Made by a program: the position numbers and the translations under genes | The notes under the pieces: generated by a model | The model's input: only the letters and a program-made list of their open reading frames with translations | What the model was told of the DNA's origin: nothing | Databases searched by the model: none | In this document: one piece after another, positions 1-64,000 of the stretch | Numbering within the stretch: the first letter of the stretch is position 1 | Layout: each line of letters begins with the position of its first letter | Source of the DNA: Zingiber officinale | Taxonomy: Eukaryota > Streptophyta > Magnoliopsida > Zingiberales > Zingiberaceae | DNA length: 64,000 nucleotides | Direction: 5' to 3' | NCBI RefSeq assembly: GCF_018446385.1 | Contig: NC_056003.1 | Span: 21,573,198-21,637,197 of the forward strand

Positions 1-156
1 AATCAATGATGTTAAGTTCCGTCTGCGATTCCTAATTTAACTTCTAAAGAACATAATAGGTTATTTAAGGAAAGGTTCGACACTTGTACAAAAATTTTTG
101 TACAATGAAACCGATACGTTTTCCTAGGACTAACCAGCAAAGGTGTGACTCAATAT
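1..156. other. Unassigned left edge of window
   Basis: This is AT-rich sequence with no recognisable coding content. It ends in the 5-bp word AATAT, which recurs directly after the solo LTR that follows. It is therefore best read as the flank into which that LTR inserted. Confidence 0.4.
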
Positions 157-1013
157 TGTTGGTGCGGGAAGCATCCGACGATCGAACCTTAGTTTTGATA
201 ATGGCAAAGGGATTCAAAGTTAAGTTTAATTGTTATCTAATGTGACTGAGTGTTTCAGGAAAGTCCTAACTGCGGTTAGGCAGGTGAAAACCCTAGGGGG
301 TGGTAACCTTAGGTCCTAGGGGGTGGTAACCCTAGGTGGAGAAAAGTCCTAGGTGCGGTTAGGCAAGGAAAAACCCTAGGGGTGGTAACCCTAGGTCATA
401 GGGGGTGGTAACCCTATGCGGGAAGTCTTGGCAGATAGGCGCTTCGGGCAAAAAATCCTAGGGGTGGTAACCCTAGGTTAAAATCCTGGTGTCGCGAACT
501 GGGTAGAAGTCTGGATGGGTCGAGGACCGGATATCCAACATGAAGACCGGAAGCATCGGACGCTGAGCAAAAGTCCAGTCGATCTGGAGGATCGCACTGG
601 CAACCGGTATATCTCCTGAGTGGAGTAGGTGAGGACGCGTTCCCCGTAGAGGGAACAGTAGGTGTCGGGTCGACCTAGAGTTTCCGGTCGAAAACTCGAA
701 GTCAGACCCGGATAGTCCGATGACTGCCAAATTAATTTCTATATATTATCTTTTGTGTTCTAATTCTGTTTTACAGGAAACTAATCTTTTTGTGCAAGGT
801 TAGAACTGACCAGGATCGGTCGACCGAACCTTAGATTCGGTCGACCGAACCTCGAAGATAACATATCAGGTCTCCAGAAGGTTGACCGGGCTCGACCAGG
901 GATCGGTCGACCGGACATCGGGATCGATCGACCGAACCTGGGATAGGTGTCGACTGGATCAAGCCGAGGTGTGCGGGTCAGAGGAGACTGATCGGTCGGT
1001 CGGACCCTGGGAT

Positions 1014-3951
1014 TAGACCTGACCACGGTTCGGAACCGACGGTTCGACGGTTCGGAACCGCTGGTTCGACGGTTCCAGGCAGGTCGACCCTTAACCTTAA
1101 CCGCCCAAGACGGTTACGGTTCACGGTTCAGAACCGCCGGTTCACGGTTCGGTTCACGGTTCGTCACGGTTCAAGATTAATATGTTAATAAAAATTAAAA
1201 ATTAAAAATTAAACATTAAACATTAAAAATTAGAAATTAAAATTTATTAAAAAAAGGGCTTGCACTTATTTAAGTTGCCTACGTATCCCTTTAGGGGAAT
1301 CAAAGCCCACGTAGTTCTTTTACATTTTTATCCTTTTACATTTTCATTCACTTCCATTTCCTGTTCCTGTCGTATTTGTTCCTTCAGTATCAAAATCTTC
1401 AACTTCGTCATCTGAAAGTTGCATTCCTTGGATTCTTTTCTCCGCTCTGGTCCAATCGTCCAGTAATGCTTGGGCTTCCAATGAGTCGGGAGACAAAGTT
1501 GATCGTCGTTCATCTAATATGTTGCCGCGACGTCTGCTCCACAGCAACAGTTGACACTGGACAAGCTAAAATTTCTTTTGCGATCACGGAGAGAACGGGA
1601 AAGCTTTGAGCCTTCTGTGACCACCACTTTAAGATATCGAAGTTTTCGCTATCTGCTTCATTAAAATCAAAAGAAGTCGTAAAATAATTCTCAAGTTCCT
1701 GTGTGGAACTTGAGGATCCTCGTGGACGTTTTGTCCGTTCTTTTAATAAGAGTTGTGCTTTTGTAAGTTTTAAATTACTACTAGTAGTTTGTTGAATTTC
1801 AGAAATATTAATTTGTGTTCCATATTTTGCATAATATTGATTATAAATATCATATAAATAAATTCTAACATTATATATAATATTAATTGGATCGGGAAGA
1901 AGAATCTTTAATTGGAATTAAAGCATCATAATATAAAGTTAACATTTCTTGTAAAACTTCTAATTTAAATCTAGGATCTAAAGCAAATGCAATTAAATAA
2001 ATTTCAGGAATTAAATAAAATATTTTTCCCATTTAGTTTTCATAGCTAAGATGCAAGGAGATAAAGATTCATTATTAATATGTTCATTTAAAACTAATAC
2101 TATATTAGAAAAATTTTCTAAAACTAATTGGGATAATAAACACCGGAAAGTTGTTCGGTTGCATCATTAAATACTTTTAAAATTTCACAAATACTACTAC
2201 AAATATTTCATTATTGTGAAAATAAATATATATTAGTATTAGTGTTTTGTGCAAAAAATGAACATAATAATTCTTTATATTGAAATGAATCTTGTAATAA
2301 TTGGTATGTTGAATTCCAACGTGTTGGTACATCACGTGGAAATTTTTTAGGTCTCATTCCATTAATTTTACAAAATCTACCTCATTGTTTCATTATAGAT
2401 GGATAAGACCATAAATAAGAAATTGCAATTCTAATTGGTTTAATATAACTTTCTAAAATTTTTAAACCATCTTGAACACATAAATTTAAAACATGGCATA
2501 CACAACGAATATGAAAAAATAAACCTCCAATAATAGGTTGACAAACAAATTTTAGATCATCTATACAAGCGGTATTAGAACTAGCATTATCTAATGATAT
2601 TGAAAATATTTTATGAGTTAAACCATATTCTTCTAAAATTAAACATAATAATTGTGCGATATTATGAGCATTATGTGATTCATCAAAAACTCTATAAGCT
2701 AATAATCTTTTTGGAGATTCCAAGAGTTATCGATCCAATGGCAAGTCACACCCATATACGAATGTGTTTGCCAATGATCACTCAAATATCGGAACATAAA
2801 GAAACTTTATTATCTAATTTACTAAATTCATCAATTAAATTCTTTTTCCTTGTTTTACTAATTTTTAATTATACGAGTAAGTGTAGTCCTAGGAACACGT
2901 TTAGCACATGGATTAAGAGATTCTTTACAAAAATCTTCAAATGTGCATTTAGATCCAAAACTAAAAGAAAGATGTTCTACGGAAACAAATTTAGCTAATG
3001 ATTCTCTTAATTTATTATCCGAATATAAAAATAAACCGGAATCGGTACTACCGCTAGTTGAAGAAAATCTTGATAATTGTGTTTGAGAACAGTCGAGTCC
3101 ATATTCCGTCGGGTGCTTCGTTTCTACATGTCGTTTCAACGACCCATAGCCGCCGCCGGCTTGGAATTTGTAGGAAGCATTGCAGTGCTTACATTTTGCA
3201 CGCATTTCTCCCGACGGAAGAGTGACCTTCTCAAAATGTTTAGTAAAAATAGAAGACTTTAGAGGAGGAAGTTCCCGAACCTTAGAAGTAATTGCATCGG
3301 TACTTCCTTGTGTGTCGGGTGTCGGATTCGGAAGATGCTCAATCTCATCATCGGTGGATTGAATGTTGGGGTCCTCCTCCATTGATTCATTATTTGCTTT
3401 TCGAGCTCGAGATGATGCACCTCCGCGGCCTCCTTCCATTGTAATTGAAAACGAAAGCGTGTAGAGATTAGAGAATACGAAAATGAGATTAAGAGTAGAG
3501 AAGATGTGTGTGAAAAATGATGAAATAAGCTCTCTATTTATAGAGTTTTGATAGTAACGGACACTAAATCATAGCCATTGATCAAAAAACGGTCAAATGA
3601 TCCTAACCGTTGAAAAAAAATACCTAAAAAACCCTCCCAACGGCTACGAACCGCCGGTTAACCGGCGGTTCCAACGGCTATGAACCGCCGGTTAACCGGC
3701 GGTTCCAACGGCTATGAACCGCCGGTTAACCGGCGGTTCAAGCCGTTTAAAAAAAAAAAAAAAAAAATTCTGCGGCTGAACCGCCGGTTCAACCCGCCGG
3801 TTAACCGGCGGTTCGCCGGTTTTACATCCAATGAACCGGAACCGGCCCGGCAACTTGCCGGGCCGGTTCCAGGTCAACGGGCAACCGGCCCGTTGACCCG
3901 GTTACGGGCCCGGGCCGGGTCCGGGCCAGACCCGGCCCGGGGTCGGGTCTA
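1014..3951 (-). mobile_element. hAT-superfamily DNA transposon, complete but decayed
   Basis: Both ends are defined. The 8-bp word CCTGGGAT is present at 1006-1013 and again at 3952-3959, the target duplication length expected for hAT. The left terminus reads TAGACCTGACCACGG and the right terminus, read on the other strand, TAGACCCGACCCCGG, giving imperfect terminal inverted repeats of about 20 bp. Subterminal regions are packed with short inverted words: GGTTCGGAACCG near 1027-1170 and AACCGCCGGTTAACCGGCGG near 3650-3830. These are the kind of subterminal repeats hAT transposases bind. The interior encodes a broken transposase on the minus strand. Confidence 0.93.
1330..3439 (-). pseudogene. 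hAT transposase (zf-BED / RNase H-like / dimerisation domain), broken
   Basis: Read on the minus strand, the first open segment (2858-3439) starts MEGGRGGASS and contains a BED-type zinc finger, CKHC followed by LKRHVETKH. A second segment (2382-2723) has the hAT core motifs DNASSNT and RCVCHVLNLCVQDGL. The DVPTRWNSTYQLL region and a DUF4413-like segment follow at about 2160-2340, interrupted by two adjacent stop codons. The C-terminal hATC dimerisation region lies at about 1340-1720 (DILKWW, ILACPVSTVAVEQ, RRSTLSPDSLEAQALLDDW). It is related to plant RICESLEEPER/Ac-like transposases. The stops and the altered motif around VEQTSRRGN show it cannot make active enzyme. Confidence 0.9.
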
Positions 3952-4539
3952 CCTGGGATCGGTCGACCGAACCTCAGATAGAGTTTGACCAGCGGAGCGA
4001 GAGGATCGGGCGGATCGGATGGGAGAAGATCGCCTGATCGGTCGACCAAACATTGGGATCGGTCAACCGATCCGCGTCGAGTCAAACTTGATCCTGAATC
4101 TTATGGATCTGGATTAGACTTTGCAGAGCTATAAAAGGAGTCCTCGAGGTGCAGCTCAAATCATTGATTTCCGAACTAAAGTTCTGTGCTCTTGTGTGCT
4201 CCGTACGCTTCAACAACGCTCTGCTGCTACAACGAACTGAAACTCCAAAGCTCTTCTATTTTCTTGTTCGTCGGTATAACTTTCTTATTTGTACTTAACT
4301 GTCATTGCTTCTAGCTTGTAATAATTCCGGATTTATAGTTGTTGCCCACGTAAAGCGATCAAGGATCGCGGGCCTTCGAGTAGGAGTCGAGCTAGACTCC
4401 GAACGAAGTAAATTGACTGTGTCTTCTGTTTGTGCTATTACTTTCTGCTGCATTTAATCGAACGATTTACGAATCTGAATTGTGAAAGTCACGAGCGCTA
4501 TTCACCCCCCCCTTCTAGCGCTTTCGATCCAATAAATAT

Positions 4540-5635
4540 TTGGCGGGAAGTCTGGTTGGGTCTATGGGAATTGACAGTTGGCCGAAATCAAGTTGGGTTT
4601 GTGGACTTGACAACTTGCAGGAAGACCTGGTAGATCAAAAGAGAGTCAAACGATTCTACATGGTAAGTGAGGTAAGTCATTGGAGTAAAGTGATCTAGTG
4701 AGGATGAGTTCCAATTATAGACTTTAAGTGTTGGTCCAACTTAGATCCATTTTAGAAGTCTAAGCTGAGACCATGACTAGATCCTGGTCTTGGATAAATA
4801 TGATCTAATTAATAATCACTTTATTTTAATTGTGATAACTCTATTTTGCAGGGTATATTTTGTTTTATAGATTAACTCTTTTTTGCAGGGTTAAATGGCA
4901 AAAATCAGCCTCAGATGAACATTGTCCGAGGTATCTCGGAGGTGCGCAGAGGTACTTCGGATCACTGCTTGGAGGCGCCCTGGACATGACGGAGGAGACG
5001 TCTCGGAGGTGCATTGGAGGCACCTCGGAGTGCATGGAGACACTTCCCATGGATAAAGACTGCTAGTGTCAGGGTTGATCGAAGCCAAAGTTTATGAGAT
5101 AATTTTTGAGGTTGGAGGCACCTTGGATGAGGTTGGAGGTGCCTTCAACACTTTAAAAGGGTCATTCGACCAGCACTTTACACATAACTTGAAAATGTGC
5201 TCAAATGATCCTACTACTATTCTGAACGCACTGCTGCTCTGTTACGATGCTGCGACATCAACTCCAAGCATCAACTTCCATTTACTACGAGTCAGTATAT
5301 TTTAATTTAAGTTGTTTATATGAGTGCATATCTTTTATACTTGCAAAAGGAAAGTGTAGGGTTATCACACATTCCTATTTCATTATTTTGTATTTGATTA
5401 CTCTATCGGGAGTTTACCGGTAGAGAAGTTAGTGGATTACCCATCAATAGGTCTAAGAGACCTAGGTCTTAGAGTAGGAGTCGCTTAAGGCTCCAAACCA
5501 AATAATCGATCAGTCTTTGTCTTTTCTCATGTTTTATTTTCTTCCACTACGCATTTTGTTTTAAAGATTTAAAAAGATAAGTTTTAAATACACATGATTC
5601 ACTCTGTCTCTCACGTGCCTCAATCCTAGAAATAG
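4540..5635 (+). mobile_element. LTR fragment of the GGAGGCGCC family
   Basis: This matches the 3' two thirds of the LTRs found at 25890-29577 and 36420-44169: shared phrases such as GGTAAGTCATTGGAG and GGTATACTTTG-like text, a cluster of GGAGGCACC/GGAGGCGCC words at 4935-5150, a TATA-like CTTTAAAAGGG near 5152, and the ending CACATGATTCAC...CAATCCTA. The 5' part is missing. The fragment begins exactly where the 157-4534 LTR ends, so that LTR may have inserted into this one. Confidence 0.6.
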
Positions 5636-5689
5636 CTCTTACATTCTTTAGTTCAAACAACATGACATTATAACAATAGGTCCTTCAGT

Positions 5690-6355
5690 AGTAATGAAAC
5701 TAACATTTTCTTAATCGTCTCTGGCTAGTGGGACCTAATGATAGCCGTAGTATGCATCCAACATGTGTATCAGCTCATAGCTAGAGATTGAGTCCACCAC
5801 TTGATCAATGCAGGACAAGAGATAGTAGTCCTTGGGGCATGCCTTGTTCAGATATCGGAAGTCGATGCAGACTCACTATTTATTTCCTGGCTTAAACACC
5901 AGGACCATGTTGGCTAGCCAACTTGGGAACTATATTTCACGAATATATCCGACCTCTAGTAGATTGTCCACCTCCGCCCGGATGATTCTATTCTGCTTGG
6001 CCCCAAAATCTTGCTTCCTCTGCTTCGTTGGTCGGGGGTCCGAACGGATGCGGAGCACATGTTCCATAACCGTTGGCAATATGCCTGTGATTTCCTTGGG
6101 AGTCCTGGCGAAGACGTCGTTATTGCGTGTTAGACACGTGATGAGCTCTACTTTAAGTTCTTGGATTAGGTCGGCTGCTATTTGGGTGGTGGCTTCCGAC
6201 CAGTTTGACTGAATCTGTATCTCCTCCTTTTCTTCATAGATCAGTGTCGAAGGTGCTTCGCAAATGGTGTTAACATCCATTCGCTGACTTTTCCGAGCTA
6301 TATCGACCTCGGTCGTGATGATATCAACATAGCACTTATGTGCCACTACTTCTAT
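5690..6355 (-). pseudogene. Ty3/gypsy reverse-transcriptase fragment
   Basis: The minus strand from 6346 downwards reads through residues typical of the region just before and inside a gypsy reverse transcriptase: VFARTPKEITGI, VMEHVLRI, KQRKQDFG, EVDNLLEVGYIREI. It continues in a shifted and stop-containing frame with WLANMVLV and DQ-type RT remnants to about 5690. It lacks protease, RNase H and integrase, and has no LTR of its own beside it. It is a dead fragment lying just 3' of the AAH gene. Confidence 0.75.
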
Positions 6356-6665
6356 GGTGTAATTTGTTAATTATTTAATCAAATTGTGTCATTTTACTTA
6401 ACCTTTATTCAATACATCCAAATAAAAAAGATTAATTAGAAAGTAGTAGTTTAATCAGTCTAAAGGTTCTTTTCATACATCTTTTCTTGTCTCTCAATAC
6501 ACTTGAGTCTACATGGAAATTTATTCAGTAGCTACGAATCATTCTAAGGATACAATTTTTTTGTATCCTTTTTGCGTGACCAGTGATAGAAACAGAATGC
6601 AAGATCTTTTGATTATCCACTACTCATGAGAGACTACACCTTTAGAACCACATCTTATGAGTCTT
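6356..6665 (-). other. Probable 3' UTR and downstream region of AAH
   Basis: This is AT-rich non-coding sequence between the AAH stop codon and the gypsy fragment. I see no coding potential and no clear repeat. Confidence 0.4.
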
Positions 6666-9600
6666 TCATGAGCTCATATGGTCACTAATTATATGTTGAT
6701 CGAGTAGGAAATTTATGAGCACAAGAACAGCAGCCCAAACATCGTCGTCACTTACATATTCTTGAGGAGAATGGCTGATTCCCCCGCGGCATCGAACAAA
6801 CAGCATCCCCACCTGCTTCAACACCAGCAAGGTTGAACAATAATATTGATTACAGAGATCGGTCAGTTATCTATGACCACGAAAATGACCTTGGTAAGAT
6901 GAGACATCGCAATTGCATCGTGCCCTGCTCCGCTCATCAGTAGAGGCACTTCCCCATTGATTTTTCCTGGCAAATTCTTCATAGTTGAGTGAGCTGCTTG
7001 TTTGAGCTGTAGCCGTAGCTCGGAGTCACAATGCACTGCATCTGCATTATGCTGATGGAACTTCATGTCAACATAAGTTTCTTGACGTAACACAAATGAA
7101 ACTAGGAATAACAAACCCAGTACCTTACTTTCGATGGTACAGTTAACCATCCGATTGTCACATATTTGGTAGATCTGATGCGAGAATTCTGATATTACAA
7201 CTTCCTTTGCCACATCATCCATTGCTCGCACATCAACAGTGAAGTTTACCTGCATAAATCAAACATGGAAATGCAATAAATTGGTCCATTACAAGTGTGT
7301 TAACTGTAACTGAAGATTGTAACTTGCCTGGCTGGGAATGACATTGCTTGCACTTGGCCAGGCAGATATTTCCCCTACCGTGCAAACCAATCCTGAAAAG
7401 GATTCTCTACTGTAGTATCCACACTGTTCGTTGTAAGTGAAAACTCTATCAGGATATTTGCATAAACTCTCAAGATTTACAATAAGTTCAGCCGCTGCAG
7501 TCATTGGATCTTGGCGCATTAGCATTGGAACAGTGCCTGCATGCCCCTGAGAACCAGTTACTTTTACCTGAAAAATTAGATGTTCCCTCTGTTACTTGGC
7601 AGCTGAATTGAAGGATAAGTTTTCACATTTGAATTGAACATAAAAGGAGAATTGATATGCATAGGGGATTTCTGGTGCATCATGCACAATTGATTAACCT
7701 TTGAGCCATCTCCAAAGTGATTGTTCTTATTGAATAGTTGATTAAACAAAGTTTCATTTGACGAGTCAAATGAAAGAGTTGGATGAGGTCGAAATCAAAC
7801 TTCTTCAGTAATTCATTAGCATTTAATGATATGTTTCATGTAAGACAAGCTACAATGATCTCAGATGGTTAAATGAATACTGAGTGAAAGGTAAGTTAAT
7901 CATAAAAGGGGTGTACAACCAAAAGGTGCAAAAATAGTCGTAGTTCTAGCGGTATACACCAAAATCAGAAGGTGCCGACCAACTACAATTACATCCAAGC
8001 AGATTCTAGATTCTACAACAGATTGGTAATTAAGTAACAGTCACGATACTAATAATCACTCTTACAAACTTATATGGTTCATTTCTGTATGGGAAGATAT
8101 TAAGCTGCTCTATATGGACAAATCTTTCTCTGCCTACTTCATGTTAATTCCTTGAATTTGGGTTGTCTAACAGTTCATATCCCTTTAGACGTTTTATAGT
8201 TATTTCCTGTTGATGTACAAGTGATTTTTCTGATCATAGAAGTTTTCATCTTTGCCATGCAAGATCTTCTGATATGGATGCACATAGAAATCAGTCCACA
8301 TTCTGAATATTGGTGACTTCTTTAAAGAAGATTGTCTTTACCACTCACAATCAAGAGCAGTTAACTTGAATGATTATGTTCACTGTACCATAGTTTGTAG
8401 TAAAGCAAAATGATATATTATAGAGACCTTTAACCGTGTTTGTCCAGCGATTCCTTGGACAATGCCAAGAGGATAGCCAAGAGATTCCAATACAGGACCT
8501 TGTTCAATATGCACCTGTGGTAACAAAATAAGAACATACGAGGCTTTTTCATCTAATGTCAGTCATACAAAAATGTCTTTAACAAACATAGGATATGATA
8601 GAAAATAAAGATCTTGTTAGCTAGAATATACCTCCACATAACCCCACACAGATTCTGGGTCATACTTGACCTGAAGGAGACTTCCAACACTACCTTCAAA
8701 AGAATTTTCTTTCAGCACATCTTGAATTGTGACACCACTGGATGTTTTGCACGATCATGAATTAGAAAAGTTTCAGATGAAGATGAAACTACTTGTAATT
8801 AAGAGAATTACTTTTTGTCAGATGTGTTCAACATCGGTGCAGGGAGCTGACCAGCAATAGCTGCACTGCCTAAAAAGGTAGACTGAAACCTTACACCCTC
8901 TTCATCACTGAATGCGATGACCTAGAATATTAACAAAGCAGTGAAACGTGACTTTTATTTTAGGTTCCATGTCCATTAAGCCAGAATAAATATAATGCAA
9001 GTATAATAAAGATAGGGTATAGAGATATCAAATGCACTGAACAATCAACATTGTTATTGTTTATTTCAAGCAATACAAAGATTAATGAATTGAAAGACAC
9101 TGTTTCAAAGAAATCTTGTCTTCAAAGATTCTCTATTCTGATGTCCATATGACCTAGCGATTGGTAGATGAGCCAAATTCTTTCATTTTCCTAGAGGCTA
9201 TAGGTTCGGCCTCTCACGTAATCAAACCTTTTAAGATTTAACAAGGTATTCAATTTAGTTGAAGTCGTAGTGGAGAAGATGGTATTATTCAGTTGCAATA
9301 ATAGATGCTATGATGCACCTTATGTGATATAATGTAACAGATAAAAAAATTAAAATAGCCGTAATTTGCATTTGAAAAACACACCACCTCAATATCAGTA
9401 TAGATATCAATCATCTGTAGGAAAATCAAAATAGAAGAACATATTACTCCAAGTGGTTTAGTGAAAAAAATAGCCAAGTAATTTTCAAAACTGATAAAAG
9501 AAAGATCTTAGTCATCACACCATCTCTCTGAAGTGGCAAAAAAAAGTTTTGACATGTTTCATTTGCTTATGAAAGACAATTGTTGGCAATGTAGACAGAA

Positions 9601-12600
9601 GCTTGCCGATCACAATGCATAATCGTAGAATCTATGATTGAAACCAAACTGTTCCAATAGTACAAGTAGTCACACTAATAAGTTGGGTAATGGATGAGGT
9701 GGGAAAAGAAGTCTAAAAAGATATCAGAAGATGCCACCACTGATGTGAATGTAGTAGCAGAGCAACAAGACTTGGAGGTAGATGGTGCAGTTTAATATGG
9801 TTTATCCATAAGAGAAGCAACAACAACCAGGAAACAGAATGACTATAATGATTACATGAAGGATACACAAAATGGCCTCGACCTTAGCACTCACTACATC
9901 CTCCTACAGCTATAAGATTAGAAGATTTGAATGTGCTAGGGGATGAGAACCTATTTGTATAATCTTGCAACTATACATCTGGACAAATCACTCTCTAAAT
10001 CTGGAGTGGTAGCATCAAAATGCAACTTGTCAGCAAGCTAAAAGAACCATCAAACTCCATAGGCAATTTGACAATTAGAAAGTCCTTTTGCTGTTTTTCT
10101 CATCTTCTAGCATTATTAATGAAGGGGTCATGACTCATAAGAATACAATTAATCCCATTTCCTCCAGCTTTACAGAATATTATCAATGCAACATGAAGAA
10201 TAACAATCACACAAAAAGTGAACCACGAAGAGAAACATCATTAAACATGCAAAAAACACAAACTTGTCAATGCAGGGTGCACCAGAATCAAACCTGAGTT
10301 TTGATGTTGTCAAAGGTTCAAGTTAAGTCTTATTGTGATATGATAATTTGACTAAGTGTACAAGCTGTTTACTCAACCGGAAAAGTCCTAGTCGCGGCTA
10401 CGAAGGGAAGTCTTAGCAAATCATGGAAGTCATATAGGAAGTCTAGGTGGGTCGAGGACCTGACACCTGACAGATTCGATAGGTCTGAAGGATCTAATAT
10501 CGAGAGAAAGTCCTGATGAGACAATCCGATGTTGAGCCGAAGTTCAAACCGGTCTTGAGGACCCGATGTTTGGTAGGTTGAGATAAGCAACTGGAGTGGA
10601 GCGACAGTGAGGTCGTGTCTCGGGAATGGACAAACTCTAGGTCGCTAATCTAATTAGAGAAATCGGGAGGTTTTCAAGTTGAGATCAAGACAGGTTTTAT
10701 GTCTTTTCTTACTCATGTATTATTATACTGAGCTAATTCTATTTTGCAAGAGCATTTCTATACCTGTGGAACTAACTCTATTTTACAAAAACTAATGGGA
10801 TCGGTCGACCGAACCTAACTGACTAAGCACAGAGTTCAAAGGGCATTTGGTATTCAAGGTGGATCGGTCGACCAAACCTAAATAGGAAGGCACAAGCGAT
10901 CAGATCAGAACTTCGAAAAAAAAGAAAACCAAAGGATCGGTCGACCGATCAAGTTTATCGGTCGATTGATCATTAATTGCGCGAAGATTCAATCTCAACA
11001 AAGAAGGAAGGGAGCGTGTTCCGTCGATTGATAGTGAGGTCGATCGACCGAAAGGATCAGTCGACCGAACGACTTTTCAGTGTTCCGTCGAACCTAGCTT
11101 ATAAAAGAACCTCGAGATCTGAACCAACAAAACAACTTTTCTGTGTAACCCTCTACTTGTGCTTTTGCTGTTTTACGCCTCAAATTCACATGCAAGCTGC
11201 TACGCTGAGAAGTGCCAGCGAGCTTCATTATCTATTCTTTGTCGATATACTTTACATTCTAGTTTCATTATTTACAAGAAGATAGTATAATGTTATTATC
11301 ATTCTTTTCATGGTACGAATTGCTTCTTTTTTAAGGTTTCGGAAAGAAGGATTATAGTGAATTTTTCAACGGTGCGATCAAGGATCACGAGTTGTAGAGT
11401 AGGAGTCGACATAGGCTCCGAGCCAAGTAACTAAATGAATCACTTACATTGCTTTTATTTTTCTATTCTGCTACTTTGCTAAAAGATAAAAGTTTATTAA
11501 AAATGAACGATGTCCCCCCTCCTATCATTTCTTTTCGATCCTTCAAAACTCAGATAGAAATCCTAGAGGCAAAGGATGCATATCTTTGGAATTGTTCCTT
11601 CAATATCTCTGGAAGTACTTTTCCAACTCACAATTGTAATTTCGTTCCAGGCTAGGGTTCTGATACCCAGCTGGAATGAAATTATATTGGTATGGTGCCC
11701 ACAGTATTGACACATGGTGCTAGTGGAACCAATGACAAAGAGAAATGATGAAGTTAAGGAGGAGGATGCGGCGATTGAGGGAGGCCTATCTGGCACGAGG
11801 TCAATTGCCAGGGTGGAGGTCAAAGTCAAGGAGGTCAACGCCCGAGTACCAAAGAGTCGAACGAAGGATAATGACAATAGTCGGTCGGGCAGTCAGGCCC
11901 CGATCGGCGGGGGACATGTCCAAGTAGACCACCCGTCTAGCTCGGGATGACACATAGGCAGCCGACACTCAATACGGCGTAGCGGGATGTCGAGGGGAGA
12001 TCGGATAGTTGGTCCGAATGGGGGAGGACATGTTACTACACAGTCACCGTATGAAAGAGCCACCTGAGGTCGTCAGAGCAAAGAGGTTCCGGGCGATCGG
12101 CTTCCTCGCTCGGCCAAGCAGCGGGACCTGGCCGCGGACTAAGCGGAGTCCCAGCAGAGCGACTACCCCGCTCGGCCTAGCAACGAGACCATTGTAGTAT
12201 CTCTCGACATCCTTTTGGGAGATAGTGTCATTGACACGAGGCATGGTCGACAGGCGGATCGTATGGCGGAAGTTTCTACTGTCTTGTCAAGGATATGCAT
12301 GCTCTGTTAAGGTATGATGTCAGAGGTACTTTACTGACAGGTCCTTTCATAGGACATATTGGAGAGCGTGATCATGCCTTGGGAAGCGTGTATGTCGCCC
12401 ACCAGGGCTCTATATAAAGGAGGGGTCATCACCGACGGAGCTACACATTATTCTTGAGTTCTACTGTTGCTACTGTTGCTCCTCTTTTCTCCACATTCCA
12501 GTGACTGACTTGAGCGTCGGAGGGCCAACGTCGGGACCCCTTCCCTGGCCCGACATTGACGTCATTTGTTTTGCAGAGCGGAGGGAAGTCCACGTCCAGT

Positions 12601-13272
12601 TAACGAAGCCGCCACCTCCCAACTTTCCAACTTCACACTTTCGGACAGGATTAGAGGACATGGGTGAGAATGGCATCGAACTAGTGATGAGGTGGAGGAC
12701 CTGGAGGTTGTCTCGAGCAATGACAAAATCAAAGGCTACAACCTCTACATGGGCAAGGACAATGTTGAGTGGGTTGGAGTGTAATGGAGTAGTCTCGGAG
12801 TGATCATAGGGATGATCCCCACTTTGGTTACATAAGAGTGGTGGTCACACGAATGATTTCCACTCAAAAGTGGTTGCCATTGTGAACCTTGCATCCTTTG
12901 GAACAAAGATACGATTGCAAACCAACAAGTCTTCAAACGATTGATGGAACCTTGTCGACTGTGTAGTGAGAATATCGAATATTCTATCGTGTCAATGAAT
13001 GGAACAAAAAGTTCTGTCTATGCTAATAGAAACCAAATCAAATTTAAAATCAACATGCAAAGACAGAATGATGAGTTAAATTTAAAACCAATATACATCA
13101 TCTATGCTATATATATATATATATATATAGGGCAAAGGGCCACCTGGTGCATGAAGCTCTCGTCAATATAGATCTCGAAGAAGGGTATATTATACGCAAG
13201 AGGTTATTTCTGAGATTCAAAATTATGACCTCTAGGTTACATGACAATAATTTTACCGTTGCGCCAAAGTTC

Positions 13273-13312
<40 letters not shown>

Positions 13313-14718
13313 AATTTATGTAATTGTGAATAGATGATTAGTTATGAAGAGAATATGGTGAACTTTTCAGCTTGTGTACTATTTCATTCTATTGGTTTAA
13401 AACGCATGTCCCATAACTGAATAGTTTATAACAGAGACAAAGAAACTGCAAAGAAAGCTACACTGACCTCAACTGGCCTCTTGAGTTTGAGCGATTTTCC
13501 ACTGATCTTTAAGGCTTTCAAAGCAGAGATTGCAGATATAATACCCAATGATCCATCAAATTTTCCAGCATCAACCACAGTGTCCTGTTTCGGCCACCAA
13601 ACCCTATAAAGGTGACCTTTGTTCACAAAACTCAAAAACACAAACGAAAAAGAAATTTTCATGAAGGCTTACAAAGTGAGACCCAATTAATAAGGTCCTT
13701 TCACTTTTATTAACACTCTCAATTCGTCCATGTATATTTCCCATTTGATCAACCCACCTAAATGTCAAGACCATGTAAGTCAGACGCTCAAATAATAAAA
13801 ATATGATGCTGAGAAAACAGATCAGAGAATACGTTCTCAATCCAGCATCTTGCATCCATTTTATTATTAGTTCTGCAGCCCTCATTGAAGCTGGACTTAG
13901 GAACGTCCTCTCAAGATATCCATCAGCATCAGATATCTGGTCAAAAGAATAACTTTTTGGTATTAAATCATTTCTCAAAATGGATCCAATATAACAACTG
14001 AAGTAACCACATATTCAAATCAACCACGAAACCAATATAACTATTGACATCGATATGAAAAATTAGCTAGGACACAAATAGCACAAAAGAATCGACACAA
14101 GAACTCCCTGTTTGGAATTTGCAACTAGAACAAGAACATTTCATAATTCTTTTAATGTATTGTATTGCCAGCATTGTATTGCCAGCACGCGAGGAACACT
14201 TTGTTATCAGTATTATTAATCAATTTCCGATTTACTTGGCCAGTGGAAAACTTCTGTGGGCCGGGCCGGTCGCCAGGTTCGATGATATCGAGTTCATTTT
14301 TTTTTCTAACGATGACCTCTACTACTGCGGTCAGTTCGCATCACATTTTTCATAGACCATTATACAAACAAACCTTTTGGACAAATCTTCTTTCTAGTAC
14401 TTTGCATTCAAAATGCATCTAACATTATCGAAGACTAAGAAAAAGGAAGCTAACGCACCTCCGCGAGCTGATTGATCCTTTCGATCACTTCGTCCCTAGG
14501 AATCTCACCGAACAACTCACTCCCTTCGTCTCCAATCCTCTCCGTGTCCAAACCTTGCATTACCCCAAACAAACAGCGACAAAGTCGGTTTAAAACGAAC
14601 GGAAAATGCAACAAAACAAATCGCCAACAGAAAAAAATCGATTACCTGCCACAATAACAAGCACTAGGGCAATGAACAGCGGCAAGATCGGGGCATCTTC
14701 TCGATGAAAGGGAGCCAT
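6666..14718 (-). CDS. AAH: Allantoate deiminase (allantoate amidohydrolase), 12 exons
   Basis: Hydrolyses allantoate in purine/ureide catabolism, releasing ammonia and CO2; plant AAH is a Mn-dependent ER enzyme of the M20 amidohydrolase family. Exons (minus strand): 14646-14718, 14459-14553, 13833-13936, 13673-13757, 13468-13584, 8812-8921, 8632-8737, 8428-8514, 7328-7567, 7124-7249, 6890-7051, 6666-6812. They join in frame to 484 codons including the stop. An N-terminal hydrophobic stretch (residues 11-24) fits ER targeting. Expected metal and active-site motifs: GSHFD (H118), FDGSLG (D129), SDEEG (about 164-167), HIEQGP (H232), GSQGHAG, SGAGHDA and GGISHSP (H449). All introns are GT-AG except intron 9, which has a GC donor at 7326-7327. 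Intron 5 is about 4.5 kb and filled with repeats. The protein is slightly shorter than Arabidopsis AAH. Splice sites are my reading of the sequence, not transcript data. Confidence 0.93.
10271..11545 (+). mobile_element. Solo LTR in AAH intron 5
   Basis: This is the same LTR plan as 157-4534: a start near TGCAGGGTGCACC, the phrase GAGTTTTGATGTTGTCAAAGG, GATCGGTCGACCGAACC words at about 10800-11070, a TATA-like CTTATAAAAGAACC near 11098, and an ending CCCCCCTCC...TTTTCGATCC. Possible flanking duplications are GTCAA and TTCAA (one mismatch), so the boundaries are approximate. It lies in the opposite orientation to the host gene. Confidence 0.7.
11546..12800 (+). mobile_element. LTR-like GC-rich fragment in AAH intron 5
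   Basis: The segment from about 11660 is far more GC-rich than the rest of the intron. It contains a core-promoter-like stretch, CTCTATATAAAGGAGGGG at 12410, followed by CTTGAGCGTCGGAGGGCCAACG. That layout is common in U3/R of plant gypsy LTRs. I found no clean ends and no coding domains, so it is probably a decayed LTR. Short ORFs here show no known domain. Confidence 0.4.
13108..13310 (-). mobile_element. Degenerate Au-type SINE between two TA microsatellites
   Basis: The minus strand of 13130-13275 reads CTTTGGCGCAACGGTAAAA, the pol III A-box region of Au SINEs, followed by degenerate B-box and body sequence (AACCTCTTGCGTA). Compared with the intact copy at 29716-29880 it is shortened and mutated. 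It is bounded by (TA)n runs at 13108-13129 and 13278-13310, which may represent the duplicated target or expansion from it. Confidence 0.65.
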
Positions 14719-15564
14719 CCGACCGCCTCCCTCGCTCCGCCGATCCACACGCTGCTGGCTTGCAATGGGCGAAGCGGTTCATGTCCTCTTTAACTACTAG
14801 GCAAGAACTAAAGCGTCCGTTGCTCCTGCGGATCAGCTCACTATCTGAAACCGTTACGAATATGGTAAATACCAGCCGTCAGATCAAAGGACCTGTTTCT
14901 TACGTCCCGTTAGATGTTGGATGTCAGGTGTGTGGGAGGGAATCCTCGGCTGAGATAAAAAATTGAGCCGAGTGGAAATTCGTACGATAATCGTCAGTGA
15001 GTAAGACATGGACAGGTCACAGAAGAGCTGAGGAGTTTAATTAACTAATTTAATCTAATAGATTAAATCTAATGAGCCCAGTGTTGGGCAGGATGACTGT
15101 CTTTTTTTTTTTTTTTTTCTTAAACACTAATCTAATCTAATGAGATTGTGTTGGGCGCCCTGTTCTATTAAATTATCTTTAATTGCCCGGGGCACTTCTC
15201 TTTGTGTTGTTGTATGAGTTGTGTGAAATTCATCCGTCCATATATTCATTCATTTCCACGTAAATTTGAACCTTCATAAATCTATAAAAAGAAAATTCAA
15301 AATGAGAAACAGATTTGGATAAATCCTTTGTTATTATGATTTTTTAAAAAATATATAACAATTTTAATCAAAATTATTATATAGATCTATACAGGTTTAA
15401 ATTTAAACAAGTATTTTATTATACTATGATTTTATTTTTTAATGTTAATCAGTTTAAATTATGTACTATTAGATCTATTGTTTGAGTGCTATATGAGGCC
15501 ATAATAATTTTACCCAAAATTACTACATCGGCTTAAATTAATCCAATTTTAAAAATAGCCCCAC
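14719..15564. other. Upstream region of AAH
   Basis: This holds the presumed promoter and 5' leader of AAH close to 14718, then AT-rich intergenic DNA with a poly-T run at about 15101-15118. I see no gene and could not identify a confident TATA box. Confidence 0.4.
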
Positions 15565-18098
15565 TATTGTCTAATCCAATTTTAGTTTGTAACGGATTTA
15601 TTAGTTTAATTAGGCAGGTGTGAGAAAGCATGCTAAAATAAAATTTGATAAAACACTACTAACAATGTCCTCCTCATAAAAAATATATAAAAAAAACCTT
15701 TTAAGATTAAAAAAAGAGGAATCTTATTTTAATTTTTACCACTAAATACTCTGTGTTAATGAACTAATTACATAAAGTTGTTGATTAAGTTGGTACGCAA
15801 GCATGCATTGGATTGCATGAAGGAGTTGCATTGGGTAGTACGTCGAGTATAAAACTTTCAAGTTATTATTTAATTAATAAGGTCCGTGATAGATAATTTA
15901 GTTAATAGTAGTATCTATTACTTATACTTGGAGTTCACCATCTTAATTATACTATTAGATGCCAACTCATAGTTTACTAGCGTAACACTACAACAATATA
16001 TATCAACAACATATTTAATTAGTTGTTGGGTGACGAAGCATCAACCCATGAAAATTGTTAACTTTTGGTATAGGTACCAAAATTTATTTTATTTTTTAGT
16101 TGGTATAATGTATCTAATTATTTGAATCGATTAATTTTGAATGTGATTGATTTGATCTTATGAAAATTTTTTACCAGCTACCATCCTGTGGAGGTCTATC
16201 CAAAAGAAAAAAAATTCTTACAATATGTGATAGTTAAGATTTAAATTTTAAATCCCTTAATAATTCATTAGAAGGTTAACCATTACAACATTACTCCGGG
16301 GACAAATGATACAAAATTTTAGATTTGGTAGATCATAGCAATGTGCCCATCAGACTCGATAATAAGGGATACATGCATGTGGTGTGTTTACATGTGCAGG
16401 GTTTAGCCCAACACCTTTATCACTGTTGAAATCAATAGGTAGAGAAAAGAAATAATATAAAACTTTTTGATAATCTTATTACTAAAGTCAATAGGTTTAT
16501 TTATACAAATTATCCAACACAATAATAGAAAGATTAAATAAGGTATACAATCATAATAATTATAAACATAGTAATATAATATACTTGGAAATATTATTTT
16601 TCCTATTTAATTCATGTCGATCTTGATTGTGTGCTAAATATAATAAATCTCAATTGATTGAAATTAATTAGAGATTATTTCCATTATTATCATTATCCCT
16701 CGACAAACTCAACGGGAGTGCCTGAACATTGAGTTTAAGTACTAACTTGGTGAAACGTTGTCTAGATAATGGCTTAGTAAATATATCAGCAATTTGATCT
16801 TCTTTAAAAATATAAGAAACCAAAAGTTGTTGAGTCGCCACATGCTCACAAACAAAATGAAAATCAAACTCTACATGCTTGGTACGAGCATGAAAACATG
16901 ATTTACCGCAAGATAAGTGTAGGACCGTTGGGCCGGCTAGAGGGGTTGGTAAATAACCTGTCAATTAAAAACAGACAACCCTTCCTCGAACGATTAAGCT
17001 AACACTTGTAAAATGAATTAAGCAGATAAATAAAAGCATAAAAGAAAAGACGAGGCACCAGATGTTTACTTGGTTACAACCGATGTGATTGTTAATCCAA
17101 GGAAGATTAAGCTCAAAAACTCCTTCAGGCGGAGAAGCCTCTTACAACGGTGAAAGCACAAAAACAGAAGCTAAACTAGAACAATGAGCGCACAAGTGTT
17201 TGGAATGCTAATTACTGAGTTGATTGACAGCTTCTGGACCAATGCTATATTTATAGCCTTGGTCGGGGCGCCTGGAAGGGTTCCGGGCGCCCTGGGGGGA
17301 TAAAACTTTATCCCCCAACGTCCAGAACGCGAAAGACGCGTTCTGGTCAAACTTCACGTTCCGGGTGCCCCGGACTGTTCCGGGCGCCCCGGGCGCCCTG
17401 GGCCCCCCGGACTGTTCCGTGCGCCCCGGGCTGCTCCGGGCGCCCCGGAGCAAAAAGTCAACTCTGGTTGACTTTTGCGTCCGGGACCTCTGCTCCGTTT
17501 TAGTCCCGCCTCGGTCCGGGTCTTCCGCTCCGGATCCGCTTGCTTGGGTGATCTCTGACATCCGGAATAGGGCTCACCCGAACCCATCTTCCGGTCTTCT
17601 CGAGCGTGCTTCCCTCCGGCTTCTCGTCCCTCGGAATTGCAGTGTGTCCCTTCTCGTCCACCAGCGTACTCATCCGCAGACTTCGTCCCTCGGTTGCACC
17701 CCGTGCCGACCTTCGCGCTAGCTGCGTCTATTGCTCCCCGATCAATCTCCCGCTCCGGCTTTCGTACCTCAGAACCACCGCGCGCACTTCCTTCTCGTCC
17801 GCCGGTGTACTCTTCCGCAGCACATCGTCCCTCGGACGCACCACGTGCCGTCCTTCTCGCTAGCTGCGTCTTCCGCTCGAGTACATGTGCTCCTAAGCTC
17901 CTGCACACTTAGACACAAGGTTAAAACAACGCAGGACCTAACTTGACTTGTTGATCACACCAAAACAACCTTGGGGTTCCAACAATAAGTTGCTCCAATA
18001 TTATCATACCATATTTTAGGTGTAGCAGTTCGGAAAAGGTGTAATTCTGAAAGAAGAGATTGTATCCAAATAATTTCTAACGTTGTGTTAGTGATAGC
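15565..18098. repeat. Tandem duplication unit A (second unit at 18977-20441)
   Basis: After removal of the solo LTR at 16918-17984, this unit is about 1.46 kb. It is nearly identical to 18977-20441, sharing TATTGTCTAATCC at the start and GTTAGTGATAGC at the end. It contains ordinary flanking DNA, a copy of the 3' LTR of the copia element (16424-16692), and part of the RNase H coding sequence (minus strand, 16668-16964; AREKH-type residues [17 protein letters not shown]). Unit B continues into the full copia element and is therefore the original locus; unit A is the extra copy. Confidence 0.9.
16918..17984 (-). mobile_element. Solo LTR with GGGCGCCC cluster
   Basis: The element runs from TGTAGGACCG to GGTTCCAACA on the plus strand. 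The 5-bp target duplication ATAAG lies at 16913-16917 and 17985-17989. The uninterrupted site (GATAAGTTGCTCC) is preserved in the duplicated copy at about 20327, confirming the insertion. Read on the minus strand it begins TGTTGGAACCCC and ends CGGTCCTACA. A cluster of CCGGGCGCCC/CCGGGGCGCC words (17265-17455) lies directly upstream, in minus orientation, of a TATA-like CTATAAATATAGC (17244-17256). The long ORFs in this GC-rich stretch are not genes. Confidence 0.92.
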
Positions 18099-18976
18099 TG
18101 TTGGTCCCCGTGGGTGTTTTGATGTGATTAACCAAGTTGGTTAGGTCCTGCTTTGTTTGATCCCTGTGTCTGAGTGTGTAGGAGCTTAGGAGCGCAGGAA
18201 GTCGAGCGGAAGACGCAGCTAGCGAGAAGGACGGCACGGGAAGGGAACCAACGGGCTCGGTGCATCCGAAGGACGAAAGAGCTGCGGAAGAGTACACGGG
18301 TGGTCGAGAATAACGTGCGCGATGTTCGAGGGACGTTAAGCCGGGGAGGAAGACTGCTCGAGGAGAAGGCCGAGAATTGAGTTCGGGTGAGCCCTATTCC
18401 GGTTGGCCGCAATCACCCAAAAGATCGGAGCGTCGGAAGTCAAAGCGAAGCAAAGAAGCAAGCTGGAATTCGAGCTGCCAGCTTGGAGGCGCCTCCAGCT
18501 TGAAGGGGCCTTCAGCCTTGTTGAAGGCGCCTTCAACAGGTCAAAACCGACCGTTTGCGCTGCGGATAAAGTTTTATCCGCTCACGCATTGGAGGCGCCT
18601 TGGACCTCAATTGGAGGCGCCTTGGACCCTCGAGATCAGATTTTCAAAGGATATTTAAAGGCCCCTGGAGCTAGGAATTCAATATAACTCAAGCAATCAA
18701 TTGTATAGTCTTTCCTAGCAATAGTTCTAAGCTTCAAAGTATAAAAGACTTCTCCGCCTTCAGCAAAAGGAGATCTTCTACTACGCTTTTGTCACTGCCC
18801 TGGATTAATAACCCTCTTGGTTGTAACTAGGTTAAATTCCTATCTTCTGCTTAATTTCTATTTCTTTATTTGTTATTATTTTTCTATTGCTTTTCTGAGT
18901 TGAAATCCGAGGAGGGTGTAGTTTATTTTTGATTTCAGAAATTCACCCCCCTCTTGTCGGCCTCCGCTGCACCTAG
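18099..18976 (+). mobile_element. LTR at the joint of the tandem duplication
   Basis: This starts TGTTGGTCCCCG and ends near CACCTAGTA. It is the same family as the solo LTR at 16918-17984 in the other orientation (shared GTTAGGTCCTGC, AGGAGCTTAGGAGC, GACGCAGCTAGCGAGAAGGA). It has a GGAGGCGCC cluster at 18485-18628 and a TATA-like ATATTTAAAGG near 18651. Its flanks (ATAGC left, TTGTC right) do not match, and each lies exactly at one end of the duplicated unit. Confidence 0.8.
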
Positions 18977-20171
18977 TATTGTCTAATCCCATTTTGGTTT
19001 GTAACGGATTTATTAGTTTAATTAGGCAGGTGTGAGAAAGCATGCTAAAAGAAAATTTGATAAAACACTACTAACAATGTCCTCCTCATAAAAAATATAT
19101 AAAAAAAAACCTTTTAAGATTAAAAAAAGAGGAATCTTATTTTAATTTTTACCACTAAATACTCTGTGTTAATGAACTAATTACATAAAGTTGTTGATTA
19201 AGTTGGTACGCAAGCATGCATTGGATTGCATGAAGGAGTTGCATTGGGTAGTACGTCGAGTATAAAACTTTCAAGTTATTATTTAATTAATAAGGTCCGT
19301 GATAGATAATTTAGTTAATAGTAGTATCTATTACTTATACTTGGAGTTCACCATCTTAATTATACTATTAGATGCCAACTCATAGTTTACTAGCGTAACA
19401 CTACAACAATATATATCAACAACATATTTAATTAGTTGTTGGGTGACGAAGCATCAACCCATGAAAATTGTTAAACTTTTGGTATAGGTACCAAAATTTA
19501 TTTTATTTTTTAGTTGGTATAATGTATCTAATTATTTGAATCGATTAATTTTGAATGTGATTGATTTGATCTTATGAAAAAATTTTATCAGCTACCATCC
19601 TGTGGAGGTCTATCCAAAAGAAAAAAAATTCTTACAATATGTGATAGTTAAGATTTAAATTTTAAATCCCTTAATAATTCATTAGAAGGTTAACCATTAC
19701 AACATTACTCCGGGGACAAATGATACAAAATTTTAGATTTGGTAGATCATAGCAATGTGCCCATCAGACTCGATAATAAGGGATACATGCATGTGGTGTG
19801 TTTACATGTGCAGGGTTTAGCCCAACACCTTTATCACTGTTGAAATCAATAGGTAGAGAAAAGAAATAATATAAAACTTTTTGATAATCTTATTACTAAA
19901 GTCAATAGGTTTATTTATACAAATTATCCAACACAATAATGGAAAGATTAAATAAGGTATACAATCATAATAATTATAAACATAGTAATATAATATACTT
20001 GGAAATATTATTTTTCCTATTTAATTCATGTCGATCTTGATTGTGTGCTAAATATAATAAATCTCAATTGATTGAAATCAATTAGAGATTATTTCCATTA
20101 TTATCATTACCCCTCGACAAACTCAACGGGAGTGCCTGAACATTGAGTTTAAGTACTAACTTGGTGAAACG

Positions 20172-22927
20172 TTATCTCGATAATGACTTAGTAAATATAT
20201 CAGCAATTTGATCTTCTTTAGAGATATAAGAAACTGAAAGTTGTTGAGTCGCCACATGCTCGCAAACAAAATGAAAATCAAACTCTACATGCTTGGTACG
20301 AGCATGAAAAACATGATTTATCGTAAGATAAGTTGCTCCAATATTATCACACCATATTTTAGGCGTAGCAGTTGGGAAAAGGTGTAATTCTGAAAGAAGA
20401 GATTGTATCCAAATAATTTCTAACGTTGCGTTAGTGATAGCTTTATATTCAGCTTCAGTACTCGAGCGAGAGATTATAGGTTGCTTCTTTGAAAGCCAAG
20501 AAAAAAGATTTCGCCCAAGAAATATAGCATATCCACTAGTAGAACGTTTATCTTCGAGAGATCCAGCCCAATCTGCATCACTGTAGACAATCAACTTTCG
20601 TGAAGACTAACGATATTGATACGACGCATGTTCGTGGGGTCGGTAAGATGATGTGGTGGTGAGTCAAGACCACAAGAGGGTCAGAAGTCAAGCTGACATA
20701 TAAGTCGAGACCACGGGAAGGTCAGAAGTCAAGCTTACGTGGAAGTCAGAAGTCAAGCTTACGTGGAGGTCAAAAGTCAAGCTTACATGGAGGTCAAAAG
20801 TCAAGCTTATAGGAAGCATCCGTCGAGGAATATCATCATCAGAGCTACTCAGAGATGAGTGGTCAGACGGATGAGAATCAAAACTAGAAAATGGATCACC
20901 ACTAGCCATCGAGTCTACAGGAACTTGTGGAGATGGAGCAGGACCCAAGATATCATCCCCCTTGTACTTTCAATATGTCTTGATGAATCAATATGTGGGG
21001 CTTCTAGTATATTTCTTGGTGATATTAGATAATTTCCTTGATTATCTGAAGGAGCTAGGATCTGAGGTAGCAACTACAAACGGAAATAGAGATTCATCAA
21101 AAGTAACATGTCGAGAAATATATATCCGAGTGGTTGAAATATGAAGGTAACAATATCCATGATGTAAATTACTATAACTAAGGAAAACACATTGTAAAGA
21201 GCGAGGATTTAACTTGTGCTTAAAGTAAGGTAGTAGCCAAGGATAACATGCGCAACCAAAGATACAAAATAAGGAGTAATCTAGAAGACAATTATAAAGT
21301 CTTTCCAATGGACACTTATTTTGAAGTAGTGGAGCAGGTAAATGATTGATAAGGTAGACTGCGGTTTGGACGGTATCATCCCAAAATTTAAGAGGAACCG
21401 AGGCATGATTAAGAAGAGCTAAGGCAGTTTCGACCACATGACGATGTTTTCTCTCGGCGGATCCATTTTGTTCAGGAGTGCGGGGACAAGAGACTCGATA
21501 GATGATGCCAGAGGAAGTAAGATGACAATAAAGCGCTTGATACTCTCCACCCTAATTAAAATAAAGGGTGAGGATTTTACGATCAAAATAGCGCTCAACC
21601 TGTTTTTAAAAGAGACAAAAATTACAAAGAGATCAGACTTTCTTTTTATAAGAAAAATCCAAGTAAACTTGCTGAAATTGTCAATAAAAATAACATAATA
21701 AAGAAAACCTTGATTAGATAGAATAGGAGCAGGACCCCACACATCAGAGTGAATAATTTCTAAAGGAAAACTCGAAGTGCGAGAAGAAGACACAAAAGGT
21801 AATTTATGATATTTTACTTTCATGCAAACTTCACATAAATGAGAAGAGGAGGCTAAAGAAATTGGTAAACCATACTGGTTAATGATATTCTGAACAACAC
21901 GTAGAGACGGATGACCAAGACGTGAGTGTCAAGAGAATTTATTAGTGCATTCTCCAACAAACACATTAGTATAGGTGGGCTGAAGATGATAAAGATCGTC
22001 TTTAATATTTTCTCGAAGTAGAATATTTTCTATTGTGGGATCCTTCACAAGACAATGATGAGGATGGCATTCAAAGAACACATTATTATCAAGAGCAAAT
22101 TGACGAATGGAAAGTAAATTTTTAGTAATAGAAGGAACATAAAGAGTGTTGCGCATGCGAAAAGTATGATCGCATGAGTGAAAATATGTGTTTCCAATAT
22201 GAGTAATTTGCAAACCTGAATCATTACCTATCTGTACCATGTCGGGTCCATCATAAGGCGAAACTTCTGTGATAATATTATATTCCGGTGTAACATGATG
22301 AGTTGCTCCATAATCCGGATGTCATCCTGGGTTCTCAAGAGTCGATGAAACTATAGTAGGAGAGATATAATGTGAGAATGCTCCAGAATGAGATGACTGG
22401 GTTGTAGAATGCTAAGAAGGTGGTGGTCGATTTGAAGATGCGTGCTCTCCTTGTGAAGTAGTTGGTTATCCCAATGCTACAGGACCACCAGCAAAATCTA
22501 AGTCAAATATTTTAGGACATTGAATACCAATATGTCCAATTCTGAGACAAATTTGACATCTTCTCTGACTATAAGACCAATCAAATCTTCTAGAGCAATG
22601 AATACCAGTATGACCAATGATGTGACAAATTTGACATCGATCTAAACTTTGCTTTTGGCCATCTTGATGTCGTTGAGTATCTGACATCGAAAATAAATAA
22701 CTCGTCCCTTAATAGTAATAGATTTTACTGGAAGAATTTTCGGCGGGGCTGGAAATAATACTTGGCACTGGAACCTTGCTGTCCAACGGAAGCGACAAAT
22801 TAGAAGCTTGGTGGATGGTGACGGCCACTTGTTGTGGGTGGCAGAGTAACTTTTTATCGACGACGATAAAAAAGCAGAGGGTTTTTCTACGTTGGCTTAG
22901 GCAGCTATTGGTGGTGAATAGAAGCAC
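20172..22927 (-). pseudogene. Copia polyprotein remnants (gag, protease, integrase, RNase H)
   Basis: On the minus strand: gag with two CCHC knuckles at 22466-22687 (CQICHIIGHTGIHC and CQICLRIGHIGIQC); pre-integrase region at 21929-22240 (NTLYVPSITKNLLSIRQ); integrase at 21042-21823 (IIHSDVWGPAP, FIDNFSKFTWIF, then FWDDTVQTAVYLINHLP); RNase H at 20172-20594 ([54 protein letters not shown]). The frame is broken in several places. Where the reverse transcriptase should be (about 20640-20830) there is instead a short tandem repeat of GGTCAGAAGTCAAGCTTACG-like units. It is non-functional. Confidence 0.9.
20640..20830. repeat. Short tandem repeat replacing the copia RT domain
   Basis: About five units of roughly 24-30 bp share AAGTCAAGCTTACGTGGAGG and lie between the integrase and RNase H remnants. 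They encode a repeated LTFDLHVS-like peptide on the minus strand, with no known domain. Confidence 0.75.
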
Positions 22928-23667
22928 TTGCTACGATGGAGATGAACACAACGGAGAATAACAAGATTAATTAATAGTAAAATAACATCGGGAGAAAAGA
23001 CAAAGAAATGAGAGAAAAATAAGACTTAGAAATTTTTTTTTGCTTTTTTTTCTGCTCGATTTTTTGTTTTGCTTTTTTTTTCTCGAAATAGAAGAGAAAA
23101 AAAAAACAGATAAGGAGAAAAAAAATACAAAAGAGAAAAAATTAAACAGATAAGGAGAGAAAAAATACAAAAAAGAAAAAATTAAACGAACAAATAATAA
23201 TTTTGTCTTACTACGATTAATGTTGTCAAAGCTGCTACTACTGTTGATAAAAAAGAATTGTTTATGAAAGAAGAAGAAAAGTTGTTATTGTCGAAGTTGC
23301 TTCACTGTAGACGATGATATAAACCTCGATGTAGAAATTCTTGTAGCTGTTGTAATAAAAATTCGGAACAGAAAAATTAAGAAAAAGAGAAGATTACTCA
23401 GATACCATGTTGAAATCAATAGGTAGAGGAAAAAAATAATATAAAGTTTTTTTGATAATCTTATTACTAAAGTCAATAGAATTATTTATACAAATTGTAC
23501 ACAATAATAGAAAGATTAAATAAAGTATATAATCATAATGATTATAAATATAGTAATATAATAGACTTAGAAATATTATTTTTCCTATTTAATTTATGTT
23601 GATCTATGTCAAATATAATAAATCTCAATTAATTGAAATCAATTAGAGAGTATTTCCATTATTATCA

Positions 23668-24019
23668 TTAACCATGCACGGCATAACCCTACATGGTACT
23701 TAACCAAAAATCAAGCTATGTCTATTAAACAAATCAGATTTAGCGACAATCATTCAGCTCGTCAGCCATATTAATTCGACACGCACGTACGACTTAATTA
23801 GGTTTAGATTGAGTTAGACACAAACTCATGTGCAGCCAAACATAACCCCTAGTTATTTCTTGCACTGATGTTAATCAACAATCAAGACTAAATCAACAAG
23901 ATTCCACGAGTAGAATTATTCAGCGATAATTTGCTATCTAGCTGCCTTAGAAATTTACATTTATTATATATTTTCATCACCAAACCACAATAAACAACAC
24001 AACTGCATGCATGCCTGAT
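23668..24019. other. Intergenic region 3' of the RGLG gene
   Basis: This is AT-rich sequence between the copia 5' LTR and the RGLG stop codon. It probably includes the RGLG 3' UTR. No other feature was recognised. Confidence 0.4.
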
Positions 24020-27000
24020 TCATCCTGTGTACACCCTCAAGCGTGACGTTATAATCGTTCTGCATATCGGGCATCTGATCAAGCTCTCAGCGCAATCTCT
24101 GCAACACTGCAGCATCAATGGCGTTCGATCGATCAGATACGGGACTGTATATAGTAACACCAAAAAAACCTGCAGTACGGGACAGAGAGAGAGAGAGAGG
24201 GGCTCACTCACCATATGGCCACATCCAAAGGCCAAGTCTTTGGCATTGGTCAGGCAAACCGGGCAAGTCTGCAGCAGAAGAAAAAAAAATTCTTGAAATT
24301 TTCATCGAACGTATATATAATGCCTGCGAATCAGTCTGCATTACCTGGCTCTGGTCGTCATTGCTACTTTGCGCTGGGCTGCTGCTGCTTCTCTGCAACG
24401 TGCTGCTGCGTTCCGGCCGTCTGCTTTGCTGAGGCACGTACGACCTCTGTGTTTGTGCAGCCGGCAACGGAGGCGGCCTCGGCACGACTCTCTTGGCCTT
24501 CCCTGTCACTTGCCTTCGCCGGCCGGAGGAGGAACACGTATTTAGGATTATTATACAGCCCTAGGCTTCTTTATTTAAACAGAGTGCATGTTGTACCCGA
24601 GAATGCCGAGCTCCATGGTAGCTTTGTACTGGAGAGGGACCTCCATGAGAGCGGCGAGGGCGAAGGCTGCTTCCTTCTCCGCTGCGCTCGCGTTTCTCCC
24701 CATGATGGCGGTGAAGTTGACGAACTGCATCGCACGGCAGACAGTGAACGAACAGGGCGATCAATCGAGAAAGGATCAGGGGGATCCAGACTCGTTCAAT
24801 TTCCATGACCATACCTGAAAATTATCAAAATCGCGGGCGGGAAGCTTGTCGTCGAACTTCTTCATGTCGTCCCAAGGTCCGTCGCCGACGCCGACGAGCA
24901 CGATCGACAAGGGGTAGGCGCTGAAGCATTGAGAGAAGAGAACTCACGAGATTGAGCACCTCGACTCGACTACAGCTGAAAGTGACTGTGAAAACAGAGC
25001 ATACCTCGCCATCACAATCGAGTCGATAGTCTTCTTTTCTTGCGGACTGAGCTCGCCGTCGTCTGTGTCGACGCTGCGAGTGACCTTGAACGCAGACGCA
25101 GCGGTTCAAAGTTCAGAAAATATTGTGATCTGAAAAAACTAAGTGGAAATAAAGACGAACCTGGCCGTCTGCGATGATGAGCAAAACGTGGTATTGCCCA
25201 TGGTTTCTCTCGACAATGTCGACGGCTGCCTCCACGATCGGCGCGAAGGAAGTAGGCCCTTCGAGTAGTAATAGAGACTACAAATCATGCCTACTGATCG
25301 TGATCGATCATCATGGACAAAAGATGAATTGCAAACCTGCTAATCGTAGGTGAGGAACGATCTTCTTGTAGCAGGACAAAACTTCCTCAAATCCGTGGCA
25401 AGGCGAATTATCAGGATGAAAGCTGAACACATGTGTATCGTGAGTTGTCACTGCCATGATCAGAGAATAAGAAGAAGAAGAAGAAGGTGTATCATGGTGA
25501 TAGAACAGGAAAAACAAAACTTGCAGCAAAATCGAGAATAGAAATGAGAAGTATACTGTCGCCGAATCCGAAGCAAGGAATGAGGTTGTCGTCGTCGAAC
25601 GGAGCCAAAACCTTGCCAATTATAGTAATGGCTTGCTCGTAAGGGTTTGGCTGATCTCCGAGCTTGTGCAAGCTCTGACCTCTGAAAGAGTGCTTCCCTA
25701 CAAGAAAGGATGAATTTTCATCATAAAATTTGGAAATTTTAGCTGTGTAAATTCGATTGGATTCGACCAACCTGTCCATTCATTGCTTTTAGTGAAATCA
25801 ATCCCGACAATTAGATTTGATGACTCTAATCCAGCTTCTCTCAGGGCAGCTGTGACCTGCAGGGAAACACCTAGTGATTTTTAAGCTGTTGTTGGAAGTA
25901 TTGATATTAATCATCTAACTTAAGTTTTGATAAATAATAAATAAGTTAAATTAGATATTTTTTTTATGATCTAATATATTTATCGAGCGTGCAGGGATTA
26001 GCGGATCTAAAGAATCTGACACCAGGCTGAAATCCAACTAGGTCTGATGATATTGATATAGGTTGAGGGATAGAGAAGAAATTAGGGGGAGGAAGGAGGG
26101 CATTTCAGTCTTTTCGCAGGGTAGGACTTTAACGGTCTGTTTGGGAGGAGGTGAGGGAAGGGGAAGGAAGGGGAAATAAGGGGAAGGGAAACTTTGAACC
26201 TTGTTTGGGAAGGAGTGAGGAAAGGGAAGGAAAGGTAAGGAAGGGTAAGCTTTAACCTTCGTTACCCATGGAAAGAGAGATTTTCTTACACCCCGAATTG
26301 GGGTGTAAGGAAGGGGAAGGGAAAACCAAAAAAAATTTATTCCAATTTTATCCTTGTTCTTAATAGTTTAAGAAATACTCCAATTTCTAATCTTTCTATA
26401 TCGTCGGAGTCCAATTTCCTCGCCTTCTTCACAGCTCGCTTACTGCCAAAACATTAGAGGGGATCTGACACGTCTTCTAACTGAATTGAAAGGAGAAACT
26501 ATTTTTATCGTCAAAATTTAAGAGGATATCTACTATTTTTTAATTTTTTCATCAAAATTTAATAAGTTTTTAAATAATAAGAATTCTCGTTATCAACGTT
26601 ATCTTTCAAATTATTTTATTTAAGGTTTTTAAAATCATTATTTTCATTATTTCTCATTTAATTACTTGATTATCGATAATTCATTATTTTATTATGAATA
26701 ATATAAAAAGATTAATTTTTTATTAAAAATAACTAATTTAAATGATAATATAACAAATTAATTTTATTATTAAAAATATCTAATTTATATTTATAAAAAA
26801 ATATTAATATTATGAAAAATATCTAATTTAAAAAATGAGGATATTTTTATAACTTTATCTATTTAACCTTCATTCCCCTTCCTTTCCTCCCAAACAAAGT
26901 GACACATGTTACGTTAATGAACCTTCCCTTCCTCCCAAACAAGGAGAAGTTAAATACTTTACTTCCCCTCACTTCCCCTCCCTTCCCCTTCCGTTAATGA

Positions 27001-30000
27001 ACCTTCCCTCACTCCATCCAAACAGAGGGTAAAGGGGAAAAAGAGGCACTGTAGCAAAAGGAGGGTTCCGCCAGCTTCCACCACCAGGGGATCTCGTTCT
27101 TCCTCTCAAGCTCCTCGCCGCGCTGGCCGCCGGCCTCCACCTCTTCTCCTCTCCCTCTCCTCCTCCTCGCGTGTCGTCGTTACCGGACCGGCTACTGCCC
27201 CTCCCCTCTTCCTCACGCTCCGCTCTTCGCTGGCGCTCGCCACTGCTCCTTCTCCTTCTCCTCACGACGACCGCCTCTCCACTTCCTCCTTCTCTTCACA
27301 ACGTCGGCGTCGGACAAATTCGTCGCAACTCCCCTGAGCAGCCTTCTCCACGCCTCTACCATCGCGTCGTCTCCCTCGTCGCCTCCGGCCTAGCCGCAGC
27401 CACGCACGCTGTCGCCGAGCACCGCCTCCCACGGTCATCGCCGGGGCTCCTCTCTACACAGCGACCAGTGCAGTTCCTCCTCTCCGCATGCCTGACATCG
27501 GTGACAATGTCTACTGCCGAGCCACCATTGTATCCAGTAGCCCCGCTCCACTCCCTCTCCCTCCTTACCGGCGTCCGTCGCTCCGTCGACCAGGGCAGCG
27601 CAAAATCTGCTCTAAGCTGCAGCCGTCCCCCCCCCCACCGTCGCGCCTTCGATCCTCACGGTCATACATCGCCTACGCTGATTCGATATTCGATCCATGT
27701 TGACGTATGTTTTCAGCACTGATCAGACCCTCGGGCCATCGTTGTTCTGGCTCTGTGTCATGGTTGTGTTTCAGCCCTCGAGCCGTGGCTATGTTTCAGT
27801 CTTTGCCTCGTCCTCCATATGTGTTAAATCCTGGGTTGTGTGCAATATCTTGGCATGCATGCCGATATCATGTTTCGGCTTTCGTGTCATCAGTGGATCT
27901 CGGTCTGCGTGTCGATGTCTTATCCAGACCTGCGTGCCAATGTCTTATCCCGGCCTGCGTGCCGAGGTCGCATCCAGTTTCGCGCCACCGCGTTTGGCTC
28001 CGCGTCGTCAGATTCAGCTCCTCGTCCGGCGCATTCGTCTAAGCTTCCAGGTCACAACAACTCGAGCAGCGTCCCATCCGAGGACGCCCCCCTGGGGCAG
28101 GGTGCGTTTTCCGTACTCGCCCCTCATTTATTTCACTATTATATTATTAGTCTGTTACTTATATATTCGTCGGATCTGCCTCGAGCTTCGGGGTACCAGG
28201 GACCGGGAGGACCCGGTCGCTGGCTGCAAGTAGCGTGTTGACCAGAGGACTTCTGAAGACTTGGTCAACATAGAAGTCATCTCATCATACCCCCCCCTCC
28301 GAGACATCACTATTCGGTCAACATTCCATCCACCTCACCCCGCGGTCCATCTGACACAGATCCCAGATAGGATCATCTGAGGATCCGATAGTTGGTGCAA
28401 AATCTAGATAGGTTAAAGGACCGACTTGATATCTAGCTGGAAGTCGGGTTGAGTTCGCGAGGTCTAACAGTTGGCCGAAGTCCAGTTGGGTCTGCGGACC
28501 TGAGAACTGGTGAGAAAATCTGATGGGTCGAGAGCTAGTCAATAAACTATAAGTTGGTCAGTGAAAGTAAGTCACTGGAGGAGAGAGTTCCGGTGAGGAC
28601 AAGTTCAAGTTTGAACTTTAGGTGCTGGTCAAGTTTAGGTCAATTTGGAATACCTAATTTGAGATCATAACTAGTTTCTAGTCTTGAAGAGATAGAAACT
28701 CATTAATACTCTTATTTTATATTTGTGTTAATCTCATATTACAGGGTATACTTTGTTTCTAGACTAATACATTTTGTAGGAGTAAAAAAGTATTAAAATC
28801 CTCGAATGAACAGTGCTCGAGATGCCTCTTAGTGATTGGAGGCGTCCTAGAGCAAAAGGCGTTGAGGCACCTCTTGGTAGTTAGAGGCACCCTGGATTGA
28901 GGGTTGGAGGCACTTCAGAGGTGTTGGAGGTGCCCTTGCGCTGGATAAAAGCATCGCAGAGAGCGAGATAAGCTTGGCGCTTGGAGGCACCTTCCAAGGA
29001 TAAAATTCGCAAAAAGCAGATTTTATCGATTCCGAAGATAAGGGAATGAGGCTTGATATTGGAGGCACCCTGGAGGATATTGGAGGCGCCCTCAACAGTT
29101 AATAAAAGAAGGCTTGGAGTAGCACTTCAAACATTATAATATTCAAGTGTTCTACAACTCCTCCACTGCTTCAAAGAAGTCTTTCCACCGTCGAACTATT
29201 TTTCAAGTCATCCGACCATCTCCGTTAAACTGATTGCAACACACGAGCGAGCACGACCATAAAGTTGGTAAAATTTAATTAAGGGTTGCTTTTAAAAGGG
29301 AAGTATAGGTTGTTACACTGTCCCTATCTTTGTATTTGATTACCTCTTTCGACGGTTCCAGAAGAGACGTTTAGTGGATTATTCGTCAATAGATCCGCAG
29401 GACCTGGGTCTTAGAGTAGGAGTTGTCGAAGGCTCCGAATCAAGTAAAACTGATCGAGTTTTTCCTTGTGTTCTTTTCAGTTTAAACTTTCCGTAGTGAT
29501 TTTATTTTAACTTTTTAAAATAACTCTGTTTTCAAAAACACGTGATTCACCTCCCCTCACATGCTCACAATCCAACAGGGTATCAGAGGCAAGTTAGCTC
29601 TGAATTGATGCAACCACCGATCGAGTAGGGGGTTCATCGATTTTCCAGTTTCTCTCATTTAATTATAATTGTAACTTTTTCCCACACTACTTACCCTAAG
29701 ACCAAGTCTTGGTATTACTAGCAGCCCGGTGCACGAAGCTCCCACCATGCGGGATACCGGGAAAGGATCCATTGTACGCAACCTTACCCTGCTTTTTGCA
29801 AGAGGCTGTTTCTAGGATTCGAACTCGTGACCTTTTGGTCACATGGAAACAACTTTACCGTTGCGCCAAGGCTCCCCTTCACCAAGTCTTGGTATCTATT
29901 TTAAATTTTATTTTTCAGTAAACCAATGAACCAAACTGAGGGATCCAACATCGTTCATCCCCTGCTATTCAATTGAGACGACTTCTCCTACTAGAAGAAA

Positions 30001-33000
30001 TAATGGAAGTATATTTGAAAACTAACTTCTACCAGTGGTTCAGTATAACAAAAGGATACAAGGTGCTAATCGGCCACAACACCGGGATTCTAATTGATTC
30101 GAAAAATTAAAATTCGGAGATGAAGAAGAAAGCCCAAATAGACTTCAAGGCCCTCAACACAATCTAGTTCGAACTCACGGAGGAGGAACTAAACCACATC
30201 GGCCCACAGGAAAATGCAAAGAAGTTGTGGGGAAAGCTCAGAGAACTACACGAAGGTACCAACGATGCAAAGGTAAATAAAAGATATTTGTTTTAAAATA
30301 GGTTATTTAATATCAAAATGTAGGAAGGAGAGATTGCAAGTAAGTTGCACATGAGGATCAAGGACATCCTCAACGGACTTTACACGATCAACCACCAGAT
30401 AGAGAATTGAGATCTTATAAGGTACGCCATAAACACATTCCCTCTAAATACATTATGGGCATCCATCGTGGATATCTATAAAATTTCAAAGAATCTTTAA
30501 AATTTTAAATTAGATGAATTATTCTATGAACTACAGTTGCACGAACAAACTAACGCCAAACCCGCCGAGAAAATTATTGCTCTTTTTGCAGGATTGTCCA
30601 AAAAAAAAGTCAAAACTAAACCAGAACTAGAAGTTGAATCTAACCCAGACTCAAACGATGAAGAGTATCTAGTGAATCTGGTAATAAAAATATTCACTAG
30701 GAAAAAGGAGTTCACCAAAAGGGACCTGCAGAAGATCAATCCCACCTCCAACAACAACAAGGTGAATGTCACGTGCTTTGGATGCAACAAAAAGGGACAC
30801 TACAAGCATGATTGCTCGAATCTCAAAAATAAGAAATCCCTCAAGGCAACTTGGGATGAGTCGTCATCGAAAGAATCGGACAATGACCGATCGAAGCACA
30901 CCAACTACCTCGCATTGATGGTATCTGGACCAGAATCAAAAAGCAAATCGGAAGACAGATCTGAACCCGAATTGAGCCACAAGCCTGTTCTCATTTTTGA
31001 AGGTATTGGTGCAATATTCCCTAGGTTAAGGTTGACCTGGTTGACTAAGCTTGAGATGGCTCAAGCTTGAGTTTCGATGTTTGACAATACATGGAGACTG
31101 ATAATACATGGAGATTGCAGATGCAATTGTTCATTTGGGGAAATTATTGGCTAAATTCTCCTCTAGTCAAGGTTGGCCAGTTAGATGTGAAGAAGAGTCA
31201 AGTAGGTCAAGACTGACTGGATAATTGACTGAGAAGTCTTGGTGAGTGAAGCCAGGCAGTTGAAAAATTCTGGTGAGTGAAGCCAGCCAGGTGAAAGACC
31301 TAGTGAGTGAAGCTAGGAAGAGGAGAAGTCTTGGTGAGTGAAACCAGACAGATGAGAAGTCCTGGTGAGTGAAGCCAGATAGTTGGAAAATCCTGGTGAG
31401 TAAAGTTAGGTAAAAGACCTAGTGTGTAAAGCTAGGCAAAGGAGAAGTCCTGATGAGTGAAGCTAGACAGAGGAGAAGTCCTGATGAGTGAAGCCAGGCA
31501 GATGAGAAGTCCTGGTGAGTGAAACCAGACAGATGGAAAATCCTGGTGAGTGAAGCCAAGTAAAAGACCTAGTGAGTGCAGCTAGGTGAAAGTCCTGCTG
31601 AGTGAAGCCAGGTAGATGAGAAACCCTAGTGAGTGAAGCTAGGTGAAAGTCCTGCTGAGTGAAGCCAGGCAGATGGGAAACCTTAGTGAGTGAAGTTAGG
31701 TGAAAGTCCTAGTGAGTGAAGCTAGGCAGATGGAAAGTCCTAGTGAGTGAAGCTAGGCAGAAGGGAAGTCCTGGTGAGTGAAGCCAGACACCGGAGATCC
31801 AGGCGGGTCAAGGTTGACCGGACACCTGGTATTGAGAAGTCCAAGTAGGTTAAAGGGTTGACCAGATACTTGGCACAAGGAGAAAAGTCCAAGTGGGTCA
31901 AAGGGATTGACCAAACACTTGGTGAGGAAGTCCTAGCAAATCGAGGGTAACCGGATGCTAGGCATGATGTCCCAACAGATCATGGTTGACTAGATGTTGG
32001 GTTTTAGGGGCTTGGGACTTGATTAGGGCAAATCATGTTGGATCAATCGATCAACCGATCGATTGACTCATGCCCAATCGATCGGTTGATCGATTGGGGA
32101 GAATCGCCGCGAGCACAGAGACCCTCCTAATCGATCACCCAATCGATTGGGAGCCTCCAATCGATCGAGTGATCGATTGGGAGCCTCCAATCGATCGAGT
32201 GATCGATTGGGAAGCTTGAATCGCGCGAGGGTTAGTGAATCGATCGGGTAATCGATTCAAGCGAGTTCCAGAGAGCACAGAGGCGCTCTGGATCGATCGA
32301 TCCAAAGCCTCCCAAATCAATTGAGAGTAATTCAATTGATTGAAATCTGACCGTTGGCGCAGGTTATATTCGTTGGCGAGCGTTCTTCTCCACACGGCTT
32401 ACACGACTACAGTTGCGATTCTTCTCCGACCTTCATAGCGCTTTCTCTACTACTTACCGCCAGTTCTTGAAGCTTCTTGGAGCAAGGTGTTCTTACATTT
32501 CCAAGGTCAAGAGGCGTTCCAAACAAGAAGGGGAAGCTAGCTAGGGTTTACTGTGTAAAATCTTGTAAGGTTTACTTGTATTTAGCTTCTTCTTTTCTTC
32601 TTGTTGTTGTGTGAATTTGTACGAGATTTCTCCACCTTCGTCTGCGACCGAGAAGGAGTGTTTTCATAGTGGAGAGTGTGTGTCGTGTGTGGATCCTTGG
32701 ATTAGTCACCTCTTCTTGAGGTGGATACCAAATAAATCCTTGTGTTAGCGTTATATTTTTGTTTCTTGTATTTTCCACTGTCTATCATCACCAAGAAGCA
32801 AGACGACGAGCTATTCACCCCCCTCCTCTAGCATATTTCGACCCTAACAGAAGGTTCCGACGAGATATAATCTATTTTAAGTAAAAAGTTGTTTTTTAAA
32901 TACTTGCATGTTTACATAGGAAATTGACTATTTCTGAAAATCAAATAAATAAACTAAGTATAGAAAATAAAACACTTATCGAACAACTAAAATTAACCTC

Positions 33001-36000
33001 AATAATTAAGCCGATTTAAGCTGGAACCCCAACACAAGTTTTAAAACTTGAGGAGGACAATTCTAAATTGAAAGGTGAAATAGTTGAACTAAAATAACTT
33101 CTAGGAAAATTTACAACTAGATTCAAACACCTTGATATGATACTTGGATCACAAAGAGCTGTGTATAATAAGTTCGAACTCGGATACAAGTCCAGCTTGA
33201 CTAATAAGACTTTTATATCTCTAGTTATCCAAAATAAAAAATCAAACCCAAGTCTGGGTTCCGAAAGTATGTCTAACTATGCAAGTAGGACCAAATCAAT
33301 ATTATGTAACTAAGAATCAGATAAATTATATAAAATAAGAAATTAAATAATCTAAACCCAAACTTAAATTAACTAAACCAAACTTGGGCCACAAGTCCAA
33401 AATAAAACCAAAAACTAACTACAATCAAGTATTTTATAATTATAAAACAAATAAACATAACTAAAAAATCAAAACAAAATACAAAAGCAACAATTTAGGG
33501 GGAGGCGCGAGAATAACTAGCACTTCATGAACCTAGTCTACTTGGTCGGGTAGTTCCCAGATAATTTGATCTTTGACCAACATATTATCAGGGTGGGGTG
33601 AGATGATAGTATGTTAATGAAACTCTATCTAGGGAGTCAAGTAGGGTAAGACGTGCCCTACTTGGTCTACTTAGCTAAGTGAAACTAACTGAAACTCCCT
33701 CACCACATCCTAAACTAGTTAAATCAAGATTTATCAATAGAAAAATTAAATGTCTAATTTCTTAAAAAGACTTTGTTTAGAATGATCGTTGCTCCAATAC
33801 CGAAGAAGACACTTGTGCATCGCCACAGATTGGAAGCCGATTTTTGAAATATGTATTTAATTGATTGACGGTTAAACCTGAATCTAACACAAAGTCAAAC
33901 TATCTTCAAATAAAAATCAACTAAATCATCTTACAAAACTATAGGAATACCTTAGTTGATAAATTAAACTGGGTAAGATGATTAAGAACCCAAAATTTAA
34001 TTATAAATATTAATTAAATGTTAATTAAATTAAACCCTAAATATTAATCCACTTAAACTTTAAAATAAAGTTAATTAAACACTAAAAATTAAATTTAAAC
34101 TTAAAATTAAAATAGAATTAAACGTAAATTTAATTAACGTCTTACATTAAAATTCTTTAAAAAAATATTTTAAATTTTTTAAAAAAATTTATGTTAAAAA
34201 TATTTTAAATAGCTTATAAAAATTAATTTTTTTTAAAAATCATTTAAAAATATTTTTAGAATTATTTTTAAAAAATATTTTAAAAATTGTCTTAAAAAAA
34301 TTAAAAATCTTTTCAAAATTATTTTAAAAATATTTTTTTAAAAAAAAATAAATAAAAAATATTTTTTAAAAAATCTTTTAAATAATTAAAAAAATTATTA
34401 TCTTAAAAACTTAGTTGAAATTTAAACACTTAGTTAAAACCTAAAGGCTTAATTAAAACTTAAACTTAAATTACATTAATTAATTTAAACCTAAGTATTA
34501 ATTAAACAATTAATTTAATTAATTAAAATTTAATTAACTTAAACTTGAAACCAAATTAAATAATTAATAAGCAAACAATTAAAATTAATTGAATTAAACT
34601 CAAAATATTAATCTGACCTTAATTGATAATTTAGAATCATCTCAATTGAAAAATTAATTTTATTAACACCTTAATTTAATTTAACTTAATTAAAATTAAA
34701 CTTTAAACTAATTTAATTTAAATCAATCAAATTACCAATCAATTAACTTAAATCTCAATTAATAATTAAGTATTAGTAATCCAGACAAATGATTAATTTA
34801 ATTATTCTAAAAATTAATTAATTAATTCATCCTTAAATTAATTACAATGCAATCTTTAATTTAACCTAAATCAAAATATAATTAAACTTAACTTAATACA
34901 ATTAAAATTTAAATAATAGTTAATCAATATTGATAATAAACAATTCAATTTAGGTTCAAGTAAACTATCAATCCAAACATAAACTATTAAATACACTTAA
35001 TTTGAATTTAAAATTTTGAACTGAACTTATCTTTAACCTAGTAAAACATTAGTAACTAATTGATTCATTTAGTCTAAAAATTAATTAACTTAATCCTAGA
35101 ATAGTTTTCTTAGAATAATTTATTAACAATTAATTTAAACAATCTTAAATTAATCAAACTTAACTTATGGTTTTTTAAAGTTACATATTTTTTGAAAATC
35201 AGTATTTCAATATTAAATCCCTTAAATAATTATATAAATTAAGCTCCTTGATAACTATAGATGTTAGGTTAAGAAGAAGTGTCAACTTAAGGGAGAGGAC
35301 GGATAAAAACTTAGAATTTTTTTTTTAAACTCTTGAAAAATATTTTGAAAATATTTTCAAAACTATTTTGTTTGATCTTTTTTAAAAAATATTTTGAAAG
35401 TCACTTTATAACTTTGAAAATTGTTTCTAGAATTACTTTGAAAAATCTTCTAAAAATACTTTAGAAATTACTCCTTGAAAATCCTTTCAAAAATTAAGTT
35501 TTATAAAATCTCATTTCACAATGTTTTGAAAATTACTTTTGAAAAGTGTTTGAAATTTGCTTTGAAAAATTAACTTTAAAAATTTGCTCTGAAAATTAAA
35601 CTTTAAAAGATTACTTTGTAATACCACCTTGAAAATTATTTTGATTTTTTTTTTAAAAAGTGTTTTGAAATTTATCTTGAAAAATAAAACTTTTTGAAAA
35701 TTTAATTGGTAACTTAATTTTTTTTTTACTTATAAATTTCACTTAAAATTGTTCTTTAAACTTGTTTTAAAGAAAATATTTACTTAGATTTTTTTTTTCA
35801 AATCTTTACATAATTTATTTACTTAAGAATTACGTTTATCTCAAATTGTTGAAAAATGCACACTTACACAACATTTTAAAAATAATTTACTTAGTAACTC
35901 TTTGAACAAAAATCTATACTTAAAAATATTTTGAAATCTTCACTTAAATGGTTTTGCTTAAAAATACTTTGAAAGTACTATTATTTTAGAAAATCACTTG

Positions 36001-39000
36001 CAAATCCATGAATAGAAAAATCTTCTCTCTTGCAAAAATTATTGTTCATCAATTTTTTTTTACAAATGAGTTTAATATTCTTACAATCTCTTTTTAAAAT
36101 TCTAACTCTCCCTAACTCTGATTCATATGATTTATTTATTTCCTTGCATATTTTTTTTAATGAATGTCAAAAGAGAAGAGTAGGGTTAAGTTAGAACAAA
36201 TTATGTAGAATATCAAGTTGATAAGAAGTAGAGTTAAGTTGGAACAAATTATGTAGAAGATTAAGTTGATAAACTCAAACCTAACTCTACAATTCAAAAT
36301 GATCAAGAAATAAATACGAATTCAAAATCTAAAATTCTTAGATCATTCTTGCATTCACTTCTTTTATTTTATTTTCCATAACTTTAACTAAGTTGTCATT
36401 ACATCAAAAATGAGGAAATTGTTGGTGCAATATGCACTAACGGTCTAACTCAAATTTTGATGAATGACAAGTGAATTAAATTAGGTATTTTTTATGATCT
36501 AATGCACTTACCGAGTGTGCAAGGATTAACAGGTCTAGGAGATCAGACATCAGGCTGAAATCCAACTATGTCTGAGGACCCGATAGTTAGTGCAAAGCCA
36601 GATAGGTCAAAGGACATACTTGATATCTGGCAGGAAGTTCGGCTGGATCTGCGGGGCCTGACAACTAGTTGAACTCTAGTTGGGTCTGCAGACCTGACAA
36701 CTAGCAAGAAGACCTGATAATTGAGAGACTAGTCAATAGACTACAAGTTGGTAAGTGAAGGTAAGTCACTGGAGGAGAGAGTTCTAGTAAGGATGAGTCC
36801 AAGTTTGGACTTTAGGCGATGGTCCAGGTTAGCTCTATTTAAGATACCTAAATTGAGACCATGACTAGTTTCTGATCTTGGAAAGATATAAACTAATTAA
36901 TACTCCTATTTTATATTTGTGGTAATCCCATTTTACAAGGTATACTTTGTTTCTGGACTAATACATTTTGCAAGGGTGAACAAGTATATATAAAAAAAGT
37001 AGATCCACTACCTTAGCGGCCCCCCTAGTGTCGGCCCCACAGATATGGAGAGAGGTATATACAGGTACACAAGTCATAGGCGCATGGTGTGGTAAACCCC
37101 AGGTCGTCAGTTTATGAGAATCAACCCCTAACCATTACGCTAGAAATGCTATGCGCCCACCGTCTACGCTACGCCCCGGGGCTCAAGTATAAAAAGCTTC
37201 GGATGAACAATGCTCAAGGCGCCTCCTAGCGATTGGAGGCACCCCGGAGCAAAAGGCGATAAGGCACCTCCTGGCGGTTAGAGGCACCCTAGATCGAGGG
37301 TTGGAGGTGCTTCAGAGGTGTTGGAGGCGCCCTCGTGTAGGATAAGAACATCGCAGAGAGCGGGATAAGCTTAGAGCTTGGAGGCGCCTCGAAGGTGGTT
37401 GGAGGCACCTTCCAAGGGATAGAATTCGCAAAAAGCGGATTTTATCAACTCTGAAGATAAGGGGATGATGCTTGATGTTGGAGGCACCTTCAATCGTCAA
37501 TAAAAGAAGGCTTGGAGCAGCTCTTCAAACATTATCATATTCAAGTGTTCTACAAATCCTCTACTGCTTTAAAGAACTCTTTCTGCCACCGAATTACTTT
37601 ATCGAGTCATCCAACCATCTTTGGCAAACCGATAGTGATATGGATATTGTTGGGGGGGGGGGGCATAGGAGGGAATTAAAGATAAATAGGGGGGTATTTT
37701 CGCCCTTTTACTGTGAGGGCATTAAGAGGGGAGGAGGGGTTCGTGTTCGAAGGAGGAGCTTCTCCGCCGCCATCCTCGCGCAAGAGCCAACACCACCTCC
37801 TCTCCTTCACACCGCCACCGACACATCCTTCTCCTTCCTCACCGGCAAGCCACCACTCCCTCTATCTCTCTCTCGCTCGCTCCATGCTCTGCTATGAGGG
37901 GCGAGGATCGCCAACAGGAAGAAAAGGGGCAAGCTTGGGGGTTCTGCCGCCGCCACCAGGGACCGAAGCAGAGGCTTCTGCTCTTGTCACCGTCGCCGGA
38001 GAGATCTGTCGGCGACACCCATCTTTGGGTCATTTCCTCTGCTTTCCCTCTCTGCTGCTTCCTTTCTTCTCCGACCCCGATGCCTCCCGTTGCCGCTGCC
38101 AGCGCCTCACGACGCCACCGTTGCTGCCAGCGACTGTGGACGCCGTCGCCGACACCTCTCACACCCGCAACAGGCCACTATCGCCGCTCCTTTCCCTTTT
38201 CTTGTATGCACGTTGGCGCCTTAAGCACAGGGACGCACGGTACGCCGCTGCCGGTGCCTCCAGCGGCCGTCGCCTCTCGCGAGCGTCGCCGCCCCCTCCA
38301 GCGGGGGTTGTCGCAGCCTTCAGCGGCCACTGCTGTAGCTTCCATGTCGACGTACGATTTCGGCGCTGATTTGGTGCTCGAGTCACCGCTGATCCTGCCT
38401 TTCGACCGCTGCTATCACATTCTGCCCCATGATCTATGTTATGCTTTGTGTGTTATGTTTCGGCCATCGAGCCGTTTTGTTTCACTATTCGCACCGTTAT
38501 TATGCTTGCTGCACCGAGTTCCATGTCGTCGCCCCCAGATCCGGCTCCTCAGCTGACTCACACTCGTCTGCCCGGCACGGTCTCGACGACTCGATCAGCA
38601 TCGCGACCAGCTCACCGACCCATCCGAGGGCGCCTCCCAGGGCCAGGGTACGTCATCGTACTCGTCCTACCTTTACTTCATTGTTCTGCTATTATTTGAT
38701 TGCTTATATATTTGTGGGACCAGCCTCTAGCATCGGGGTACCATAGACCGGGGCGACCCGGTCGCTGGCTGCAGGTAGCATTGGCCGGAGGTCTTCTGAT
38801 GACTTGGTCAACACAGGAGAAAGACCACCATCCAGGTCATGGAGATACTGTCAACATTCCAGACATGTCATTCCGGAAGGTTCGTCTTCTCAGATTCTCG
38901 ACAGGATCAAATTGGCATCGTTTGTGGGAACACACCTGATCTGGAACATGAAGATGGACGATGCCGAAAAATTCTGCTATCCTCATGACCTTGGTAGGTT

Positions 39001-42000
39001 TCGACGAATGTGTCATTCTCCTCACTCAACGGGTATTCGGGAGTCGAGGAACTGAGTTAGATCCTCTGTTGGACGGTAGGTTAGTTTGTGCGTTATCTTT
39101 TCCCTTTCAGTTATATGATCTGCCCTAGTTCCTCGATCGAGGACCCCCGTGCCGATCAGCTGGGCGTATATTATCCGAGTCACGGGCTCGATGTCGAAGA
39201 CCACGTGCCGATCGGCCGTGCCGATCAGCCGGGTGTATATTTATCCGAGCCGCGGGCTCGATGTCGAAGACCCTGTGCCGATCCTCCGTGCGTATATTTA
39301 TCCGAGCCACGGCTCGATGTCGAAGACCCCGTGCCGATCGACCAGGCGTATATTATCTGAGCCACGAGCTTGATGTCGAAGACCCCATGCCGATCAACCG
39401 GACGTATATTATCCGAGCCACGGGCTCGATGTCGAAGACCCCGTGCCGATCGACCGGGCGTATATTTATCCGAGCCACGGGCTCGATATCGAAGACCCCG
39501 TGCCGATCGACCGGGCGTATATTTATCCGAGCCACGGCCGGCTCGATGTCGAAGACCCCGTGTCGATCGACCGGGCATATATTTATCCGAGCCACGGGTT
39601 CGATGTCGAATACCCCGTGCCGATGTGCCAGGTGTATATTTATCCGAGTCACGGGCTCGATGTCGAAGACCCCGTGCCGATGTGCCAGGTGTATATTTAT
39701 CCGAGCCACGGGTTCGATGTCGAAGACCCCGTGCCGATGTGCCAGGTGTATATTTATCCGAGTCACGGGCTCGATGACGAAGACCCCGTGCCGATCGGCC
39801 GGGCGTATATTTATCCGAGCCACGGGCTCGATGTCGAAGACTCCGTGCCGATCGGCCGAACGTATATTTATCCGAGCGACGGGCTCGATGTTGAAGACCC
39901 CATGTCGATCGGGCGGGCGTATATTTATCTGAGCCACGGGCTCGATGCCGAAGACCCCGTGCCGATTGGCCGAGCGTATATTTATCCAAGCCACGGGCTC
40001 GATGTTGAAGATCCCGTGCCGATCGGTCGGGCGTATATTATCCGAGCCACGGGCTCGATGACGAAGACCCCGTGCCGATCGGCCGGACGTATATTTATCC
40101 GAGCCACGGGTTCGATGTCGAAGACCCCGTGCCGATCGACCGGGCGTATATTTATTTGAGCCACGGGCTCGATGTCGAAGACCCTGTGCCGATCGGCCGG
40201 GTTTGAGTTATGCTTGAAGACCGTCGCGAGGCGACGTTAAATCCTAGAGCCGAACCGGCGGCTATCAATACCCGGCTTGAAGATCGTCGAGCGGCTACGT
40301 TAAACCCTAGAGCCGAACCGGCGACTATAAATACCCGGCTTGAAGACCGTCGAGCGGTAATGTTAAACCCTAGAGTCAAACCGGCGGCTACAAATACCCG
40401 GCTTGAAGACCGTCGAGTGGCGACGTTAAACCCTAGAGCCGAACCAGCGACTATAAATACCCGGCTTGAAGACCGTCGAGTGGCAACGTTAAACCCTAGA
40501 GTCGAAGCGGCGACTATAAAAACCCCGCCTTGAAGACCGTCGAGTAGCGACATTAAACCCTAGAGTCGAAGCGGCGACTATAAAAATCCCGCCTTGAAGA
40601 CCGTCGAGCGGCGACGTTAAACCCAGGTCTCCACCGGTGGTCGAGCGGCGACCTTAAACCCGTGTCTCCACCGTCCAGCTTATCAGAGCATTTATCTCCC
40701 CTGTTCGGGGTCAAGCGGTTTTCATTGGTCACGAACCAGTCTTATCGGATCTCCTATCTCCCCCGTTCGGGGTCGAGTGATTTTCACTGGTTTCGGACCA
40801 GCTTATCAGATCTCATATCTCCCCCATTCAGGGTCGAGAGGTCTTTATTGGTCGCGGAGTATATATCTCCCCCGTTCGGGGTCAAGCAGTTTTCACGATC
40901 TTCTACATCCCCCGTTCAGGGTCGAGCAGCTTTCACCAGTCGCGGATCAGTATATCATATCTTTTATCTCCCCCGTTCGGGGTCGAGCAGTCGCCATGAG
41001 CGCCTATCTCCCCTGTTCGGAGTCGAGCAGTCTTCACGAGCAGCTATCTCCCCCGTTCAGGGTCGAGCAGCCTTCACTAGTCGCGGCCCAGCATATCATA
41101 TCTTCCACCTCCCCTGTTCGGGTTCAAGTAGTCTCCACCAGCATCTATCTCCCCTGTTCGGGGTCGAGTAGTCTTCACGATCTTCTACCTCCCTCGTTCG
41201 AGGTCGAGCAGCCTTCACCGGGTCGCGGATCAGTATATCATATCTTTTATCTCCCCCGTTCGGGGTCGAGCAGTTGTCACGAGTGTCTATCTCCCCTGTT
41301 CGGGGTCGAGCAGTCTCCACAAGCATCTATCTCCCCCGTTCGGGGTTGAGAGACCTTCATTGGTCTCGGACCAGCATATCGGATCTCACATCTCCCCTGT
41401 TCGGGGTCGAGCACGTCTCACTGGTCACAGACCAGCTTATAAGAGCGTCTTATCTCCCCCGTTCGGGGTCGAGCTATCTCCGATGGTCGCAGACAAGAGT
41501 ATCTCCACTGGTTTCGGACCAGAATATCTCATAGGCTATGCGCACGTTCGGTTCACGACTTTCGTTTCCGTGCGCCTTCGACTCACGGGCTACACTCCAG
41601 TTCAATTCACGTGCGATGCGCTCGTTCGGCTCACGACTTTCGTCTCTGTGGGCATTCAATTTCACGGACTAGGCTCTCACTCAGTTTTCGGGCTCCACTC
41701 CGGCCCAGCGCTGCTTCGCCTTTCGCTCGGTATTTGTCCAGGTGCTCACTTGTTGTTCGCCCGATAGCTTACTTGGCAGTCGCTCGGCCCTATTTTTCAT
41801 CGCTCGGCCGACATTTTGGTAGCCACCTGATCCTCCACTTAGCCACGCGCTTGTGTTTCTTGGTAGTCGTCAGGTTGGCATTTTATGGTCACCTGGTTGA
41901 CATTTTCAGGCCGTCCGGCCGCAGTTTACGGCAATCCGATTGGTATTTTACGATCACCCTGTCGGTATTCTCCGAGCCGCTCGTTTAGTATTCTCATGAT

Positions 42001-45000
42001 CGTCCGACCGGTACTGCTCAGCTGCCCGTTCGGCTATACACTTAAACAACTCGATCGAACGCTCAGCATTCTCTCGATGGTCTAGTCATCATCTTATGGT
42101 CGACTGGCCGACATTTTCTCGGTCACGCGCTCGGCATCGTCCGTCCGACGTCTATCCACCAGATCGACATCCTTCCGATCGCTCGGTCGGCGTCTTCGCA
42201 GTCGCGCGCTCGGCATCGCTCGTCCGCTCGGTCTACTCGTTATCCCGCGTATCGCTCAGTCTATTATCATTTTACTCGTCGTTCGCTTTACGTTCTGCCG
42301 CTCACTCAGCATCTGTCTGGTTGCCGACTCGGTACTATTTTTCGTAGTTTGCTTATCACCGCTACTATCTCTCGTGCGACACCATTGCTATAGTGATCGT
42401 TGACGTGGCATTATACAAGGGGTTCAGCGATTCGACTCTATTATCAAGAGTGATTCAACTTTGGAAATAGATTGTCTAGTCAGTCGAACTCGTGCCTCCT
42501 TCGACTAGACTTGAAGGGGATGCTTGTGTTATGGATATTGTTGGGGGCATAGGAGGGAGTTAAAGAGAAATAGGGGGGCGGGGGGTATTTTCACCCTTTT
42601 GCTGTGAGGGCATTAAGAAGGGAGGAGGGGTTCGTGTTCGAAGGAGGAGCTTCTCCGCCACCATCCTCGCGCAAGAGCCAACACCACCTCCTCTCCTTCA
42701 CACTGCCGCTGACGCCTCCTTCTCCTTCCTCACCGGCAAGCCACCACTCCCTCTATCTCTCTCTCGCTCACTCCATACTCTGCTCCGAGGGGGGATGACC
42801 GCCAACAGGAAGAAAGGGAGCAAGCTTGGGGGTTCTGCCGCCGCCACCAGGGATCGAAGCAGAGGCTTCTGCTCTCGTCGCCGCCTCCGGAGAGATCTGC
42901 CGACAACACCCGTCTTTGGGCCATTTCCTCTGCTTTCCCTCTCCGCCGCTTCCTTTCTTCTCCGACCCCGGTGCCTCCCGCTGCCGCTGCCGGCGCCTCA
43001 CGACGCCACCGTTGCTGCCAGCGGCTGTGGACGCCGTCGCTGACACCTCTCACACCCGCAACAAGCCACTGTCGCCGCTCCTCTCCCTTTTCTTGTATGC
43101 GCGTTGGCGCCTTAAGTACAGGGACGCACGGTACGCCGCTGCCTCCAGCGGTCTTCACCTCTCGCGAGCGTCACCGACCCCTCCAGCGGGGGCTGTCGCA
43201 GCCTTCAACGGCCACTGCCACAGCCTCCAACGGCCGCTGCTGCAGCTTCCATGTCGACGTATGATTTCGGCGCTGATTTGGTGCTCGAGTCACCGCTGAT
43301 CCGGCCTTTCAGCCGCTGCTATCGCATTCTGCCCCATGATCTATGTTATGCTTTGTGTGTTATGTTCCGGCCATCGAGCCGTTTTGTTTTGCTATTTGCA
43401 CTGTTATTATGCTTGCTGCACCGAGTTCCATGTCGTCGCCCCCAGATCCGGCTCCTCAGCTGACTCACACTCGTCTGCTCGGCACGGTCTCGATGACTCG
43501 ATCAGCACCGCGACCAGCTCATCGACCCATCTGAGGGCGCCCCCCGGGGCCAAGGTACGTCATCGTACTTGTCCTACCTTTACTTCATTGTTCTGCTATT
43601 ATTTGATTGCTTATACATTTGTGGGACCCGTCTCGAGCATCGGGGTACCAGAGACCGGGGCGACCCGATCGCTAGCTGCAGGTAGCGTTGACCGGAGGTC
43701 TTCCGATGACTTGGTCAACACAGGAGACAGACCACCATCCAGGTCATGGAGATGCGGTCAATATTCTAGACACGTCATTCCAGCAAGTTCGTCTTCTCAG
43801 ATTCTCGACAAGATCAGACAGTAATACACAAGCGCATATGACTATAAAATTGGTAAAATTTAATTAAGTATTGCTTTCTTTATTACTGCTTTTAAAATGA
43901 AAGTGTAAGTTGTTACACTGTCCCTGTCTTTGTATTTGATTTCGTCTTCCAACAGCTCCGGAAGATGCTTTTAGTGAATTACTCGTCGATAGGTCTACGG
44001 GATCTGAGTCTTGGAGTAGGAGCCGTTGAAGGCTCCAAACCAAGTAAAATCGATCGAGTTTTTTCTTATATTCTTTTCAGTTTAAACTTTTTGCTGCAAT
44101 TTTATTTTAAAATAATTCTGTCTTTAAAAATACATGATTCACCCTCTCTCACGTGCTGATGATTCAACAAGAAGTAGGGTGGTAAAGTCCAATCAAATTT
44201 ATTATGTTCAAACTTATTGAGTCAAAATAAATTAAGCGGTTGAAATATTTATTCAAATTTAGTTTGATATTTTTTTACAAGAACTCGATTTAAGTTTGAT
44301 TTGTTTACATAGTATCAAACTCCCAATTCAAATTGTTTAAATTTTTTTATAATTTTAAATTTATTTGATTAGCTATTAAACTAATAATACAAGTTTGCTT
44401 ATTCATTTTGTTATTTTTTATTTATTTACAATGAAAATTTTATATATGAATTTAGTTAATAAATTTTGTTCCTCAATATTCATAAATATTATTCACAAAT
44501 AATTCCCTCATGACAAACATGGTGAATTATTAGTTTGATGTTAATCATCTTTGGACAATTAACACTAAAGTTTTACATTGGCAATAAATAGCTAATTTCT
44601 GAACGGTCTTAATTGAAGAATTTAATTTATAAAAAACTACAAATTAAGTATAAATTATCATTAGTTTGTAAGATTTCAGAACCTGGTCGACCGTGGTGTA
44701 GTTGTCAGGGATGAACGCGTATTTCTTCATAACTTCACTCTTTTTGCGATTTATTCTCCTTCCCATGGAAGACTGAGAGCTGCTCGAACTCCACCCCTCT
44801 ATTTCCCGAACCGCCGGGCGAAAACTCCACGCCTCTATTTCCCGAACCGCCGGGCGAGTCCTCCACCCCTCTATTCCCCGGGCCGCTGGCCGGTGAGCTC
44901 GCCGCCGACCGAAAAGCAGGGCCACCACATTCCCCATCCACCAACCATATACTAATCCGATCGAAAGAAGGCAAAACGACGGCTGAAGTAGTATCGATTT

Positions 45001-45907
45001 TATCCTGAAGGAAAGGTTTAAATGTTGGTTTGGAATAAAGTGGCTAATCCTCATCTATCAAAGATGCTCGTGAAACTTCCCGGATGTTTCTTAAAGCTTT
45101 CTTTTTTGTTTTAGAATCATAGCATCTGATTTTCTTTGTCGTCATTTGCATATATATATATAATTTTTTAATTCAGATCTCTAGATTCTCACAGACCTAA
45201 GGTACTTAATCTGTCGAATACCCGAGCTATGGTAGAGTGGTAAAAGTATTCAATTATCTCTCAAATATTTACGATTTGATTCTCAATTTTGATATATTTA
45301 AAGAGATTTTTCTTTCAAATGGGACTTGCAACTAAGGAATATTAGACTTCTGGATCGTCCGTCGTAAATACTTCCCGATTCACCTGATGATCGGTAGAAA
45401 ATTTACGTAGAACCTAACCGATCAAAAGGGCGTCAACATCTCTATCCCTGATCTTTATACAAACTCTTATTTTGGTAGATCCGATCATAAATGGGGAGAG
45501 AAGGGAGTGAATGAAGGGCAAGTGTAATTATATATATAGTGTACCTGTTCAAGGGAGGTGTAGTTGTCTGGGATGTAGGCGTATTTCTTCGTCAATTGGC
45601 TCCGCTTGTCATTGGAGCTATTTCTCCGGTTGACCGGCTGCGGCGGTGGCGGAGGCGGTGGCCTTCCGATGAATTGTTGCTGCTGATTACTTTGAGTTCT
45701 TGCAGTTAGAGATGGCCGCCTCTCGGGTGGCGATATCCCTCGCTCCAGGGATGCTTGCCTGAACCTCGGCTGAAGAGCAGTGGCAGCTGACGAGTTGTCG
45801 GCCACCAGTGTCCGACGCCTCCAGACATCCGGTTCCCGGTAACCCAGGCCGCTCTGCGGCGGTGAAGAAGCTTCCGTCCTTGTTGTGTAGGGCGCGCAAT
45901 TGCCCAT
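24020..45907 (-). CDS. RGLG-type E3 ubiquitin ligase (copine/vWA domain + C3HC4 RING), giant first intron
   Basis: Relative of Arabidopsis RGLG1/RGLG2, myristoylated membrane-associated ubiquitin ligases in hormone and stress signalling. Exons (minus strand): 45545-45907, 25772-25856, 25557-25697, 25337-25450, 25161-25258, 25005-25084, 24815-24920, 24597-24724, 24345-24513, 24212-24268, 24020-24106. They join in frame to 476 codons including stop. The start is Met-Gly-Asn-Cys, fitting N-myristoylation. The first exon is Ser/Pro-rich (a run of seven prolines) and ends [15 protein letters not shown]. The vWA/copine domain follows with a MIDAS motif DFTKS (D141, T143, S145), [23 protein letters not shown] and [10 protein letters not shown]. 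The C-terminal RING has C430, C433, C444, H446, C449, C452, C459, C462. Intron 1 spans about 19.7 kb because an 18.3-kb nested retrotransposon sits inside it; whether it is still spliced correctly cannot be told here. Confidence 0.92.
26048..28375 (+). mobile_element. Solo LTR inside the 5' LTR of the intron-1 element
   Basis: The element runs from TGATATTGATATAGG to CCCAGATAGGATCA, flanked by the exact 5-bp duplication TCTGA (26043-26047 and 28376-28380). Without the MITE inside it is about 1.43 kb. It is a diverged relative of the two LTRs at 37636-38909 and 42527-43816 (same start, shared CGGTCGCTGGCTGCAAGTAG and CTTGGTCAACA phrases near the 3' end). The overlapping plus-strand ORFs of 100-180 aa in its GC-rich part have no recognisable domain. 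Confidence 0.9.
26133..27029. mobile_element. PIF/Harbinger (Tourist-like) MITE
   Basis: Terminal inverted repeats read CGGTCTGTTTGG on the left and, on the other strand, CCCTCTGTTTGG on the right, extended imperfectly by GGAGTGAGGGAAGG-type sequence. The 3-bp word TAA flanks it at 26130-26132 and 27030-27032, the target preference of Harbinger/Tourist elements. The interior is AT-rich and non-coding. Confidence 0.82.
29578..29590 (+). other. Degenerate tRNA-Met primer-binding site
   Basis: GGGTATCAGAGGC directly follows the 5' LTR end; the usual form is TGGTATCAGAGC. It marks the start of the internal region of the intron-1 retrotransposon. Confidence 0.75.
29716..29880 (-). mobile_element. 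Au-type SINE with perfect 15-bp target duplication
   Basis: On the minus strand it starts GGGGAGCCTTGGCGCAACGG (A-box region) and has the B-box GGTCACGAGTTCGAATCC, then CAGCCTCTTGCAAAAAGCAG, matching the Au SINE family. The word ACCAAGTCTTGGTAT is present at 29701-29715 and 29881-29895. It is inserted in the 5' leader of the intron-1 retrotransposon, and the good promoter boxes and perfect duplication suggest a fairly recent insertion. Confidence 0.93.
29945..30998 (+). pseudogene. Copia gag remnant of the intron-1 retrotransposon
   Basis: An open segment from 30537 encodes a basic, Lys/Asn/Ser-rich protein with one intact CCHC zinc knuckle ([14 protein letters not shown]), typical of copia Gag nucleocapsid. 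The upstream part (29945-30536) carries Gag-like codons broken by stops. The open segment is cut at 31003 by insertion of a solo LTR. Sequence resuming at 32855 (reading [16 protein letters not shown]) looks like its continuation. Confidence 0.8.
31004..32849 (+). mobile_element. Solo LTR with ATCGAT cluster, inserted in gag
   Basis: It begins TATTGGTGCAATATTCC (the usual TG mutated to TA) and ends TTCGACCCTAACA. The 5-bp duplication GAAGG is exact at 30999-31003 and 32850-32854. Inside: an array of hairpin-like units (31222-31790), then AATCGATTGG-type words at 32041-32345, then the CACCCCCCTCC tail. It is related to the 5' LTR at 53803-55543. Confidence 0.92.
31222..31790 (+). repeat. Array of about 19 short imperfect hairpin units
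   Basis: Units read CCTGG-TGAGTGAAG-CCAGG or CCTAG-TGAGTGAAG-CTAGG, spaced by AGATGAGAAGT-like linkers (total unit about 28-40 bp). The two 5-bp arms are complementary and usually change together (G/C pair versus A/T pair). Related blocks occur at 240-480 and 53950-54210 in other LTRs. Confidence 0.85.
32855..36419 (+). mobile_element. Non-coding, very AT-rich internal region of the intron-1 element
   Basis: After a short gag-like stretch (32900-33300) the sequence becomes extremely AT-rich (about 33840-36130), with recurring TTAATTAAA and TTTTGAAAATTA words. No pol domains are visible on either strand, so this copy is non-autonomous or has lost its pol genes. It ends with AAAATGAGGAAAT, a possible polypurine tract before the 3' LTR. 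Confidence 0.7.
36998..37183 (-). mobile_element. tRNA-derived SINE (second family)
   Basis: The minus strand has a tRNA-like head (CCGGGGCGTAGCGTAGACGG, degenerate B-box) and the body CATATCTGTGGGGCCGACAC. It matches the copy at 54238-54425. Similar flanks CAAGTATATATAAAAA and CAAGTATAAAAA suggest a target duplication. Confidence 0.75.
39125..40205 (+). repeat. Tandem array 1, units of about 57-60 bp
   Basis: Roughly 18 copies of a unit containing GAGCCACGGGCTCGATGTCG and AAGACCCCGTGCCGATCG, then GGGCGTATATTTATCC. All long ORFs here, on both strands, are products of the repeat period and have no known domain. Confidence 0.93.
40206..40665 (+). repeat. Tandem array 2, units of about 59-60 bp
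   Basis: About seven copies of a unit containing CTTGAAGACCGTCGAGCGGC, ACGTTAAACCCTAGAG and CGGCGACTATAAATACCC. The TATAAATA inside each unit resembles a TATA box. Confidence 0.92.
40680..41500 (+). repeat. Array 3, dispersed CCCCCGTTCGGGG hairpin units
   Basis: More than a dozen units contain TATCTCCCCCGTTCGGGGTC and GAGCAG followed by variable spacers. The core CCCCGTTCGGGG is self-complementary. Spacing varies from about 35 to 75 bp. Confidence 0.88.
41520..42340 (+). repeat. Degenerate GC-rich repeat region
   Basis: Irregular repeats of CTCGTTCGGCTCACGAC and CGGCCGACATTTTC-type words. No coding domain is recognisable. Confidence 0.6.
44170..44682. other. Original intron sequence between retrotransposon and alternative exon
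   Basis: AT-rich non-coding DNA, presumed original intron 1 sequence. Nothing else recognised. Confidence 0.4.
44683..44937 (-). CDS. Alternative or duplicated first exon of the RGLG gene
   Basis: On the minus strand an ATG at 44937 opens an 85-codon exon starting [10 protein letters not shown] and ending [15 protein letters not shown] before a GT donor. The other first exon at 45545-45907 also starts Met-Gly-Asn, ends [15 protein letters not shown], and has the same phase 0. Either could join exon 2 ([13 protein letters not shown]), giving 475 or 439 aa. The middle holds about three copies of a 36-bp unit encoding [10 protein letters not shown]. It could be an alternative promoter exon, the remnant of a tandemly duplicated gene whose other exons were lost, or a dead duplicate. 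Confidence 0.7.
44938..45544. other. Sequence between the two RGLG first exons
   Basis: AT-rich, with a short TA run near 45150. It would act as promoter for the exon at 44683-44937 if that exon has its own start. No confident TATA box was assigned. Confidence 0.35.
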
Positions 45908-46796
45908 TGACGGTCTGTGAGTTGCAATGCTCGATCGTAGTGTCAATGTTTCAGCACTTGGATTTATTTGCAAGAGCTGGAAATTTAAGGGAGTTAGATG
46001 GAAGAATATAGGGAAGGTACTGGGCATGCAATTGCTGCATGCATGTGTTCTTTATGGAAATTTCTCGTTGCATTTATTCTCCCACTTGTTTGATCAAGAA
46101 GAAGATTCTTACTTTCTATCAAACGCAAATATGAAATCTGATACTTTTTTAATTTAAAAAACAAAAATTCCTATACTTTAGGATAAATAAGCAAGTAAAA
46201 ATAAGACATTTATCATTAAGCTGAACATTTAATTAAAATTGAATTGATCTATTATTATTACATCATTAGTCAATTTCTATGCATCATTAGTCAATTTATA
46301 CGTGGACAATCATCGATCGCACCAATCCATGTCTGAACTTTCTATGCTTGATTTGTGGATGTATTTCTTCAAGCCGTCATAACTCATAAATTTGGACCAG
46401 CAATCAATCAATTACAGTACATCAATTGATCGTTGGTAGTTTGTTTTCATCGATTTAATCAAATTCTGAATTTTATAATTGATACGGGATATAACGTGAC
46501 AATCAAAGTCAAGAAGAGGTAGTAACCAACATGTCATTCTTAATAGGATTTTGCTCTTCGTCCAACGTTAAGACTTTCAGTATGAGGATGACCGGCCAAG
46601 GAGTCGATCGAACCTAGGAGACCTAGTGTTCGGTTCCTATATTAAGACATCTATATTTTTGATCATTCGATAACCGACAGAGGTCAAGAGATGTCTGACC
46701 TACATGTCTGTCCGGAGTAAGGGAATCTAACTTCCCCCTTTTAGTACAAGTCTTTTAGCATATGACTGATCAACCCCACTGCTGGTCGACCCTATA
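45908..46796. other. RGLG upstream region
   Basis: This is the presumed promoter and 5' leader of RGLG near 45908-46020, followed by AT-rich DNA. Around 46560-46790 there is a moderately GC-rich stretch (GGTCGACC-like words, CTAACTTCCCCC) that may be a remnant of an LTR, but it has no clear ends. Confidence 0.4.
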
Positions 46797-47606
46797 GGGT
46801 GCGTTTGGTTCGGGGTTATTCTTGATAACCTTGGTTATCTATCCAAGGTTATCAACAAAAACCTTGTTTGGTTTAGGTATTCGATGATTCCCAAGTAATG
46901 TTCCATGCCCGACACGTTAGTAAAAGGGTCATGCAGCCCGGAATCAGAAAACCTTAGAAAACTAAGGTTTTTCTTGATTCCGGGGTTAACGAATTTTTTT
47001 TACCAAAAATACCCTCCGATAAGAAAAAACATGAAAAAAAGAGAAAAAATGTAAAAAAAATTTAAAAATAAAAAAAATGTTTTAAAAAATTTAAAACTTT
47101 ATTTTTTAAAAAAAATAAATAATTTTTTAAAAAAATAAAAATTAAAAAAAAAAATTATAAATTTTTTTAAAAAAATTTAAAATTTTAATTTTTTTTTTAA
47201 AAATTATAAAAATTTAAAAATTTTAAAAATAAAATAAATAAATAAAAATTAAAATTAAAAAATGTAAAAAAATAAAAATAAAAATAATATAAAAATATAA
47301 AACATTAAAAAATAAAAAAACACATAAAAAAGTAAAAAAATATACCAGAAAAAGAAAAGTAAAAAAACATTAAAAAATAAATAATAATAATAATATGTAT
47401 AGTTAGTTTTGTAACTGAGGGTAATACGGTAAAATATTAAAGTAGGGTATTCATTAAAACCTTCAAACAAACAAGTTTTTGTTGCATTACCTAAGTTGAA
47501 CCAAACAACATTTGGTTATGTTTTATTCCCTATAACCTTGGTTATGTGATTACCTGGTAATCACATAACCAAGGTTATACATGATGACTTGAACCAAACG
47601 CACCCT
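46797..47606. mobile_element. MITE-like element, copy 1
   Basis: Perfect 15-bp terminal inverted repeats, GGGTGCGTTTGGTTC at the left and GAACCAAACGCACCC at the right. Inside each end lie further inverted words (ATAACCTTGGTTAT, CCTTGTTTGG). The middle is an A/T homopolymer-rich stretch of about 500 bp with no genuine gene. The flanking word TA could be the duplication; the superfamily is not certain. Confidence 0.82.
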
Positions 47607-47625
47607 AGGGTATTCGTTTGGTTTA

Positions 47626-48418
47626 TGGTGCGTTTGGTTCGGGGTTATTCTTGATAACCTTGGTTATCTATCCAAGGTTATCAACAAAAACCTTGTTTGG
47701 TTTAGGTATTCGATGATTCCCAAGTAATGTTCCATGCCCGACACGTCAGCAAAAGGGTCATACAGCCCGGAATCAGAAAACCTCAGAAAACTAAGGTTTT
47801 TCTTGATTCTGGGGTTAACGATTTTTTTTTACCAAAAATACCCTCTGATAAGAAAAAACATGGAAAAAAGAAAAAAAATGTAAAAAAATATTAAAAAATA
47901 AAAAAAAATGTTTTAAAAAATTTAAAAATTTATTTTTTAAAAAAATAAATAATTTTAATAAAAATAAAAATTTAAAATTTTTTTAAAAATTTTAAAAAAA
48001 ATTATAAATTTTTTTATAAAAAATTAAAAATTTAAATTTTTTTTTAAAAAAATTAAAAATTTAAAAAAAATTTAAAAAAAAATTAAAATTTTTTAAAAAA
48101 ATTATAAAATTTTTTAAAAAAATTATAAAATTTTTTTAAAAAAAAAATTTTTTTTTTAAAATTTAAAAATTTTAAAAATAAATAAATAAATAAAAATTAA
48201 AATTAAAAAAATGTAAAAAAATAAAAAATAAAAAAACACATAAAAAAGTAAAAAAATATACAAGAAAAAGAAAAGTAAAAAAACATTAAAAAATAATAAT
48301 AATAATATGTATAGTTAGTTTTGTAACTGAGGGTAATACGGTAAAATATTAAAGTAGGGTATTCATTAAAACCTTGGTTATGTGATTTTATACATGATGA
48401 CTTGAACCAAACGCACCC
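47626..48418. mobile_element. MITE-like element, copy 2
   Basis: A close copy of the previous element in the same orientation, starting GGTGCGTTTGGTTC and ending GAACCAAACGCACCC. About 20 bp separates the two. It shares the same left 250 bp almost base for base and a similar A/T-rich core, but the right inner repeat is shortened. Confidence 0.82.
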
Positions 48419-49148
48419 ATATATGAGTTTTCTTACATGAGAGTCCTCCATCATATAGCCGGTCGGTAATAACTCGCGCACACGAGTCAACTTGGTTCAG
48501 TGCAATCCGAGCCCTGGATTTGCACACCCCTTGCGTACCCATGCGTGAAAGAGAGTCTCTCCCCATGCATTAGTTCACATCCTTAATGTATGTGAATCAA
48601 TATAAACCAACAAAAATACCTTGAGACTTCCAATGTGGGACTAAAGTCTCATTTACAATGGAGCCTCTTTCCTCTTCCATTTGTTCTCCATTCACTTATT
48701 CAACCGTAACAATATCAAATATACACCTTGTTAGTTGATCTAATATAATAGTGTATGGGTAGCAATAAGATTTTTAATGATGAATTGAATAAAATGTTAA
48801 TAGATACTATATTTTAATTCCAAATTTAATTGTTTAAAACTATAAATGAACACTAGCTAGGGTGATTAGTAACAAAGATCCAATTTATTTCCCAAGGTTT
48901 AATTTATGAAAAAGATCGGAGACCAAAAAAAGGAGATAAAAATTAATTATATATATACATGAAAGTAGTAAGAGTTTCCTTGCTGATCTGGAGGATATCT
49001 AGATGTCTGACTTTCTGATCTTTAATTTTTTTTTTAAAAACAAATTAAGTGAATCACCACATATTGTTCAAAGACAATGTACCACACGTAACCCTAACTG
49101 TATTAATTTCCACACGTGATTTATGAAGGAGTATTTGCACTTCGTGCG
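48419..49148. other. Promoter-side region of the polyphenol oxidase gene
   Basis: AT-rich non-coding DNA. The word CACACGTG at 49112-49119 contains a G-box-like ACGTG core. No gene was recognised. Confidence 0.45.
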
Positions 49149-49162
49149 CTCTATATAAATAG
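49149..49162 (+). promoter_or_regulatory. Putative TATA box of the polyphenol oxidase gene
   Basis: CTCTATATAAATAG lies about 110 bp upstream of the start codon, a normal distance for a plant gene with a leader of 80 bp or so. Confidence 0.65.
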
Positions 49163-49270
49163 CCTATAATGATCTCACCTCGTCCTGCAAAATCTTATAC
49201 ATATTTACTTATATTTGTGTATGTGATTATTGATTAAGATATCAAATAATCTGGTGCAGTTAATATTGCT

Positions 49271-51114
49271 ATGAATACAATGGCTAGCTTTGTTGTTCCA
49301 TGCAATATTCCTCATACGACCATCAATAACAACTCCTTTGCATGCGCCTTCCCCGCCAAAAGCCCTTCTTTCATAATTAGGCAACGTCGATGTTCCAAGA
49401 TCGCATGCAAATCTAGCGATGATGTGCATGAGCCCACGCTCGACCGTCGCGACGTCCTCCTCGGTCTCTGCGGCGCCGCCGCCGCCGTCGGCGGACTTGG
49501 GGTCGGTAGCAAACCGGCCTTCGGCAGCCCGATCACGGGGCCGGATCTCTCCAAGTGCGGGCCTGCCGACTTGCCCAACGGCGTCCCTGTCGTCAACTGC
49601 TGCCCTCCATACTCCAGCACCATAAGGGACTTCAAGCTCCCGCCGCAGTCGTCGCCCCTCCGCGTCCGCCCCGCCGCCCACCTGGTCGACGCCAACTACC
49701 TGGCCAAGTACACCAAGGCCGTCGAGCTCATGAGGGCGCTGCCGGCCGACGACCCGCGCAACTTCACGCAGCAGGCGAACATCCACTGCGCGTACTGCGA
49801 CGGCGCCTACGAGCAGATCGGCTTCCCCGACCTGGAGATCCAAGTCCATAACTCGTGGCTCTTCTTGCCGTGGCACCGCTTCTACCTCTACTTCCACGAG
49901 AGGATCCTTGGTATGCTCCTATATATTTATTCGATGATTAATCTTCTCGATTAAGTCTCATAGATTTCATACTGTTTTCGATTCGATTCGCAGGGAAACT
50001 CATCGGCGACGAGACCTTCGCGCTTCCCTTCTGGAACTGGGACGCGCCAGGTGGCATCCAGATGCCCTCCATCTACACTAAAAAGTCTTCCTCGCTCTAC
50101 GACAAGTTACGGGACGCCAGGCACCAGCCGCCAGCCCTCGTCGACCTCGACTTCAACGGGGTCGACCCTGGCTTGCCCTACCCGCAGCAAGTCGACCACA
50201 ACCTCAAGATCATGTACCGCCAGGTGGTCTCCGGAGGAAAGACGCCGTTGCTGTTCATGGGCTCGCCGTACCGCGCAGGCGACGAGCCCAACCCTGGATC
50301 CGGCTCACTGGAGAACATCCCGCACGGTCCGGTGCACATTTGGACCGGCGACTCGACGCAGCCGAACGGGGAGGACATGGGCAATTTCTACTCGGCGGCG
50401 CGGGACCCCATCTTCTTCGCGCACCACGGCAACGTCGACCGCGTGTGGTATCTATGGAAGAAGCTCGGCGGCCGGCACCGCGACTTCGACGACAAGGACT
50501 GGCTCAACGCCAGCTTCCTCTTCTACGACGAGAACGCGGACCTGGTCCGCGTCACGGTGAAGGACTGCCTGGAGACGGAGCGGCTGCGGTACACGTACCA
50601 GGACGTGGAGATCCCGTGGCTGAAGTCGCGGCCGACGCCGGCGAAGAGAGCTGCCGCAGGGACTCAGAGGCTGGGGAGACCGAGCGCTTCTACCGCAGAG
50701 GCGGCGAGGTTCCCGGTGGTGCTTAATTCGCCGGTGAGCTTCACGGTGAAGCGGCCGAAATTATCTAGGAGCGGCGCGGAGAAGGAGGCGGAGGAGGAGG
50801 TGCTGGTGGTGGAGGGCATCGAGTACGACCGCGACTTCTTCATCAAGTTCGACGTGTTCGTGAACGCCCTCGAAGGGACGGAAGGGCTGACTCCCGGCGA
50901 GAGTGAGTTCGCCGGAAGCTTCGTGAACGTGCCTCACAAACACAAGCACCGGAAGAACGAGAAGAAGCTGAAGACGGGGCTTCGCCTCGGGATCACGGAC
51001 CTGCTGGAAGACATCGGAGCTGAGGACGACGAGAGCGTACTGGTGACGATCGTACCGAGGGCCGGGAAGGGGAAGGCGTCGGTGGCCGGCATCAAAATTG
51101 ACTTCTCAAAGTGA
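49271..51114 (+). CDS. PPO: Polyphenol oxidase (catechol oxidase), plastid, 2 exons
   Basis: Type-3 copper enzyme oxidising o-diphenols to quinones in the thylakoid lumen; causes tissue browning. Exons 49271-49910 and 49994-51114 with an 83-bp GT-AG intron; 586 aa. The N-terminus is a chloroplast transit peptide, then a twin-arginine lumen signal ([17 protein letters not shown], from R59). CuA ligands are H172, H193, H202, with C176 placed for the thioether bond to H193. CuB ligands are H324, H328, H358. E320 and F345 fall at the positions of the family's water-keeper glutamate and gatekeeper phenylalanine. The DWL domain follows ([13 protein letters not shown]), then the C-terminal KFDV domain ([11 protein letters not shown]), which covers the active site until cleaved. 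An in-frame ATG lies three codons downstream of the first. GC-rich throughout; no disabling change seen. Confidence 0.97.
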
Positions 51115-51204
51115 AAAACCATCCACCACAAGACGCAATCAATTAGTCAATCATCCATGTGGGTGTATATATATAAAAGATCATATAATCGCCGATAATA
51201 TTAT

Positions 51205-51213
51205 CAATAAAAA
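51205..51213 (+). terminator. Putative polyadenylation signal of PPO
   Basis: CAATAAAAA about 90 bp after the stop codon contains the canonical AATAAA hexamer. Confidence 0.6.
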
Positions 51214-51298
51214 TTGTTGCATCATTTTCCTTAATATATTATAATCAGCCTTCTATTCTACAACTAAACGATGATTTGTCTGAAATATGATATATAAT

Positions 51299-52054
51299 GG
51301 GTAAATTTGCCTGCACTCTTCATTGGCAAACATAATTTTACATGTAGTCTCTATCTATAAAAAACTTTCTTTTCACTCCCCAGCCAAACATATTTTTACC
51401 TAATTGCCCATGATATTTTTAGGTACAAAAGTCTAAAAATCAGTATAAATCCTCTTAAATTTAGTATATTAAATTAGAATCTAGTATATTTTCTATTAAA
51501 TTGAGTACGATTCTTTTTTCACCTCAAAATATACTCGATTTTAGTTTAATGGCTGAATTTAATAGAAAATATACTCGATTTTTAATATAAAGTACTGACT
51601 TTAAGAAGAATTATACTCATTTTCGGACTTTTTGTACTCAATTTTTAACTTTTTGTACCTAAAAAATATGGGTTAATTTCAATAGAAAATATACTCGATC
51701 CTAGTATAGAGTTCTGGATTATAGTGTAAAGTGCTGAATTTAACAGGAATTATACTTATTTTTAGACTTTTTATACCTAAAAAATAAGAGGGACAATTTT
51801 GATAAAAAAATATACTCGATTTTTAATATAAAGTACTGACTTTAAGAAGAATTATACTCGTTTTCAGACTTTTTGTACTCAATTTTGGACTTTTTGTACC
51901 TAAAAATCTGAGGGGCAATTTAGGTATCAATATTTGCATGAGGGAGTTGAAACAAGTAATACTTTACATGCAGGGAGTGGAAACAAAGTTTTATAAACAT
52001 GGAGATTGCATGCAAAGTTATAATTACCATTGGGAATTTTTATCTAATTTACCT
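51299..52054. mobile_element. Mutator-like MITE downstream of PPO
   Basis: A perfect 9-bp duplication ATATATAAT lies at 51290-51298 and 52055-52063. Ends read GGGTAAATTT and, on the opposite strand, AGGTAAATTA; imperfect inverted similarity extends about 100 bp inwards (CATGTAGTCTCTAT versus CATGCAATCTCCAT). A 9-bp duplication with long inverted ends points to the Mutator group. The interior is non-coding and contains two or three imperfect direct repeats (ATACTCGATTTTTAATATAA). Confidence 0.85.
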
Positions 52055-52063
52055 ATATATAAT

Positions 52064-53802
52064 CGTTCTTTTTTGGGGTCTCACAAAATTTTCCAATCAA
52101 ATCTGAATACGAAATAAGAAGAGCTAGCAGATAAAGTCAAAAAGCCATTTGCTAAAGTTTTGATTTCTCAGCATCATAACTTAGCTTTCATTGTACACGA
52201 AAGTTGAGGTTTCATAGTGTGAAATTCACTGCATTCCGTATCGTAAGCAGTAAGAAACACCCTCACCTACAGATAGAGCCAAGACAAAAAAGAAATAAAT
52301 TTATAGCGTTTAATTACTTTTCCTGTTATGAATTAACAATTACGATTTAGAAAGCAGAGAAACTTGACTATTGTACGAGCCGCATGCGTTGCCATTGGCT
52401 CAGTGAGCCAAAGTCGCGCCTCGTAGTAGAATTAACAAGCGATTGAAAGTTCACCGGAAAAGGCTGACACGACTACTCCCTCGACTAGCCAACTTGCATT
52501 CATTATGTCGGTTGTCCAGATTTTTTTTTTTTTGGTTTTTAAAATGCAACTAGCTACATGTCAACGTCTGACTTAATCATCGCTGTCGCATTCGAAGGTG
52601 ACTTATGTGCTCATCAACTACGAATCGCACTTGAAATGTCCAAGTCGCTAGACAGGTTGGCATTGGTAATTGCCGGGACTAATTAAGAGATGGCTCGAGT
52701 CGGATCCAAAGGGGACAGGCGGATAGGCGACACCTCATAAAATTTAAAAAATTCACAAATATTAAACAAATTAAGTGAACGTTAGTGTGTATTCGTCCAT
52801 GCCAAATGTTTCGGTATATATAGATTTAGAGACTTTGATCTCCCTAAACTTAAGAAATCCATTAAAACTCTAAATAATATTGAGAAATGAGAAGATTATC
52901 AAGAGGTTGAGCTGAAGCCTTCCACCTGAAAATCCTTGAGCATTATTAGCATTAAATTTCTCTTTCAGATACTTGCGCAAGCTTTGACTAAAGCCACATC
53001 TATTGTTGCTGAGATAGAAATATTAGGTAACTAACTTCAATTGGTGGTCCCAATGACAAAAATTTAATATCATAAACCTACCTTATCTACTCAATCTAAC
53101 TCGCTTACCCCTAGACTAAAATGTACATACGATAAGCATATAAATTGTAAAATAAATTTTTTAATTATGGTCAATCTATATATCAAACTTTCTAATTAGG
53201 ATGAATGTTAATTCTATAGAGGACCACTTTGTAACTACAAATCTATGAATAAAATTACTATTGCATTCATAAAAGGAAGAAGGATAGATCTACATTATTT
53301 AGGACAAGAATGCCGACGTTGGAACACTAGCTATGCTACCTATACTTACCATTCATCAGTTCACAAATGTGGTGTGCATACAAAAAATTCAATTAATAAG
53401 AGAGATAACGAGACATTATTTATTGCAATTTTAAAATAGACTGTAGGTAGGCATGTGCTTCACTAAAAGTATTGATCAACTTTGCTTGCATCTATTATTC
53501 TTGTGCACATGTTAATGCCTTCTAATTTTAAAATTGCAAGAAATGTCTTGCTATCTATCACTCTTATTTATGATATTTTTTTTTTCATAAGGTCTATAAT
53601 TAATATAATTAATGCCCTAAGGTGCTATTTGAGATACAAGTGCCTTCAAGAGGTTGAAAATACTATTAAAATTTTACTTTACACATATATGAAAAACATC
53701 ATAAATTTATAAGATAGAATATATTATATTGGTATGAGATTTTTAGATAGAATCTAAAAATAAATCTATAAAAATTTAAGTCCAAAGTGGATAGTATTAT
53801 AT
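52064..53802. other. AT-rich intergenic region
   Basis: Both strands show only short ORFs without recognisable domains. No repeat ends could be defined. Confidence 0.4.
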
Positions 53803-55543
53803 TGTTGGGAGATTCTTGGTACAATGATCCTCAGGTCAAGGTTGACTAAGATCGAGTGAGTCCGAACTTGAGTTTTGATATTTGGACAATATGTAGGACG
53901 ATATGTGAGATGAGAGTCAAGTAGGTTATAGAGGGCTGAACTTAACTGCAAAGTCCTAACTAGATGTTAAGCAAGGTAAAGTCCTAACTTAACTCGATGG
54001 TTAGGCAAAGAGAAGTCCTAACTACGGGTAGGAAAAGGAAATTCCAAGTGCGTCTAGGAGGAACGAACGTTGGCAAAGAAAAGTCTAAGTAGGTTGAGGA
54101 GGATCGTATGTTGACAAAGAGTTAGTCCTAACTATAGTTAGGCAAAGGAAAGTTGAAGTGGGTCTGGGAGGACCGTACATGGTAAAGAGGAAAGTACAAA
54201 CTGCGATTAGGCAAGAGGAAAATCCAAGTATATCTAAATGTGGAACCGCCACATCAGCGGCCCCCCTAAAGCCGGTCCCACGGATATGGAGGGAGGTAAA
54301 TGCAGGTACATAATTGAAAGCGCATGACAGAGACGTTAACCCTAGGTCATGACACCCCGAGGATCGAACCCTGGACCTCTCGGCCACAAGACCATGCACC
54401 CCCAACTGTGCTATGCCCTGGGGACAAATCCAAGTAGATCTAAGATGACACTACTCGGTGATCGAAAGTCCAACGGGAAGTTGAAAAAATCCAAGTGAAT
54501 TAAAGGTTGACCGAACACTTAGTGGGAAGTCCCAACAGATCACAATTGATCGGATGTTAGACAACGGAACTCTAGATTTGGATTAAGCAAGTTAGGGTTG
54601 ACCAATCGATTGAGGTAATCGATTGACCCTAAGTTAATCAATTAGGTAATCGATTAGGAGGTTCTTGCGAGAACACAAAAAGAACCTAAATCGATTGGTC
54701 AATCGATTGGACTAATTGATTAGGGCCGCTCCAATTGATTAGAATGAGTTCCTAATTGATTGAGAACTTTGTGAAGAGAAATCATGAAAATAATGACTGA
54801 ATCGATTGACCCAATCGATTCAGCCACTGCTAATCTATTGGGTCAATTGATTAAATAGTGTTTTATCATGAGAAAGAAGAATCGATTGAGGTAATCGATT
54901 AAGAAGTCTAATCGATTGGGCTAATCAATTAAGGCCTTTTCATGAATGAATAAAGAGTTTCAGAATCGATTAGATAATTGATTAAGGCTCTCTGAATCAA
55001 TTGAGATGACTCGTCAATCGATTAGAGTTTCAAAAAAGGAACCATTCTGTAGGTTGAACGAGCAAATCCTACATGGAAATTGATTAGGAGTGATCCTAAT
55101 CTATTGGAAAGCGTCAAAGAACCCTAGAAAAGGATCTTTGTGGATTTTTTCGGAGCTATCCCTCTCGCACACTCTCCGCCAGTTCTTGAGCCCTTGGAAG
55201 ACAAGTGTTACTGTACTTTTCAACGATCAAGAGGCATCTACAAGCTACAAGATATCAAACAAGGTGTTTATTGTATTGTGTATTTATTTTCTTGGTATAT
55301 TTTCTTGTTGTGAGCTTGTACGAGATTTCTCTACCTCCAGATTATTTTCAAGAAGGATTATTTTTTATAGTGAAGTGTGTGCACTATATGGATTCTTAGA
55401 TTAGTCACCTCAAGAAGGTAGATACCAAGTAAAATCCAAGTGTTAACATTGGTGAGTATTCACTTCAAGATATCCACCGCATATCATCATCGACGAAGCG
55501 ATCGAATCTATTCACCCCCTCTAGCTCCCAAAGTATCATAATA
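53803..55543 (+). mobile_element. 5' LTR of a decayed copia element
   Basis: Starts TGTTGGGAGATTC and ends about 55543, with TGGTATCAAAGC (tRNA-Met primer site) at 55546. It has the same layout as the solo LTR at 31004-32849: CCTAAC/GTTAGG hairpin words, an AATCGATTGG cluster (54600-55030), then the TTCACCCCCTC tail. A SINE is inserted at 54238-54425. No 3' LTR is found in the window. Confidence 0.83.
54238..54425 (-). mobile_element. tRNA-derived SINE (second family), intact copy
   Basis: The minus strand begins with an A-box-like GGGCATAGCACAGTTGG and has the B-box GGTTCGATCC. The body matches the copy at 36998-37183. Flanks AAATCCAAGTATATCTAA (54220-54237) and AAATCCAAGTAGATCTAA (54426-54443) are an 18-bp target duplication with one mismatch. 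Confidence 0.9.
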
Positions 55544-55545
55544 AA

Positions 55546-57250
55546 TGGTATCAAAGCAAAACTACTTTTTATTGAACTTATCGCCGAGAGAGCAATGAAC
55601 TAAAGGAAGAAGAAGACATTGAAGCTTGAAACCCTAATTTCAAAGTCAAGAAATTATCATTCAAGGAGCTCAAGTTTTAAAATGGAGTGTCAAGATGGAT
55701 TCAGATACGATATCTTAACACCTCCACCATTCAAAATTGGAGGTTTCGATCTTTAAAAATCTAAAAATTTCTTTATGATGGAGATAAAGTAATAGTTTGC
55801 TCTAATGGAGGAATTGCAAGCTCCAATGGATAACAAAGAAAAATTCTTTAAGAAAAGAAAATGTACTAAGAAACAACTAAGAAAATCTGAGGCAAATTAT
55901 AAGGTAACCAAAGTTTTGGTTAATTTATTGCCTAACAATATTTTATGCAAAATAGGATATTACAAGAGCATAAATGAATTACGGAGAAAATTGGCCAAGC
56001 TCCATGAAAATCCCTCCACTTTGCCAAATAAAGACAAATTCAAAGAGAGAGACTCTTTGAGTGAAGAACGAGAGGATTCGGAAGTTGAGAGGTGCTCAAC
56101 ATACGAGGAGGAAATTGAAGAAGCATGCACCTCAAGGATTGAGAGGGAGCATAAATCATTGACGTTGGAATAAGAAAAAGCATCATCAACATCCAAAGTC
56201 AATGAGGAAGAAGAAAGTGTCAACCCTACAAGTGCAACTTGTGAAGGTATATCAATTTCAAATTGTAAAGATAAAAATCATATTATATGCTTTGAGTGTA
56301 GGAAAAAAGAATACTATAAGAATAAGTGTCCAAAATTAGCCAATAAGAAGGCTCAAATGGCTCTCAAGAAGAAGGAGAAGCCAAGAGAGGGTGACCCTAT
56401 GATACGAAAGGGCAAGATCACATTGTGTGCTTTTCTTGCAATCAAAAGGAAATTTATAGGAACCAATGTCCAAAGGGGAGAATTTCGGCCAAGAAGAAAG
56501 GAGGAAACCCAATTAAGGGAAAGCTTCCAAGGGTAAAACTAAGGTACTATTAGGTAATGATACTCATTTAAATAATGATAAAAAGCATGCTAGAAGTAAT
56601 TTCTATCATTTTAATGCTATTTATTATGAAAATAGAAAACATAAAAACCATAAGGAAAATTATAAATTTTTTCATGTTAAGACTACCTTACCTAAGGATA
56701 GGAAGGTAGAAAATAGTTTAGGTAAGAAACGAAAACAAGTTAAATATATGCTTAAAAAGGAAAGTGGCCAAGAAAATAATAGAAAATCCAAATTTGAGCA
56801 TTTAAGGATAGAAAATTAAGTCTTGAGGTCAAGATTTGATATATTATACAAGACCCTTAAGAAAATAACCAATAGTGTCCAAGCATCTAAAAAGCTTTAC
56901 GGAGACAAGAGGTGTTCAATGGTAAGAGAGGTTTGAGATATGAATCAAAATTTAAGGAGAATGTGCCCTCGTACCATTGAGTTCTATATGATTATGGAAC
57001 TAACCCTATGTATAGGAGTCAAGCTAAGGTTGCAAGGGTAGCTATTCCTAGAGTTGACCTTGAGGAGACTAGTGTAACCAAGGCTTCTAAGAAGCCTAGG
57101 AAGGTATCAAGAAAATTTATCCCCAATGAGTATCTAGAACACCCAAGGAGCACCAATAGATTTTGGGGTTCCTAAGAGTATATTTTCTACATCTTAGATG
57201 AGTTTATGGTGTGTCAACTCAAATTAGAATGATAGTTAACCCAATCATGA
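55546..57250 (+). pseudogene. Copia gag remnant with altered zinc knuckles
   Basis: Follows the LTR and primer site. An open segment at 55805-56173 encodes a charged, Lys/Glu-rich protein. Further on, two zinc-knuckle-like motifs are visible, CFECRKKEYYKNKC and CFSCNQKEIYRNQC, both with the zinc-binding histidine replaced (by Tyr or Ile). A stop at about 56172 and frameshifts break the protein. The 3' part reads RKFIPNEYLEHPRSTNRFW, a pattern seen near the end of this type of Gag region. Confidence 0.78.
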
Positions 57251-57719
57251 TAAAGTTGATACTCTAGGGCATTTTCAAGGTATTGTTACACCTTGAAAAT
57301 GAAAAGTTAATTTTTACTCTTAAAAGAGTAAAATGTGCCAAAATTTAAAAATTTGGGCTTAATTAACTTGGCACAAATAGGATAGAGGTCAAATAAATGT
57401 CAAGTTGAGATTTTGATATTTTCTAGGGAGAAAAAGGGCAAACTTAGGTTATTTTTAATTTAGCGATTAGTTAGTGATACTTAATTAAATAGATAATCTA
57501 GGTATTTCTTTATGTTAAAATTGCAATGATTATATGCCCTATAATATGCCATGACAACATTGCTTTTGCATTCATATTTTTATGAAATTATCATATGTCA
57601 TGCTATACATGCATCATTTAGATATGATATATTTCTTTTTGAAAATATACATTTGATATATGTCATGATCATTTGAGGAGAATGTCTCTTCAAAATCAAT
57701 ATTCTCCATTTGAGTATAT
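57251..57719. other. Non-coding spacer between two opposed copia remnants
   Basis: AT-rich sequence without coding signal; it may be internal spacer of the plus-strand element. Confidence 0.35.
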
Positions 57720-60370
57720 ACTTTTATAACTAGTCAAGTTTTGTATCAATTAATTGATCCATCTGCTTTCCTCTTAATTTTGAGAATCCATTTATTTCCA
57801 TTATCCCTTCGGCCTGGAGGAAGATCGACTAAATTCCAAACTTAATTTTTTCTCATAGACTTCATTTCTGCATCCATTGTAACTTTTCATTTTTCTCTAA
57901 TTGAGCATCTCAAAGTTTTCTCAACCGTTCGAGGTTACTTATCATCAACTGGGAGAATCATTAATGCCTCATTCTTAATATCAAACCTTCTCTGAGGAAT
58001 AATTCGACGACTACTTATTTGAAGGGTAGACTATTGAGAAACTAAATCATTTATCAGCAAATCAATCCCATTAGATTTATTAGATTTAGGCATCTTTAGT
58101 GATATCTCACCCATTGATAAAAGAACATTATCCTCCTCCTCTATTGCAAATAAAGGAATGGTCTTATTAACTTCATCTCTTGTTGGGAATTCAGTTTCGA
58201 GAAAAATAGCATCTCTTGACTCTATTTCAGAGATAGTTCTATTTAGTTGCTTGCCAATGAAGATATAACCCTTAGAAGTATCAGAATACATTATAAAGAT
58301 ACACTTCTTACTCCTGAGTCCTAATTTTTTATATTTGTGAATCTTATCATGAACATAGGCAGCTAACCCCCGAGGTCTCATATGACTCAAATATAGTTTT
58401 CTGTCTATCCAACAATCATATGGAGTAGATGGAAAAGATTTAGAAGGCACTTGGTTAATTATATATAGAGGTTGTAGCTAATAATATATCTCTCCAATAG
58501 GAGATTAACAAATTAGCTTAAGCCATCATAGATCCAACCATATCTAGAAGAGTTCGATGTCTTCTTTCAGCAACTCTATTTTGTAGTGCAATTTCAGGGA
58601 TAGTTAGCTGTCCAATAATTTCTTTCTCATTACATATTGTCTTGAACTGATCAGACAAATATTAATCTCCACGATCAGTGCATAAGGTTGTAACCTTATG
58701 TTCCAATTGATTCTCAATTTCATTCAAATAACAATTAAAGCAATCTAATGTTTCAAATTTATGAGAGATCAAATACACATGATCAAAACGTGTGAAGTAA
58801 TCAATAAATATAATGAAATAAAAACTTCCATATCTAGCCTTCATATTCACTGGAGCACAAATATACAAATAAATTAATTACAATAGTGATTCAACCCTAA
58901 TAGACTTAGCAGATGGTAGTTACTTTTCTAGTAAGATAATGCTCACATATATATAAGTTAACATTAGCATGAGTGTCGAGCAAACCCTCTTTATTAGCTA
59001 ATCTATTTCTTCGTTCTTGTTCTAGATATCTTAATCTAGTATAGCAAACTTCATCATTTATATTAGCATTGTTAGTAAGAGTAATGTTTGAAAAATAACC
59101 ATTATTGCTATAATTAATATCTAATACTACATCAAGAACTTTGAAATCATTTGATACATAACCATATCTAATTAACACAGAGTTAATACTTAGTTTCACA
59201 CAACGACTGTAAAAGTTTATACAATAACCCAACTCAAGAAGACTAGTAACATAAATCAGGTTCCGTCGAATCTCAAGAACATACAGGATATCTTGTAGAA
59301 ATAAGGTACGTCCATCACGTAGGTTGAGTTTACAAGTGTCAACTTCTTTTACTTCAATATCCTTACATTGTTTCCCACATATATCTATTTATTGTCAACT
59401 GGTACTCGAAGGTACTCCACGTGTGTAGCTCGATCACGAGCCACATGGTTTGTTGCTCCTGAATCTATCAACATAATGCTCACGGAAAGAAGATACACAT
59501 GAATCCATCATTTTTGGGTCAGTGCATTCCCAAGGAAAGTGACCATTCTTGCCACAGTTATAGCAAGTCAACTTGCTTTTAAGTTTTTTTTCCAAACTTC
59601 TTGATTGGACCTTGCCCAGCAGTAACACTAGCTTCTTTTTCCCTTTCCCTTTCCTTTTGAGAACAATCTTTCCTTATTTTTGGATCCAGATGCTCCAACA
59701 AAACCTTCAGCTACAAAGCTTGTCCAAAAATCCTTGCAGATTCTATTCTCTCCGCCTCTAGTTTAACATGGCGTGAGACATCAGTGAAAGCTAAGTCTTG
59801 ATAATTTCACTGTGAGCCAAATTCTATTTCATCATTTTCCAAGAATTAGGAAGAGAATGGATAACTATCTAAATCTGTTGTTCATCAGTCAACTCATGAC
59901 TGACATCCTTTAAAATGTCATTCATTTTTGCCATTTCTTTCAGATGTTGTGCCATGGTAACATTTGGACACTTTTTGTAACTATTAAACTTGATTATCAA
60001 CTGAAAATCTTGCTTAAACTAACTCCATTGTACTTTTCTCTCAGGGCAACCCAAACGGTATGAGCTCATGGTAATGGCTCATATTCAAATACTAGGTCAT
60101 CTACCATTAAACTAATCAATTTTCCCTTAGCAGTAGAGTCCTTTTTCTTCCATGCCTTATAGGCATCGAGATCATGTTTATGTTATATTGTAGAACCATC
60201 AGTAGATTCTTCTATAAACTGATTTATGACCTTCAGAACTTCTTATTCCTCAAGAACATATTTTATCTTGAGATATTATATTTTATTGTTATCCCCATAT
60301 AATTTCTCTCTCTTATCAAGTTCAACTATGATATTCTTAGTAGTCATGATCTAACATAAATAAACATATT
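57720..60370 (-). pseudogene. Copia polyprotein remnant (gag to start of reverse transcriptase)
   Basis: Minus strand, 5' to 3': degenerate gag at about 59750-60350; CCHC knuckle CYNCGKNGHFPWEC at 59434-59628; pre-integrase region at 58906-59232 (YLEQERRNRLANKEGLL); integrase at 58031-58868 (FIIFIDYFTRF, CTDRG, then YDCWIDRKLYLSHMRPRG and KKCIFIMYSDTSKGYIF); first part of the reverse transcriptase near 57725-57860 (VWNLVDLPPGRR). The rest of the RT and RNase H are absent, and stops occur throughout. No LTR was found with confidence. Confidence 0.85.
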
Positions 60371-61865
60371 ATTTAATAATTCAGTGTATTTCCTATGTAT
60401 ATAATTTATGATTAACTAATTGTTAATTTGAGTTGATTTACAAAATCAAGTGGCAATTACATTTCTACTCATCATTCATACAATCCAATCTAACCAACAT
60501 TGATTAATTATATTACACATCCTATCAAATGAACTAATCATTAAGTAAATAAATTATGAAAGGAGCTCATCATTCTTTAAAGACCGTTAACACATAATAT
60601 TCCTTTTCTAGTTTGTTAACACATAACATAACATTTCAAAAACTAAATAGACTAATACTATACATATATAATGACAGTAATAACAACATAACTCTAATAA
60701 AATACATAAGTTAACACCACTTCCACTAGGAAAAATATTACTGATGAACAATACTATCTCGTTCATCCTAGACTTGATTAGGGCAATATCAAGTAGATTA
60801 GATTCAGGATTCTCTATTTGATCCATGTTCGGATCCTCTTCTAGATCCTTCTCAGAATCTTCAGGATTCTCTTTTGGATCCTCATGGTAAAGTAGCTCCA
60901 TACACAACTCTGAATATGAGATTCACCCTTCATAAGTCATAACGGTCCCATACATAGTGTGCTATCACCTTGGGATTCCTCAACAATGATTGAATCAAAC
61001 TTCAGATCCTGTAGTTATCTAGGATTGGAAACTCTTCCTGCTCGAGTTTTCAGAATAATCGATCGAGCCGTCCAATATGTCCTCTGACTCCGTATGTCAA
61101 GTCATATTCTATCTCCTAAATTGTCTCGCTTAGCTCAGTTCATTGCACATCACGATGACTCATCATATATATCATTTGTAACATCTGGAATTGAAAATAT
61201 TAATGTCAATACAAAACCAACAAACCAGTAACAAAATCTGTTTAATTCAATTATACATATACATCAAACAAACACACAAAATCCATAATCAAATAAAAAA
61301 AATAAGTTTTCTTTATTTGAGAAGTTTCAGTTGACTGATACACTGGACCAGTCAATTGGAAAACCAGATCCTAAGTATTAGCTTAGTCCCTTGTCCTATT
61401 AGAACTGATCTAATTGGGATGTCCAGTTGTTATTGTTTAATCTAAGCATATTTAATTCAAATTCAAACCTATAGATTAAACCAAGACTCATTTGATTAAT
61501 TCTGGCCCATTGGACAATTTGGCATAATTTTGATCAAATCTGACTCATTAGAATAAATCTAGCTCATTTGATCAAATCTAAAAAGATCTAGTCCAATAAA
61601 TCAAACTGGCTCAATTCTTTAATTTTTGTCAATTTTAATTAGCCTCATATTCATTAGATTAAACTATTCTAATTAGATCCAATCTAGTCTGATTGAATCA
61701 AACTAATTTGGTTAAATCAAGATTTAAATCAGTTCGGGATCTAAAAGGATTAATCTGGACTAGTTAAACTAATTAATAGTTTGAACTAAACTTAATCTAA
61801 TTGGACCAAATTAGTCAAGTCCATGTCCAAGTCCAAGTCAAACTCAAGGCCAAGCCAAATGATTG
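60371..61865. other. AT-rich region without recognised genes
   Basis: Contains a short Asp/Glu-rich ORF (60608-60907, minus) with no known domain, and a stretch at about 61450-61860 with recurring AATCTAGTCCAAT-like words. Possibly decayed 5' end or flank of the copia remnant. Confidence 0.35.
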
Positions 61866-62502
61866 CGACATACAACAACAACAACAACAACAATAACCAA
61901 GTCATTTCCCACTAGGTAGGGTCGGTTATATGAATCATTTTACACCATTGAGCTCTATCTATGACTATATCATCATTTATATTTAAATAAATTTTAACTT
62001 ATTTTATTGTTGCTAACCAAGTGTTTTTTGGTCTTCCTCTTCCTTATTTGATATGCATATTTATCATAGTTTTACATCGCCTAACTGAAATATTTATTGG
62101 TCGCCTAAGTACATGTCCATACCATCGTAAACGTATCTCTCAAAGTTTTTTCTCAATATATACAACTCCGACTTTCTTTCTAATACTCTCATTTCTTATT
62201 TTGTCCATCCTCGTATGTCCATACATCCACCTTAACATCCTCATCTTTGCAACTCTCATCTTCTGCTCATGTGCTCAAGTCATAGCCTAACATTCAGCTC
62301 CATATAACATAGCAGGTCTAATTGCGGTTTTATAGAACTTACCTTTAAGTTTAAGAGGTACTTTACGATCACATAAAGCAATCGACGCTCCCCTCCATTT
62401 TAACCATTCTACTTGTATTCTATGTAAAACATCTCTCTCTATCCCTCCATTATTTTACAAAAATGATCTTAAATATTTAAATATCTCGGTTTTGGACAAC
62501 TC
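61866..62502 (-). mobile_element. RTE-type LINE, 5'-truncated 3' end
   Basis: The minus strand reads, with a few stops, [91 protein letters not shown] and GRGRPKNTWL. This is the conserved C-terminal region of plant RTE-type LINEs. The 3' tail is a (TTG)n run (AACAACAACAAC on the plus strand at 61873), usual for RTE elements. The body is cut at 62502 by an LTR. Confidence 0.88.
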
Positions 62503-64000
62503 TGTTAGAGTGTATACTAAAAATATAGCTTTTGTAAACATTTATTTTTGAAATAAAAGAATCACATTGGTCAAATGTCTACATTTATTTGCTAAGTGTA
62601 GTTGTTTAATTAATTTATATTGTAGATAACATGGTGTGTGGTGTCATACACAGAAGATCATGTTATCAGTTCTTTATAAATTATAAACAGTTGCTCATGA
62701 CTAAGATGGAAAGGAACAAACCGTTGGAATAGTCATAGTGTAATTAGGTATTAGTTTATCTTGACTAATAAATTACACTAGTACACTCTTAGTGTAATTG
62801 AGTAAGACCATTTAAGGTAAATTCTTTTTATACTGACTTAATAAAAGAACAAGACCTTAGTTATTATGGAAGTGTGTACTCTTAATCCTAATATAATAAC
62901 AATCACATATATTTAGTATTTATTTCTTTGACTTATCAAAGGGTGAGATTTAGCTCGATAAATCAATAAGCCCGATAAGTTGGGAAATGATATTACTTAT
63001 AGTGTGTGTTGTTGATTATAGAAGGAAACTGTGTCCTAGTCATCTAGGTTGAGAATGTCTCCAAGAGGAGCTCATAAGGATTATCATGTTAAACCCTACA
63101 GGTGGACTTAGTTCGGCATGACGATGAGGTTGAGTGGTACTACTCTTGGACTAAGATATTAATTAAAGCGAGTTGTCAGTAACTCAATTAAATTAATGGA
63201 CATTCGATATCTTAAACACAGGGAGACTAACACACTCATGATAAGTAGGAGCCCATAATGTAATTTGGGATTGGTGCGGTAGTGCAATAATAACTCTCTA
63301 GTGGAATGAGTTATTATTGATGAACTTGAGTTGTGTGTTCGGGGCAAACACGGGATACTTGAGCTCGTCGGGAGGCCAAAACTAATTTCTCCTCTAGGTC
63401 CCTGTTGTAGCCTCATTAATGCCTCATATCCACCCATGAAAAGTCCATCTTGGTGTCTAAGAAGGGAGTCGGCCCAAGGCTTGGTGACCAAGCCAAGGGT
63501 CGGCCACTATCTTTTCAAAGAGGGCTGGCCCTTTGCTTGGTGCCCAAGCAAGGAGGGGTCGGCCACTATAATCCAAATAAGGAGGGGTGTTTTGAATTTT
63601 TAAAATCTTCTCTTTGTAGATAACTACAAGTTTTAAAAGAAGGATTTTAAATTTACATAACTTTCCTTATTTGAATTAGGCCACATGGTTTAAAAGAAAG
63701 ATTAAAAGTTTTAAAACTTTCCTTTTTAACCATCCTCATGGTTTTGAAAAAAAGGAAGGGAGTTTTAAATTTGAAACTTTCTATTTTTGTAACCATGTTA
63801 AAAAAGGAAATTTTAGAAGAGAAGTTTTAAAACTTGGTTTTAATTTTTAAAACTTTCCTTTTTTAACATCCGCATTAGGAAATTAAAAGAGAGCTTGTAA
63901 AATTTTATAAGAGCTTTCCTTCTTTGCTTATAAAATTTTTACAAAGATTATTTTCCTTCTTTTAAGGGCCGACCACCCTTGCTTGGTGCCCAAGCAAGGG
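62503..64000 (+). mobile_element. LTR-type repeat running off the window
   Basis: Begins TGTTAGAGTGTATAC directly inside the LINE sequence, as expected for an LTR inserted there. It includes repeated GGTCGGCCACTAT and TTGGTGCCCAAGCAAGG words at 63480-63560 and again at 63980-64000, and runs of AAAACTTTCCTTTT. The other end is outside the window, so neither length nor duplication can be checked. Confidence 0.55.

Follow-up and report, generated by a model that had tools for sequence, protein, structure and literature searches.

Several LTRs within one 64-kb window of the Zingiber officinale genome (the window being the whole stretch of DNA analysed) carry a dense cluster of one self-complementary word, and the word differs between families. 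What are these clusters? Arrays of one palindromic 'repeated motif' (RM), lying upstream of the TATA box and with a word specific to the element, are described for Sirevirus LTRs (PMC2829016, 2010). We think it probable that the LTRs belong to Sirevirus-type Copia elements or their close kin, and that the clusters are the published RM arrays, including the account of such arrays as enhancers and targets of silencing. Since this layout was published for Sirevirus-type elements in 2010, the window would supply new examples with some new words, not a new phenomenon. Among the matches listed in the literature search no title was closer than PMC2829016, which was also the only retrotransposon title among the best 20 of 750 matches for the words themselves; in the available text of PMC3414828 the sole use of 'palindromic' refers to strand direction.

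Nine LTR copies were studied, and the words named in the original prediction were confirmed where it had placed them. A1 (157..4534, plus strand) is a single LTR, with the 5-bp TSD AATAT, interrupted by a hAT-like transposon (approximately 1014..3950, minus strand) that is foreign to the LTR. Its RM word GGTCGACC occurs at 668, 818, 839, 905, 3961 and 4040, and TATAAA at 4130. The start of A2 (10265..11545, plus strand) was moved from the predicted 10271 on the evidence of the TSD AAACT; GGTCGACC is present at 10803, 10866 and 10939, with one-mismatch copies up to 11066 and TATAAA at 11100. B1 is an LTR remnant on the plus strand (4536..5635, also given as 4540-5635), with a single exact GGCGCC at 4974, three CpG-decayed copies and TTTAAAAG at 5152. 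B2 (18099..18971, plus strand) has GGCGCC at 18488, 18526, 18594 and 18616, each time in the form AGGCGCCT, and TATTTAA at 18652. B3 (16918..17984, TSD ATAAG) was rightly taken for an LTR with a word cluster but reads on the minus strand; GGCGCC is found at 17267, 17286, 17383, 17392 and 17439, four of the five in the form GGGCGCCC, with TATAAA at 17255-17250 on the same strand.

The element at 25890-44169 provides two plus-strand copies. C1, the main part of its 5' LTR (28376..29577), contains a single exact GGCGCC at 29085, five CpG-decayed copies and AATAAAAG at 29101. C2 is the 5' part of the 3' LTR (36420..37634, the remainder lying at 43823-44169, beyond an insert), with GGCGCC at 37218, 37326 and 37383, five CpG-decayed copies and AATAAAAG at 37499. 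The D family, also on the plus strand, has the highest counts of exact words: 14 copies of ATCGAT from 32046 to 32301, most of them paired at a distance of 12 bp, in D1 (31004..32849, TSD GAAGG), and 12 copies from 54605 to 55022, with ten CpG-decayed copies, in D2. D2 is a 5' LTR (53803..55543) whose 3' end was placed from sequence only, and a primer-binding-site-like junction follows it. TSDs were sought over a grid of candidate end positions for each LTR; this grid gave none for B2 and element C, and the matches for B1 and D2 lacked LTR-like ends.

For each core word, exact copies were counted and set against the average over 500 dinucleotide shuffles of that LTR; the B2 and C2 sequences used here, and in the searches for TATA-like boxes and poly-C runs, the LTR alignments and the symmetry test below, started one base early, and that of C1 started at 28067 and so includes about 309 bp of nested insert. 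The predicted enrichment is present in seven of the nine LTRs, none of the 500 shuffles reaching the observed count in A1 (6 copies, 0.05 expected), A2 (3, 0.02), B2 (4, 0.25), B3 (5, 0.42), C2 (3, 0.11), D1 (14, 0.25) or D2 (12, 0.63). It fails for exact GGCGCC in B1 and C1, where the one copy is reached in 17/500 and 36/500 shuffles respectively, but in these LTRs the CpG-decayed form is enriched (3 against 0.18 in B1, 5 against 0.33 in C1). Pooled over the nine LTRs, CpG-decayed words number 30 against 5.1 expected, and other one-base variants 39 against 30.6. CpG-decayed copies are absent from A2 and B2, and in A2 and C2 the non-CpG one-base variants are likewise above expectation. The CpG observed/expected ratio over the span of exact words is 0.75-1.51 in seven LTRs. 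The decay from CpG to TpG or CpA inside the words suggests that the arrays were once methylated.

The clusters were predicted to end within about 100-200 bp upstream of a TATA-like box in seven of the nine LTRs. The arrangement was found in seven, at a shorter distance of 8-61 bp when decayed and one-mismatch copies are counted. Three of these seven boxes, those of B1, C1 and C2, are weak: the match is to TTTAAAAG or AATAAAAG alone, and these patterns were picked with the LTRs already in view. None of the TATA-like patterns applied has a match in D1 or D2. Additional TATA-like matches occur at other places in several of the LTRs.

A scan that presupposed no word was made with sliding 600-bp windows (n=635), excluding AT-only words, and with 20 shuffled copies. 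At least three copies of one palindromic 8-mer were present in 48 of the 635 windows (0.0 per shuffled copy), and at least four of one palindromic 6-mer in 63 (1.6 in shuffles). The 8-mer scan yields eight clusters, six of them within LTRs named by the original prediction. The other two are in the transposon nested in A1 and in a 57-bp tandem repeat at 39.2-40.2 kb with the palindromes CCGATCGG and CGATCG. Clusters of 6-mers are formed by CCTAGG (1-900), AAGCTT (20301-21300) and GTCGAC (49601-50700), the last in and around a polyphenol oxidase gene; among solved structures, a chloroplastic polyphenol oxidase matches the ORF at 49942-51111 best. Palindrome clusters are not confined to the U3 of LTRs.

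hAT DNA transposons are known for a short motif repeated subterminally. The element nested in A1 resembles them in having such a motif near its ends, but it is a DNA transposon and not an LTR, and its GGTTAACC cluster (3637-3814) is a 34-bp tandem repeat. It contains a BED zinc-finger ORF on the minus strand (2861-3568, zf-BED E 3.1e-05), and its flanks, CTGGGATT and CTGGGATC, and ends, TAGACCTGACC and TAGACCCGACC, were read by eye. The GGTTAACC cluster and the copy of GGTCGACC at 1082 belong to this transposon.

The comparison with Sireviruses rests on PMC2829016, in the available text of which 13 RM words are listed, including CGGTCGACCG (Vitis) and ACAATCGATTGT (Tnd-1). The A-family word is identical to CGGTCGACCG, and the ATCGAT word of the D family is close to ACAATCGATTGT; Tnd-1 is one of two published elements lacking a TATA box, as D1 and D2 do. 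The GGCGCC words are absent from Table 3 of that paper and lack the CGG-CCG core, which the published words share except in Tnd-1. RM-bearing Sireviruses there all have at least eight copies, whereas exact copies here are mostly fewer (3-6 in A1, A2, B2, B3 and C2, one in B1 and C1), D1 and D2 being richer. The exact-word arrays lie between 0.36 and 0.70 of the LTR length, compared with the upper half in the published elements. A palindromic array is present in seven LTRs through exact words and in B1 and C1 through decayed copies, and a TATA-like box soon follows it in seven of the nine, three of these weakly. The poly-C integrase signal, published at a mean of 21 bp from the LTR end, has a counterpart 16-22 bp from the end in six of the nine LTRs (A1, A2, B2, C1, D1 and D2); the pattern search found none in B1 or C2. 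B3 has a run of four Cs near its end, seen by eye.

The D2 junction TAAATGGTATCAAAGC matches the published 16-mer CA/ATTGG/TATCAGAGC at 13/16 positions, the best in the window; the 5' junction of element C matches at 11/16 with a different spacer, and the remaining LTRs are solo or cut. The terminal polypurine tract, testable in element C alone, agrees at 5/8 positions (ATGAGGAA, published AGGGGGAG) and so lacks the published form, although AT/TG is present at the tract. A single exact AGGGGGAG occurs in the interior, at 33497, where the published feature has several copies. No reverse transcriptase motif was found in the window with nine short patterns; Pfam covered 19 of the 174 ORFs of at least 75 aa. 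The elements are likely to be Sirevirus-type plant Copia or close kin, but this falls short of proof, because element C is a poor match in its polypurine tract and 5' junction and the window yielded no reverse transcriptase.

A chance palindrome might instead have been multiplied by local duplication in a fast-evolving LTR, as in a minisatellite, and serve no binding function. Tandem repeats do overlap the arrays in D1 (30-bp unit, 32123-32212) and B3 (37- and 19-bp units, 17358-17449), and palindromes also cluster in the hAT-like element and the 57-bp repeat. Outside the core, symmetry does not reach significance in A (p 0.69) or in B/C (p 0.26), which fits such neutral growth, and that in D is weak (p 0.025, or 0.039 once duplicates are taken out); we therefore rejected flank symmetry as proof of selection. 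However, no tandem repeat lies over the D2 array among the best 150 of 164 matches, and the spacing of successive words is kept between D1 (12,19,12,41,12) and D2 (13,19,12,41,12). The place ahead of the TATA-like box recurs in seven of nine LTRs and the same words are reported in elements of distant plants (PMC2829016), so that we regard purely neutral expansion as improbable.

The arrays could also act in RNA: U3 falls within the 3'-terminal part of the genomic RNA, and strings of hairpins there would serve packaging, dimerisation, termination or translation, and not DNA binding. Five of the nine arrays were folded, and each scored beyond every shuffle in predicted RNA structure (z -5.3 to -10.1); D words 12-13 bp from each other combine into longer inverted repeats (13 dyads), and GGATAAAGTTTTATCC is kept in B2 and B3 while its flanks change from GC/GC to GG/CC. 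But good folding is built into any array of palindromes, so these z-scores are not independent and predicted folding was rejected as independent evidence. The lack of significant flank complementarity in A and B/C, and an array position that follows the promoter, also argue against action in RNA, which we consider very unlikely.

Families with different words were predicted to have flanking LTR text in common. The ends of A and C do align (A1 and C2 at the 5' end over 109 columns, 68%; A1 and C1 at the 3' end over 199 columns, 62%), the words being CGGTCGACCG and GGAGGCGCC, but the sharing is partial and A and D LTRs match only in stretches of 40-95 columns. Related lineages might swap the whole U3 array and keep their LTR ends because the methylated CpG core decays and the host regulator changes; we hold this rather doubtful. 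If it were true, the retrotransposons of one genome would make up a natural series in which enhancers are re-specified. The word pairs cited for replacement are CGGTCGACCG in A with GGAGGCGCC in C, and AGGCGCCT with GGGCGCCC in B2/B3.

In the RM reading that we prefer, U3 would carry repeated copies of a single palindrome with CpG at its centre; the array would end directly before the core promoter and form the enhancer of the element, to which a dyad-reading host factor, probably a dimer, would bind. Swappable sites for a dimeric factor, the function suggested by the original prediction, may describe the arrays; this function is already among the readings offered by Bousios et al. 2010, whose available text reports that no common binding factor was found (PMC2829016). 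Host methylation and small RNAs would be directed at the same CpG-rich, hairpin-prone repeats, and the conflict between enhancer and silencing could drive turnover of the words. Small RNAs are reported to be in excess over the palindromes of maize Sireviruses (PMC5311732, PMC10760457); in Ji, Opie and Giepum, the subject of Bousios et al. 2016 as described in these papers, the regulatory part of the LTR is likewise variable and rich in palindromes, but there small RNAs were mapped, whereas the arrays described here are known from their sequence.

Several LTR families of this one window show the published Sirevirus RM plan, and GGCGCC-type words are added beyond the published table of 13. The change from CpG to TpG or CpA inside the words offers a simple measure of array decay, which could help to test RM arrays as enhancers that double as targets of silencing.

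Clusters of a family-specific palindromic word are present in this window, and the original prediction was right for the most part in reporting them; the words that it named were located in the sequence. A word-free scan, which ignored AT-only words, called a 600-bp window when the same palindromic 8-mer occurred in it at least three times; 48 of 635 windows pass, against 0.0 per shuffled copy. They form eight places: LTRs A1 (157-4534), A2 (10265-11545), B3 (16918-17984, minus strand), B2 (18099-18971), D1 (31004-32849) and D2 (53803-55543), and two other sites, a hAT-like element inside A1 and a 57-bp tandem repeat at 39.2-40.2 kb. When counts of each family's core word were compared, LTR by LTR, with those in 500 dinucleotide-shuffled versions, all nine LTRs together held 49 exact words against 1.8 expected. 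B1 (4536-5635) and C1, the 5' LTR of element C (25890-44169), hold a single exact word apiece, and exact words alone would not call either.

With decayed words (one CpG-deamination change) and one-mismatch words included, the array ends upstream of a TATA-like box by 61 bp in A1, 33 in A2, 8 in B1, 30 in B2, 11 in B3 and 10 in both C1 and C2, the 3' LTR of element C. The box is TATAAA in A1, A2 and B3 and TATTTAA in B2; in B1, C1 and C2 it is TTTAAAAG or AATAAAAG, patterns admitted with the LTRs already in view. Further TATA-like matches occur elsewhere, for example one within the A1 array, and C2 has nine altogether. The predicted position just upstream of TATA holds in these seven LTRs and not in D1 or D2, where pattern search gave no TATA-like match. 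Seven LTRs have at least three exact words, and there the stretch holding them falls within 0.36-0.70 of the way along the LTR.

Decayed words number 30 over the nine LTRs against 5.1 expected from shuffles, and the remaining one-base variants 39 against 30.6. They are found in D2 (10), C1 and C2 (5 each), B1 and D1 (3 each) and A1 and B3 (2 each); none was counted in A2 or B2. These remaining variants are likewise above the shuffled level in A2 (3 against 0.23) and C2 (7 against 2.39). The excess of decayed words suggests, from sequence, that the arrays were methylated in the past, a signal that concerns past and not present methylation.

LTR text common to families with differing words was confirmed in part. 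A is similar to C and B1 in the LTR ends (5', 68% over 109 columns with C2; 3', 62% over 199 columns with C1), though not across the array. Between A and D only short stretches of 40-95 columns are shared. B1 matches C1 (63% over 1178 columns) and also C2, B2 matches B3 (75% over 273 columns and two more stretches), D1 matches D2 (67% over 380 columns and more stretches), and A1 matches A2 piecewise. B2 and B3 retain the GGCGCC core with changed neighbouring bases, and the spacing of successive words is retained between D1 (12, 19, 12, 41, 12) and D2 (13, 19, 12, 41, 12). A short repeat common to C2 (36987-37196) and D2 (54225-54420), 67% over 259 columns and absent from C1 and B1 by alignment, is probably a small nested transposon.

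Among the 13 D dyads, 33 of 52 outer-flank positions are complementary, where permutation gives 26.9 (p 0.025; 0.039 after removing duplicates). Permutation gave no flank symmetry beyond the core in A (p 0.69) or B/C (p 0.26). RNA folding, predicted for five of the nine arrays, gave z-scores of -5.3 to -10.1 with no shuffle equally stable, a result that repeated palindromes would be expected to give. Interspersed with the words in B2 (18564-18579) and B3 (17298-17313) is a second palindrome, GGATAAAGTTTTATCC, its flanking pairs altered on both sides between the two.

LTR limits were set from target-site duplications (TSDs) and sequence matches. A1, A2, B3 and D1 have exact 5-bp TSDs (AATAT, AAACT, ATAAG and GAAGG) and are read as solo LTRs. 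The hAT-like element that interrupts A1, at about 1014-3950, has a BED zinc finger and, by eye, an 8-bp duplication in which one base differs. C1 and C2 form the LTR pair of one element, within which D1 is located, and both carry inserts. The C2 insert (37635-43822) has ends of about 1.3 kb (37635-38909 and 42526-43816, 90% identical) around tandem arrays of 57, 63 and 141 bp, and sequence related to these ends occurs at 28067-28279. After D2 comes a primer-binding-site-like junction; the ORF pieces downstream look gag-like by eye, and a Pfam search gave no gag match for them. Minus-strand ORFs at 58034-59673, in the region after D2, and 21045-21551 match SH3_retrovirus, Pol_BBD and zinc knuckle, and by these matches are assigned to other retroelements.

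A segment of about 1.47 kb occurs twice (15565-18099 and 18977-20442, 98.4% over 1357 bp). B3 is inserted in the first copy and B2 lies exactly between the copies with no TSD; the arrangement resembles a duplication whose junction is occupied by B2. A polyphenol oxidase gene region (49250-51114) holds two ORFs, 49250-49951 and 49942-51111, the latter matching chloroplastic polyphenol oxidase.

The array layout is already published. According to PMC2829016, Sireviruses carry a repeated palindromic motif (RM) that classic Copia elements lack. Its copies cluster in the LTR, upstream of a conserved TATA box, and a poly-C signal lies close to the LTR end. Its Table 3 words include CGGTCGACCG in Vitis and ACAATCGATTGT in Tnd-1, one of two elements without a TATA box. 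From their LTR features, the LTRs described here likely belong to Sireviruses. However, element C has a polypurine tract at odds with the Sirevirus description and a poorly fitting 5' junction, the words differ from the published motif in copy number and in the GGCGCC core, and short patterns found no reverse transcriptase motif in the window; we therefore do not file them as proven members.

The same paper reports no common binding factor for the motif and calls for promoter tests. PMC5311732 and PMC10760457, citing Bousios et al. 2016, describe palindromes of this kind in maize as hotspots of small RNAs. We infer that the arrays may be dimeric enhancer sites, as the original prediction proposed for dimeric factors, and at once silencing targets. 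To the published plan these LTRs add GGCGCC-type words, several families within one window, a decay signal and D arrays whose word spacing is conserved.
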